From NCBI RefSeq assembly GCF_000236905.1, contig NC_016530.1, positions 472,386-536,385 of the forward strand: a stretch of DNA of 64,000 nt, in the 5' to 3' direction. The stretch comes from Tetrapisispora phaffii CBS 4417. Taxonomy: Eukaryota > Ascomycota > Saccharomycetes > Saccharomycetales > Saccharomycetaceae. The position numbers were made by a program, and so were the translations under genes. Positions 1-64,000 of this stretch are shown here, piece after piece (within the stretch, counting starts at the first letter, position 1; the number at the start of each line of letters is the position of its first letter). The notes beneath the pieces were generated by a model that saw only the letters and a list, made by a program, of their open reading frames with translations, did not search any database and was not told the origin of the DNA.

Positions 1-140
1 TCTACCTAAAGGTAGATTCGTCTATCTTTATATATATATACATATACATATATATATATGTAATTATGCTATCAAGCAAAGTAGTCTTTTCTTGTGCCTT
101 GCAAAAGTGATCCAAGCGATTGAAAACGAATCAAAGCACT

Positions 141-980
141 ATGGGGCTAAAAAATCATTTGTTCACTTTCTACTATGTTGTGCTATTACAAGGTGTCATC
201 TCTGGTATAATCAGTGGTGGCGTGGAATTTGCAATTGCGTATGGTATGTACCAGAAATCAAAGAATTTGGTCACTTTATGGGCTTTTCCAAATACTTTTT
301 CTGGTGACTGTGCCTTGACTTTATTTATTCAAGTAGGTGTCACTTGGGTAACACAAGAGCTTATTGTGGGCTGGGATTGCTACAGGACAAATAACGAAAT
401 TATAAAGTTGCCTGACTTTTTATTGGCGGAAAAACCAAGAAATTGGTTTGCATTCTTGTATTTTGAAGTTAACAGAGGTTTAATTTACAAAGATTATGAA
501 GAAAAACCAACTTTGAAAATGTATCTAAGGAAAAATTTTGCTCCTTACATTAAAAGTAGAGGAAATTTCGTCAATTTTTGTGCATGGATAGTCAATAGAG
601 CCATCAGAGGTTTAATATTTGGTGTTGCTTTATTTTTAATTGTCTGGCCAGTCACAATGGGAATCATGGCTGGCATTGGTCATAGAATTTATGGACATGA
701 TTATTACTTTAATAATTACCCCACTCCTCAGATCGCAAAGTTAATCTATGGGTTTGTCATCGGTTTAATAACTTCTCCAGTGTGCAGTATGGTGGTCATT
801 TTAAGAAATTATTTTTACATTGATAATATCGAGAATTCCAGTAATTTCAAAGGATACATTGCCACGGTGAATTTGGGAGAAGAGACACTGGGTGGAGAAA
901 GAGATTTAGAAAAACACTCCTCCAGTTCAGAAACTCCAGCATTGCTTGACGACGAACCATCTGTCCCTGTGGTAGCATAA
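141..980 (+). CDS. DUF2456-type multi-pass membrane protein, YHL026C-like
   Basis: A 279-residue integral membrane protein of unknown function. Hydrophobic segments are visible near residues 8-35, 45-70, 150-185 and 205-230, followed by a polar, acidic C-terminal tail ending near EPSVPVVA. It looks like the YHL026C family (usually about 315 residues). The assignment rests on the membrane pattern plus its place next to genes that flank YHL026C in other yeasts, so it is family level only. The frame is open from a TTG at 120, but yeast starts at ATG, so 141 (MGLKNHLF) is chosen. A 14-codon upstream ORF in the same frame (66-110, ending TGA) precedes the start. The gene points away from the WSC4-like gene, as expected from chromosome VIII synteny. 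Confidence 0.7.
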   Translation: MGLKNHLFTFYYVVLLQGVISGIISGGVEFAIAYGMYQKSKNLVTLWAFPNTFSGDCALTLFIQVGVTWVTQELIVGWDCYRTNNEIIKLPDFLLAEKPRNWFAFLYFEVNRGLIYKDYEEKPTLKMYLRKNFAPYIKSRGNFVNFCAWIVNRAIRGLIFGVALFLIVWPVTMGIMAGIGHRIYGHDYYFNNYPTPQIAKLIYGFVIGLITSPVCSMVVILRNYFYIDNIENSSNFKGYIATVNLGEETLGGERDLEKHSSSSETPALLDDEPSVPVVA

Positions 981-1225
981 ATACTCGTTACGGAGAAAGT
1001 AACTGATATAACCAGGAAGAAAATAGCCAGGACGGTACACTGGATGAAAGTTTAACATAAAGGAAATGTTTGCATTACGGCATAATGCCAATAATTTAAA
1101 TTAGCGAGGAAATCGTTATCAACTTCGTGCCAAATGTAATATTTAGGCATGGTTACAATTTATTCTTTGTTCAATGCATATTTTGATAACATATATTCTC
1201 GTGGAAACCCTGATACCTCAAAAAT

Positions 1226-1297
1226 AACCTAATAACCTAATAACCTAATAAACTAATAACCTAATAACCTAATAAACTAATAAACTAATAAACTAAT
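1226..1297. repeat. Tandem array of an 8-bp unit (AAC/ACTAAT), 9 copies
   Basis: Nine contiguous 8-bp units. Five read AACCTAAT and four read AAACTAAT (units 4, 7, 8 and 9). The only variable position is C or A at base 3. It is a microsatellite-like array about 290 bp upstream of the RIX7 start. Confidence 0.95.
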
Positions 1298-1428
1298 ATA
1301 ATAATATAAACTTTAATACAGCATGTGTATACCTTTATAACTAGTATGCAGTTTCGATATATTATCAATTACGATTACCCGGTAATAAATATATTCGCAA
1401 TTTTACCTTCGAAAAAAATTTCAAAAGT

Positions 1429-1458
1429 CATCTCATCTCATCTCATCTCATCTCATCT
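1429..1458. repeat. Tandem array of CATCT, 6 copies
   Basis: Six perfect pentamers CATCT, about 125 bp upstream of the RIX7 ATG, in the probable promoter or 5' leader. The length is likely variable between strains. Confidence 0.95.
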
Positions 1459-1583
1459 GAATATATATGAAGGTTATATGTTTGAGAATATATCTTCGAA
1501 CTTTGAATAAAATCAGATTCTAGCAATACTCAAGATATTACAATTTCATTTAAGCAATTTGAAGAGAACTTGCTAGAAATAGG

Positions 1584-4046
1584 ATGGCTAAGCCAAGCAA
1601 CAAGAGAGGATCTCTAACGAACTCGTTAGATAGTAAAGTGTCTGATTTGATCTATAGATTATTAGAAGAAAAAAGTCTAGAAAAGAAGAGACAATCTGAT
1701 GACGTCGAAAATGTTGCTGTCATGTTCTTTGCTAAGGACTTAGGTATCAATGAAATATTCGTATTTTGTCAATCAAAAGATTTATCCATGTTAAGAGTTA
1801 AAAAAATTATTCTACAAAAGACTATTGAGAAAGTATTAAAACAAATAATCTTAGAAGAGGAAGAAGAATTTTCTTCATGCCCACAATATAATAAGACCGA
1901 AGATAATGAAGAAGTTGATACAGAGCAACTATTAGCTGAAAAAAATATGATGATTGTCCAAGATACAAATGACATGAACAATAGTATTATCAGTCAATGG
2001 TCTGCCTCATCAGTTTCGGTTTCTAAAGTTGGAACTGAGACACCAGAAACTCAGCTTAACGGTGATACAGAATCTAACAGTAAGAAGAGATCTAGGGATG
2101 GTTCAAACAAACCAAAAAGACAAAAAACCAAAGAAGACAGAAACCCACCAACTTCTTTATTGAGTAATTTAGGTGGGATGGATGATGTAATCGCCCAGTT
2201 AATGGAACTTATAGGACTTCCAATTCTTCATCCCGAAATATATATATCTACCGGTGTTGAACCACCTAGAGGTGTATTACTACATGGGCCACCAGGTTGT
2301 GGTAAAACTTCAATTGCCAATGCACTAGCTGGTGAACTACAAGTGCCCTTTATCTCTATATCTGCACCATCTGTAGTAAGTGGTATGTCTGGTGAGAGTG
2401 AAAAGAAAATTAGAGAATTATTTGATGAGGCAAAATCTTTGGCTCCTTGTTTGATGTTCTTCGATGAAATAGACGCCATTACTCCAAAACGTGATGGGGG
2501 AGCTCAGAGAGAAATGGAGAGAAGAATTGTTGCCCAGTTATTAACTGCAATGGATGAACTATCGATGGAGAAAACAGGTGGTAAGCCAGTTATTGTCATT
2601 GGTGCGACAAATAGACCGGATTCTTTAGATGCTGCATTGAGAAGAGCGGGTAGATTCGACAGAGAAATATGTTTAAATGTTCCAAATGAAGTTTCTAGGC
2701 TACATATTTTAAAGAAAATGTCAGAACACTTGAAAATTAAAGGTGAAATTGATTATTTGAAATTAGCAAAGTTAACACCAGGATTCGTTGGTGCAGATTT
2801 GAAAGCATTAGTAACAGCAGCCGGTACATGTGCAATCAAACGTATTTTTCAATCTTATGCTGAACTGGAAGAGAAACAAATTTCTACCACTTCTGATAGT
2901 ATGGAAATTGATGAGAAAACCCCAAACCAGCAAACCGATGATGAATTGGAATTAAAAAATACGGCTAACATGATAGATCCTTTATCATTATCAACAATCC
3001 AGAAGTTCATAAAAGCATACCCAGAACCTCTACAAGATGAACAATTAAATGATCTAACTATAATATATGAAGATTTTTTGAAGGCATTACCAACAATTCA
3101 ACCTACAGCAAAAAGAGAAGGTTTTGCTACTGTACCCGACGTGACATGGGCCAGTGTTGGTGCATTAGGTAACATCCGTATCGAACTGAATATGGCTATT
3201 GTTCAACCAATCAAAAGACCAGAACTATACGAGAAAGTTGGTATAAGTGCACCAGCTGGGGTTTTATTATGGGGCCCACCGGGATGCGGTAAGACATTAC
3301 TTGCTAAAGCAGTTGCTAATGAATCTCGTGCTAACTTCATCTCTATTAAAGGTCCCGAGTTGTTAAACAAATATGTTGGTGAATCCGAAAGAGCAATTAG
3401 ACAAGTATTTACAAGAGCGAGAGCTTCTGTTCCTTGTGTAATCTTTTTTGACGAATTAGATGCATTAGTACCAAGAAGAGATGCATCATTATCTGAATCT
3501 TCATCGAGAGTAGTTAATACATTATTAACCGAGTTAGACGGTTTGAATGATAGAAATGGTATTTTTGTGATAGGCGCTACAAATAGACCTGATATGATAG
3601 ATCCTGCGATGTTGAGACCTGGAAGATTGGATAAAACGCTATTCATAGAATTACCAAACTTCCAAGAAAAACTTGATATTATCAATACCATTACAAAGGT
3701 AAATGGAACACCTCTTGATGACAGTGTTAATCTAAGTGAAATAATTAGGGATGATCGTTGTAAAAATTTTTCAGGTGCTGATTTAGCTTCATTAGTTAGA
3801 GAAAGTTCAGTTCTTGCTTTAAAGAGAAGCTTTTTTAAAACAGATGAACTTGACTCGGTTGCAAGTAATAATTTAGATAAAGAGTTTAAAGATTTAACTG
3901 TGGGTGTTCAATCAGAAAAAATCCTTGTTACTAAAAGTGACTTTAACAATGCATTACGAAAGATCAAACCTTCTGTGAGTGACAGGGATAGGTTGAAATA
4001 CGATAGATTGAACAAAAAATGGGATGGAATGATGAGCAGGAAATAA
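1584..4046 (+). CDS. RIX7: Rix7, type II AAA+ ATPase of 60S ribosome biogenesis
   Basis: An 820-residue protein (S. cerevisiae Rix7 is 837). Two tandem AAA+ modules are clear. D1 has Walker A GPPGCGKTS near residue 236 and Walker B MFFDEID near 292. D2 has Walker A GPPGCGKTL near 564 and Walker B IFFDELD near 620, followed by an SRH region ending in RPGRLDK. The N-terminal part carries a basic KKRSRDGSNKPKRQK stretch that can act as a nuclear signal. Rix7 is known to drive release of Nsa1 from nucleolar pre-60S particles; it is the yeast counterpart of NVL. Starts at the first ATG. Its 3' end faces the convergent GRC3 about 100 bp away, the same pair as YLL034C/YLL035W. Confidence 0.95.
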   Translation: MAKPSNKRGSLTNSLDSKVSDLIYRLLEEKSLEKKRQSDDVENVAVMFFAKDLGINEIFVFCQSKDLSMLRVKKIILQKTIEKVLKQIILEEEEEFSSCPQYNKTEDNEEVDTEQLLAEKNMMIVQDTNDMNNSIISQWSASSVSVSKVGTETPETQLNGDTESNSKKRSRDGSNKPKRQKTKEDRNPPTSLLSNLGGMDDVIAQLMELIGLPILHPEIYISTGVEPPRGVLLHGPPGCGKTSIANALAGELQVPFISISAPSVVSGMSGESEKKIRELFDEAKSLAPCLMFFDEIDAITPKRDGGAQREMERRIVAQLLTAMDELSMEKTGGKPVIVIGATNRPDSLDAALRRAGRFDREICLNVPNEVSRLHILKKMSEHLKIKGEIDYLKLAKLTPGFVGADLKALVTAAGTCAIKRIFQSYAELEEKQISTTSDSMEIDEKTPNQQTDDELELKNTANMIDPLSLSTIQKFIKAYPEPLQDEQLNDLTIIYEDFLKALPTIQPTAKREGFATVPDVTWASVGALGNIRIELNMAIVQPIKRPELYEKVGISAPAGVLLWGPPGCGKTLLAKAVANESRANFISIKGPELLNKYVGESERAIRQVFTRARASVPCVIFFDELDALVPRRDASLSESSSRVVNTLLTELDGLNDRNGIFVIGATNRPDMIDPAMLRPGRLDKTLFIELPNFQEKLDIINTITKVNGTPLDDSVNLSEIIRDDRCKNFSGADLASLVRESSVLALKRSFFKTDELDSVASNNLDKEFKDLTVGVQSEKILVTKSDFNNALRKIKPSVSDRDRLKYDRLNKKWDGMMSRK

Positions 4047-4150
4047 AAGAAGATGATGACAACGAGAAAAAATAAAATCATTGTTTTAAGTAAATGCATA
4101 CCTATAAAATTCTAAATAATAAATAATATAATGAATTATAATAGATGTCA

Positions 4151-6085
4151 TCATTTCATGCGATGACCACGCCTTTTTATATTTTTACGTACTTTCCAAA
4201 CATGTTCATGTTTTTTTCTAGTAGCAGCTGAAAGAAAAGGTTTATTTACATTTTCATAATTTTTGATATTGACATTCAACTCTTGAATAGGCGTTTCAGT
4301 CTTTTTCCTTTCGATTATTAAAGTTTTATTAATGTTGTCAGATAATAGCTTCCTTTTAGTTCCTGGTATATATATGTTCAATATACTTTTTTTAATATCA
4401 ATAGAATGGATTAAAGCTAATGTCAAAAATTTCATATTGTGCAATCTCTTTTTAATAATTGGAAAGGAGCCTTCAAATTCTACCGCATTGCCGTTAAACG
4501 TTTCACATGTGTTTATTGCAACTATAGTTCCTACTAATGAATTTTCAATATCTTCTTTATTTAAGTTTGAGAATTCTTCCAAAAATTGAATTCCTGTAAT
4601 GCCAGAATGACCATATGAAATTTGTAAAGGTGCTTTATGAACCAAAGGTTCAAAATCGAAATCAGTTTCATAATTGGAACAAGAAATTGCATGCAAATGA
4701 GTAAGTAATTTATATGTCCTTATATGAGATGCGGCTAAACTACTATGGACCTTTTCAGAAGGGTTCTGAGAGTGAGCATTAATCTTAAAAACAAAAGGTC
4801 GAGTAGTTTCTCCATAACTATCAACTTCATACTCTGCAGGTATTTTAATTTCTTCAGTATTGTTCTTCGAACTATTTGTTTCTAAAATAACAATATGAGT
4901 AGGTTTATAATTGTTTATAATATAGTTTACAACAACCGTACCAAATCCCTTAATCCAACCTGGCATGTTTATAACTGATGTAGCATTCTTAATGTTATTT
5001 TCAAAAGATTCAAGCAATTTCCTTATTGAAGCTAAATATTCATTAGGAAAATCTTGGGGTGAGGATGATCCAAGATATATTTGTTTTATCATTTCAATGT
5101 CATTCCTGATGAAAGCATGGCCAAGCATGCGATTCCGGACTGACATCTTGCTTAATGAAATGCATTCGGGATCTGAAACTTCAGGTTGGCCAGGATCTGT
5201 ATCAAAGTAATAGATGTCTTCAGTTTTTTTCTTTTTCAGAGATTCAGCTTTGAAATTTTCCAATAATATTCTTAGAAAACTTGATTTACCAGTATTTTTC
5301 CCTCCTAAAACTAATATTCTCAATTCAGTTTTATACTCCTTGAAATCTCTAGTTATCATCTCCATGACTGAATTCCATTCCTGATTTATTGATAATTTAT
5401 TAAAATGGTCACTAAATTCATTCAGAATTGTAAATGTGTATTTTTTAGAGCTACCATTGTGACATAACTTCTTATCATTCCAAAAACCTGCAAATTCAGG
5501 ATATAATCTAGAGCTTTCTAACGCTAGTTCTTTATTACTATTGGATATCTTAACAATACAGGTGAATTCTTTTAAATAAAGTTCAACAATATCTCTATAC
5601 TCTTCCTCTATGTGTATATATTCATTCCATCCTGAAAAATATGAACTCTGAATGGCAGCAATAGAGGACACTAGAGGATGCCATACGGTAAATCCAGATG
5701 TTGATGAATCATAGTGATTATTATTATAAACTATACCACCTTTAATTATTTGCAATCGAAAAATACCAGATATATATAGCATTTGTTTTTTAGCTAAGCC
5801 AATTATCATGCTATCATTTTGGTCACGTAATTTAAATATATTATTGTTCAGTTTAGGATCAAAAAATTGAAATTTATTTTTTGATAAAGGCTTAGTTATA
5901 TTTTGGTCCTTTGATGTGTAAGTATTATCGTGTGCTTCATATTCTTCTTTATCACTATCATTCGCTTCATTTATAAAATCTATAGGTTCCCTTGAAACTT
6001 CTGTCGAAGAGCCAATGAATTCGTCACTTGAATCGCCAGAATCTTCATTCGTGTAACTCAATATATTCAAACTATCACCATTCAT
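4151..6085 (-). CDS. GRC3: Grc3, polynucleotide 5'-kinase in ITS2 rRNA processing
   Basis: A 644-residue protein (S. cerevisiae Grc3 is about 632). Near residues 256-266 it has the P-loop GGKNTGKSSF, then YYFDTDPGQPE (Walker B-like region) and the motif PGWIKGFG near residue 370, all typical of the Clp1/Grc3/NOL9 kinase fold. The acidic, Ser-rich N terminus fits the family. Grc3 is known to pair with the nuclease Las1, phosphorylating the 5' end of cut ITS2 in the nucleus. The C terminus is very basic (KKHEHVWKVRKNIKRRGHR). Neighbour of RIX7, as in S. cerevisiae. The start is the first ATG of the open frame. Confidence 0.93.
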   Translation of the reverse strand: MNGDSLNILSYTNEDSGDSSDEFIGSSTEVSREPIDFINEANDSDKEEYEAHDNTYTSKDQNITKPLSKNKFQFFDPKLNNNIFKLRDQNDSMIIGLAKKQMLYISGIFRLQIIKGGIVYNNNHYDSSTSGFTVWHPLVSSIAAIQSSYFSGWNEYIHIEEEYRDIVELYLKEFTCIVKISNSNKELALESSRLYPEFAGFWNDKKLCHNGSSKKYTFTILNEFSDHFNKLSINQEWNSVMEMITRDFKEYKTELRILVLGGKNTGKSSFLRILLENFKAESLKKKKTEDIYYFDTDPGQPEVSDPECISLSKMSVRNRMLGHAFIRNDIEMIKQIYLGSSSPQDFPNEYLASIRKLLESFENNIKNATSVINMPGWIKGFGTVVVNYIINNYKPTHIVILETNSSKNNTEEIKIPAEYEVDSYGETTRPFVFKINAHSQNPSEKVHSSLAASHIRTYKLLTHLHAISCSNYETDFDFEPLVHKAPLQISYGHSGITGIQFLEEFSNLNKEDIENSLVGTIVAINTCETFNGNAVEFEGSFPIIKKRLHNMKFLTLALIHSIDIKKSILNIYIPGTKRKLLSDNINKTLIIERKKTETPIQELNVNIKNYENVNKPFLSAATRKKHEHVWKVRKNIKRRGHRMK

Positions 6086-6546
6086 TTACTTATGAGTCTT
6101 GTTATTTTTGATACTTTATGAAGCATAGACGAGGAAATCATTTTGATTCTATATAAATTATCAATGTTTTTTAACCAAATAGTTTTAATGTTTTGAAATT
6201 TTTGATGAGATGAGCTTTCTGATGAAATTTTTCAATTCTGACTACGGCGCTTAAAGAAAATACTTTAAGATAAATGATTATACTGAGTTAATAAGTTACA
6301 TCACCTTAGAACAAACATTCATTATTCCTCATTATGATGAATAAATTATTAAATTATTATAAGTTATGTTAGTTACTTAATACTTAAAAACGATTATTTA
6401 TTACTTAGATTTTCAATAGACCTCAAACTTATAGATACTATATTGTTTTCAGTGAACAAAATGCAGATGTGAGTTTCAATTTCTGCATATTCTTTTTTGA
6501 CCTACCAGGGTTATATTTATTTACATTTATCAAACATTTAAATCTA
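6086..6546. other. Intergenic spacer GRC3/WSC4
   Basis: Contains the GRC3 promoter on its left and the 3' end of the WSC4-like gene on its right. AT-rich; no gene, RNA or repeat recognised. Confidence 0.6.
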
Positions 6547-7806
6547 TTACTCGTTTGTCACTTTTAAGAATTTTCGTGAGTAGTCGATGTCATCAGCTAA
6601 AGAAACGCCCGAATTGCTGATCTCAGCATTAGCGAATACTCTAGATGGATCAAGTCGAGAATCCACGATGTCTGAAGAAGTGTCACTCGATTCGAATATT
6701 TTGGTCGATCTTCTCGATTTATAGTAGAAAGGATCCTTTTCTATATCTCCATGTTCAAATAAATGAAAGTTACTGGTCCGGTCAATTGGTGAGACTGCTT
6801 CGAAGTACTCCTTTTCAAAATCTCTTTGTTTTTTCTTTGGTTTCCAAATAACGAACCAAAACACCAATAGTAATATAATTAATACTACGACACCTATAGG
6901 AACAAATGTTCCCGCCACTTTCCCTGGTGAATCCCAATAGCCAGTATTGGACTTAGATGCACTGCTTGTTATGTCATTATTAGAACTACCAGTCGTGCCT
7001 GTAGAACTGGGTGCTGTCAAAGAACTCGTGAATATAGTAGTTACTAACGTACTTGCATAGGCATGGGACACTGTTTGATTGGATAGCGTCACATATGAGT
7101 ACACAATTGAAGTCGTCACGACCTCGGAGTATTCTGACTGATAATAAAGAGAACTGCTTGTGGGAAGAGACTCTGTAATAGTCTCTATATTACTCGAAGT
7201 TTGACTACTAGTAAAAGAGGGAAAAGTGGATGTTATAAGACTACTGCTTGAATATGTTATTAAAGATGAAGTACTGGAGGTCGCACTGGTAGCAGAACTG
7301 GAGGCAGTTCTAGTAGTAGTACTAGAGGTAGTAGCCGAATTAATATCAGAGCTAGAGCGAGAACCAGAAGAAGAAGCTACTGTAGATAATGAAGTTGATT
7401 CATCAGTGGAAGATCTTGAGTTAGTCGACAAAGCTGAGTTTGAACTAAAACCAAAACTATAATCCAACATAATATAACCAAACAAATCACTATTTGAATT
7501 ACCACAATTTTCAACATCATACCCTGGACATCCCACATTGCAGTTATCTACAGACACTTGCTGAGATCTACTTGGCAGTGAGTCAGCACACCAACAGTTG
7601 CTACCTTGAACGACACCATATACATAGCGACTTCCATTATCATTCAAATTTTTACAGTAATCTGAACAAGCACCGATACTTTGATAACTATTATAATGCT
7701 TAGTACTCAAGTCCCCTGAATTACCTGAAGCACAATAATCTTGCTGGAGTGAGTTAGCGAGAGTGAATGAGTACGACATTGTAAGTAACCATATCAAGAC
7801 TAGCAT
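6547..7806 (-). CDS. WSC4: Wsc4-like cell-wall stress sensor
   Basis: A 419-residue type I membrane protein. Order of parts: signal peptide (MLVLIWLLTMSYSF), then a WSC domain at about residues 20-115 with regularly spaced cysteines (DYCAS, ACSDYC, SNCWCAD, NCNVGCPG, ENCG). A long Ser/Thr-rich, likely O-mannosylated region follows, then one transmembrane helix near 302-327 followed by a basic stop-transfer KPKKKQR, and a cytoplasmic tail with DSPxx and acidic motifs. WSC sensors are known to signal through Rom2/Rho1 to the cell-integrity pathway. The choice of WSC4 over other WSC genes rests on synteny with YHL028W. The open frame begins at a TTG at 7824; the first ATG at 7806 gives the expected signal peptide. 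Confidence 0.85.
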   Translation of the reverse strand: MLVLIWLLTMSYSFTLANSLQQDYCASGNSGDLSTKHYNSYQSIGACSDYCKNLNDNGSRYVYGVVQGSNCWCADSLPSRSQQVSVDNCNVGCPGYDVENCGNSNSDLFGYIMLDYSFGFSSNSALSTNSRSSTDESTSLSTVASSSGSRSSSDINSATTSSTTTRTASSSATSATSSTSSLITYSSSSLITSTFPSFTSSQTSSNIETITESLPTSSSLYYQSEYSEVVTTSIVYSYVTLSNQTVSHAYASTLVTTIFTSSLTAPSSTGTTGSSNNDITSSASKSNTGYWDSPGKVAGTFVPIGVVVLIILLLVFWFVIWKPKKKQRDFEKEYFEAVSPIDRTSNFHLFEHGDIEKDPFYYKSRRSTKIFESSDTSSDIVDSRLDPSRVFANAEISNSGVSLADDIDYSRKFLKVTNE

Positions 7807-10105
<2,299 letters not shown>

Positions 10106-10466
10106 AGGAACATTCAATGAAGGTCATAAAAGTTTTTTGAAATACCACATAGCTTCTCTTCAACTGTATATATATGATCATTCGCGGGACTAAAAGCACA
10201 TTTTGGGTATAAGCTCTCAGGTTATAGAGTTTTATTCAAGTAATTTTTTTTTTCTTTTTTTTGCGTGTTGATATTGATATCAGTACTTACATCAAATTTA
10301 AGAATTTGGCAATCAAATACATTAACTAAATATATTGTTTATAAATACTAATACAAAAATCAATTATCGTTCACCTAACATTTTATTTTAATAGCGTTTA
10401 ATAGTTAAACGAAATTATATTTAAGCTTCTTAAATATAAAATGGCACATTCATTATAAGTATCATT
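10106..10466. other. Convergent spacer UBI4/ECM29
   Basis: 3' flanks of two convergent genes. Contains poly-T runs near 10247-10262. No gene seen. Confidence 0.6.
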
Positions 10467-13400
10467 TTATGAGGTTGCAATATTTAATTCTTTAATTTCA
10501 GATATAACCCTTGGAGTCAGATAATCTTCAGTTAAATCAATCAAATCTCTTTCAATTACGGTTTTTAATGACGGTAATCTTGTAATAATCAGTTTTGCAA
10601 ATTGAACTAATCCTAATTTAACATTTTCAATTGACTCATTCTTAGAATTCATTTTATAAATTTTGTGCCAATAATTCTCAATTTGTTTTTCAAACATTTC
10701 AGGATTAGAATCTTTATTTTGATAATTATCTAAAATATTACAACCAATTTTAGCAGCGACCAAGTTAGTCCTCCAAGTAAATATAACCTTTTCATTACTA
10801 AATAGTAAATCAACTAGGTTGAAAATAAATAATAGTAAACTGTAAGGATACTCACCCTCATTAGTGAATTTACACAGATTAGAACTTGATAATAATAATT
10901 CGGTTATGAATTCTTCTTTTTCAACATTCTCTCTGGTGGATTTCTTAGTAATATCAGATTGTGTCTTGATTCTCTTTGCTGATGAATTACTATCATATTT
11001 ATTATCAATAACAATAATAGAATCTAGATTTTCAATCAAAGAAGTCGAAACACTAATTAAATGTGAAAGTAACTCATCGGTACTGTAATTATCAATGAAT
11101 TTTGTATAAGGAATTATGATTTTACTAACATATTCTTGATTTTTTTTGGATATTTCTGTAATAAATGCCTTAACTGTTTTTAATTTTAATTCTTCATTTT
11201 CATTAAATGTGTCCTTAAATTTCAATGTTAGTTCCACTAATGCTTCTACAATGGCTTCTTTACCACTCCATGATCTGCCATTTAATGCTTGTAAAATAAT
11301 ATCAAATAATTTTGAAACTTGCACTTTTGTTATCGTATTATCAATTTTACTAGAAAGAATAGAGACACTTCCAGCACAGGTTCTTCTAATTGAAAAATCA
11401 GTCGAATTTATGTTTTCGGACAACATTTTAATAATTTCATCCAAATACAGTTTAATAGTTCCAGATCCAAGAGATGATGATTCTGTCCAAATTTGACCAT
11501 ATATTAAAGCAGATTCTTTATCTGAATCGTTCGATGCAATAAAAACTAGAGGAATATATATCCCTGCTACACTTTCAAATTGCGAAGGTGCGTATTTGAT
11601 CATCGAAGAAATAGCTTTTCCGACCACCAGTTTTGTCTCAGGCGAATGCTCTGAAAAATATTTTTCAACTAAAAGATTTGAATACTTGATTACTTTATCA
11701 ATACTAGAAATTTTTACGATATACCCAAACGTATTTGCAAATGATTGATTGACAGTACCATTTCTGTCTGATACAGCATTAAAGCATGATTTCAACAGTT
11801 TACCACTATAAGGTTTTAGATCGGACTGATATTTTTGTACTAATAAAATAATAACTGAAGATGCTGCAATCTTAGATGGTAAACCGATGGATTTTCTCAC
11901 CGCTTTGATTGAATTGTTAACATAATTTTCTATGACAGTATCGTCTGACATAGATATTAATTTCTCAATTATGTTAAAAATAGGAGAGCTAGCTACAACA
12001 TTACTACGTTGAGCATCTATCTCGGTAGCATCCACTTTGAAATTTTTTGCATTTAGAGCTAAATAATTAATGACTTCAGGTTCCATGGAAGAAAGCAGTA
12101 GTGTAAACTCGTAAGCTAAGTTCGGTGCAAAAGGTTTCATTGCATATCCAGTATTCTTAACTAAATCAATCACTACTTTCAAAGCAAATGATCTAACATC
12201 TTCTGCATCACTATTGAGACCCTTTGTACCTAATAAGAAGGGCAAAATTAATTTCAAAGTGTTTTCTGATGTTTCTTTGCTAACACCGTTATTTATATCA
12301 ATAGATCTAGCTAATAGCTTTGCCAACACATTAGTCAACTTCGTGCCTTCTTGACGAACAGATTCCTTGATATCATCCATACTTCTAAATGACATTGTCC
12401 ATAGATCAATCATTTTATCAGCAAATCTTTCTTTTGGAACAGTTTGGATTAGATGAAGAAGAGCTTTAGAACTAGCTTCTCTTACTCTCCACTCTTTATT
12501 GGACATACCAACTAATAATTCATCAAGAATTAAGTCAAAATATGAATTAATGATCTCAGAGGAATTACTTATTAAGGTATTCCAGATATCGTTCATGGAG
12601 TTAGATACCAGTTCATATGGATCAAATCTGTATCTAAATAATTTTGGAATTAATTTATTTGCTGTATTTTTATCTTCAAGAATAATATTTTCTAAAGAAG
12701 CTTTTGACATAATAGCACCTAAACCAAATGCGATACCCTTTCTAGATGACCATAATGATGAACTTTTAGCTAAGTTCATAAACTTGTAAACTAAGGAAGG
12801 ATCACCGACTTCTGATGCTAATGACAATACATCTTTATAAGTTTTAATCGAATCATCACCGGTGCTTAAAGCACCTGCATCAAACAATTCTGTTTCTTCA
12901 GAGACTGAGCCAAAATTTAACTTAGCACCCGCAGCAGTATCTGTGAAAGATCTTAATAAATCTTTTAACATAGTTTCCTTCACATCAAAGTTACCCAATT
13001 CGTAAACCAATGAAAGACCCTTTGATGCAGATTCTTGAATAATTTCATCACGATCACTCAAGAAACGCATGAATTTCATGTGAATGATTTCACATTTCTC
13101 TTTGATTATTGGGTTGGATCTATTATACTTTACCAACGTTAATAACCAAATACATGCTGCTTTTCTCAAGCTTGGTTTAGTATTATCACAATGTTCTAAC
13201 ACTTTATTCAAAACATTAATTTGCTTGGAACCTGGGAATAATTGTGGAAGATTTATTTGACAATGAGGAATATCTATATTATCTTCTAAGAAACTGCTCA
13301 TCCAACCATCAGAAAGAATAGACAGTGATTCACCTCCGGTAAATAACATTTCGATTTGACTTGTAGTATGTGAGCTATAAATGAGATCAAAAAGTTCTTC

Positions 13401-16052
13401 AGATAAATTAAATTCGTCAGTATATAACGAAATGTATCCTAATAGTTCAATCGAGGATTCCGATCTTTGAATTTTATCTTTAACAACAGTTATAATGTTT
13501 CTTATAAATGTTTCCTTTGCGCGTGTAGAGAGGCTTGAAATTACACCGTATCGGATAAGTTGACCCATCAACTTTATAAAATCTAATTTTTTATCCTTAT
13601 TCACTATATTTTCTATAAGGTATTCCAAGAGTATTTTTACATGTGTTTCATTCATTACTGTGCCAAAAGTATTACTCAAATATAACCTTGGTATCATATA
13701 TGATACGGTTATAATTACGTCCGCAGCCTTTTCAATGTTATTTATGTTCAACAAGGTGTCAAAAATTTCCTTAATGAATGGTGATGTAACATTACCGACA
13801 GAAATGATACCTATACAATTTGCAGCGATTTGTAAATCTTTGTCATTTTGAATATCGATACCATTTATGAATTTGAATAATGATTCCATTTGATGACTTA
13901 GCATGGCCAAAGTTTTTGAGCTACAGAATTGTAAAAAAAACAACAGAGTTTGTCCAAACTCAATATCTTGATAGGTAGATAAAAATATTTTTCTATTAGA
14001 ACTATCTTTCAAAGCAAATTCGTTATGAATTAAATTTAGGAATGAGATAAACACATCTGAGTCGATTGCTTTGATATAATTAGAGACCAATGTAAATATT
14101 CTGTGATCAACATTAGTTGCGTTTGTTATTTTGATAGACCAATCTTCATCTTGATCAAGAAAAGTGTTCTCCCCGTAAATTGCGTTAGATATAATTACTT
14201 GTTTAATAAAACGAACAGAAGTATTCAAAGTTTTCCTTATGACAAAAAAAGAATTATTTTTACTTTTTTCTACCTCACTCATGAGCAATTTTAAAATGCT
14301 AGATAGTTCAGGAAACTTTAATATTTGATTATTATTTCCTAAAAGCTCCGAAGTTTTCTTGAAATCCTTAGAATTTGAAGCTTTACATACTTTAAACCAA
14401 TAGGGGTTTAATCCCTTGTATGATTCCTCAATTATATCAAATCTGTTCGTTCTTGAAGTCCCAAGGATATTGAAATATCTAGCTTGGCAATCATTAAAAT
14501 CAAATGCAGCATTGATATATTTAATACAGACGTATCTACAGGCCATCAAAGCATCACGTTCATCATTATCTTTTATTATTTCAAATTGATAATCATCATT
14601 CAAAAAATTTTCTGCTAATTTCTTTAACTTATTTTTTGAAGTCAAAGGTAGGTCATATAAATGGGGGGTTAAGGAGTTCAAAGTTTCCTGGATACTAGGT
14701 CTAAATTCATTGAGATCTCCCTTCAAGGAATCAAAAAGGAACTCAATAAAGGATAAATCCTTTACCAACTCATAATCTTTCTTAAGCAGCAAACCTAATG
14801 TTTCATATTGGAGTCTCCTTTGTAATATAGCATTGCTAAAGTTAGGGGTGTTTGCACCTAGCTGTAACCTTGGCCATCCTTCAGTATTTAAATTATTTCT
14901 TATCAATGAGGCTATGCTAACTTGAATCCCACTAGAGCCAACTGGTGAAATTTCTAAATTTTGATGATTATTTTTAGATACAAATCCAATAAATGTCAAA
15001 CAAAGTGATCTTAATTTATAACTTTTTGAGTGTAAACCTATGGAACAAATCAATGATACTTGTTGTACTTTTTCTGTAGCAATTACACTTCGATTTAAAA
15101 TAGTGAGTATTTTTTCTTGTAATTCTTGCTTGACTGGTGGTCGGCCTATCTTAGTATCACCAATATACAATGAAATTAAATAATTAATGAAATCAGAATC
15201 TTCATATGAAATTTCTAGAGTCTTTAACATTTGTACAGCTTTATCTGAAATGTCAGTTGAATCAGTTGAAACTATCGACAAGAATTTTATCAATTGTTGA
15301 TCATCCGGTACAAACCCATGCGTGATAAATTTGAAGATACTTCTTTTATATGTTACCATTTGGTCCTTGGTGAAAGTGATGCCTGCATTGTAAGTGAAAA
15401 AAGAAACATCATCAGCGGTTAAACCTGGGCAAGTGTACCCTCTTGGAATGATCCCACTATTTTGATCTGGCTTTGCAGGGTTTAACAAGAAGAACTTGGT
15501 ACAATAAGACAATACAAATTCCATGTCAGTATTATTTATAGGTTTATAAAATTGACGCATGTCATCTTCTTCTGCAGATCCTTTTAATGGAGATTCCAAT
15601 TTCAAGATTATTTTACATAAAATATGAAATAATCTTGATGAAGTCATTGTAGGCAAAGTAGAGATACCATTGATTATTGTTGGAATCAAATTTTTTCTAC
15701 GATCGTAATCGCTAATTCTCTCGATACCTCTCGAGGCAAACAAGAGGCTGTATAGTCTAACGTTATTATAATTAGAGGTCGTCACTTCTGTGCCTTCATT
15801 TTTCTTTGCTTGGTCTAATAGGTTTTCAACCGGTAGTTCCACAGATGTCAGTGTATTTAGTCTTGATAATACATCTTTTAAAATTTCAAACACGGCCTGT
15901 CTTACCGAATTATGGCATGAGGCCAATTTCAACAACAATGGTGGAAGAAAAGTGTTCAATGCCTGTTCATATTTCTCTGGAGTGTCAGATAAAACGAATC
16001 TCAACGCAACTTTTTCTACCAGTTCCTTTTCTTTGCTCTCACTCAACTGCAT
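10467..16052 (-). CDS. ECM29: Ecm29, proteasome-associated HEAT-repeat scaffold
   Basis: An 1861-residue, almost wholly helical protein; S. cerevisiae Ecm29 is 1868, so the length fits closely. The start resembles the family (LVEKVALRFVLSDTPEKYEQALNTFLPPLLLK), and successive helical pairs of the HEAT type run throughout (for example around LRKAACIWLLTLVKY and WRVREASSKALLHLI). Ecm29 is known to tether the 20S core to the 19S regulator and to monitor faulty proteasomes. The open frame has an in-frame TTG two codons upstream (16058); the ATG at 16052 is taken as the start. Orientation and place match YHL030W, although the left neighbour UBI4 comes from the other sister region. Confidence 0.93.
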   Translation of the reverse strand: MQLSESKEKELVEKVALRFVLSDTPEKYEQALNTFLPPLLLKLASCHNSVRQAVFEILKDVLSRLNTLTSVELPVENLLDQAKKNEGTEVTTSNYNNVRLYSLLFASRGIERISDYDRRKNLIPTIINGISTLPTMTSSRLFHILCKIILKLESPLKGSAEEDDMRQFYKPINNTDMEFVLSYCTKFFLLNPAKPDQNSGIIPRGYTCPGLTADDVSFFTYNAGITFTKDQMVTYKRSIFKFITHGFVPDDQQLIKFLSIVSTDSTDISDKAVQMLKTLEISYEDSDFINYLISLYIGDTKIGRPPVKQELQEKILTILNRSVIATEKVQQVSLICSIGLHSKSYKLRSLCLTFIGFVSKNNHQNLEISPVGSSGIQVSIASLIRNNLNTEGWPRLQLGANTPNFSNAILQRRLQYETLGLLLKKDYELVKDLSFIEFLFDSLKGDLNEFRPSIQETLNSLTPHLYDLPLTSKNKLKKLAENFLNDDYQFEIIKDNDERDALMACRYVCIKYINAAFDFNDCQARYFNILGTSRTNRFDIIEESYKGLNPYWFKVCKASNSKDFKKTSELLGNNNQILKFPELSSILKLLMSEVEKSKNNSFFVIRKTLNTSVRFIKQVIISNAIYGENTFLDQDEDWSIKITNATNVDHRIFTLVSNYIKAIDSDVFISFLNLIHNEFALKDSSNRKIFLSTYQDIEFGQTLLFFLQFCSSKTLAMLSHQMESLFKFINGIDIQNDKDLQIAANCIGIISVGNVTSPFIKEIFDTLLNINNIEKAADVIITVSYMIPRLYLSNTFGTVMNETHVKILLEYLIENIVNKDKKLDFIKLMGQLIRYGVISSLSTRAKETFIRNIITVVKDKIQRSESSIELLGYISLYTDEFNLSEELFDLIYSSHTTSQIEMLFTGGESLSILSDGWMSSFLEDNIDIPHCQINLPQLFPGSKQINVLNKVLEHCDNTKPSLRKAACIWLLTLVKYNRSNPIIKEKCEIIHMKFMRFLSDRDEIIQESASKGLSLVYELGNFDVKETMLKDLLRSFTDTAAGAKLNFGSVSEETELFDAGALSTGDDSIKTYKDVLSLASEVGDPSLVYKFMNLAKSSSLWSSRKGIAFGLGAIMSKASLENIILEDKNTANKLIPKLFRYRFDPYELVSNSMNDIWNTLISNSSEIINSYFDLILDELLVGMSNKEWRVREASSKALLHLIQTVPKERFADKMIDLWTMSFRSMDDIKESVRQEGTKLTNVLAKLLARSIDINNGVSKETSENTLKLILPFLLGTKGLNSDAEDVRSFALKVVIDLVKNTGYAMKPFAPNLAYEFTLLLSSMEPEVINYLALNAKNFKVDATEIDAQRSNVVASSPIFNIIEKLISMSDDTVIENYVNNSIKAVRKSIGLPSKIAASSVIILLVQKYQSDLKPYSGKLLKSCFNAVSDRNGTVNQSFANTFGYIVKISSIDKVIKYSNLLVEKYFSEHSPETKLVVGKAISSMIKYAPSQFESVAGIYIPLVFIASNDSDKESALIYGQIWTESSSLGSGTIKLYLDEIIKMLSENINSTDFSIRRTCAGSVSILSSKIDNTITKVQVSKLFDIILQALNGRSWSGKEAIVEALVELTLKFKDTFNENEELKLKTVKAFITEISKKNQEYVSKIIIPYTKFIDNYSTDELLSHLISVSTSLIENLDSIIVIDNKYDSNSSAKRIKTQSDITKKSTRENVEKEEFITELLLSSSNLCKFTNEGEYPYSLLLFIFNLVDLLFSNEKVIFTWRTNLVAAKIGCNILDNYQNKDSNPEMFEKQIENYWHKIYKMNSKNESIENVKLGLVQFAKLIITRLPSLKTVIERDLIDLTEDYLTPRVISEIKELNIATS

Positions 16053-16367
16053 CTTCAAAGCGGATCCGTCAATGCTCTCCTCTCCAAGCTTTCGTGCTAG
16101 TGCAACCGTGGAGATGCCTTAGGGGCAGTTTGTATCTCTCTATGTAGAACGATACCTTTATATACTAATCATTACAGTGGCGAAAAGCGTAGATTTGTTT
16201 TCTCGGGTATGAGAAAAGCACCGATCTCATTTTAAAGGGTATATTTTTTTTGCGTGGAAAGGGTAAGAGCGCATAATCTGAAGTCACAGGAACCGTACTT
16301 ATATATCTGAATAAGTATAGCGTTGGATTAGTGTACAGCTGCAACAACAGATCCAGCAGGCCAAGCC
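16053..16367. promoter_or_regulatory. Divergent promoter region ECM29/ATG10
   Basis: A 315-bp spacer between two divergent genes, so it should carry both promoters. It has TATA-like stretches (TATATACT near 16157, TATATATC near 16301). No proteasome element (PACE, GGTGGCAAA) was found close to ECM29. Confidence 0.5.
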
Positions 16368-16895
16368 ATGCTCGAACAGGCCGAGTACCGTCGACAATTG
16401 AAAGCGTTAAGTTTCGAGACCATATGGGAACAAAACGGACTTGACCGCGACCGTCTGCTGCAAGTATGCAGCAATAACGATTGCATGTCCATCAAGATCA
16501 AACCAACGAACTCGAGGTTCCCACATCCCTCGCCTAACCGCCATCGAGCAAACCTATCCCACATCGATATCAAAATCACCTATTCTCGTATTTACAACGA
16601 ACCGGTACTGTATCTGAGACTTTGGAAGTCAGTGCCGTGCTCCATGTCACCCGACCTCGAAGAATTGTCCCCATATTACCCTTCCGACGTCTACGAATCG
16701 TTGGCCATAGATAAATCGCAATTTACAGTAGAGTTGCAGCACGTGGAGTGTGACGCCGGCGCGAACGAGGTATGGTACTGTGTCCATCCCTGCGACACAC
16801 AAGATCGGATTGGAATGCTCCACCGAGAACAGTATCTGAGTCGTTGGGTAAGTGTCTATTTACTGAGTTGGTTACCGCCAGCACATCGGAGTTAA
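16368..16895 (+). CDS. ATG10: Atg10, E2-like enzyme of the Atg12 conjugation system
   Basis: A 175-residue protein (S. cerevisiae 167). The family hallmark is present: SRIYNEPVLYLRLW in the middle (residues 73-86) and the catalytic segment YCVHPCDT, with Cys142 in the place of the known active-site Cys133. The C-terminal RWVSVYLLSWL is also typical. Atg10 accepts Atg12 from Atg7 and passes it to Atg5 during autophagosome formation. Synteny fits YLL042C. The gene and the 400 bp after it are clearly richer in G+C than ECM29 and GUT1 on either side, an odd local composition. Starts at the first ATG. Confidence 0.92.
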   Translation: MLEQAEYRRQLKALSFETIWEQNGLDRDRLLQVCSNNDCMSIKIKPTNSRFPHPSPNRHRANLSHIDIKITYSRIYNEPVLYLRLWKSVPCSMSPDLEELSPYYPSDVYESLAIDKSQFTVELQHVECDAGANEVWYCVHPCDTQDRIGMLHREQYLSRWVSVYLLSWLPPAHRS

Positions 16896-17718
16896 ACGCA
16901 CTTGCTATAACGTGTAAGGTTATGTCTCTCCAGTTCGACCCCGCCGCGCTCCCGCCGCGCTCCCGCAGTGTGGGGTTCACGTTGGTTTCGCGGATATGGG
17001 CATGACCACGCAGGCCAACTGCCGGCGTACAATAAACGCTTTGTCTGGTAGCGGTCCGCCAATAAGAGTGCGTTAATGCTCCAATTGTGCCAATGCCGTG
17101 ACAACGGAATTGCGCCCGAAGAGGAGGAAAGCAAGGGTAGAGACGGCCACACACGCGCACACACACATCCCCGGCCTCTCGCCATCATACCCCGCATAGT
17201 TAGTTATGTAATAATAAATAATTGATCAATTCAACGCCTGGCCAGTAGCAGTAGTAGTGGCAATGCAAGGTGTTGCCCACACCCCTTGCACCAACTATTA
17301 GCATTTCGAAAATGTTTTCGAAATGCTAATAGTTGGCTAATTGAACAAGAATGTGCGGGGCAAGAATGGGTGATATACATACACACATGCAGTAAACAGT
17401 ACCATATCGGCCAGGATAGTGACGACCATCAACGAATTGAATTGTAATTACTGCGAATTGTAAGCATGCATTGCAGAGTAATGCTGGTTTGTTTTTGATT
17501 CGTTGAACTGGTTTCGCTTCACATCGTTTTCGATATTTAGATATATAAATGTGTCGATGGTGAATTTCAATTAATGCATTGACATCCACTCCTTTTAATT
17601 AGATCTTCTAATGCAATTGCAGTTGCTTCTTGTTTGGAAAGCATTTTTATTATGTATACACACAAAGTATTTAAAACTTATAAACAGTATAGCCATTGTT
17701 CATTCGTAATTGTAAATA
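16896..17718. other. Intergenic region ATG10/GUT1, GC-rich then AT-rich
   Basis: The first part (to about 17200) is GC-rich, with a short direct repeat CCCGCCGCGCT near 16941-16965. It then becomes AT-rich. It contains a perfect 22-bp inverted repeat at 17291-17336, listed separately. Open frames on the minus strand here (16723-17197) overlap each other and ATG10 and have no family features. Confidence 0.6.
17291..17336. repeat. Perfect inverted repeat, 22-bp arms with a TG spacer
   Basis: The left arm, 17291-17312, begins CCAACTATTAGCATTTCG. The right arm, 17315-17336, is its exact reverse complement; only TG (17313-17314) separates them. It could form a cruciform or, if transcribed, a strong hairpin. 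It lies about 380 bp before the GUT1 start and 400 bp after ATG10. Confidence 0.95.
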
Positions 17719-19722
17719 ATGGTGGATATTTCTGAACCTATCGTCCCCTTGATCGCATCCGTGGATGTTGGAACTACCTCGTCAAGAGCTATTTTATTTA
17801 ATAAATTGGGTCAAGAGGTAGCAAAGCATCAAATCGAGTATTCAACAACTGCTTCGAAATTTAAGGCAAGAAAACCAAAAGCAACAGATTCCCCGCCTTC
17901 TACATCATCTTCAGGTAGCAAATATGAAACTCAGCCAAGGATGTTAGGAGGTGTAGCAATGAAAAAAACAATGACGGAAGACAATCAGATTTTTACAGCA
18001 GAAGGTGTCGCTATTTCGCAAAATGACTTTGTCACAATCGAAGAGTTGGAAGATGAAGTTGAGCAACCAACTTTAAGATTCCCGCAACCAGGTTGGGTAG
18101 AAGTGTGTCCAACAAATGTACTGGTTTACGTTGTAGAATGTTTGGCTGCGACTTTCGAAATTATTGAAACTCTAAATGTAGAACGTGTAAAACATGGTTT
18201 CCCAATTTATAAAGTCACCGCGATGGGTATTGCAAACATGAGAGAGACTACGTTGGTATGGTCCAAAGAAACAGGTAAGCCGCTTGTCAATTACGGAATA
18301 GTCTGGAATGATACTCGTAATACAAAGTTAGTTTCTGACAAACAAAATGCAACCCCAAAGGACATGCAAGAGGAATTAAGAAGAATTACTGGGTTACCAG
18401 TGTTTTCTACCTATTTTTCTTGTTCCAAATTAAGGTGGTTGCTAGATAATGAGCCGGTTGTAAAGGCAGCATATGATAAATCAGATTTAATGTTTGGTAC
18501 AATTGATACTTGGTTAATATACCATTTAACAAAGTCACACACATTTGTCTCAGACATTACAAATGCTTCAAGAACAGGTTTTATGAATTTGGATACTTTG
18601 GATTATGACGACAGATTATTAGAATTTTGGGACATTGACAGATCGAAATGTAGTTTACCAAAAATTGTGTCATCGGCTGAATACTATGGTGATTTCACTG
18701 TCCATGAATTTATCTACGACCAATTAAATGTAAAGTCTAAAAAAATATTGGATAAATACAAAGATACCCATCCAATCATTCCAATCCAAGGTTGCTTAGG
18801 TGATCAAAGTGCCTCATTAGTTGGTCAAATGGCCTTTAAACCAGGTGCCGCAAAGTGCACATATGGTACTGGTTGTTTCTTATTATTGAATACAGGTAAC
18901 CTGAAATTAATTTCCAAGAATGGTGCATTAACTACATTTGGATATTGGTTCCCTTACTTGGAGAATGAGGAACATAGCAAACCACATTTTGCACTGGAAG
19001 GTTCCGTCGCAGTTGCTGGTGCAGTTGTACAATGGTTAAGAGATAATCTAAGACTATTTCCTAGAGCAGAAGATGTGGGCCCTTTAGCTTCGCAAGTCAA
19101 AGATTCTGGCGGTGTTGTATTTGTTCCAGCATTTAGTGGTCTATTTGCTCCATATTGGGATCCCAATGCAAGGGCATCAATTATGGGAATGTCACAATAC
19201 ACTACAGCTGCCCATATTGCAAGAGCTGCCGTAGAGGGTGTCTGTTTCCAGGCAAGAGCTATTTTAAAGGCTATGAGTAGTGATGTTTTGCAAGAAAGCG
19301 GTGATTTTGAAGATACATATGAAAAATCAGCCTTATCCACACTGGCTGTCGATGGAGGTATGTCTCGTTCGGATGAAGTCATGCAAATTCAAGCAAATAT
19401 TCTAGGGCCATGTGTTAAAGTGAGAAGATCACCCACCAGTGAATGCACGGCTTTAGGTGCTGCAATCGCTGCAAATATGGGGTTTAAAAACCCAGACGAT
19501 CGTACTTTATGGAGAGAATTACCAGATGTTAAAAGATGGGTATATTACGCTGGCCATGCAAAAGGTGAAAAATATACTCTTCCAGTTGAAATGAATTTAA
19601 AGATATTCACAAGTGAATCCAGTGATAAAGAAAGAAGAGAGCACTGGCATTTGTGGGAGACTGCAATTGAAAGATCTAAAGGATGGTTAGATTCCGTCAA
19701 CGGTAATTCAGTAGCTAAATAA
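17719..19722 (+). CDS. GUT1: Glycerol kinase
   Basis: A 667-residue FGGY-family kinase that phosphorylates glycerol to glycerol 3-phosphate with ATP in the cytosol. S. cerevisiae Gut1 is 709. Seen features: N-terminal ATPase motif SVDVGTTSSRAILFN (residues 14-28); a long hydrophilic insertion at about 45-115 typical of fungal Gut1; FGGY signature-1-like YFSCSKLRWLLDN near 232-244; the GTGCFLLLNTG segment; VFVPAFSGLFAPYWDP near 466-481; and the adenosine motif AVDGGMSRSDEV near 542. All catalytic blocks appear intact. Place and strand match YHL032C. Starts at the first ATG. Confidence 0.96.
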   Translation: MVDISEPIVPLIASVDVGTTSSRAILFNKLGQEVAKHQIEYSTTASKFKARKPKATDSPPSTSSSGSKYETQPRMLGGVAMKKTMTEDNQIFTAEGVAISQNDFVTIEELEDEVEQPTLRFPQPGWVEVCPTNVLVYVVECLAATFEIIETLNVERVKHGFPIYKVTAMGIANMRETTLVWSKETGKPLVNYGIVWNDTRNTKLVSDKQNATPKDMQEELRRITGLPVFSTYFSCSKLRWLLDNEPVVKAAYDKSDLMFGTIDTWLIYHLTKSHTFVSDITNASRTGFMNLDTLDYDDRLLEFWDIDRSKCSLPKIVSSAEYYGDFTVHEFIYDQLNVKSKKILDKYKDTHPIIPIQGCLGDQSASLVGQMAFKPGAAKCTYGTGCFLLLNTGNLKLISKNGALTTFGYWFPYLENEEHSKPHFALEGSVAVAGAVVQWLRDNLRLFPRAEDVGPLASQVKDSGGVVFVPAFSGLFAPYWDPNARASIMGMSQYTTAAHIARAAVEGVCFQARAILKAMSSDVLQESGDFEDTYEKSALSTLAVDGGMSRSDEVMQIQANILGPCVKVRRSPTSECTALGAAIAANMGFKNPDDRTLWRELPDVKRWVYYAGHAKGEKYTLPVEMNLKIFTSESSDKERREHWHLWETAIERSKGWLDSVNGNSVAK

Positions 19723-20390
19723 AGTCAATCTGAATTTGTTTTCTTTTCCTAATGCTGTAATGAACTATTATTATATATTCCATTTAATACATCTATAAAA
19801 TTAACTTGTCTAAATATCAAAAACACAACATTAACATGATAATTACCTATATGCTGATTACATCGACCTGTAATGTATAGTCATCCGCTCTATATACAAC
19901 TAAATACTTCCTTATTTATTTCGCGTGACTGTTAATTTTCTAACATCCGTACATATTTTGAAAAAAACGTTTCTGCTCGCTGTAAAAAAATAAAGATGTT
20001 GAAAAAATAAAATGGAAAACTTATTTGGTAAAGTACTGACTGACCGCCAACAACCGAACAATTTCTGCAAGCAACGCAAATTGCTAAGAATAATGGAGTT
20101 GTTCTACAATATCTACTACGAGATAATGGAAACCCTGAATAATTCATTATTGATTATTCGATGCTTTTAGCAAATATCAGTTATGTGAATTAATTAACTA
20201 GTGAAAAATTTATTCATTAATGGAGTAGTTTGAAGTTATCACTAAAATTTTTATCATTATATAAAAACTTGTGATTGTAATATCCATTATAAGAATCTTG
20301 ATTCAGATGTTCTAACTTAGACTTGTCTTTAATTTTTTTTAATACTGTCTCCCTTTTGATAAAAAAACCAACTAATAATCAATTATCAAC
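19723..20390. other. Intergenic region GUT1/RPL8 (RPL8 promoter)
   Basis: AT-rich 668-bp spacer holding a ribosomal-protein-type Rap1 site (19943-19954) and T-rich tracts nearer the gene. A 71-codon minus-strand frame at 19932-20147 is not supported as a gene. Confidence 0.65.
19943..19954 (+). promoter_or_regulatory. Rap1 site of ribosomal-protein-gene type
   Basis: ACATCCGTACAT is an exact match to the Rap1 motif common in yeast ribosomal protein promoters. It lies 437 bp upstream of the RPL8 ATG, within the usual range, and is followed by T-rich DNA. Confidence 0.8.
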
Positions 20391-21161
20391 ATGGCCCCAG
20401 GTAAGAAAGTTGCTCCAGCTCCATTCGGTGCTAAATCCACTAAGTCTTCTAAGACTTCCAACCCATTAACCGTTTCTACTCCAAAGAACTTCGGTATTGG
20501 TCAAGCTGTTCAACCAAAGAGAAACTTATCCAGATACGTCAAATGGCCAGAATATGTTAGATTACAAAGACAAAAGAAGGTCTTATCTATCAGATTAAAG
20601 GTTCCTCCAGCTGTTGCTCAATTCCAATACACTTTGGACAGAAACACTGCTGCTGAAACTATTAAGTTATTCAACAAGTACAGACCAGAGACTGCTGCTG
20701 AAAAGAAGGAAAGATTAACTAAGGAAGCTGCTGGTATTGCCGAAGGTAAGACCAGACAAGAAGTTTCTCCAAAGCCATACGCTATCAAGTTTGGTTTAAA
20801 CCATGTTGTTTCCTTAATTGAAAACAAGAAGGCCAAATTAGTTTTAATTGCCAACGATGTTGACCCAATTGAATTAGTTGTTTTCTTACCAGCTTTATGT
20901 AAGAAGATGGGTGTTCCATACGCTATCATCAAGGGTAAGGCTAGATTAGGTACTTTAGTCAACCAAAAGACCTCTGCCGTTGCTGCCTTAACTGAAGTCA
21001 GAGCTGAAGACGAAGCTGAATTAGCTAAGTTAGTTTCCACTATCAACGCTAACTTCGCTGAAAAGTACGACGAATCTAAGAAGCACTGGGGTGGTGGTAT
21101 CGTTGGTAACAAGGCCCAAGCTAAGTTAGACAAGAGAGCCAAGGCTTCTCAATCTGCTTAA
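20391..21161 (+). CDS. RPL8: 60S ribosomal protein L8 (eL8)
   Basis: A 256-residue protein, the same length as S. cerevisiae Rpl8A and Rpl8B. The basic N terminus [13 protein letters not shown], the [16 protein letters not shown] segment and the C-terminal [21 protein letters not shown] are diagnostic. The central L7Ae/L30e/S12e-type domain includes [29 protein letters not shown]. The codon choice is highly biased (TTA, GCT, AAG, TCC), as expected for strong expression. There is no intron, as in S. cerevisiae. It is known to bind 25S/5.8S rRNA and to be needed for early 60S assembly. A and B cannot be told apart here, because the position is syntenic to both YHL033C and YLL045C. Confidence 0.97.
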
Positions 21162-22825
21162 AATTGTTATATAAATTAAAGGATTACCAAAAACACTTTT
21201 TTCTCTATATTATTTTAACAATTTACCAGTGGTATTAAAACTTTTTTGTTCATTTTTTTTCAATATTTTATTCTTTGTTGAAGTTCAAAATCCATTGGAA
21301 ATTGCATGTGATACATACTAACTGAGTTAATTTATTGTAGTTGATAAAATGTTATATTATAAGGATATATTACACAATTGCTAAGAACAATTTATCGAGA
21401 TTGGTTGGTTTTAAATTTCACTACATATATTTGATGAAAGCTTTTAGTGTTAAAGATACTTTTATACATGTTGAATGCTCTTATCATAACTTATAGCCTG
21501 TGTCATTACGGAACTAACCCATCGTCCCTAAATATGTTTCTTTCAGTTTTGTTTTATATTTCTGTTGAAGTATATCATTTTTCAATTATTTAATAAATTA
21601 ATCCAGTATACTATATATATGATTCCCAAATTGTATTCACAGCATTTTCCAAGGTTTTTAAATTTTAGAAGAGTAATTTAACTTAAAAGAAGCATGAGCG
21701 TCACAGGATTTTAAAAGAGATGTGTCTGTTTATGTTTCTATGGATTCTTGAAGTCAGTATAAAATTTGAAATTGGTTTAATTCTATTTGAAAACGAATCA
21801 ATATTTTACTGCAAACATTGTATATTACATAGATTTCTTCTATAATGATAAATTTAATGGGATACGTTATTAAATTACGATTTTGAATAACTGACATTAG
21901 AAGAGAATTTTGTAAAAAGTATTTTAATCTTGTGGATGGAGAAGGAGACTGCGGTTCTCCATGTTATACCCCACTACGCAGAGAAAGAGATAAAGAGAAA
22001 GGAGAGAGACTGATTCATCTTGTTATAACCTACATGTATAGTACTCGGTTTACAATAATAAACCTCTAAGTAAGGCACTTTTAACGTATCGTAGAACATG
22101 ATATAGATATAGATATATAGTCATCGGTATAAACAGCAAGAGAATATTTAGTGCTATATTAGGGAAAGGTTCACTTTACAGTACCATTCCTCTCTTTATT
22201 GTGTTCTCCATAGTCGCATAACTTTGCAACAACATTAATGAGAACTTAAATTAAAGAAATAAACAGACACATGTACCTCGTAGATATATAGATATCGGGA
22301 ACAGATGCACCATTCTTTAATCTTAATGAGCTTGAGTTATTCTTTTGGTGTCTATATGTAATATTTTCTTCATATTGTAAGTTTCAGAGTTGAATCATCA
22401 AGAAAGTGATTATTTGCTTGAACTCACTGCCTTTAATAACAACATTACTGCTTTAAAAGGTTGTCTCCCTTTTAGTTTTGCTTTTTCGAATGTTTTTTTT
22501 TTTGAATTTTTTTGAAGGTTTTATTCGTGATGTTTCATTTTTATGGAAATCTTAAACTAGTAATAAAGAAAAATAATTAAGGATTGGTTTAATTTAATTC
22601 TATTATTATTCAACGAAGTGAAATATTGTTATCGTTTATTGCTTTATTGATGAATGTCTTGGTATTTAGTTGACATTATAATGTAATTTAGTTTTTTGTT
22701 ATCTCAAGGTCGTAAAGCATCATTATTTTACGAGTAACAGTAGAATAATAAAAGATTAAAAAAAAAGGATATTTTTAAAGGCAAACGATTATATCTGCAT
22801 AAAGAAAAATAAGTTAACATAAAAG
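21162..22825. other. 1.66-kb intergenic region RPL8/SBP1
   Basis: Long AT-rich spacer with no open frame worth calling. It includes the GA-rich piece AGAGAAAGAGATAAAGAG around 21979-21996, next to a small hairpin-like GGAGAA/TTCTCC pair near 21940-21960. No snoRNA box pair or tRNA could be defended. It must contain the SBP1 promoter. Confidence 0.5.
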
Positions 22826-23806
22826 ATGGAAGATATTCAAGAAGTTCAAGAGGTACAGGAATCTATTCCTGCCGAGGAAGTACAAGAAAACACCGATACA
22901 AAGATTGTAATTGACCCTGATACTACCATATTTGTGGGTAATTTAGCTTCGTCTTGCACTGAAGAAGATTTATATTCTTTGTTTAGTAGTGAAGCTGGAG
23001 GTGTTAAAGTTGATATTCCTCCTGCAAGACAGAATGAAAATATTTCAAGTAATGGCTATTCACGTAAGTTTCATAATAAATTTGCTTTTGTCACCTTCCC
23101 AGAAAAGATTGATATGGATAAAATCCTTGAAAAGTACGATCAACAAGTGATCAAGGACAAAGCAATTTTTATTAGAAAAGGGTTGAGTCCAGAAGAAAGA
23201 GATGCGGCCAAGGGAGAAAGAATGGCCAATAGAAGAGGCAGAGGTGGTTCCAGAGGCAGCTTCAGAGGTAGTTTCAGAGGTGATAAAGGAAACTTTAGGG
23301 GCGGGAGTTACAACAGTCGTGGTGGTTCCTACAGAGGATCTACTTCCCGTGGTTCATTTAGAGGCGGAAGAGGAGGTTCCACATCTGTTCCACCTAGAAA
23401 AGAGAAAACTCCGTTAAATGAAATGGAAAGATCGACTGATACCCTTTATGTTAACAATATACCATACTATGCTAACAAACACGAATTGGCCCATTTCTTT
23501 GGTATTAATGAAGAAGATGTTGTGTTACCAATGAGAAGAATGAGAGATCAAAGAACTAAAAGAGTTTTCTTTTCCAAAAGAATGAACAGGGGTATCGCCT
23601 TTGTCACATTCACCGATCCAAACGTTGACATTATTAAAAAATCTGAAGAATTCCAAGGCAAGGTCTTCCAAGATAGAGCAATTGTAGTGGATGTCGCTGC
23701 GTTAAAGCCAGTATTTCCTGGGGATAATGCTAACGAAGAGATAACTGATGGTTTAGAGGAAGAACAAAAGCCTGATACTGCAGCTGCAATTAACCAAGAT
23801 GAATGA
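22826..23806 (+). CDS. SBP1: Sbp1/Rnp1-type RNA-binding protein (RRM-RGG-RRM)
   Basis: A 326-residue protein. RRM1 lies at about residues 33-118, with RNP2 TIFVGNL and RNP1 NKFAFVTF. A long RGG box follows at about 130-190 (RGRGGSRGSFRGSFRG and similar). RRM2 is at about 205-295, with TLYVNNI and RGIAFVTF, and the C terminus is acidic. S. cerevisiae Sbp1 (294 residues) has this RRM-RGG-RRM order, binds eIF4G through RGG to repress translation and promotes decapping in P-bodies. The RGG box argues for SBP1 over its shorter paralogue RNP1. Follows RPL8, as in both sister regions. Confidence 0.92.
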   Translation: MEDIQEVQEVQESIPAEEVQENTDTKIVIDPDTTIFVGNLASSCTEEDLYSLFSSEAGGVKVDIPPARQNENISSNGYSRKFHNKFAFVTFPEKIDMDKILEKYDQQVIKDKAIFIRKGLSPEERDAAKGERMANRRGRGGSRGSFRGSFRGDKGNFRGGSYNSRGGSYRGSTSRGSFRGGRGGSTSVPPRKEKTPLNEMERSTDTLYVNNIPYYANKHELAHFFGINEEDVVLPMRRMRDQRTKRVFFSKRMNRGIAFVTFTDPNVDIIKKSEEFQGKVFQDRAIVVDVAALKPVFPGDNANEEITDGLEEEQKPDTAAAINQDE

Positions 23807-24881
23807 TCGCCAAATTGTAATCAATATTTTTTTTCTACGGAATTAGCTCGTCTTTAAATATATTTATAACTGCATTAATACGATTTCGGTCTTAATTGTA
23901 TATACCTAATCAATACTATCTTAATGTATTTAAAGATATTTATTAAATTTGCGTGCCTTAATTAAAGTTAGTGTACTTTTTATATAGTGAATTATGACGT
24001 GTTAGATATCTTCTCAAGAAACAGCACTTACATTATAAACAAAGGGAATTTACATATTGGCAGTAAATGGGAACTTACAAAATCAAATAATAGTCGTTAA
24101 AATAATTCTGAAGAACAATGATAGTCATCGACAGACGCACTTAACTTATTCACCTGTAATTTAATTGGTTCCACGTCCGGTTATGAATTTACCAAGTATA
24201 TACTTTATGAATATTCTATACAGATTCTGGATAAGGTAAATCCAAGACCAAAGTTCATAAATATCCTTTTCATCAGTATGTAAAACTAGCACTTCGTCAT
24301 CAAAAGCAAATAATGCATCATATCAAGTTAGTCAGACCACCGAAGTAGCATTTTTTATAATTAAATAATCACTTTATATATAAATACTTCCATAAACTGT
24401 CGTTCTTTCTTAAACTGTTACTTTCAATAGTAACTTTTTGGGTGCAAAGTAATTTTGAAGTGAAGCTCATCGCCTGAAAAAAACTTTGCAAAGTAACTTT
24501 ACAGCTCAGTCTAGAATGTAGCCAAAGTAGATCTGGATATCGTTAAAAGGTTTCTTGGCAGTGAAAACACACAAACTTGCAAACTCATATATATATGTAG
24601 ACGTGTATGTGTATATGTTTGTATATAATGATACTGAAAATGCTAACTCCACTATTTCATATACTCTGAGATTCGTTAAATTTACCGATACTAGGTGATC
24701 AGATAAATTAAATATCAATTTAAGTTAAGAGTTGGCTTAATCATCCATTCATTTTGTTTCCAAGACCATCTATTTATCTATTTACTTATAATATTTCAAG
24801 ATTGTGTAATTTTGTTTTATTTTGATTTGAGTGGTGTGAAGTTATAATATTTTAATTGGGATAAGAGGTATAAAGAGAGCA
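23807..24881. other. 1.07-kb intergenic region SBP1/ABC transporter
   Basis: AT-rich. Holds an Aft-type box (24439-24446) and a short direct repeat TGCAAAGTAA (24443-24452 and about 24486-24495). No gene recognised. A minus-strand 70-codon frame at 24506-24718 has no support. Confidence 0.55.
24439..24446 (-). promoter_or_regulatory. Aft-type box (TGCACCCA) upstream of the ABC transporter
   Basis: The minus strand reads TGCACCCA, a match to YRCACCCR, known as the Aft1/Aft2 iron-regulon site. It lies 436 bp before the ABC transporter ATG. In 64 kb some matches are expected by chance, so function is uncertain. Confidence 0.35.
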
Positions 24882-27800
24882 ATGAGTACATGCCAAATTT
24901 GGGATTTCGATGACTTGACTTCTTGCAGCAGAATTAAATATCTTAATGAAGATATTCCACTGTACTTACTACTAGGATTGCTAGCATATGTTTGTTATAA
25001 CATTTATTCCACCAGGAATGGGGCCAGTTCAATAAAACTCCCCATGATACCTGAAGATAAAGAATTTACCTTAAATGAGAACGGGAGACACCACACTGCT
25101 GGATTGGAAATTCATCATCCTGTTCAGTATTTTGAGGATTTTGCCGATAATATTAGCGATAAGGAGGAATACACAATTACAAGTACTAATGGTTTACAAG
25201 TTAGCAATAAGGACGGACATCATAAAATACAACCTAGCATTCATATGCATAATCAAATAAAAGCTGATCATTATGATTTAGATACAAGACTACCTAGTTG
25301 GACAGGTATTAGAAGTTTTGAACCGTTAATAATAGTACGTCAGCGTAAGCGTCTCGATGTTATTAATATAATAATAGAATTCAGTTTTGTTTTCAGTCAA
25401 GTAGTTTATCATTGCTATTGGCTTGATAACATTTCATCTTTCAAAGATGATAGCAAAACGGAGTTGACATTTTTCAGCATGTTTATAAAGTTACTCCTTT
25501 GGATTTTCCTTGCAATAACGGTATTTTTCCGTCTGATTAATACCAACCAAGCATTTTCTTTTATATCATCAAGGCTAGGGAATCTTTGGAATGTTTCATT
25601 TACTTCTTATTTCATAGTATTTATGTCACACATTTTACCATACAGGTCGACGTTAATTAATAGTGAAATATCTAAGTTGGATACCAAATACTATTCACAT
25701 CAATTCTATGTTAATCTTATTTTATTCTTTCAATTGTTTACATCACCTGTGAAAAATCAATTTCCTATTTTATATAGGAATTTACCTGATTCGATATCAA
25801 GTCCAGAACCAATCTCTTCTTTAATTAGTCTGATTTCATTTACATGGTTATCTCCACTTATCCTGATGTCTATCAGGAGTACTCTAGATTCAAATGAGGT
25901 TTGGGATTTAATTAAAGATGATTATTCATTGAATGTTATTAAACATTTTCAAAGATTCAAAATTAATCATTTCAAAGATAAGTCTTTTAGTTTTCAATTT
26001 TTAACATTCTTTTGGAAATTAATTAGTATACAAATAATATGGGCTGTGTTCTCTTCAATATTTTCATTTATTCCAACAATACTATTAAAAAAAATACTAG
26101 AGTTTGTTGAAAATCCTGAACCTGAACGTTATCAAATTGCGTGGTTATATGTTTCTAGTATGTTATTATCGAAGGTAATAGTGGCAATTTGCCAAGGTCA
26201 AATTGCCTTTGTAGGTCGAAGAATATCTATCAGAATGAGAAGTATAATCATATCAGCGATTTATGAAAAAGGTCTGAAAAAATCCATATTGGACAATCTT
26301 AGTAACGATGAAAGTGAATGCTTTCGGTTTGTTGATGAACCTAACACTGCAGAAAAATTTAGTGACGGTGGAATTATTAATTTAATGGCCACAGACGCCA
26401 TCAAAGTGGGTGAATTATGTAATTATTTGCATTCTTCAATAGAAGCACTTATAATGGCAGTAGTTGCAGTAATTCTATTGTATAGAATATTGGGTACAGC
26501 AGCCTTCATTGGAACAGCCGTTATTATTTTTTTTATACCTTTTAATGTATTCCTAACTAAGCTAATAGCACGCTTTCAGAGAGAAACTTTAACTTTTACT
26601 GATCAACGTATTCAAAATTTAAATGAGACATTTCAATCAATTCGCATAATTAAATCATTTGGTTGGGAGAATAATATCATTCAAAAAATTTTAGGTTTGC
26701 GAAACAAAGAAATATCAGTATTGAAAAGGAATTCTATAACTTGGTCAATAAATGCGTTGGTATGGTATTTAAGTCCTACCATTATCACTACATTATCGTT
26801 TTCATATTACATATTAGTTGATAAACAAGATTTGACAACACCGGTGGCCTTTACTGCTTTAGCGCTATTTAATTTGTTGAAGGCCCCGTTAGATCAGTTA
26901 TCTAATACCATAAATTTCCTTACTCAATCAAAAGTTTCATTAGACAGAATAGAAAAGTTTTTATCTGTGAAAGAAACTACTAAATTCGAAAATCTAAGTG
27001 TAGATTCTTCCCAAAATAGACTTGCATTCAGTGGTGCAACATTGGGTTGGTGTGGTAATAAAAAAAGTTTCCAATTGCGTAATATTAATGCTGAATTCGA
27101 AATGGGAAAATTAAATTTGGTAATAGGTCCAACAGGTTCTGGTAAGACATCTTTATTAATGGCATTATTGGGCGAATTACATCTATTTTCAGGGAAAGTG
27201 TTTGTTCCAAACCTAGAGTCGAAGTTCAATTTAATTCCTGAATCAGACAATCTTTTAAATTCAATTGCATATTGCTCTCAGTTGCCTTGGATATTCAATG
27301 ACACTATTAGAAATAATATTATATTTGATATGGGTTATGACAAAGATCGTTATGAAAATGTAGTTATTGCTTGTGGTTTAGAAAGAGATTTCCAGATATT
27401 AAATTTAGGAGATAAAACTATTGTTGGGGACAAAGGTTCATGTTTATCTGGTGGCCAGAAGCAAAGAATATCTTTGGCAAGAGCGTTATATTCTAAATCA
27501 AGGCATTTGATTCTTGATGACTGTTTAAGTGCAGTAGATTCGCATAGTGCAAAATGGATATATAACGTATGCATAACAGGGCCATTAATGCAAGGAAGAA
27601 CGTGCATTCTTGTATCACATAACGTTTCCCTAACTATAAAGAAGGCTTCGAAGGTTTTTATGATTGAAAATGGATACATAGTAGCGAGTGGAAGACCTAT
27701 TGACTTGATTAAACAAGGATATTTTCCTGATATTACTAATTTTGATACGATAGCTACCGATGTTGAAGATCTAAACACAATATTTAGAAGTAATAAATTA

Positions 27801-29831
27801 GAGGATAGTTCTGACCTCAAAAGTAGGATCTCAGGAGACAATTTTGGAGAGACTAGCTCTGATAACTTGGATACAAAAGTCGCCGATGATATATTTGCAC
27901 GGGAATTATGTGAGGATAATTCAAAGAAGACTTCCATTAATATTGAATTCATTGAAGATATTGAAGAGGGTTTAGAAAATAATGTTTCAGGTGCAGTTAA
28001 TTCAGAGGTTTATAAATGGTACTTCGACTTATATGGAGGTCACAAAATGATAATATTTATATGTGGTTTGTTATTATTAGCGCATGCTATATATGTAAGC
28101 CAATCCTGGTGGCTTCGGTATTGGTCGAACGATAACAGTTTAGATGTTAATGGAGGAACAATAGGGAATGAAAGTTCGTTATATTACTTACGTATTTACT
28201 TCCTCATTGGTGTTACTCATTCGATCATTTCATCAACGAGAGGTATATTTTCGTTTTTTGCTGGTGTGAATACAGCAAATTTGATATTTAAGAAATTACT
28301 TTACCGTGTTGTTAATAGTAAATTAACTTTTTTTGATAATACACCAATTGGAAGAATAATGAACAGATTCTCTAAAGATATTCAAGTGCTAGATTCTGAA
28401 TTAGCTCCTTTTCTTGATGGTGTTTTTTCTTGCTTTATTCAAGCAGTGACTGCTCTGATGCTTATCGTATTCATTACTCCAAAATTTTTAATCATCGCCA
28501 TTTTTATTATATGCTCTTCTATTACGATAGGATACCTCTATTTATGCTGTTCAAGAGAACTAAAACGGTTTGAGTCGAGTAGCAAATCTCCTGTGTATCA
28601 GCATTTCACTGAAACTTTGAGTGGGCTTGTAACTATCCGTGCTTTTGGGAACGAAATAAAATTCTTAAAAGAAAATCTAGATTTCATTGATGAGAATAAT
28701 AAATTCTTTTTTTATATGTGGTCAGTTAATAGTTGGTTGTCTTTTAGGATTGATTTATTGGGTGCAATTACGGTATTTGGTTCTGGTGCTTTTATATTGT
28801 TAAATGCTGACAAAATTGATGCTGGTTTAGCCGGTATTTCATTAACTTATGCAGTCACTTTTACTGAATTTTGTCTTTGGATGGTAAAATTTTATTCAAC
28901 AGTTGAAATGAGTATGAATTCTGTTGAACGATTAAAAGAATATATGGAAATTGAGGAAGAAGCATTAGCAGATCCGGGTGCCATTACTCCTAGCGAAAAT
29001 TGGCCAGTACAGGGTGCCATTACTTTTGCCAACTATTCGTTAAGGTATGCCCCTAAATTGCCTGATGTTTTAAAACAGTTAAATTTAAAAATTGATGGAG
29101 GATCTAAGATAGGGGTGGTAGGGAGAACCGGTGCAGGGAAATCAACTATTATTTCAGCTTTATTCAGATTTTTAGATTGTTCATCTGGTAAGATTTTAAT
29201 CGATGATCTTGATATAAGTGAAATAAACTTGAGAAGACTTCGTTCATGTTTGACAATTATTCCTCAAGATCCTTCACTTTTTGTTGGCACTATCAGATCC
29301 AACTTAGATCCGAATGAAGAATATGAGAATAAAGATATTTACGACGCATTAGTCAAAGTTCACCTACTAACAGAAGACTATCTTGCTAATTTGAATTATG
29401 ACGCCAATGCAGACGTTGCTTATGATGAGAATATTTTTCTAAATTTAGATAGTCCTATATCTGAAGGTGGTATAAATTTATCGCAAGGGCAACGACAACT
29501 GATCTGCTTAGCAAGATCCATACTTCATTGCTCAAAAATTGTATTATTGGATGAGGCAACTGCATCCATTGATTACAAGTCTGATTTCAAAGTTCAAGAG
29601 ACCATAAGAAATGAATTTTCTCAAAAAACAATTCTGACTATTGCTCATAGAATAAAATCTGTTATAGATTATGATAAGATATTGGTTTTAGATGCAGGCC
29701 AGGCACTCGAATTTGACCATCCGTATGTATTACTCCAGAATAAGTCTAGTATTTTCTATAGTATGTGCATGCAATCCGGTGAATTAGATATCCTTTTAAA
29801 GTTAGCAAGAGAAGCTTATGAAAAATCCTAA
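24882..29831 (+). CDS. Vacuolar full-length ABC transporter, Ybt1/Vmr1 family (ABCC)
   Basis: A 1649-residue ABC transporter (Ybt1 is 1661, Vmr1 is 1592). Layout TMD0-TMD1-NBD1-TMD2-NBD2. NBD1: Walker A GPTGSGKTS near residue 749, signature LSGGQKQR near 855, then LILDDCLSAVD. NBD2: Walker A GRTGAGKST near 1413, signature LSQGQRQL near 1532, then IVLLDEATASID. The C terminus YSMCMQSGELDILLKLA is characteristic of this subfamily. Known roles are vacuolar import of bile acids and phosphatidylcholine (Ybt1) or multidrug and cadmium tolerance (Vmr1), but the sequence does not tell which. The place is syntenic to both YLL048C and YHL035C, so this is the homologue of that duplicated pair. Complete, with no broken motif. 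Confidence 0.94.
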   Translation: MSTCQIWDFDDLTSCSRIKYLNEDIPLYLLLGLLAYVCYNIYSTRNGASSIKLPMIPEDKEFTLNENGRHHTAGLEIHHPVQYFEDFADNISDKEEYTITSTNGLQVSNKDGHHKIQPSIHMHNQIKADHYDLDTRLPSWTGIRSFEPLIIVRQRKRLDVINIIIEFSFVFSQVVYHCYWLDNISSFKDDSKTELTFFSMFIKLLLWIFLAITVFFRLINTNQAFSFISSRLGNLWNVSFTSYFIVFMSHILPYRSTLINSEISKLDTKYYSHQFYVNLILFFQLFTSPVKNQFPILYRNLPDSISSPEPISSLISLISFTWLSPLILMSIRSTLDSNEVWDLIKDDYSLNVIKHFQRFKINHFKDKSFSFQFLTFFWKLISIQIIWAVFSSIFSFIPTILLKKILEFVENPEPERYQIAWLYVSSMLLSKVIVAICQGQIAFVGRRISIRMRSIIISAIYEKGLKKSILDNLSNDESECFRFVDEPNTAEKFSDGGIINLMATDAIKVGELCNYLHSSIEALIMAVVAVILLYRILGTAAFIGTAVIIFFIPFNVFLTKLIARFQRETLTFTDQRIQNLNETFQSIRIIKSFGWENNIIQKILGLRNKEISVLKRNSITWSINALVWYLSPTIITTLSFSYYILVDKQDLTTPVAFTALALFNLLKAPLDQLSNTINFLTQSKVSLDRIEKFLSVKETTKFENLSVDSSQNRLAFSGATLGWCGNKKSFQLRNINAEFEMGKLNLVIGPTGSGKTSLLMALLGELHLFSGKVFVPNLESKFNLIPESDNLLNSIAYCSQLPWIFNDTIRNNIIFDMGYDKDRYENVVIACGLERDFQILNLGDKTIVGDKGSCLSGGQKQRISLARALYSKSRHLILDDCLSAVDSHSAKWIYNVCITGPLMQGRTCILVSHNVSLTIKKASKVFMIENGYIVASGRPIDLIKQGYFPDITNFDTIATDVEDLNTIFRSNKLEDSSDLKSRISGDNFGETSSDNLDTKVADDIFARELCEDNSKKTSINIEFIEDIEEGLENNVSGAVNSEVYKWYFDLYGGHKMIIFICGLLLLAHAIYVSQSWWLRYWSNDNSLDVNGGTIGNESSLYYLRIYFLIGVTHSIISSTRGIFSFFAGVNTANLIFKKLLYRVVNSKLTFFDNTPIGRIMNRFSKDIQVLDSELAPFLDGVFSCFIQAVTALMLIVFITPKFLIIAIFIICSSITIGYLYLCCSRELKRFESSSKSPVYQHFTETLSGLVTIRAFGNEIKFLKENLDFIDENNKFFFYMWSVNSWLSFRIDLLGAITVFGSGAFILLNADKIDAGLAGISLTYAVTFTEFCLWMVKFYSTVEMSMNSVERLKEYMEIEEEALADPGAITPSENWPVQGAITFANYSLRYAPKLPDVLKQLNLKIDGGSKIGVVGRTGAGKSTIISALFRFLDCSSGKILIDDLDISEINLRRLRSCLTIIPQDPSLFVGTIRSNLDPNEEYENKDIYDALVKVHLLTEDYLANLNYDANADVAYDENIFLNLDSPISEGGINLSQGQRQLICLARSILHCSKIVLLDEATASIDYKSDFKVQETIRNEFSQKTILTIAHRIKSVIDYDKILVLDAGQALEFDHPYVLLQNKSSIFYSMCMQSGELDILLKLAREAYEKS

Positions 29832-30145
29832 CAATTATAATATAGGAGGATATAAGAAAAACACAAATATTTAGCATATAAAAATTGATAGACATATAGT
29901 GATATAGTAACCACAATACTTGTCGTTTTATTCGATATTATGTATATTATATATTACAGCAAAAGTATTGCTGCAGTAATCATTAGAAACACCATCCGAA
30001 CGTGAATAATGTGTTTATAAAAAAATGAGTTTGGTAAATTTTTAAAGACATCGAAGAATATGACATATTATAACACGCAAAGCTAATAGATTACAGATAC
30101 ATATAAACACATGAGTATAATTATATTTGCTTATTGACGTTATCG
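29832..30145. other. Intergenic spacer ABC transporter/CBP2
   Basis: AT-rich 314-bp spacer. No gene, RNA or notable repeat seen. Confidence 0.6.
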
Positions 30146-32107
30146 ATGGGAGGAAATTCATATATTAAATGGTTAACACTTTTTAAATCATGCACAATTC
30201 GTGAATCAACAAATAAGAACCTAACATTTTATCGAAATTTTCCAATCATCACGAATGCAGCTAAGAATGCTTTAAAAACTGTAAATAAATCTACTCCAGA
30301 TTCAAAAGTGATTAATATTATATTACCTAGTGATCTTCAATCGATTAAAGCAAATGAACTGTCAGAAATTTTATTATATGATTCATTACTGGATGAGAAA
30401 TTAGTTATAGAATTTGCTGTGAATCCAAAATATTTTAAAATAAAAAGGAAAGATAGAAAATTTATGTGGAGCTCAAAAGAAGTTCTATTTCAGCATCCTA
30501 TAAGACCGAGATATAAATTGCTGTCTGAATCTGATAATATAAAGTTATTTTTTAATAATACTATTACATTGAAATCCAAATTTGGAAATCTAACAATTCA
30601 AAATATTTCATGGCCTTCTCTTATGGTTAGTAAAGATTGTAGAGGTGTTGCTGTGAATAAATCACTTTATGAAAAGTTGAAAAGTACAATTGATTTTCAA
30701 AAGATAATAGCTCCTTTCAACGATTCAGAATTGCCAATTTTTCTGGCATCATCTTTACCAAATAATTGCGATGCTATAGGATTATTTCCTCAGTATGTAG
30801 AAGAGCATAAAAAATATTTTAAGGATTATGATATTTTTGGAGCGTTATTGAAATCTGGATTTTGTTCAGAAACAGAATATAAAAATGGCCAGAGGATACT
30901 GAATAAACTATCAGATAAGGAGAATATTGAAATTGACTCACTTGTACCGCATAATATTACGGAATCCATAACCATCAATGATATAATTCAATATCCTAGG
31001 AAGTCAGCACAATTGAAGAAGCTATTCAGATCAAAGTTTCCAATAACTTCACATGATGCTCTCCGATCAATGTTGCTATCAAACAAAAGCAACATATCTG
31101 ACTATGAAGTTGAGGTTTATAAGCAAGTTATCTTATTTAATATATTCATAGAAAGCATGAAACTGAAATCACACTCTTTTAAAGTGAATACTTTTTTGCA
31201 AGAATTGAATAATTGTCATCATTGTATAAAGAGCTGGGATTACTATATTTTAGAGAACTATTTTCAACTTAAACACACGCCCAAACCAAATACAATAAAA
31301 GAATCAATAGTCGTTAAGAAAAAATTTGATGCGTTTTTAGAGAAGTTATACAATTATAACATTATGATGGTTTGTGAACAAAAGGCAAAGAAAAATCAAT
31401 TTCATGAAATCAAGACATCTTACTATGGCAATTCAAAGAAAAATAATATGAATCATTTGCCCAGGTCTATAACCATTTTATCAATTATGGAGGATATCCT
31501 CAAGAGTTTAAAATATTTTGGAATGTTTTCACCAAATTTGCATCGCTATATAAATAATAATGCGATACTAAATGAGAACTTACCAAAAAAACTAGATTTA
31601 GGCTTAATTGAAAAAACTCTAGATAATAAAAAAGATATACAGATAAGTTCAAATTTAAAATCAGGAGAGCTTATAAATTCATTGATTTCAGGTGTACTTG
31701 AACTGGAAGCCTTTATATTCCAGAGCAACACCAATAAAGAGGTTAATTATAAAGAAAAATTGAACTCTGATAGTTGGTACCTTGTTTTGGAGGTCAGAGA
31801 TTCAATAGGGTCCGAAGCACTCGATCTCTTAAAGTACAGCACAACCATTTCAATGCAAATCAAAAGTCCTGAAAATAACTTCCCACCTTTAGGAAGTTCT
31901 ATTTGTGTTAATAGAATATTCATTGACAGTCAAAATAAACTTTACCTGTATCAAAAAAAACCCAGTAGAGAATACAGATACAATCAAGTTACAATCAAGC
32001 GCAATGTAATAAATTATTCAACACTAGGCAAGACATGTATATGTGTCTATATATGTCTACCCAATTCAGCTTTTATTGGAGAATATCAACGCTTCACATG
32101 TAAATAA
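30146..32107 (+). CDS. CBP2: Cbp2-like mitochondrial group I intron splicing factor
   Basis: A 653-residue, basic, largely hydrophilic protein with no membrane segments. S. cerevisiae Cbp2 is 630. The N terminus (IKWLTLFKSCTIRE) resembles the start of Cbp2 as recalled, and the gene follows the YBT1/VMR1 homologue on the same strand, where YHL038C (CBP2) is expected. Cbp2 is known to help fold and splice the bI5 intron of cytochrome b in mitochondria. The identification rests on synteny, length and limited N-terminal likeness, so it is good but not certain. The open frame begins at a TTG (30134); the first ATG at 30146 is used. There is no known domain motif that could be checked by eye. Confidence 0.72.
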   Translation: MGGNSYIKWLTLFKSCTIRESTNKNLTFYRNFPIITNAAKNALKTVNKSTPDSKVINIILPSDLQSIKANELSEILLYDSLLDEKLVIEFAVNPKYFKIKRKDRKFMWSSKEVLFQHPIRPRYKLLSESDNIKLFFNNTITLKSKFGNLTIQNISWPSLMVSKDCRGVAVNKSLYEKLKSTIDFQKIIAPFNDSELPIFLASSLPNNCDAIGLFPQYVEEHKKYFKDYDIFGALLKSGFCSETEYKNGQRILNKLSDKENIEIDSLVPHNITESITINDIIQYPRKSAQLKKLFRSKFPITSHDALRSMLLSNKSNISDYEVEVYKQVILFNIFIESMKLKSHSFKVNTFLQELNNCHHCIKSWDYYILENYFQLKHTPKPNTIKESIVVKKKFDAFLEKLYNYNIMMVCEQKAKKNQFHEIKTSYYGNSKKNNMNHLPRSITILSIMEDILKSLKYFGMFSPNLHRYINNNAILNENLPKKLDLGLIEKTLDNKKDIQISSNLKSGELINSLISGVLELEAFIFQSNTNKEVNYKEKLNSDSWYLVLEVRDSIGSEALDLLKYSTTISMQIKSPENNFPPLGSSICVNRIFIDSQNKLYLYQKKPSREYRYNQVTIKRNVINYSTLGKTCICVYICLPNSAFIGEYQRFTCK

Positions 32108-32735
32108 TTATATTATTTTTATCATTAACTTTCTTGAATATTATCATACATATATATTACCTAAATGCAATACAGACTAGTGTGCACTTTGCTTTATACT
32201 TCAATGACATGGGTTACAAGATAGAATTTCATGTTTATAAAGACAAGAAAACTTTAAAAGTCAATCATTGAAAACACATAACTTGAGTTATCATTAACCA
32301 AACAATGTAAGTATTTGATGATAGTTTACCGATAATCTTCCACTGCTCAATTCCGCTGCTCCTTTCCAATAAACACTAAGATATATAAAAAACTATTGTA
32401 GCTTATTTATGTTCCCAAATAGTTCGTATTACCTTAGGTGAGATACAACATTAAGATAATCTTTATTGTCATTTTTACCATTCTTACCTTCAATTGATTA
32501 TGTAACTAAATTAATCAAATCAAATAGATTATATAGCAATTTCACATTCTCGGTAATACTTAGACGCCTACAAAATGTGTAAGTAGGATATTCGAGTTAT
32601 CCGCATACGTAATTATTACTGCAGTTGTCGTGGTTATTGTTATATGTAGTCTATTAAAGTTCGGTACATCTCGGTATCATTCTTCGCATCGAAAAAACAA
32701 TTAATTGACTTTTACGACTTTAGTTTATATTCTCT

Positions 32736-32743
32736 TGGGTGCA
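32736..32743 (-). promoter_or_regulatory. Aft-type iron-regulon box upstream of the ARN gene
   Basis: The minus strand reads TGCACCCA, matching YRCACCCR. ARN genes of S. cerevisiae are known Aft1 targets, so the site makes sense, but it lies about 1030 bp from the ATG, further than usual. Confidence 0.5.
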
Positions 32744-33331
32744 ATTAAAAAAAATCTACAAGAAAAATAGTTCGCAAATGAGCTTTTCGAGGAAAAAAAG
32801 AGGTGCAATGAATAAAAACATTACCTATCTTCAATTGGATACAATTTTTATTGAACTTGTATCACCTGGTCTCTCAGTTCAGCTCGTCTCTAATAAAAGA
32901 TGCATGATGCAATTTTAGAGTATCTCAGATTGTTGGTGTTATCGATAATTAAATAACACCAGATTGCCTATGTGAAGTGTCTTCGACAGTTATTAACATT
33001 ATTGACAACCTAACTGTCTTATAAAACCTTTTGCCCAGAACGAACTTATGTTTTGTTAATATTGCATTGTAGGCACTGTTGGAGAGGGAGCAAGGAAAGG
33101 AACAAAAGAGGAATAAAACACAAGGTTTACAAAATTAAACACAACAGCTACAGCTTACTGTTCGTGTGGTCGATATTTTCTTGTATATTAGAAATACAGC
33201 TTGAAAAAGATATATTTTGGGTGTTTCTGAGTTAGAATAAGAGAGGTTTAGTGGTTTTTGCTAGATGTTCAAAAATTTTCTACAGTGTCTACCTAATTAG
33301 ATATCTAATGACATGTCTCAATTGACTTTTC

Positions 33332-33380
33332 ACAGTTGTTCCACAGTTGTTCCACAGTTGTTCCACAGTTGTTCCACAGT
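33332..33380. repeat. Tandem array of ACAGTTGTTCC (11 bp), 4.5 copies
   Basis: Four exact 11-bp units plus ACAGT, about 390 bp upstream of the ARN transporter ATG. Perfect copies imply a recent origin. Confidence 0.95.
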
Positions 33381-33772
33381 CTATTAGCTGGGTTTATTCT
33401 GGTTAGGTTATCGTATAAAAAAATATTGAGTGAGCGATGAGGTACTTTCAACAAATTTAAAAACATTGGAGACAATTGCTATCCGTTAATGGAGTTACAA
33501 TTGGATTGTTTCCCAAGCTACAATGAGAACCAATAAAATAATCGTGAATTATTCAAAATGAGGCTATAGTTTCTAAATAATTGATGCTACATTGTCACAT
33601 ATAAAGAGTTAGTGATTCTCATCGGTTTCTAAGTAAGTAACTTTCATTGCAATCCTTGTCTGAAGATTCGCTTATACTTGTTCAGTGTAGTGCAAAATAA
33701 TTTTAATAGCAACAAATTTAGTATCCAGAAAAAAAATTAGCATACAACAAACTTCATTACACTTCAAACCTC

Positions 33773-35668
33773 ATGTCGTCTTCTGATGCAAAGGATACTT
33801 ACTCCGAGAAGCATTCAGTAAATGAAAATATCGCTGAATTTCAAACTGATTCAGATGGTGAGAAAAAAAATATTCAAAATCAATCTTTTCAAGATATCGA
33901 TGAAAATGATGTTCCAAAAACTGCCAAGAGAGCAATGGTTATTAGAAAAACTGAAATTATGGCCGCACAATACAACAAATGGTATCATCATCTTTTCCTG
34001 TTATTCACAGCATTTATTTGTGGTTATGGTTACGGGTTAGATGGTAATATTAGATACATTTATACTGGTTATGCTACATCATCATATGCTGAGCATTCCT
34101 TACTTTCAACTGTCACCGTTATTAACGCAGTTGTTTCTGCTGTGTCACAAATATATACGCCAGACTTCCAGATTGTTTTTGGTAGATTATATATTATTTT
34201 TCTGGTTGCCATTGTACTATACTCTGTAGGTACAATTATTCAATCCCAAGCCTACGATGTTCAAAGATATGCAGCAGGTGCAATTTTTTATAATGCTGGT
34301 TATTCTGGTGTCTTATTTATTCTGTTGATTATTTTGTCAGATTTTTCATCTTTGAAGTGGAGATTAGCATATCAATTTGCTCCTACTTGGCCATTCATTA
34401 TTAATACTTGGATTTCTGGTAATATTACTTCTGCAGCAAATCCAATTGAGAATTGGTCATGGGACATTGGTATGCGGGCATTCATCATTCCATTATCATG
34501 TCTTCCATTTATTGCATGCATGATCCACATGGAATGGAAGGCCAGAAAAACTCCAGAATGGAAAGAACTTCTGAAAGAAAAAACTTTCTATGAAGAACAT
34601 AACGGTTTATGGGGTACTCTAGTTGAATTATTTTGGAGATTGGATGTCGCTGGTCTTATACTAATGGGTAGTTCCTTAGGTTGCATACTTGTTCCATTGA
34701 CATTAGCTGGTGGTACAAGTAGTAAATGGAATCATGGTAATGTTATTGGTCCTTTCATATTGGGTTTTGTTTTGATTCCATTTTTTGCTCTATGGGAAAA
34801 ATTCTTTGCTAGAGACCCACTGTTACCTGCAAAATTAGTGAAAGATCGTGGTGTCTGGTCAGCAATGGGTATTTCATTTTTGATTGATTTTATCTATTAT
34901 ATGGCAGCTGATTATCTATATACCGTTTTAATTGTTGCTGTTGATGAAAGTGTTAAATCAGCTACCAGAATTAGTAGTCTATCCTCTTTCGTTTCAACTG
35001 TTGCTTCTCCATTTTTTGCCCTTTATTTAACTAGGTGTTCAAGATTAAAACCTTGGATTATGTTAGGTTGCTCGTTATGGATGTTGGCAATGGGTTTACT
35101 TTACTATTTCAGAGGTGGCCGTGAATCACATTCAGGCATCATTGGTGCTCTATGTGTCTGGGGTGTTGGTACTACTCTGTTTACATATCCAGTTACCGTT
35201 TCGGTTCAAGCTGCTGTTTCTCATGAAAATATGGCAACTGTTACCGCTGCAAATTATACTTTATACAGAATAGGTTCTGCTATTGGTGCAGCTGTTTCAG
35301 GAGCAATCTGGACTCAGACCTTATATAAGCAATTGTACAAACATTTGCAAGACATTGCACTAGCTACAGCAGCATATTCATCACCATATACATTTACCAC
35401 TAATTATGCCTGGGGCACCCCCCCGGAAAGAGAAGCTGTTGTTCAAGCTTACAGATATGTCCAAAGATTGGAAACTGTTGTTGCTCTAGTTTTCTGCGTT
35501 CCTTTGATAGCCTTTTCATTATGTTTAAGGGATGCACGTTTAACAGATGAAGTTGCACATGGAAATATCGCCGAAGGTGAAATAATAGTTAAATCTGACA
35601 GCGATCCAATTTCTGAATTTTTTGTTAAGATATTCAGAAGAAAACATGTTGTAGCGGATGATGAATAA
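33773..35668 (+). CDS. ARN1: ARN-family siderophore-iron transporter (Arn1/Arn2-like)
   Basis: A 631-residue major-facilitator protein with about 14 membrane segments; ARN proteins are usually 615-640. Family blocks are clear: FICGYGYGLDGNIRYIYTGY, SQAYDVQRYAAGAIFYNAGY, WPFIINTWISGNIT, LGCILVPLTLAGG and HSGIIGALCVWGVGTTLFTYPV. Such proteins import ferric siderophores such as ferrichrome by proton symport at endosome and plasma membranes. Position after CBP2 suggests YHL040C (ARN1). Oddity: residues 127-134 (IYTPDFQI), just before VFGR, do not match the family's FARLSD. The neighbouring frame over 34156-34173 does encode YARLPD, so a -1/+1 pair of shifts has scrambled MFS motif A. Confidence 0.9.
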   Translation: MSSSDAKDTYSEKHSVNENIAEFQTDSDGEKKNIQNQSFQDIDENDVPKTAKRAMVIRKTEIMAAQYNKWYHHLFLLFTAFICGYGYGLDGNIRYIYTGYATSSYAEHSLLSTVTVINAVVSAVSQIYTPDFQIVFGRLYIIFLVAIVLYSVGTIIQSQAYDVQRYAAGAIFYNAGYSGVLFILLIILSDFSSLKWRLAYQFAPTWPFIINTWISGNITSAANPIENWSWDIGMRAFIIPLSCLPFIACMIHMEWKARKTPEWKELLKEKTFYEEHNGLWGTLVELFWRLDVAGLILMGSSLGCILVPLTLAGGTSSKWNHGNVIGPFILGFVLIPFFALWEKFFARDPLLPAKLVKDRGVWSAMGISFLIDFIYYMAADYLYTVLIVAVDESVKSATRISSLSSFVSTVASPFFALYLTRCSRLKPWIMLGCSLWMLAMGLLYYFRGGRESHSGIIGALCVWGVGTTLFTYPVTVSVQAAVSHENMATVTAANYTLYRIGSAIGAAVSGAIWTQTLYKQLYKHLQDIALATAAYSSPYTFTTNYAWGTPPEREAVVQAYRYVQRLETVVALVFCVPLIAFSLCLRDARLTDEVAHGNIAEGEIIVKSDSDPISEFFVKIFRRKHVVADDE

Positions 35669-38559
35669 GTTTTGTTTATAATAGTTAAACATAGAGTTAG
35701 AAACATTAGAATTAATAACAGTATATAATTCATTTAATTGCATATTATTAAAATAGTAAATGTTGTATTTTGTATATACGTAACCATCGACTATTATAGA
35801 TAATGAACCACATCTGATTAGCGTTAAAAAGTATTCGCTTATATTCCTAATTCCTTTTGACCACAAATTCTTTAACGTTCATATTAGTAACTTATTATAT
35901 ATCGATTCATATAATTCAATTTTGGTTACATTTGATATCTTGGAATTTCGATAACATAATGGAGCTCTTTTTTTTGAATCGTCTTTCCCAAAATTGATTC
36001 ATGTCTTTTATTGTTAATTGAATAAAAAATATCAAAATTTTTAATCTTTTTGCCTACTTTAGAATTGTCACTTCTAAGTATTGTAATTGAGAAGAGATGT
36101 TGAAAACCTAGAAGTTGACTGTACTTAATTGTCTTTGAATAGAGTTATAAGAAATGCATACTTCCTGTGCTAGGAGTTCCAGAGATATATCATCCGACAA
36201 TAGGAGAAAAAATATGGAACTTTAATATCGTAATTAATAATATGTCACATATTGAAATGTATGTTTTGAACTTCTATTAAGATATCATCATATCTATCGA
36301 GTTTTTATCAATGGTCAAGAAATTGACGGCATAAAACTATTCCTACAGGAACTAGGCAATTTAGATTGTCTTAACATATTGTTTTTTTTCTAAGGCTTGG
36401 TAATATCTCTGTATATCACTTCTCATATCACTACTGTTCTAGTTTATTTAAGAAAGATACTTCTCATGTATACTTGCATATAACTGGTTTTAAGGTGCTA
36501 AAAATGATAAGCAGCATTTTTTAAAGAATCTGTTAATTTTATGAAAACCAACCATTTTTCATTTACTTTCTGAGTTTTGTACCAAAAACCTTAAAATTAT
36601 ATGCAGCTATAATTAAAGTCTTGGTATTTATGCTTAACTTTTTAAACTGCAGTAAAGTTTATAATATCCTATTTAATCTTGAATTGACTCTTTAAAAATA
36701 TGGCAGTTAATCTGCGAATATTTCAATTTTTCTAAGCATAATGAACGGTAAACTTAGAACCAGAATAATTCCATCAATAAAGATGATGCACTGTTTTATT
36801 ACTGTATTCTATTAAAGAAATTATTGCACTTGTACAGGACAATTTCCAGACACAATTCCAGTAAGAAAGCTGCTTCTTCACCTGAAAAAATCTAAACTGC
36901 CCAACATTTAACTTATGATATTATTTTTGAATTGTTATTTTTAAACAGGCATTCTTAAGCACTCCAGATTTTTCTATTTATATGTAGATCAATATAGCTG
37001 TGGTTACAATTTGGGTGTTTAGGATATGATTTAAGAGTCAAATAGACGAAACAACAAAACTAATTGCAAGTTAATCAATGGGGTTTCATTAACAACCGAA
37101 CTTTAAAACGCAGTCTAAAAAACAACAGGTGCTAAAATAAAATGCTGACAACTTTTGTAGGTTTCATTGTTTTGTTTTATTTAATATGTAGGTTGTATAG
37201 TATGTTATTTTTGTTATTAATTTGCTAGTAATATGGAAAAAAACTTTATATTCAAACCATTGTCACTCTACCATAACTAATCCTCAATTTAACCTTTAGT
37301 TATCTAGAATTCTGAGACATATAATCATTTAACGATTCATTGAAAACGAATAGTTGCTGCTGTTTGTAAAACTGTTGATCATTTAATTTCTCGTTTTTTA
37401 TAATACTGTTTAATTTGCAAGATATCATTTTGCCCTTTAGCATTTCCTTTGAGGCATTGCTATTTAGCCTGTTTTCCTAGGTGAAGCTACTAACTAACAC
37501 ATGTGAATATATGGATCAATTATACCTTTTCACCAATAAATGAATAAGACTAAAAATATCGACACATTCGCAAAATACTCAAATGAACCGATTGCTTTGG
37601 GTGAACATGAATTGACGTATGAGATTCTGCGCTTTTAGTTATAACACCTCCACAGGAACAGTTTAAATTAGCTGATACATTTTAAAAAACAAAATGCACC
37701 TTGTTATATATCCGTAACATAATATTGTATTTTTATTTACAAGTTAAAATGAGTAGTACCATAGTACATCAACGTTTCAGAATATGATTATGATTAGATG
37801 CTAGTAAATTATAAATATTGCAATTTAGTACACTTAGTAAGGCATTGTGAAATTTCGAGAGAATAACTATAATTGCATTTTCTACAGTAATAGTGACTTA
37901 GTTACCATTAATTTTTACTATAACGGCTCAAAGAATTTGCAATGAAATGGGATGCAGAGTTTATTACGAATGAATAGTAAGGTAATAAATAGTCAATTAG
38001 TGAATGCAACGGATAGTTCGAATAACAAATACGAGCCCAAGCAAGCGTTATGTTACCAAATATTATCAGAACATTAAGCAAACATTGCATTTAGATCACT
38101 CATATTACATATAAAAACAATAGAATGAGGTGCGGAATCATGCCGCACCGGATTGTTAAGATCTGAAAAATTGAAAGTTTCATGTAAAGAAGTATAGAAT
38201 CTTTTGGCAAATTAATTTAAATAAAATAAGCGTAGTCAATTAAAGAAATAAATTACAATAAAAAATACTTGTGAAATACGAGTCGAACATGATTTGCCTG
38301 TCAAGTATTCAGAATCTCAGCAAAGTTAATTATACAAAAATTCACACTTAATTTTATATCCCGTTGCACCCAAAAGTTTGCCAATGAAAGATGCATTTTC
38401 AAAACATTCATTTTCAAAAGAATGTGCACCTCTTTCATCCAACTGCTATATAAGCAGGCTGTATTGATTAGAAATATTTTTTGAAATAATGAGATTTCTT
38501 TCAGTTCAGTATTTTTATTAACAGTTTTGACGATAATTATCCACTACACAGAACAAATC
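35669..38559. other. 2.9-kb AT-rich region without genes, containing the promoter of the small GPI protein
   Basis: Very AT-rich; all six frames are broken at short intervals. No decayed gene, LTR or RNA could be recognised. The last 200 bp hold an Aft-type box (38365-38372) and TATATAAG (38447-38454). Confidence 0.55.
38365..38372 (+). promoter_or_regulatory. Aft-type iron-regulon box upstream of the small GPI protein gene
   Basis: TGCACCCA matches YRCACCCR. It stands 75 bp before a TATA box (TATATAAG, 38447-38454) and about 190-220 bp before the candidate start codons, a promoter-like arrangement. A weaker TGCACCT occurs at 38425. Confidence 0.55.
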
Positions 38560-38874
38560 ATGGGAACATCTAACTTAGGAAGATTAACAATGAAATTATC
38601 AACTATTTTTTGTGCTGTTATAACAACAGTCGTTGTATCTGTTGCTGATAGTTCAAGAGCTGCTTCTGCTTTCTCTGCTTCTGTCTCAGCTGCTTCTCAT
38701 GCATCAGCTGCATCTTCATACTGGGCAGCTCACTCAACTGATCCATCAATGATATCTAAACATTCCCAATACTTATCATACGCTTCTTCGAAGTCAGCCA
38801 ACGATGCTGCTGTTATGGAACATCTTATTCCAGCATCTGGATTAGCTGCTGTCGTTGCAATGTTATTATTATGA
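38560..38874 (+). CDS. Small Ser/Ala-rich GPI-type cell-wall protein
   Basis: 104 residues from the ATG at 38560, or 94 from the ATG at 38590, which begins directly with a signal peptide (MKLSTIFCAVITTVVVSVA) and is the likelier start. The frame also runs upstream to a TTG that yeast would not use. After the signal peptide comes a Ser/Ala-rich stretch (SRAASAFSASVSAASHASAA). The end is hydrophobic (IPASGLAAVVAMLLL) after a small-residue region (SKSANDAA), as for GPI attachment. Size and tail recall Cwp2/Tir-type mannoproteins, but no family can be named. Together with the Aft-type box and the nearby ARN gene, a role like that of the Fit proteins (wall retention of siderophore iron) is possible but unproven. 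Confidence 0.6.
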   Translation: MGTSNLGRLTMKLSTIFCAVITTVVVSVADSSRAASAFSASVSAASHASAASSYWAAHSTDPSMISKHSQYLSYASSKSANDAAVMEHLIPASGLAAVVAMLLL

Positions 38875-40889
38875 GCAGCGAATGAAAGTATTTTGACTTC
38901 AAAGTTTAAGATATGTTGTTTCTCTAATGATTTTTATTTTAATATGAACTTTAGAAAATAAAAAGTTTAATCTCTGCATAGTTGTTATAAGAATAATTTT
39001 TGTTTTAATTTTTATATAACTTTCTTTTCTAAGTGGTTTAAAAACATATTGTAGTAATAAATGACACTTTAACCTTTGGAAATCACATGTTATATAAATG
39101 TGGATTTAGAAGTAAATTGATAGAACATTAGCTAACCATATCTACCTTCATAAATATAAATGAATCATTTATGAGAATTCTGTTTAATCAAAAATTACTT
39201 TTTAAAAATCAAAGTTATATTCTTATACTCACTAAATGTAACATATATACGCAACACTTTCCAACATAATAATGTTTGTTGAAGTATAACAACTGTCATG
39301 ATGTCGCTGATATAGTTCTCAATTACTATTTTGCTGCCGTCATCGATCATAAATTATCAAAGTATCATCTTAAAATCAGTCTGTACGACGTTTCAATACC
39401 AATAACTAACATTTATTCATAAATGAATATTCAACTATAATTAATCGTAGCAGTAACCACAGATCAATCATTAAAAACTATAAACTTCTTTCAGATAAAA
39501 TAAAGGTTTATTGACTAGTAAAATCGTTTATCATTAGATTTTATTTGATTATTCATTGTTAAGAGTCGGTAATTTATTATAATTCTCCGTGGGGATCTAT
39601 ATAAAATTTACTAATTACACAAGTTGATTAAGACAGTTTGAATTATCTTACATGGCTGGAAAAACCTTGGTATTTATACCAATGATTTCTGTCACGATCA
39701 CGAAACCATTCCATTTTCGAAAGTTATATTAAATATATTGAGTGGTTTTAATTTCCAATTTGGATTGTGACGTTCGCCTATTTCAGTTATACGAATAACA
39801 AACTATCACGAATGTGATATTTGCTCTTTCCTAATTCAAGTATGTGTTATCCTATTTGGTCAAACATTAAATAAAATTTAGGTACGATATAAATATTTAC
39901 AACAATTTTTATATATCCAACAGAAACATATAAGCATTGGCATTATTATTTAAAGCTAATAATTTCAAATTGATCTATAATAGTATAATTGTGTATAATA
40001 ATAGCAGATTGAGCAGGGATCAAATATATATTACCATCGTCAATAGTTATATCTGCATATTCTCCATCACTAATTGAATATATACTATTACAGTCAATAG
40101 TTATATTTCATATTCACATTATTATTTAACTTTACCTTCAACTATAGCTTCAACTAATTTTGACTTTGTGGAACTACATATTTACATGTAGGATTAGTAT
40201 TACCTAATATGAAGGTGAATTATGTATAAATAAGTATGTTTTGATACATTGTGATATTGATGTGGTACAGATATTTGGCAGCACCGGAAGGACAGAGGAA
40301 TGAAATGCTTTGACATGGAGTGGTAATAGATTAAAGTGGTAAGTGAAATATAGAGCTAAGTTGTGATCATTTAATATATAATTATGATGTGATAAGAAGT
40401 TCAGATAATTGTGGTATGGTATATATAGTTCATAACTAATAAAAATAAATATATGACTCTAAATGGAAATGATATTTTGAGTATTTTCAAATGTAAGTTA
40501 TTCCAATTATTCTTCCACCATAATTAATATTAGGCTATGAATAACAAATATCCCAAATATATCTTTTAGTTATCTATTTGTACTTTTAGTAATCGTTGAA
40601 CCTCCTAAAACATTAAATGAGCGAGCCTCTCAAAACATATAGAGACAACAATCATATATTATATTTTCACTAAAGGTCTATATATAAAATAGAGTAAACG
40701 TGAACTACTACTTATTCTGTGTATATCGTTAATAATATAATTTTGATAAAAGGAAATCTTTAGGTCAACAGGAGCAATCTTTTATACACCCATGTTGTGG
40801 TTGTAATCACATGAGCTGATGCAAATATTAATAATCATATCATTTCTCACAGAAGAAAAGTCCACAAAGTAACATAGGTCATAACATTT
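38875..40889. other. 2-kb gene-free region with R1 repeat copy A
   Basis: AT-rich, with no intact gene. Contains R1 copy A at 39538-39920. In the orientation that serves as a promoter elsewhere, A points left into 38875-39530, where no open frame remains. Confidence 0.5.
39538..39920 (-). repeat. R1 dispersed repeat, copy A (orphan promoter-like element)
   Basis: Shares most of its length with copies B, C and D. Common blocks include TTGTTAAGAGTC, GTGGGGATCTA, ACAAGTTGATTAAGA, GATTTCTGTCACGATCACG, AAGTTATATTAAATATATTG and TATGTGTTATCCTAT. It carries the hairpin TTGGTATTTATACCAA at 39667-39682. In copies B and C the same element ends just before an ATG. Here the matching end faces no gene, so it is a promoter left behind or a moved copy. 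Confidence 0.85.
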
Positions 40890-41818
40890 TCAATGTCCTG
40901 TGTCGCAGGATAACCAGGTTACAGTTTCAGTTTCCTCTGCATAGAACATACGCAGAGATAGTTGCCAATCTTGATCTTTTCCGTTTTCTTCAAAAGTATA
41001 TAATTTTAAAAAATCTGTTTGCCAACTTTCAGTCTCATCCTTTGTAATTATTTCACGATTTGAGCCTGTAATTCGTTGCTGCTATAAACTCCTGCCCACT
41101 GTTTTTGGATAGCACAATAATCGGTAATGAAATAGCCCTTACAAAGGGGATATACCTTCGTCGCTGTTCTTTTACTAATATTTAAAGAATCTGTAGACGA
41201 TCAAGTAACAATGTCCCACAAGTGGCATTTTTGGTCTTATAATAACGTCATAATGGTATCCAGAGGTGGTATTATGTACTTGGACAACAATATCACTGTT
41301 TCCTATATTACTTCTTGTTTCTAATCTTGAATTATTGTTGTCAACTAACACACCACCATTCTCAATGAATGCAGAAGCTATTCCATCATGTACGCTACCC
41401 AGGCTACTAGTACGATTGCTAGAGATAAAATGGCTCTCTTATTAAAGGAACCACCAAGGAAGTCACCATTAGGTCCCAATCCACTATGCCAACCCATTGT
41501 TCCTGTAATAACATTTTGAATAGCACCTCTGACTAAATCGAAAATTCCGTCCTCACAATCAGTGTTTGCAGGATCCTCATGTTTGGCTTTGCAAGCGTCA
41601 CGGGTATCCTGCATCCGTTGAATCCATCTAATTGGCCCTCCATCAGAAGCAAGAAAAAAACCCCACCATCCTACTTTACATAAAAATGGATCATTAACAT
41701 CAAAATGCTGATATAGCAATGATGTAGCAATGAAAGGAATTTGTTCATAATATGGAAATGATCCTGAAACACATACCAAAAGTGTCACTGAAATACCAAA
41801 AATATAATTCAACTTCAT
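40890..41818 (-). pseudogene. Broken gene for a secreted, Kex2-type protein (killer-preprotoxin-like layout)
   Basis: The first part (41818 to 41378) is an intact 146-codon frame. It has a signal peptide (MKLNYIFGISVTLLVCVSG), then a hydrophobic Gly/Trp segment with CKVGWWGFF (residues 47-55), a charged stretch with Cys76 and Cys88, and a Lys-Arg site at 127-128. Downstream, coding-like frames carry on in other phases to 40890 with at least two breaks; these pieces contain N-glycosylation sites and a final Cys. The same order (signal, hydrophobic Cys domain, KR, C-terminal domain) is seen at 43046-44108. Killer preprotoxins have this plan, but no sequence identity to a named toxin is claimed. 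Breaks may be decay or sequencing error. An open GTG upstream (41833) is not used. Confidence 0.6.
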
Positions 41819-43045
41819 ATTGATGGTTCTCACTGTTTTTTCTTATTTTTTATCATTCATCAATTGGAGTACCGAGAAATAACATACGAAATTTTATTAA
41901 TATCCGGCGGTTTATATAGTACGATATGGTAAACAATTTGTATAATATTTTGAACAAGTTTTTATTGAACATCAAATAAATATGCAATATTGGTACAACA
42001 ATGATTGTCTCCAGTAACAATGCAGTCGTTGTCCTGTAACTGGATAAGTTAGTGTATCAATTGAGTTAGAAATTAAGTAACTATTCACAATATTTCCTTA
42101 AAGGCTACGGAGAACCCTGCATATTGCGCACCGCTAAATGCAATCGGAAATAAAACATCTCATATCTTCGTACTGTGAGTATTTCAAGCTCAGTTTTCTC
42201 GCCTAGCAACACCGCATTGTTCTATATATGTATATATAGTCACTGGAAGCTCAGAACAGTTCGCAGCAAAATATTCTTGTTGCTATGAATTTCAACCGTT
42301 GTCCATAGATTTCTGGGCGTATTTTATTGGCAGCTTCGAAATTTGAAATTTTCAAATTTCTTCTTCCCTCTGCGCGGCAACGAAAGACAATATGCACCAA
42401 AATAGAGCGGCAGAACAGTTATGCTTCAATATGCAGATGATGAAAAGTTTGCAACCAAGGAAACTGTTAAGTTGCAATTGGATAGGTTGAATTGGAAAAG
42501 TTTGTTCTAATCTTCACTCCTGAGATAAGGATTTAGTCGTCGAATAACTTTATTAATGTTTAAAGATTTGTTGTTTTGGATATAAACATTGTTGAAAATA
42601 TTTATATCTTGCCTAATTTTATTTAGTGTTTGGCCATATAGGATAACACATACTTGAATTAGGAAAGAGCAAATATCACATTCGTGATAGTTTGTTATTC
42701 GTATAACTGAAATAGGCGACGTCACAATCCAAGTTGGTAATTAAAATCACTCGATATATTTAACGTGTCTTTCGAAGATAGAATCGTTTCGTGATCGTGA
42801 CAGAAATCATTGGTATAAATACCAAGGTTTTTCCAGCCATGTAAGATAATTCAAACTGTCTTAATCAACTTGTATAATTAGTATATTTTATGAATTACTT
42901 ATTTTATATAGATCCGAGGGCATTATTTAATTAATTGTATATGTATATCAGCATAATATACAGCTTAACCAAAAAAATTCTGTTTTCGATTTGTTGATAA
43001 TTTATAACGAATTATATGCCTGAAATTTAATATAAGAATTGTTTC
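41819..43045. other. Divergent spacer with R1 copy B
   Basis: Between the two divergent secreted-protein loci. Holds a 23-bp near-perfect palindrome (42338-42360, 11-bp arms GAAATTTGAAA) and R1 copy B (42562-42925), which ends about 120 bp before the ATG at 43046. The 72-codon minus-strand frame inside R1 (42507-42725) is not preserved in other copies. Confidence 0.6.
42562..42925 (+). repeat. R1 dispersed repeat, copy B (promoter position)
   Basis: Inverted relative to A and C on the map, but read toward the gene at 43046 it has the same direction as copy C read toward the gene at 45291. It includes TTGGTATAAATACCAA at 42810-42825 and CTTAATCAACTTGT followed by a TATA-rich stretch. Its place upstream of a secreted-protein gene argues that R1 acts as a shared promoter. 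Confidence 0.85.
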
Positions 43046-44108
43046 ATGCTTTCATTTGCACAAGAAAATCGCAAATTACACTTTTGTAAACTTCTCTTAT
43101 TGTTTATTAATCTATTTATTGTTTCATGTGCACCAACCTCCATATCGTCAAATTCCACAGATTATGTAGCATATTTGCCAAATTTGTTACCACTAGAACA
43201 GTCATATAATATATCTGCATCCTTGAGGTGGCAGCAAATTATGTCACATGATTTTACGCCACTAAATAAGAGATGCAAGTTGGACAACTGTAAATTGGGT
43301 TGGTGTTGGTATGGCTGGTTTTGGTGGTGCGGGTATTACTCTTGCATCAATTAGTAAATATTGTTGCAAAAAAGACCCTGTTTCAGGGCAAGATACTTTC
43401 CGTGACTGTAGATGGTCATGCGTTTTAGCGAGTATCAGTACTCTATTAGTAGTTGTTGGCGCATCTTTGGCCACAGGAAACTGGCCTACTGAAGGAGCAA
43501 TAGGTGGACTAAATCATAATAATAAAAGAAATATTGATTATAAAAACTATACTTCTATTAATAAAATGATAGAGAATTTTAATTCTATTGGTTTAACAGT
43601 CCATGATACGTGGGGTAACAATTATTTTGAAATTGGAGAAAAATTATATGCAACAAATACATGGTTTAGGTTACATGCACCTGGTTTTGGTCCGGTTGCA
43701 AATATTTATATTAGCCCTGAAAATTCTTATCTCACAACAACGCATCCTAATGATCACATGAATAATCCTCGAAATAGAAAGTTGGTAGATTATACGGAGC
43801 GGTACGATTCATCATTTTGGTTGGGTGGGGGTTTGATCACCTCTTACTGTCGTTACAACAAAGGAGGTTCGGATCTTGCTGCACCTAAAGATACAAATAT
43901 TATTTTTCCGGCAATAAACTCTCTTCAGCATATTTTTACAGAAGTTTATGGCCCATATCACTGGATTATCAATGAAAATAACCTTTCAAACAGGCATATA
44001 GCAGAAGGAGTTTTAAGTTACTCTGATACATACGATGGTACCAGGCCTGGCTTTCTGCCTACTGGTGGTATCCCATCTGTGTGTTATGGTGACCACGACG
44101 AATTATAA
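43046..44108 (+). pseudogene. Frameshifted gene for a secreted, Kex2-type protein (killer-preprotoxin-like)
   Basis: Two overlapping frames make up one apparent gene. The first (43046-43354, 102 codons) has a hydrophobic signal segment (FCKLLLLFINLFIVSC), two NxS/T sites and a Lys-Arg site at residues 75-76. The second frame is open from 43266 to 44108. Its first ATG is at 43311, where a Gly-rich hydrophobic segment begins; it continues with YCCKKD, RDCRWSC and LLVVVGASL, then a Lys-Arg at 72-73 of that frame, then a roughly 190-residue C-terminal domain. The switch must fall in the 90-bp overlap. Whether it is a true mutation or a sequencing error is open. The domain order equals the broken locus at 40890-41818. 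R1 copy B lies upstream, R2 follows at 44200. Confidence 0.65.
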
Positions 44109-44409
44109 ATTTGTATTGTATGTTAACGTCTACGTCGCCTTCTGAGATATCCTTCTGTGAGAGAAATGGCGTAGCCCACCCTATATATAACATTAGTCGT
44201 TGAGATAGTAATTCGGTGTACTGGAAAGACATACTGCTATCAGTGTTGTTGTAATAGTAGTTGGTACAATTAGTCGAGTTGTAATTGCTTATCTTATTTC
44301 TCTATTCATTATATAAATTATATGTGACATGATTTATATACATGCCTTTTATATCTTGATGAGTTGGAGTGAGTAAATATAATTTTGTTAACACAGTTTA
44401 ACAGAAAAC
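44109..44409. other. Convergent spacer filled by R2 copy 1
   Basis: Lies between the convergent secreted-protein loci at 43046 and 45291. Mostly R2 copy 1 (44200-44400). Confidence 0.65.
44200..44400 (+). repeat. R2 dispersed repeat, copy 1
   Basis: Begins TTGAGATAGTAATT and contains GGAAAGACATACTGCTAT, AGTGTTGTTGTAATAGTA and ACAATTAGTCGAGTTGTAAT, all shared with four other copies. It ends near TTTTGTTAACACA, also present in copies 3 and 4. It stands at the 3' side of both neighbouring genes. Confidence 0.85.
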
Positions 44410-45291
44410 TTAACTAAAACAATCATTGACATAAGCAAAATTGGAGTTTGAAGAAGTAGGACATTGCATATCCCATGCATTGGTTGTAAACCCCGGGATA
44501 CCTAATTGTAATATTCTAATATCCGAATCCCATGTACCTCCATGATTTAAGTGTACACAAATACCAATTTTATCATGAGAAAGTTCATGATCTACAATTT
44601 GTTCAAAGGCATTTCTTATATCATCAGTTGATGCCGTAGTTTTACAATTACTTCCAGTAGTCCATGTGGACCAGGCAACGGCCCACTGCCCATCATTATA
44701 TGTCCACCAGTATACAACATCCCCACCACAATTTTGAGTTGAACCACCCTTAATTGCTGAAGCAATTAGAGAGGCAAGACTAGATGTATCACCAACTGCT
44801 CTTAATAAGTTATAACCATTTTCGTAGACATAAGATATGGTCGTCTTAAGAAAAGATAATATTTTTGCCGTGCAAATACCCGTGTAAAAGGAAACACTAC
44901 CAGGAACATCACTCTTCATTAACGAAAAAGAATTGACAAAAGTGTTTCCGTAAAGAGTGCCAATATATTCTGCTTGCCCTATTGGGCTTTTCACTTCTAG
45001 GTGAGTGTGGTTATCAGATACACTTATCACTGTGATATTAACGGATAGAGTTATATTTCCAGCAAGTGTAGCTGTTTTTGAAACAGTTTCATTCATTGGA
45101 AAATCACTTGTCCAAGCTGCTATATCATCTTGTGTAGCTCTTCCAGCGTAGAAGCCGCCGACAAATTTTAGAGGAATATGCGGATTTGAGTTCACCGCCA
45201 TAGGAACTATAAATGTTTCCTGGCAACAAACCACATGGTCTAACAAAAATAAGCCAAATATTAAACTTTTCCATGAAAGAATGGATAACAT
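44410..45291 (-). CDS. Secreted protein with C-terminal four-Cys domain (unnamed family)
   Basis: An intact 293-residue frame. Signal peptide at the N terminus (LIFGLFLLDHVVCCQ), then an N-glycosylated region (Asn67, 79, 85, 94), a hydrophobic helix-like stretch (about 141-182), and a C-terminal domain with Cys188, 216, 245 and 277. The last contains CGGDVVYWW, DDIRNAFEQIV and GICVHLNHGG. The gene at 58836-59740 shares this domain (CNGGFVWLN, DDVVTTVINYSV, GFCTSFVHDS, DVRV, then NA and a final Cys). R1 copy C sits directly upstream. Function is unknown. Subtelomeric place, secretion and company of Kex2-type proteins make a toxin-like or wall-acting role conceivable, but this is inference. Confidence 0.75.
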   Translation of the reverse strand: MLSILSWKSLIFGLFLLDHVVCCQETFIVPMAVNSNPHIPLKFVGGFYAGRATQDDIAAWTSDFPMNETVSKTATLAGNITLSVNITVISVSDNHTHLEVKSPIGQAEYIGTLYGNTFVNSFSLMKSDVPGSVSFYTGICTAKILSFLKTTISYVYENGYNLLRAVGDTSSLASLIASAIKGGSTQNCGGDVVYWWTYNDGQWAVAWSTWTTGSNCKTTASTDDIRNAFEQIVDHELSHDKIGICVHLNHGGTWDSDIRILQLGIPGFTTNAWDMQCPTSSNSNFAYVNDCFS

Positions 45292-45303
45292 TTTTTGTTG
45301 AAT

Positions 45304-45705
45304 ACTAGATTTTATTTGGTTCTTCTTTGTTAAGAGTCTGTGATTTATTATAATTGTCTGTGGGGATCTACATAAAAGAAATAATATATAAAATATACTA
45401 ATTACACAAGTTGATTAAGATAGTTGATTTATTTTACATGGTTGGAAAACCTCTGGTATTTTTACCAATGATTTCTGTCACGATCACGAAACCATTCCAT
45501 TTTCGAAAGTTATATTAAATATATTGAGTGATTTTAATTTCCACTTTGGGTTGTGACGTTCGTCTATTTCAGTTATACGATTATCAAATCATCACAACTG
45601 TGATATTTACTCTTTCCCAATTCAAATATGTGTTATCCTATATGGCCAAACACTAAATAAAATTAGGCAAATATAAATATTTTCATCAATTTTTATACCC
45701 ATATA
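45304..45705 (-). repeat. R1 dispersed repeat, copy C (promoter position)
   Basis: Starts 13 bp upstream of the ATG of the 44410-45291 gene and reads toward it. Same blocks as copy A, in the same map orientation. The best example of R1 acting as a 5' flank. Confidence 0.88.
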
Positions 45706-45827
45706 TAATATATATAATGAGTATAGAAATAAGACAACCAATTACAACTCGACTAATTGTACAAATTACTATTACAACAACACTAATAGCAGTATGTCTT
45801 CCTAGTACGCCCAATTACTATCTCAAC
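45706..45827 (-). repeat. R2 dispersed repeat, copy 2
   Basis: Reverse-strand copy carrying the common core, including ATTACAACTCGACTAATTGT and CCAATTACTATCTCAA as seen on the plus strand. Abuts the distal end of R1 copy C. Confidence 0.85.
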
Positions 45828-45911
45828 AATACAGCCAATCAAGTATTAGTGTTCGTATACGGTACATTGCTAAATTTGGCATTAACTCGTGTTCTGCTTA
45901 GGTTTATTTGA
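45717..45911 (+). other. 64-codon hydrophobic frame within R2 copy 2 (doubtful gene)
   Basis: ATG at 45717 opens a 64-residue hydrophobic frame (MSIEIRQPITTRLIVQ, then TTTLIAVCL). It runs through R2 in the antisense direction. The corresponding frame in copy 1 has a stop near the start, and copy 4 has one too. Copy 3 is open. It is most likely a by-product of the repeat, although a small membrane peptide cannot be excluded. Confidence 0.2.
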
Positions 45912-47627
45912 TATCTAACTTTTCTTTGCTGCAACTTGAAACAAAATTGAAGACTCTATGAATATCTTCGTTTCTGTACGCAACATTGTGGCTAATATCA
46001 GATTATTTAGAGTTTATCTAAAATGGCAATGCAAGGTTCTGAAACAAAATTTTTAATAAAACTTTTCTTTAGGTTAGCATTCTCAATCACTATAAGAGAC
46101 ATAATTATATTAGAATATAACATCACCGGTGAATCTAATGGCAGTTTGGTAAACGAATCTGCATTGAAACATATTTTTGAATTTTGATGCAGTCGTTGTG
46201 GGAGAAATTAGAAATATCTGCACAATACAGATTGACTAATAGAGGTGGCATCATTGCTGTTTTTGAGGCTTCTGTGATTGTTTCTAATGAGACTTAATTG
46301 TTTCATACTGGAATTTTCATAAATCATTTTTTTCCGCATTTGGTTCGCCATGTGACCGATATGGAAACATGGTCCTGCCGGACAAAAAAGACGTACGAAA
46401 TGTTGTTTTTCATTCTGGTTTTGTCTAGGAAACAGGTATCGCATCGGGTGATAATGTTCCGTGAGAGAAAGTTCCTCTTCCCTGAAGTTCCCTCTAGGAG
46501 ATACATCTTGAACTGCCAATCTATTACGGCACATCAACTGATGCGACCGATAATGCAGTCCCTGGCATAAATAATTCTAAACCCAAGCTATACAGCACTA
46601 AACTTTTCCAAGGAATATGAAGTTTGCAACTTTGTTACTCAACAAGCGGTCAAGTACACGAGAGTGAAACATTTTACTACATACATATAACTCCTGAGGC
46701 ATAAGTAGTAAACAGGATGCAGTGCGCATTTCACACCTATCATTCCAGTACTGAATAATGTATTTACTTTTCTGAGATACAATTTCTAAATGTACTATTT
46801 TCTGTTAAACGAAGAATGATCGGAGGAATGATATCCAAACACATACTGCTCTAGTTTTGGGCGTATGCAAAAAATAAGTAGATTTGAATATACTATACCC
46901 GATATGTTTAAGTAGAATGTAGATTAGTAGATTGAATAGCTTTGGAGCTTGTATTTATTTGTTGTTTTATCCTTTTTTGAATATAATTATGTATATAGCA
47001 TTACAGACTAAAAATAAACATATTGATTAAAGTAAATCATATCCTATTTATGTTTTAAATTATTCCATTTCTGTGAGTACGGAACCGTTCTTGCTATGAA
47101 ACATCTTTCAGATCGGACCATAGTTACTTATATTTCAACAAATTCCGAATAATCAAAATATATTTCTATAGATACCTAACACAAACAGGAGAATAATGTA
47201 TACTACCACGTTTAGTGAGAGTAGTAGTCAGGTTTCCTAAATATTTAACTGGATGGTTACCATTACTATAACCATTATGGGTATGAATAAATTGTAAGGT
47301 TGAGTTGGTCTTGCTATGAAATGCAATTACAGATGCTGACAATTCGTCTCTACCTCGTTTAGTTAGACTATGGTCAGTAATTTCATAATCATTCGTAGCG
47401 TAACTCCGTGATAGAGAGAGTCAAAGAGCTTGTTGCATGTTGAATGTAAAGTTATGTCTTTAGTTTGATTATTGTATGAGAAGATTTAATTAAGCGAATT
47501 ATGTCTCCTATTAAGAATATCCGAGCCATCTATTGCCCCATCTTTAAAATGAGTAGAACCGTAGTAGACTGCCACGATTACCAACGTTTTCAATAATACT
47601 TGGCTCAGATCAAGTACAGCCTGAGTG

Positions 47628-47812
47628 CAATCCAAATTGATAATTAAAATCACTCAATATATTTAACATGTCTTTCGAAGATGGAATGGTTTCGTGATCG
47701 TGACAGCAATAATTGTATAAATACCAGAGGTTTTCCAACCATGTAAAATAAATCAACTGTCTTAATCAACTTGTGTAATTAGTAAATTTTATATAGATCC
47801 CTACGGAGATTG
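47628..47812 (+). repeat. R1 dispersed repeat, copy D (short, joined to R2)
   Basis: Shares CTTTCGAAGATGGAATGGTT, CGTGATCGTGACAG, AACTGTCTTAATCAACTTGT and TATATAGATCC with the other copies. At its gene-side end it passes straight into R2 copy 3, with no gene between. In the intact arrangement (copy B) a gene of about 1.1 kb separates R1 from R2. Confidence 0.85.
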
Positions 47813-48257
47813 TTGAGATAGTAATTGGGCGTACTGGGCAGACATACTACTAGTAGTGTTGTTTTAATATTAATTTGTACAATTAGTCGAGTTGTAATTG
47901 CTTGTCTTATGTCTATATTCATTATATATGTGTCATGATTGATATACATGACTATTTATCTTTATGTCCTGGAGTGAGTGAATATAATTTTGTTAACACA
48001 TTGCTACAGAATTATATGACACCCATATCTTTTCACCTATGACTTAATGTTAGTAGTAAGGTTAATTTTCTACGCGGTTACAATGCCGAAATATGAATTC
48101 AGGCATTACTCATAGTTCAACACTATCAGCACAGCTGTAGCAGGCATCTACGCTTATTATGATTACAGCGAGTCAGTATGGGTGCGTATTGCCTGATGGG
48201 GTTCCTTCTATGCTGAAGATGGAGGTGTAGCTGACTCCGTTGATGCTATAAGAAATG
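47813..48257 (+). repeat. R2 dispersed repeat, copy 3, long form ending at the N gap
   Basis: About 445 bp matching copy 4 (49990-50436). The last 155 bp (48103-48257) appear identical base for base to 50282-50436. The final part contains the start of a decayed secreted-protein fragment and is cut by the gap. Confidence 0.85.
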
Positions 48258-48277
48258 NNNNNNNNNNNNNNNNNNNN
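48258..48277. other. Assembly gap (about 20 N)
   Basis: A run of Ns of a standard length, placed exactly where a 155-bp perfect repeat ends. The true size and content are unknown. Confidence 0.95.
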
Positions 48278-49989
48278 ATGCCCCGATTTTCTCGACTTGA
48301 CTATTATTAACTTAAACTATGTCATAATAAATACCGTTTTTACCAATTTATGTACTAGCCCAAATATAAATCAGATCCTAAATAATATTTTATACTTCTT
48401 ACTTTTTACGAAATGAATTTCAGTAATCGTCTTAATATTTATTCAGATGACAAGAATTGCCAGATTGGTTTCTGTTATCTATTAGCGATATACATTAAAA
48501 ATATTACTTTGACAAAATATTTCCATTCCATAATATTCTAGTTTCTTGGAATTTCAAGCAGCAGATAACAGAATTATCATTGAGCAGCATCAACAGTTTT
48601 TTATATAGGTGTAAATAAGATAAAGAACACTGCTTAATTACTATATTCAGGCATAAAATCTTATGCTTGCATCTACCTAGGAAGTTGATTAAAAACGAGT
48701 TATATACACTCGATAACTAATAACTAAAAACCATTATTTGGTCTGAATTATAAAAAATATATCTTACTCGTAAGGGTTGCTTTTGCTGGTATGAAAGAAG
48801 GTGTCTTTTTTTGGTAAGACTGATGGCTAAAGCATTAACGATAACCCATTTAGCAGCAAAATTTGCTAATGTCTTAAAATGAAGTTGGATTGTAGCTATA
48901 GGTACTATTAAATCTTAGGGTAAAGCATGGGCTATAAGACTACTACAAAAGAGTAGTTAGAAAAAGACAAAATTTTATTTGGACAAATATAAAGAACTTT
49001 ACAAAACTTACATAGAAAAAGTCGAATATAGATAATATTACGTTCTTATTTACCAAACCATTTATATTCAAAAATGAATCCATGAAGTAATCAAAATAGG
49101 GAAAATGTGTTATATTTAGTAAGTTATTGGCACACATAATTACTCGATGATAATTTATGTGCCCATCACTAGTTCATACTTTGAAAACGATTGGACATTT
49201 ATTAAATAGTGAAAAGGCAGTGCTTACACTAAGAACAAGGAAGTTGATCTATGTTGGCAAGTATCGAGTATTTTTGTAGAAGACTCTAGACAGTGACCTT
49301 CATATCAATAAATTTGGTCACATTTTATAACTTTGTAAAATAAAACTTGTGCCAGACATTCCCATATGAATCAAATGGTTGAGTTCATAACTTTATATTT
49401 GTGGCACACATATTAAACAGAAAAATAAATTGTTTTGCAAACTACAGAAGACTATGTTGCTTTATTAAACTAAGGCATGCAAGCTGTTAAATGCTATTCA
49501 TAATAAGACAACACTTTTGTTGAAGCGGTCTACATGATACTTCAGGGAGCATAAAATTATACCCACTAATATGCGATAAATTAGTAACAATGATGACGCA
49601 TAAATTATCTTTTATACTCTGAGTGCTCTGTCAAACCATACTCAAATTGGTAAGATTCTTCTATAAGCTATATGCCAAAAGAAAGTGCATGCGCTTTATT
49701 GCTATAAATTTTAAAGAGATGTTCCCAATAAAAACAGTCATTATTCTATTGTGAATACAGGTTATTTTGGCTTGATTGATATTCATCATTGTTTTTTTGT
49801 AATCCCTATTAATTATTTTTCGAAGTTGTGAAAGTGTGAGTATTCAAATTATATCTTTAACTTTGCAGTGCAAATAGAACTGCTTATATGAATAGTTTGA
49901 TGATGTTCTAATCTACCTTGCTATTCCTTGACCTCCCACTGCTGCTAATAGTATTAAATTATTTTTCTCTCGTGCATTGCATAAAGTGT

Positions 49990-50436
49990 CGAGATAGTAA
50001 TTGGGCATAATGGGAAGACATACTACTATTAGTGTTGTTGTAATAGTAACTGGTACAATTAGTCGAGTTGTAATTGTTTATTCTATTTTTCTTTTATAAA
50101 TTATATATCTGACATGATTGATATACATGACTATTTATCTTTATGTCTGGGAATGAATAAATATAACTTTCTTAACACATTCTTACAAAGTTATATGACA
50201 CCCATATCTTTTCACCGATAACTAAATGTTATTGGTAAGGCTTATTTTCTACGTGGTCACAATGCCGAAATATGAATTCAAGCATTACTCATAGTTCAAC
50301 ACTATCAGCACAGCTGTAGCAGGCATCTACGCTTATTATGATTACAGCGAGTCAGTATGGGTGCGTATTGCCTGATGGGGTTCCTTCTATGCTGAAGATG
50401 GAGGTGTAGCTGACTCCGTTGATGCTATAAGAAATG
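49990..50436 (+). repeat. R2 dispersed repeat, copy 4, long form
   Basis: Long copy of R2 matching 47813-48257, with a perfect 155-bp stretch at its right end. It flows into the secreted-protein fragment at 50310-50555. Confidence 0.85.
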
Positions 50437-50555
50437 TCTGTAAGCAGTGTGTTGCAGATAAGCAGGATCTTAATATGGATTGTACTCAAGCTGCACTTGA
50501 TCTGAGCCGAGAATTGGTACAGACGTTAGTGCTTGCAGCTGTTGGGTATGATTAA
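50310..50555 (+). pseudogene. Fragment of the 41-kb secreted-protein family
   Basis: Two pieces in different frames. The first reads AVAGIYAYYDYSESVWVRIA and stops. The second begins GSFYAEDGG, continues through NVCKQC and MDC and ends LVLAAVGYD. The pattern follows the hydrophobic Gly/Trp segment and the two-Cys stretch of the locus at 40890-41818 (WWGFFLASDGG, ACKAKHED, TDCED). No signal peptide or C-terminal domain is found. The same fragment, cut by the gap, lies at about 48130-48257. Confidence 0.55.
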
Positions 50556-52201
50556 AGAAAATCTCATTATATAACAATAACTCATTAAGTAATTATTGTT
50601 CCATGCTAACTGCCCAAGTTATTCATCAAAACAGGTCTTGGCATGACCAAATTAAAAACTTGTATTCGAAGTATTAGCAAAATTTCTGTTATTTACTCAT
50701 CACTACATGGCTCAAAAAAATAACAGATGGCAAGGTGTGGTTACCTATTCTCATCTAAAAGCACTTGCCTATATACTAGTGTGCTGTAACAGGATTGTGA
50801 AATTATCCTCGATTCAGTGCCCAATCAATACTAAGTTGGCATTAATGTATCACTTTCATGCTGCGAATCATTTAAGAATGAAAACTATTCGTCCCTGTTA
50901 GTGCTAACAGGAGATTTATAAAATCAGAGTTCTACTGTCGAAGGGATGTTTGTAATTCTTGTAACATGTGTGAACTGCCTTTAGTCTTTGAATGCAGTCT
51001 ACAGATGAGCTCAGGGTTTTCAGCTTTTCCCATTTGCCTTCAACCATAAGTGCCTGGTACAAAAAGTACATTAAATGGATTGACTGTTCTTATTGTTCGC
51101 CACCTCCTCTTTGTCATATCTTTTACTTTTGAGCATCTATGCTTTTGAATCTCAAGATCTTCTTTCACTTCCATCACTATATATATGTTGCGTCGTTCAT
51201 ATTCCTTGCAGCAAACATTTTTAACCACGTGAGAATAAATAAATGGAAAAGTTGGTTTACTGGAACATGGATTCAACGAATGGTTTTAATAGATATATCA
51301 AAGAGGAGAAATGGGATTATCTGTATTTATTCCACCAAAGCAATCTCACAGCTGTAACTAATAAGCAATTGTACTGATACTGCAATCTGAACAATAAGCT
51401 GTTAGATCAACAATAAAACCTACCAAATATATAAATGCACTCGTTCCATCAAAACTTTTATTACGGAATCAGACTAATTGTTCCTGCGTATAGCCGAATT
51501 AACAAACCAGCAATGGAAGCTCCATAGTACATATTTGATGATTACTTTTGTATCAAGCTAATTTTGAACTTCGGACCTATTTAATACTACCATTTTTACG
51601 AGAGCTCATTGGATAGCGATGCTTATAACATGTCCACATTGTACTTTTAGATTTACTAACAGTTTGGGTACTGCGGGCAGAGACTAAATCGTCTTTTATT
51701 GATGTAAGTCGAACACATATGTAAAATAAGTAACCCTTGCAGCACTAGATTATAACTTTAGGAAAGTGGTGTCTATGGCAAGTTCAGTTGTGATTCAGTA
51801 ATTATTGCTTTCATACCGAATCACAAGCAATGGGGCATATCAGACCAGACCACAGCCGTTGGCCTAGGTGTTAGAATATGTGTTTGCTCAGTCGAGACCA
51901 CCACAACTTTATATAAGAAGTGTTGGCAGAATAATTCCACTTGCTCTACCCAGTTCCAGTTCGTGCAGATCACGGCACCGGCAGCTAATGTAATGGACAG
52001 TCCACAGAAGTGCAATGACTGAAGGAAAGATCGGCAGTTATGTCGCGTAACTCTAACTGTCACAATTTATTTTTGTGTCGTACCATTTCATATATTAGTA
52101 TTTAAATCCAGACTATTTATGGGAAGAATAACTAGAGGATACAATATATACACAACAATTTCGATTTAAGGTCACAAATTATAAATGAAGAAATATAAAA
52201 C

Positions 52202-53439
52202 ATGCAGAATAAAAGAATCTTATCAGAAAATAGCGCCTCAGGTAGTATTGGAAGTTCAACTGGTAGAAGTTTGAATCACAGTCAGCATCTGTCTACTGTC
52301 AATCCATGGGCGGAAGAGGATGCTGTTGGAATTGACCTCACTGATATCACCTATGATGCAAGTAGAGAAACTGAGGGTCCAAGTAGTCATAATGAGAATG
52401 GAGTTGCTGAGGCCATCCCTGATGCAACTAGCAATGAACAATTTACAATTGCAGAAAATTATGAAGAGTTCCTGGATCGACAGATAATTTTACTCAAAAC
52501 AAAAGTGGCCAATACAGATACTGAAAATACCAGCAGTTCACCTAGTGGATGGCAAAGAAAGAAAATTGAAAGAAAACAAAAGCCATTCGTATTGAAGTTT
52601 TATTATTTTGAAACAAGAATGTTGTCTATTTCAGGACTGAAAAACTGGAATGAACCACTAAGGATCGAAAAATTGAAAATATGGGAAAGTAATGGCAAAG
52701 CTGTGGCATTTGCACCACATTTGAGCAGGAAAATCAAATACGGAAATGATCCATTATTTCAAATAATATGCCAAGACTCTAACAATGATAACTTTGCTAA
52801 GTTAATCACCATACTGTTTGCTTTTGTGCACACTATAAACCGACACATAGAATCACTTGAGGATAGATTATTTAATTTAAGGAATGCAAATAGCGGGAAG
52901 TGGCTAATATTCCTAAGAACATTTCAAAATTTTATTATATTGCAAAATAATATAAGCAACTTAAACAAAGTAATAGAGGAGAATTTTTTGATTTGGGCGA
53001 AAATCTTGCAACTGGAAAATTTTAAAATTGAAAGACATCATTTAAATTCTAGCTGGTATACACAAATTAACAACAGATTGGAATACCAGAAAAGGAGAGT
53101 AGATACGTTGAATAAAAATCTCGAAACTTTGCGGAAGAAATTCAAAAGCAATTCCTTATATATACCATTTTTCGGAATCAAACACTATCCATCAAGTGTT
53201 GGATTACTAACAACATTCATAACAATGTTGTCAGTTTATTCGTAAAAGAAAATAAAAATAATGATATCATGTTATTCATTATTAAGGTAGCAGTTTCAGT
53301 TGGTTTTGGTATTGCAGCGTTTCTAGTTAGTTTGTGCTTTTGGTACTTTAAAGATGTTAAGTATTATTTTAGAAGAAAATTAGCAAAAAAAGTCGGTTGG
53401 TCTGTAGAAGTAGTTAATTATGAGGAATATAATAAATAA
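52202..53439 (+). pseudogene. Membrane-anchored coiled-coil protein gene, frameshifted near the 3' end
   Basis: The main frame (52202-53245) encodes 347 residues: a polar, acidic N-terminal region (about 1-100), a folded part around FVLKFYYFETRML and KIWESNGKAVAFAP, long helices (LEDRLFNLR to RRVDTLNKNLETLRKKF), then GLLTTFITML, a first hydrophobic segment. It stops at 53243. In another frame, 53230-53439 encodes a second hydrophobic segment (KVAVSVGFGIAAFLVSLCFW) and a basic tail. Two C-terminal membrane segments after a long helix recall the outline of CorA-like transporters, but no signature motif was found, so the family is not named. A decayed relative lies at 55935-56703. The shift may be a sequencing error, in which case the gene is intact. 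Confidence 0.55.
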
Positions 53440-53468
53440 TATTAAGTAACTTAATGATAGGCCGTATT

Positions 53469-54377
53469 CTATGCTATAGCTTCATCATATGTAGGTAGCT
53501 TCATACTATCTTCTGATTCTAGACCGTCTGCAACATAACTATCAGCTACAATATAGCCCATATATCTGTAGTTCCTTAAATTAGACAAGCCTGGTACCTC
53601 TGCTTCAGTAAGGAGAAGTTTAACCTTTCTCACATCTTTTCCATAACGTGCCTTTGCTACCTGATTGCATCGTCTCACTAGAGTACCATGGGAAAGACTC
53701 CCATTAGTAAACTTAATGAGATGTTCCCTCCGCTTGCTCCCATTTATCTCCATTTCGTATTGAATCGGAAAACGGAGCATCTTTATAAAGGTAAAAGGGC
53801 AGTACCTTTTTTTCCCTTTGTAACACTGAATGCAATATCTAATATGTTTCATTGATGCTAGGGCATTTTTCTTGGAACAGTTCACGAATATTACTGGAAC
53901 GTATGAGTCCAAATCTCTGACAGTAAAAAACTTGGCTTTGAGTAACGGCCCCAGACATTTTTCTTGGTCAGCCAGTGTTCCCTTATACATAGGTTCAGGG
54001 TACTTCGTTGGAGAATATAACTGCATTGAATTTATTTTGGGGATTGAAGTCGCATTTATTCTAGTAAGATCTAGCCTTAGTTTACTTTTCTTTTTAGATG
54101 GTGAGATCCAGCAGGGTGTCGGAATGTATAGAGTCCCATTATCATCATTCCCAACTGCGACAACTACGTCGATACCATATTCAAATTCTTCGAGTAGATA
54201 TTCAATTGGAAGTTGAAGCTTTTTTGAGAAGCTCATCTCTTGATAGTTGATACCTAGGCGATGGAGAATAATACTGAGAGGAGTATCTTTAATATGTCCA
54301 TATGCAACCCCCAAAGGGTAATCAAACATCACTTTCCAACTCTTTTCGGAGCCTATGGAAAGTTCTTGGATATCCAT
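53469..54377 (-). CDS. Unrecognised 302-residue protein ending in LPTYDEAIA
   Basis: An intact frame with an ATG start, convergent with the gene at 52202. No signal peptide or membrane segment. It has a basic middle (SKKKSKLRLDL, GSKRREHLIKF), several cysteines near CIQCYKGKKRYC (a possible metal-binding pair arrangement) and an acidic C terminus with LPTYDEA, which resembles an LPxY motif for Rsp5-type WW domains. I do not recognise the family. Its length, intact frame and ordinary composition support a real gene. Confidence 0.6.
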   Translation of the reverse strand: MDIQELSIGSEKSWKVMFDYPLGVAYGHIKDTPLSIILHRLGINYQEMSFSKKLQLPIEYLLEEFEYGIDVVVAVGNDDNGTLYIPTPCWISPSKKKSKLRLDLTRINATSIPKINSMQLYSPTKYPEPMYKGTLADQEKCLGPLLKAKFFTVRDLDSYVPVIFVNCSKKNALASMKHIRYCIQCYKGKKRYCPFTFIKMLRFPIQYEMEINGSKRREHLIKFTNGSLSHGTLVRRCNQVAKARYGKDVRKVKLLLTEAEVPGLSNLRNYRYMGYIVADSYVADGLESEDSMKLPTYDEAIA

Positions 54378-55934
54378 CTAGTAGTATAAATCAGATATAC
54401 CGAGTTACTTTCCTATTTACGTACCTTAAAAAGTGGTACAAAATGCACTGTACATTATTGTTGAGTCTACATAAACCCATTTATACGCTTCCTTATATAC
54501 CCAGTATCTTGCAAATTTTGGGGTCTCATGTCACATACTCTCCTTTAATTATGTTTAACCTAACATTATATGTTCTGCTGAGTCAGTGCTTGTCTTAACT
54601 ACAGATGTTGCATTGCTATTTGGCAGGCATTCGTAGTTTTGCTCAGCTACCAGCCATCAATATCGTCAGCGAAAGAACACAACTGAGCCTAAAGACCTGG
54701 CTAACACAACAGCAATATGTTATCAGCAAAGAGACTTATAGTGCATGAAAACTGCGGCTGAGTGAGCTTCCATTTCTCTGTTTTGCTTTATATACCATCT
54801 CACTTATTGCTCCTGTAAATCCCGAACTTGCTTTTATACATTTGCATTTGTTGCCCCTTGCTGGGCCCGGGTAACGAGGGAGCAGGAAGCAAATGGAACA
54901 GATGTTTGCTACAAGCAACGGTCTATTGGACGGTTCGATCCTGATGGGTTATAAGTTCTTACATTAGTAGAAGTAACTATGGATGTTTTGTCACATGGTG
55001 GTCTTCAGCAATTGTAAGTCGGTGAATATAGCAATGAGCAATGGGGTGTGGACTTTTTTAATAGAGAGCTAGTACGCAAGGTCTAGGACTCCTGACAAAT
55101 CAGATTAAAATTCGAGATAACCGAGGATCTCCCACACACCCCAACTTCATGGTGTGAGGCGTGATCATGAGATAATACTGGTTAGAACAGAAGATTAAAG
55201 ATTTTAACATACCTGCTATTTCCTCGAAAGATCTGCAAATTATTGTAGAGCGATGAATACATATTAAAGATCTACACCAACAACTTACTTGTGGGTCCTT
55301 TTCCATTTAAATGAGGAATTATCATAACAGAAAAATAGCACATATAGCTCTCTTATTTATTTTTGAAAAGTTAGCTGCTTCAATATCATAACTGTGGTAT
55401 TACAATATGAATATACAACAATTTTTGCTGTAGAAAAAGATGAAAAACTTGTCACATCACTAACCTTCCATTGATTCCAAGAACTCAAATATATGCTCGA
55501 TATGACATCTTCTAAATATTGATACATGTAATTATTCTGAGGAAGGTAACCTAATGCCATATTTTTTGCAATGTACATATGTTGAGCTTCGTTGAATCTG
55601 GTGTTTACTGATCATCATAGAATACATTATTTAAAATACTTGCCCACTGAAATATAAATAGTGATCGGTCAAAAAACAATCAGCTCTGGCAAAAAAAGTA
55701 CTCATTCAATAAGTATTTCTAGAAACACAATTGTTTTATTAAGATTGATTGGAAAGTTTTACAAGCTCAAGTTATCTAGAAGCCATGGAATACTATATTC
55801 AAAATTTACTGTGCACTCAAGCCTAACGAAGATATCAAGGGGATATTGAACTTAATGAAAAATAAACAACTGTAAAGATTACTTATATCTCCTTTCTCCG
55901 CTTAATGGATATAGTTATTTCCTCTTTTTTTGGA
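54378..55934. other. 1.56-kb region without a supported gene
   Basis: Short frames only. A GC-richer patch occurs near 54840-54960 (GGGCCCGGG at about 54863), with a GGTTCGATCC at 54932-54941 that is one base short of a tRNA B-box and has no matching acceptor stem. Confidence 0.5.
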
Positions 55935-56703
55935 TTAAACCTCCTTTTTATATCTTAGAACTGTTTTCGAATAACACAATACCTTGCCAAATAAGCATCC
56001 TAAAAACCCGAAAGTAAATAAAAGAGGATATTTAATTTTGGAAATAAATCTTCTTTACTTCCTTCAGATTAGGATTGGTAAGTAATTATGAATCGGACAA
56101 TCAGACAAACCAGCTAGCAGACTGATAAAGTGCTTTAGAGGATAATATAATGAGAAAATAAAGGCTGTTTTATGAGAAGAATGTGTTTTCTTAAAAGCAT
56201 CATTCAAGTGCTCAATCTTACTGTTATGCCTATGCATTCTATTGGTAAATTTCTGAATCCACACTGAACAATGCTCTTCAGAACATTTATGCATCTCAAC
56301 AGAAAAATAATTTATCGATACGACATGGTTAGACTCTATAGTTTCATTTATTATCATGAGATTATCCTGTAGTTGAATATATTTGACTATATTCTTTGGC
56401 TTCAAAAACCCCGTCTTGTGCAATGAAACATCCAATATAATTACCTCGCTTCTCAAAGACTCTATGACCAATTCTATTTCACTAATAAGGTTAAAATACA
56501 AAATACTGAACTGAGCAAAACGCTTAGCAGTAGATATCAACACCTTTTCACATAAAATATCATTGTTATAGTGCAGCACATCCCTTAGATTAGGTGAATA
56601 CACGGCTATTCCTTTTGGATATTTCCATATTTCTAGAGTGAGGATTTTTGTTGGGTGCCGGGAAGGATTAAAATGGTATTGGACCAGCGTTCTAAATCAG
56701 TGA
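55935..56703 (-). pseudogene. Decayed paralogue of the gene at 52202-53439
   Basis: An open stretch without an ATG runs from about 56703 to 56064. It contains LEIWKYPKGIAVYSPNLRD and HYNND, matching KIWESNGKAVAFAPHLSRK and KYGND of the 52202 gene at the same spacing, followed by similar long helices (WIQKFTNRMHRHNSKIEHL). After two stops the same frame goes on with a hydrophobic segment (PLLFTFGFLGCLFGKVL) and a basic tail to 55935. It lacks the N-terminal region. The scan start at 56603 is a GTG, not a yeast start codon. Confidence 0.6.
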
Positions 56704-58835
56704 AATGGAACTTGAAAGTTTGATATTCTGCTTTCCCTTAATGTTTATTTTCATTGTACTTTCCTCTTCTGCCGTTAAATCTCTATCAGTGTTGCCACTA
56801 GACAATGAGCCCATGACAGTGTTATGTTTAGTATTTTTCTAAAATTTTGATTACGGTATTACACAGGCTTTTTTATTTATCTTATGTTTACTTCTGATAT
56901 CACCTAAACCAGGTGTGGAAATATTACAATAGCAACAATAGATAGTATCTCTTATAGTTTACCAGTATTTTTTTCTTCAAAGGGGTTATACAAGAAACCT
57001 AGCTCGGTTATAGCTCTTTTGGGTAGTTACTTTATATGGTCCAATGATTTCTTACCTTGAATAATACAGGTATTACTGAATGAAGAAATTCTCGCATCCA
57101 AACTTGGGATAACTTCAAAGTTTCTTGCCGTCTAATATCTTTTCTAAAACGATTGAAGCTTTATTAATCCTTTTTATTTTAGTTGATGCCATTTGAATGT
57201 ATGTGGTTTATAAAATTTTAGCCGCCTAAGTATTTTTGTGTTGCATTAAATACAAAACAATGGATTATCATTAATTCTTTTCGATGGTGAAGATAATGTT
57301 GTTGGAAATGACACTGGACGTATAAGTGACTATACGATACCAGATATTACCTCTTTACGAGACTATTGTTGCTAACCTGAAACAATAGTGCCTACGAGAA
57401 TGCACTTGCAGAATTTCTAATGCATAAATAGTACTGTAGAACCATCAGTCTGCCATACGTGTTCAATTCGACACTGTCGGCTCGTTGGACAGAACGGTAG
57501 ATTGAAATATTATGTATATATTAAATCCTGGTAATCAATAGTGAATAATTCATTGATCCAGGTCCAAGAGACTAGAGAGATTAATCTGATTATATAGTAT
57601 GTAATTTAACAACCATTAATATATTAAAGCAATGAATTCAACTATTGGGCAAATGTAAATATATTACTGTTTTGGAAATAATCAATCAAAGACTCTATTT
57701 TGTTATTTGTGCTTTTACTATCGACTTTCTTTGTACTTCTAAATATGCTTCCAATTTTTTTAGGAACATATCTTTGAGTCGATTATATCCTTAACTGATT
57801 TTTTATAGTCTTCTTTCAATATCTGTAGCAGTTGCTGCTCTGATATATATTTGTCCATTGAATGCGTATTGATCATATGGGATAAGAGGTTTCTTATATT
57901 AATATAAGAGTTTAATATATTGTCCTATATGGCAGATCTTAAATACTAAAAAATTAAGTGTGGATTTCCCCGGCTGCGAATAATTTGATCACGCAACAAT
58001 ACATTAATAAATCAACAAACAACTACGTTCCACTTAATAAAATATACACATTAAAAACACAAAGAGTTTATTGTTATCTATCTTACCGAAATGTACAATC
58101 AAGACTACTTCCAAAAATTGCAGAAATACAGCTGATTTAGTTATGTCAATGTGATAGGAATTACACTGTTGAGATAGTAATTGGGCATACTGGGAAGACA
58201 TACTACTATTGGTGTTGTTGTAATAGTAATTTGTACAATTAGTCGAGTTGTAATTGCTTATCTTTTTCCGATATATAATTTATATAAAATTACATTTAGA
58301 CTAAAACATAAATATAGAGAATATAAAATCATGTCCTATTTGTATGATTTCATTACTTCTATTTGTATGAGTACAATACCTGTCTTCAACTAGCTAAGCA
58401 TGAAGAACATATTTATCTCGGACGATATCCGCTTATGACTCATACTTCATGTTGAAATCTAAATTCAAGTATTACTCATATTTCAACAGAACACGACAAG
58501 GACGCTAACACATGTCTACTCTGTTTTCTGCTATCTATATAATACCTAATGGATTACTTAACGGTACTACTAAAGGTGTACTCACCATTTATACATTTAT
58601 ATCATGTTGGTAACTAGTTGCTTAAACATTACTAATTCACCCAATAGTCTTCCCAATCTCATATAGCATAGGTTACACCATTTATTTCATGGAAATTTTC
58701 TCTGAATACGACTTGGCTGTTATTAAATCTAACATCAACGGTTATAATTTATAATGTATCAAAAAAGACTTTGCAAAAATTAGCAAACTTAGTATTGCTT
58801 TCTCATATTAAAATTAATGATATAATTTTCGCTAT
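56704..58835. other. 2.1-kb region with R2 copy 5, no gene
   Basis: AT-rich, short frames only. R2 copy 5 lies at 58169-58520. Frames at 57958-58140 and 58181-58393 have no ATG support or lie in the repeat. Confidence 0.5.
58169..58520 (+). repeat. R2 dispersed repeat, copy 5 (diverged)
   Basis: The core at 58169-58265 is close to the other copies (TTGAGATAGTAATTGGGCAT, GGGAAGACATACTACTATT, AATTAGTCGAGTTGTAAT). It then diverges, but shows the later landmarks again near 58430-58490 (GACTCATACTTCA, TTCAAGTATTACTCAT, TTTCAACA). Confidence 0.7.
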
Positions 58836-59740
58836 TCACCAACTTCCACAAACTATATTCCACCCATACAATGCATTTGCATATTTTTCCTCCCATCTCA
58901 TTACACGGACATCTATTCTCCCAACAGAATCATGAACAAATGATGTACAAAAGCCAGCTATATCTAATTTTCTGATGGATTCAACGGAATAGTTTATAAC
59001 CGTTGTAACAACATCATCACAGGATAATTGTTTATAGGTATCATTAAGTTCATAATGAGTATAGCCAACCCAATACGCAAGTTTATCACTCCCATCATCA
59101 ATGTTTAGCCATACAAATCCACCGTTGCAAATCTTCTTTTTAACCTCATACTTCCTTCTTATCTCCAAAATAGTATTAAAAAAAGGTATTTCAGTTAATA
59201 CTTCAAAAATCCTTATAGCTGTTGCCCGTGCGTATTGTTTCCACCTAGCTAATAGTCGTTTATCTAAGAATGTTGTTAATTCAAGAAAAGTATTTGTAAA
59301 ATTATGCCAATATTTGTTAGCGCAATCTTCACGTTTCGAAAGTCTGTTAGCTTTACTACCTATGGTGCGGCCTACAAGTGCGATCATTTCATCCACAGTA
59401 TAATTAGTATTTGACCCATCCCTTCTCTGTAAAGTATTTTTTGACAATCTAGTATTTAACATATTTACGAATTGTGAGACACCCTCATAATCAACTTCAA
59501 TATCAGTGTATCCCATGCTATCCATATATGTTAAATTATCCCCAGGCATTACAGCCAAGACATGTTTAGGAACACCATGTGTTAAATAACCTCTCGTTAT
59601 ATTGGGAGCCAACACCTCTAGTTCTACGCCAGTTGTGTTACCAAATGAAAGCGGTGGCACAATTATTGGTCCATATTTCCGATACAGTTACCAATTTTAA
59701 TAAATAGTATACTTGCTAATAATATAAGTTGATAAAACAT
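58836..59740 (-). pseudogene. Secreted Kex2-type protein gene with four-Cys C-terminal domain, frameshifted near its start
   Basis: The main frame (58836 to about 59690) holds 274 codons from a GTG at 59660 and is open a little further. It has no ATG for a signal peptide. A separate frame beginning at the ATG at 59740 encodes a typical signal peptide (MFYQLILLASILFIKIG) and stops after 25 codons, overlapping the main frame, so one shift near 59665-59700 separates them. The main frame has dibasic sites QRRD and SKRED, NxS/T sites, a helical middle with a further DKR, and a C-terminal domain with four Cys (178, 214, 238, 271) shared with 44410-45291. No R1 element lies upstream. A killer-toxin-like secreted protein is possible; function not shown. 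Confidence 0.6.
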
Positions 59741-62537
59741 GTTTAAAAGTTGTAATTATTAACTGTCTAGAGAGTGTTTTTCAGACAATAAGCAAACTTG
59801 ATTTTTTTTGTTTCAATTCTGAGAATACCACTCTGATTTGATGTAAATGGAGTTTTACATATGAAATTAATAATAGAGTAAAAAATATATTAGACAGGAA
59901 TATTTACGTATAATTTATGATCTTTTATAGTTCAAATATAAATGTTTAGAGTTTATTAGTTGCTAAAACAGAAATACTGGAAACCTAATTCAATGAGTTC
60001 CGATTCAATTAGGGCATTGAGTTGTCATTAAAATGAAGGTAAATACTTCACTGGTTAAAATAAATTCCAAAATGCGACGCCTTCTGTAAAATACACATTT
60101 TTATTTAAGAAACATCCGTTGCAAACACTTTCCGCGCAGTGCAGTCACAACATAAAAATTTTCAGTTCCCAAACGAGCGTCTGAAAGTCTCAGAAATCCG
60201 CGTACAATAAATTCTTTATAATACCGACAAGCATCACTATTTCTTGGGGTTCTCTCAGCCATTCGTTACTATGTTAGGCTAAACAGAATTTTCATTCGTA
60301 CGTGAACATTGTGTGAATTACAAAATTTAGACGCTGTTGTTCCCGAATGTCGTTGCGTTTGTAACAACATGCGCAGAACGACGACCTGATAGAGATATTC
60401 CGCGGATTTCTGTTTCATTCTTCAGTCAGTTCTCAATTAAGCAATTTCGCACTGTCAAGAGGACATATACGTTGTTTCTGAATATGAAAGGAACGGGTTA
60501 TATTGTCTAACTCAAAATTCAAAAGTATCACTATTCAGAGTTTCGTATCCAAGATATTTGTTCAGTTATAAAGCAGTTGAGCTTTTGTATGAGAACTGAA
60601 GAAATTTCATTCTCAATCTTGTTGATTAATGTATGCGTGGTTTCGGTTACCAAAAATTAATCCATTAAACATTTCTAAGCTTTACACCTAAATTTTTATG
60701 AAGTTTCTTTTTCACTAAAATTTCTATTACCTCTAGTATGTTTTACTTCTTTTTATAGTCCCAAATTGTTTAAAGTATATTTAATTATGTATCAGAGTGA
60801 AATCGCTATCTTGATTAAACAAAACTTCACAATTCTCTCTAATATTACTATGGCGATAAATTACTGAGAGATCTTCGAGAAATATCAATTCGTATCGGTC
60901 TTATAGAGGAATTATTGCACTGCGCGGAAAGTGTTTGCAACGGATGTTTCTTAAATAAAGACGTAGCATCTACAGCTCGTGACTTAGGTTGGAATTTATT
61001 GCGATCAGTGAAGTACTACTAATCTCTACTACAACGACAGTTTAGAACCCTAACTCAAGAAATTAATATGCACTTAGAGGGATATGGCTTCTATATAAAC
61101 CCTTGTAATTAGGAGTTTCATTGATGTAATATTTCGGTAACTTCTTGTAAAGCTTGAAGCTTGTAAGTGAATGAGCATTTCTAAAGCTACTAGGACTTCA
61201 AATATATACGTCCACAGAACGTATATGTAATTCCGATCTACTGTTTACTAACGGAAAAGGAATATAACATTAAAATTTAAAACATCGTCTTATTGAATGT
61301 TAACTTTATATGTGATATCGGTACTGAAATGCTTGTTTTAAATAATATCTTAATAAAAATAAAATGTAGCTGCAAGAAACTAAGCAACTCTTAGAGTATA
61401 CGCACATCAACCTTGCGGCTAAGATTACTTTCTAAAAGAGTAAGTGCATAGTTGGTTGCATCAATTGACCAAGAAATTAATTATACCTTTGTTAGACTTC
61501 CCAGTTAGTAATGCTACAGTTATTAAGTACTTTGTTCAATGGGCATTATTAATTGTAATTGGGAAAAAAATACCTCACACATTTTACTCTGAAGATTTCA
61601 CGGCAACATATCTTATTGGTAAACAAAGCGCATGTGCTACTAGGTGATTAGGAGTAACGCGAATGCAATACTATGCAGTTGTTTATGTGGCAACCAGTTG
61701 AAAAGAAAGTCCCGCAGCAGATATATATTTGGTACTATGAAGTTATAATTGTTGTACTGAGAGGTTTGAGAGTTGCTCTGCGATCTTTTAAATATGATAA
61801 TTTTTTCGAAGTTTTATATCCGCTGCAACGGATTAATTCTCTGATATATTACGAATGAAAAGCATTTATATGCATTATTAAACGATTTTTCAACATTGCT
61901 GGAGCCGTTTATTGTGAAGAAACTTATGATAAAATCTCTTATTACTAGAACTACAATTTGTTGAGATAACAACCATAAATATTATTCTGTTGCAAATTGT
62001 TGCAACCAATAGCATGCTACGGATAATTGTCTTTTCATGCCAATATTTCTTGCAGCAAAAAAATGTAAATAAATGCTTAGAAAGTGCAGTAGGACAGTTG
62101 TCACATTATATTACCGTAAAGACATTACTACAGTAAAACTTTCTTCACAAATAAATTACCACCCACCTTAAAGAATATAAATATTTTAGTGCCGTTGTTC
62201 TTAGTTACAGAGAAATATGCATATTTCATTCAGGAATAAGGAACACGGTTCTAAGTTTCTCAGAGTAATAAAGTGAAGTATTTATTGATAATTACAGTGG
62301 CTAATATGAATTAGATAAGGTAATAAATGGTTTTAATAAGTTTAATCAGTTAATATGACTAACGCTCAATCAATGGCTACTCAATTGATAATTAATTTTA
62401 TAAAACTAAAATATATAAATTAAACTATTATCCATTGAAGTTTTTACAATATATTGATACTACATTATAAATATTTAATATATAATGTTAATTTATAATA
62501 AGGCCCCAAGCAACACATTGGGGTCTGCAAAGAATAA
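59741..62537. other. 2.8-kb region with an inverted-repeat element, no gene
   Basis: Contains the 44-bp inverted repeats at 60100-60143 and 60916-60959. Frames at 61444-61647 (GTG start) and 61673-61858 are adjacent and in different phases. They could be a relic of one gene, but nothing recognisable is in them. Confidence 0.5.
60100..60959. mobile_element. 860-bp segment bounded by perfect 44-bp inverted repeats (possible non-autonomous DNA element)
   Basis: The left arm, 60100-60143, starts TTTATTTAAGAAACATCCG and ends CGCGCAGTGCA. The right arm, 60916-60959, is its exact reverse complement. The interior has no long open frame. It carries a second, internal inverted pair CAGAAATCCGCG (60191-60202 and 60401-60412 in reverse). 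No clear target-site duplication was found outside the arms. A MITE-like or deleted DNA transposon is the best reading; a local inverted duplication is the alternative. Confidence 0.5.
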
Positions 62538-63197
62538 ATGTTATTTAATAATACAACTTACATCATTAAATTTACTCTTTTATTAGTAATTTTATCACAA
62601 ATTACAAAAATACAAGCAATGGAGGTTGCTCTAGCATCACCTTACTTAGCACTCAAAGTGAACTTAACTTCAAATAATGAATATTGCTGGATTTTGGAGC
62701 ATTCTGCGTATATGGCACCTAACGAAACCCATGGAATGAGCATTTGGGTAACAACTTTGGGGGATACAGAGTTCGAAGCATTCCGTTTTTGGAAGGAAAT
62801 TAACGGTTCTTTAGTAGAGTCTGGAGAAACAGAACTCATCAATAATGATATAACGGCTAATCCAAAATTATACGGATATAATTCTACGTACGATTATTGT
62901 GTAGAAGTTGAGAAATATCAATTCGATTTACCAGTAAGACAATATTTGACAAAGGTATCGTATCCACCTATTTCTAACAATACAAAAGTATTCAGAAATA
63001 AACGCAGCGTAGATAATGATTGCTGGAATGAGCCTTGCTATGACGTAAGAGATTGCCTTGTTATTGATAGGGCTTGTGCACATTGTGAGAAATATCCTGG
63101 GATGAGACAACAAGATTGTGAATATCAATATACTGAAAATATTGCTGGATTTCGTTGGGTATGTTGGATGGATTATTTAAGACACTGCCATAAATAA
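62538..63197 (+). CDS. Secreted pro-protein with Kex2 site and eight-Cys C-terminal peptide
   Basis: An intact 219-residue frame, the last gene before the telomere. Hydrophobic signal segment at about 9-27 (IIKFTLLLVILSQITKIQA). A pro-region follows with N-glycosylation sites (NLT42, NET62, NGS90, NST115, NNT148) and two Cys. RNKR at residues 153-156 is a typical Kex2 site. The remaining 63 residues contain eight Cys (162, 167, 173, 180, 183, 194, 209, 217), enough for four disulfides. The design is that of a secreted, proteolytically matured, disulfide-stabilised peptide. No family is recognised. A killer or other antagonistic role is an inference from layout and place only. Confidence 0.7.
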   Translation: MLFNNTTYIIKFTLLLVILSQITKIQAMEVALASPYLALKVNLTSNNEYCWILEHSAYMAPNETHGMSIWVTTLGDTEFEAFRFWKEINGSLVESGETELINNDITANPKLYGYNSTYDYCVEVEKYQFDLPVRQYLTKVSYPPISNNTKVFRNKRSVDNDCWNEPCYDVRDCLVIDRACAHCEKYPGMRQQDCEYQYTENIAGFRWVCWMDYLRHCHK

Positions 63198-63745
63198 TGG
63201 TTTCTTTGTTGACATAAATATTTCATTCTGTCAAATATATTATGACCATAATATATAATGTGTATAGTAGTTTGTTGACATAAAGATTCCATTCTGTCAA
63301 TATATTATTACCAATATATACAGTGCAAATACTAGTTCACGTCTACTATATTTCATGTAGACTTGTATATACACTTTGTTACTCTAAATATGTGCTTTAT
63401 ATAAATCCCTAAAACTTTCACCAGTTTAACGTTTTACGATGTTTCAATACATTTCACATTAAAACATTCTTGTTCTATTTTAGTTAATTTATCTCTTAGA
63501 AGGATATCTTAGAACACGATCTAGACGTTAACATGTCAATGCTAATGATCAATATTGCTAGAATATAGAATGAATATATACCTATATATGGTGTATTAGC
63601 GGTGAGGTTCAGAAAGATGGTAGCGGCGTGATGGATGATATGATAAGTGATGACTGCTAGATGAGTGTAGGATGTAAGTGATAAATAATATAGCATGTGA
63701 TTAGTATTGAAGTATATGATGAATGATGAGTGGTGGGTGGTGGGT
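63198..63745. other. Subtelomeric spacer with a duplicated segment
   Basis: No gene. An imperfect direct repeat, TTGTTGACATAAA followed by CATTCTGTCAA and ATATATTA, occurs at about 63206-63243 and again at 63272-63308. The remainder is AT-rich. Confidence 0.55.
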
Positions 63746-63787
63746 GATGAGTGATGAGTGATGAGTGATGAGTGATGAGTGATGAGT
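63746..63787. repeat. Tandem array of GATGAGT, 6 copies
   Basis: Six exact heptamers, preceded by related GGTGGGT variants from about 63731. It forms the transition into the telomere. Confidence 0.95.
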
Positions 63788-63816
63788 AAAGTGAGTGTAA
63801 TGAATGTTAAGGTAGT

Positions 63817-64000
63817 GGGGGGTATGGGTGTTAGGATATGGGGGGTATGGGTGTTAGGATATGGGGGGTATGGGTGTTAGGATATGGGGGGTATGGGTGT
63901 TAGGATAGTGGGGGGTATGGGTGTTAGGATAGTGGGGGGTATGGGTGTTAGGATAGTAGTGGGGGTATGGGTGTTAGGATAGTAGTGGGGGTATGGGTGT
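63817..64000 (+). repeat. Telomeric repeat array, right chromosome end
   Basis: About 7.6 units of 23-27 bp, each a G-run followed by TATGGGTGTTAGGATA and a variable end. Units 1-3 end in T (23 bp), units 4-5 in GT (24 bp), unit 6 in GTAGT (27 bp), and unit 7 is like unit 6 but with one G fewer (26 bp); the last is cut by the window. Each unit contains GGTGTTAGGAT, fitting the Rap1-type telomere consensus GGTGTNNGGNT. The G-rich strand runs 5' to 3' toward the right edge, as for a right telomere. Confidence 0.93.

What the first reader, a model, noticed from the sequence alone, without database searches (positions are those of the whole stretch)
40890..63197. Telomere-side cluster of five secreted, mostly Kex2-type protein loci
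Five loci within 23 kb encode small secreted proteins with signal peptides, dibasic sites in four of them, Cys-rich mature parts and N-glycosylated regions (40890, 43046, 44410, 58836, 62538). They fall into at least three unrelated types. The precursor plan equals that of yeast killer preprotoxins, and K1-like genes have been reported in subtelomeres of non-Saccharomyces yeasts. The cluster could be a chromosomal antagonism arsenal that turns over fast: two intact members, three broken. This is the best candidate for an undescribed system in the window.
Basis: partly seen in the sequence, partly recalled or inferred. Interest (0 to 1): 0.8.

Follow-up and report, generated by a model that had tools for sequence, protein, structure and literature searches.

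The report
Subtelomeric yeast killer-toxin gene cluster
Near the end of one yeast chromosome sit five genes for secreted proteins, most of them resembling yeast killer toxins and three of them broken; related genes lie at many other chromosome ends of the same genome, and one kind carries an unusual ER-return tail that deserves testing.

Summary
In detail: five secreted-protein loci lie 0.8-23 kb from a telomere-capped contig end, two intact (44410-45291, 62538-63197), three broken. The killer-toxin reading is largely supported, but two of the types are already known. (1) 40890-41842 is a K1-family (KKT) pseudogene: three open relatives in the same genome reproduce the published K1 cysteine layout and the alpha-KR-gamma-KR-beta plan. 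(2) 44410 carries DUF6736, and its six mature cysteines fall within 2 residues of published KHR positions: a KHR/Klus-like chromosomal killer gene. 58836 is probably a broken, divergent relative. (3) 43046-44108 is a broken member of a small family without Pfam or PDB match: Kex2-type preprotoxin plan, hydrophobic alpha part, and an unmasked C-terminal HDEL in 2 of 4 members; K28's HDEL is arginine-masked. (4) 62538 is a single-copy orphan with an 8-Cys mature part. Genome-wide, K1-, DUF6736-, 58836- and DUF5341 (K2/KHS)-type places sit on 16 contig ends, each within 27 kb of an end, among Ty5-like LTRs. So the cluster is one patch of a genome-wide subtelomeric killer repertoire: a known kind, with one new variant. 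Killing was not tested; both structure models were unusable.

The parts
40890..41842 (-). K1-family (KKT-type) pseudogene: leader-alpha piece 41378-41818, later pieces in other frames, last piece 40890-41081 ending CDTGH
   Evidence: one alpha Cys of the K1 layout (at the -3 place) is lost in this copy, beta +9 pair and last Cys 4 from the end kept in its pieces
43046..43354 (+). leader and N-terminal piece of the HDEL-type preprotoxin locus, with KR
43266..44108 (+). alpha-gamma-beta piece of the HDEL-type locus in another frame, ending GDHDEL
   Evidence: single copy in the genome
44410..45291 (-). intact KHR/Klus-like gene, 293 aa, PF20521 (DUF6736), no dibasic site
58836..59687 (-). 283-aa frame of a broken, divergent DUF6736-like preprotoxin, four [KR]R sites
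59684..59740 (-). leader of the 58836 locus, in another frame
62538..63197 (+). intact orphan preproprotein, 219 aa, NKR then 63 residues with 8 Cys; single copy in the genome
47489..47653 (-). relic of the K1-family alpha part; 47166-47420 (-) with two KR may be its continuation (inferred)
48098..48244 (+). relic of a K1-family alpha part, next to a run of N
50265..50552 (+). relic of a K1-family alpha part
39526..39938 (+). LTR-like repeat copy
42555..42915 (-). LTR-like repeat copy upstream of 43046
45297..45839 (+). LTR-like repeat copy followed by the start of a Ty5-type gag relic
47628..47809 (-). partial LTR-like repeat copy
63805..64000 (+). telomere-type repeats, period 23, at the contig end

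Best explanation
The cluster is one decaying patch of a genome-wide subtelomeric repertoire of killer-toxin genes in a Saccharomycetaceae yeast. Shown: which loci are open or broken, family links inside the genome, K1-type and KHR-type cysteine layouts, position at chromosome ends, LTR-like repeats between the genes. Inferred: the precursors enter the ER, form disulfides, are cut by Kex2 (44410 perhaps at a monobasic site or not at all), and are secreted as toxins that damage membranes of competing yeasts (K1 type: ionophore after beta-1,6-glucan and Kre1 binding; KHR type: membrane attack). Copies spread and die by subtelomeric recombination; alpha-only remnants may keep an immunity role. In this window only 44410 and 62538 can still make a full-length product.
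For: K1 family: 22 genomic matches (fragments and self included), each within 23.2 kb of a contig end; open relatives of 310, 291 and 291 aa (the last two near-identical) show the K1 layout +3, +12 / +9 / last Cys 4 from the end (published C92, C95, C107, C239, C248, C312 of 316; test; 0 of 20000 random 7-Cys sets). KHR type: 44410 cysteines match 6 of 6 within 2 residues, 2 of 5000 random sets do so (positions); DUF6736 E 1e-9, 6 places in the genome. 58836: C2:3.8 kb and C11:12.5 kb match both it and 44410. K2/KHS domain DUF5341: 9 matches, 7 contig ends, two open proteins with leader and KR. Killer phenotype in the genus: Kazachstania made up 40.5% of killer isolates in PMC5085023 (passages), toxins unidentified there.
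Against: No killing, secretion or expression data. K1 and KHR sequences were not in hand, so membership rests on cysteine layout, plan and position, not on alignment; Pfam has no K1 model that hits. KHR has 11 Cys, of which I had positions for 9, and offsets were scanned. 44410 lacks a dibasic site. 62538 has no relative. 58836 has no Pfam match of its own. LTRs may simply reflect insertion into silent DNA.
Confidence: 0.8

Rival explanations
1. The HDEL-type locus descends from a toxin that worked like K28: the beta chain's HDEL binds Erd2 on the target, the toxin travels back to the ER, and the alpha chain kills inside.
For: Leader and Kex2 plan with K28-like domain sizes; GDHDEL in 2 of 4 members; HDEL is an ER tail in this yeast: 3 leader-bearing HSP70s of 13 HSP70 frames end in it; HDEL alone suffices for uptake of GFP in PMC4974620 (passages).
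Against: No masking arginine as in K28, so the producer's own ER should hold the precursor back; the other 2 members end HDDVGA and HDEF; a GG..C..D motif end also occurs in DUF5341 proteins, so HDEL may be a by-product (not significant); the alpha part looks membrane-active rather than nuclear; no sequence link to K28 could be tested.
Confidence: 0.18
2. The HDEL-type family is a divergent branch of the ionophoric K1 superfamily (K2/K45/K74-like), and the tail is irrelevant for entry.
For: P0003 has just four cysteines after the leader, 121 and 134 (+13) before a hydrophobic helix and 285 and 363 in beta, like the alpha and beta disulfides described for K2, K45 and the K74 relative (C69-C82, +13).
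Against: No DUF5341 match; hhalign against this genome's DUF5341 proteins gives probability 0.6%; a DUF5341 beta HMM ranks P0002 10th, P0001 54th and P0003 309th of 878 listed, with shuffles above it; P0002 and the window copy have more cysteines and only one hydrophobic alpha segment over threshold; model pLDDT 37.
Confidence: 0.5
3. The loci are ordinary secreted or cell-wall proteins without toxin role that share an AT-rich subtelomere.
For: Sequons, dibasic sites and leader-like starts are cheap in AT-rich DNA (5 of 79 shuffled ORFs are leader-like); 62538 has no relative; GAAAAA near the start, a mark of dsRNA satellites, is in 2 of 5 loci against 2 of 13 core genes.
Against: K1 and KHR cysteine layouts, conserved Kex2 sites in relatives, DUF5341 genes at other ends, no match to a non-toxin family above a curated cut-off (DUF6736 has no described function).
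Confidence: 0.12

Closest known systems
[quoted passage not shown]
   Same: 41378 locus and its relatives: cysteine layout, leader-alpha-KR-gamma-KR-beta plan, multi-copy, subtelomeric, many pseudogenes and copies cut off after alpha
   Different: Window copy is broken and lacks one alpha cysteine; sequence identity to K1 not measured; activity unknown
KHR and Klus family (PMC13211469)
   Same: 44410: length 293 against 296 aa, six cysteines at KHR places, order helix-hairpin-helix-hairpin in a low-confidence model
   Different: No dibasic site, fewer cysteines than KHR (11), subtelomeric here; no sequence alignment to KHR made
K2/K21/KHS family (DUF5341)
   Same: HDEL-type family: domain sizes, Kex2 sites, alpha cysteine pair before a hydrophobic helix (P0003)
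   Different: No DUF5341 match, HDEL tail; true DUF5341 genes lie elsewhere in this genome
K28
   Same: HDEL-type family: HDEL tail, four-domain preprotoxin of similar size
   Different: HDEL not masked by arginine and present in 2 of 4 members, chromosomal, alpha part more hydrophobic; K28 had no homologue in PMC13211469
Ty5 retrotransposon
   Same: Gag relic beside the LTR-like repeats; the C13 copy matches the Ty5 Gag N-terminal Pfam model (E 1.9e-42)
   Different: Only LTRs and gag starts seen in the window

Membership tests
K1 family (41378 locus) | Six-cysteine layout: +3 and +12 in alpha, +9 in beta, last Cys 4 from the end | tested here: met
   Met by open relatives C1, C11-left, C2-left; the window copy keeps the +12, +9 and last-Cys parts in its pieces and has lost the first alpha Cys
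K1 family (41378 locus) | Leader, alpha, gamma, beta separated by Kex2 sites | tested here: met
   Two KR sites at matching places in the open relatives; by pieces in the window copy
K1 family (41378 locus) | Sequence homology to K1/K1L/KKT by profile search | not tested
K1 family (41378 locus) | Killing via Kre1 and beta-1,6-glucan | not testable with these tools
   Bench only
KHR/Klus family (44410) | Cysteine positions of KHR | tested here: met
   6 of 6 within 2 residues, 2 of 5000 random sets, with 9 of KHR's 11 positions known
KHR/Klus family (44410) | Kex2 sites defining the domains | tested here: not met
   No [KR]R in 44410; the C15 relative has a KR. I therefore call 44410 KHR-like, not a proven member
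KHR/Klus family (44410) | Alpha/beta sandwich fold | tested here: inconclusive
   Model pLDDT 32
K2/KHS family (HDEL-type locus) | DUF5341 domain | tested here: not met
   No Pfam match at E 10; weak profile comparisons
K28 (HDEL-type locus) | C-terminal HDEL masked by arginine and freed by Kex1 | tested here: not met
   Unmasked HDEL in 2 of 4 members, other ends in 2
K28 (HDEL-type locus) | Sequence homology to K28 | not tested
K28 (HDEL-type locus) | Erd2-dependent uptake and G1/S arrest | not testable with these tools
   Bench only

The most novel reading that the evidence does not exclude
The HDEL-tailed family is a chromosomal class of preprotoxin that joins a membrane-active, ionophore-like alpha chain to an Erd2-binding beta tail: a second use of the ER-return signal by a yeast toxin beside K28, with the unmasked tail also holding precursor in the producer's ER as self-protection.
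Probability: 0.18. Interest if true: 0.8.

Novelty: new variant of a known kind. Interest (0 to 1): 0.5.

Why it matters
One yeast genome holds K1-, KHR- and K2/KHS-type genes and relics together at its chromosome ends, which bears on how killer genes move between dsRNA satellites and chromosomes, how they die, and whether cut-off copies serve as immunity genes. The HDEL-tailed family offers a comparison for K28, for which PMC13211469 reports no homologue.

Tried and rejected
Shared promoter: a 300-bp module upstream of 44410 and 43046 looked like a common promoter. A genome search gave 42 matches, 39 within 30 kb of a contig end, and the neighbouring repeat is the start of a Ty5-type gag, so it is most likely an LTR.

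dsRNA capture mark: GAAAAA upstream in 2 of 5 loci, 2 of 13 core genes, 5.7% of random 80-mers. No firm support.

Assembly error as cause of the breaks: the 12 core-gene frames used (up to 1861 aa) are open, so a high error rate is unlikely; reads were not seen.

HDEL family as K2 family: not significant. Relatives of the HDEL family or of 62538 in viral contigs: none. Structure prediction: pLDDT 37 and 32, so no fold search was run. The terms DUF6736 and PF20521 occur in 0 papers of the library. Rfam at gathering cut-off, 36-64 kb: 0 matches. Solved structures, 8 searches: no match better than E 0.1. Of the 15 pairwise locus comparisons, besides the known 43311-P0003 pair only 44410-58836 stood out clearly (1 of 300 shuffles); 41378-P0003 was weak (5 of 300).

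Full report
Setting. The window is the right end of contig C11 (472386-536385 of 536385) of a 12.1-Mb, 17-contig yeast genome and ends in 23-base telomere-type repeats. No call names the species; the only named protein hit for any locus is from Maudiozyma exigua.

The observation. All five loci exist. Their frames exceed anything in 200 shuffles of the region, and codon usage fits coding in five of the six main pieces; the short 43046 leader piece does not. Four of five loci have [KR]R sites.

40890-41842. The leader-alpha piece has seven genomic matches, itself included. The full open C1 relative finds 22 matches (fragments and itself included) on ten contig ends, each within 23.2 kb of an end. 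The C1 (310 aa), C11-left and C2-left (291 aa each, near-identical and so not independent) proteins have a leader, two KR sites and the cysteine layout published for K1: +3 and +12 in alpha, +9 in beta, last Cys four from the end. The C7 copy has a 276-aa frame without a start codon at its head, so its state is unclear. Two copies (C8, C2-right; 200 and 209 aa) stop shortly after alpha, like the truncated KKT genes of PMC7888664 (passages), where such pieces are proposed as immunity genes. Relics of the family lie at 47489-47653, 48098-48244 and 50265-50552. I conclude that this locus is a K1-family pseudogene.

44410-45291. Pfam gives DUF6736 (E 1e-9). The protein database gave no other hit, but the own genome holds six DUF6736 places, of which only 44410 shows an open frame with its leader: C10 and C11:4.0 kb have stops, C15 has its leader in another frame, C2 and C11:12.6 kb are pieces. 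Its mature cysteines 140, 188, 216, 245, 277, 291 of 293 match KHR's 143, 189, 219, 248, 279, 294 of 296 (positions) within 2 residues; 2 of 5000 random sets do as well. Against K28 positions 2 of 6 match. The C15 relative keeps the spacing (49, 28, 29, 31, 13 against 48, 28, 29, 32, 14) and has a KR that 44410 lacks. I call 44410 KHR/Klus-like.

58836-59740. Its 283-aa frame finds C4, two places on C2, and C11-left; C2:3.8 kb and C11:12.5 kb also match 44410. The C-terminal domains of 44410 and 58836 beat all but 6 of 5000 shuffles (domain chosen after seeing the alignment; whole proteins 1 of 300; one of 15 pairs compared). It has no Pfam match of its own. A broken, divergent relative of the DUF6736 type is likely.

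43046-44108. Three relatives are known: P0002 (386 aa), P0003 (372 aa), and P0005 (324 aa, M. exigua), which has no [KR]R site and looks decayed. P0002 and P0003 share a leader and three KR sites, two at matching columns and the first four columns apart. Domain lengths in P0003 are about 80, 92 and 108 aa, close to those printed for K2, KHS and K28. P0003 and P0005 have two hydrophobic alpha segments over my threshold, P0002 and the window copy one. The third KR is lost in the window copy. Ends: GDHDEL (window, P0002), GDHDDVGA (P0003), DDHDEF (P0005). In this genome a BiP-like and two longer leader-bearing HSP70s end HDEL (3 of 13 HSP70 frames shown), so HDEL is an ER signal here. K28 uses HDEL for uptake but masks it with an arginine in the producer; here it is open. 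The tail may be functional or a by-product of a conserved GG..C..DHD end; the data do not decide. The family is single-copy in this genome.

62538-63197. A single-copy orphan with leader, seven sequons (overlapping count), NKR, and eight cysteines in the last 63 residues. Secreted and probably Kex2-cut; a toxin role rests on plan and company.

Genome-wide view. DUF5341, the K2/KHS-family domain, has nine matches on seven contig ends (one below the cut-off), with open C4 (380 aa) and C16 (344 aa) proteins. Together the K1-, DUF6736-, 58836- and DUF5341-type places sit on 16 contig ends, each within 27 kb of an end; such stretches make up about 8% of the genome if 17 contigs have 34 ends (lengths of 15 contigs were seen). 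C2-left and C11-left bear clusters of the same sort, so the window is not unique. The repeats between the loci are LTR-like: 42 matches, 39 within 30 kb of an end; a gag frame beside a K1-family fragment on C13 matches Ty5 Gag.

How it works, most likely. Kex2-cut secreted toxins with self-immunity carried by the precursor, expanded and lost at chromosome ends. Toxicity is inferred from family, not shown. Papers: PMC13211469 by abstract, passages and sections 2.1, 2.4.2, 2.6 and the first parts of 2.3, 2.8 and 2.9; PMC7888664, PMC10542562, PMC4974620, PMC5666379, PMC5085023 and PMC11017505 by passages; others as search listings only. Kre1 and beta-1,6-glucan as K1 receptors come from PMC13211469.

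Noticed in passing
53469-54377 (-): 302-aa protein without leader, Pfam or PDB match, is a subtelomeric family: 16 genomic matches, the 15 on contigs of known length each within 20 kb of an end, several with open frames of 295-316 aa, often near killer-type genes (for instance C4:1034.6 kb beside a DUF5341 gene). Function unknown; an immunity or defence role is only a guess.
   Followed up: partly
52202-53439 (+) and 56064-56696 (-): Two paralogous frames (23% identity over 190 aa) with no Pfam match above cut-off; the first seems broken, with a membrane-type end in another frame.
   Followed up: no
60004-60143 and 60916-61058: Inverted repeat pair (72% identity) that encodes a Cys-rich peptide on both arms; possibly a relic of a further secreted gene.
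   Followed up: no
46208-46534 (-): 108-aa frame, of which a near-identical copy lies beside the C15 DUF6736 locus (L051:223-522): a dispersed subtelomeric repeat.
   Followed up: no
L045 (C13:450606-452480): Ty5-type gag frame about 0.6 kb from a K1-family fragment near a contig end.
   Followed up: partly
L016 (C8) and L017 (C2-right): Two K1-family copies cut off shortly after alpha yet open (200 and 209 aa): candidates for immunity-only genes.
   Followed up: partly
38560-38874 (+): 104-aa Ser/Ala-rich frame with leader and hydrophobic end, like a small GPI-anchored wall protein.
   Followed up: no
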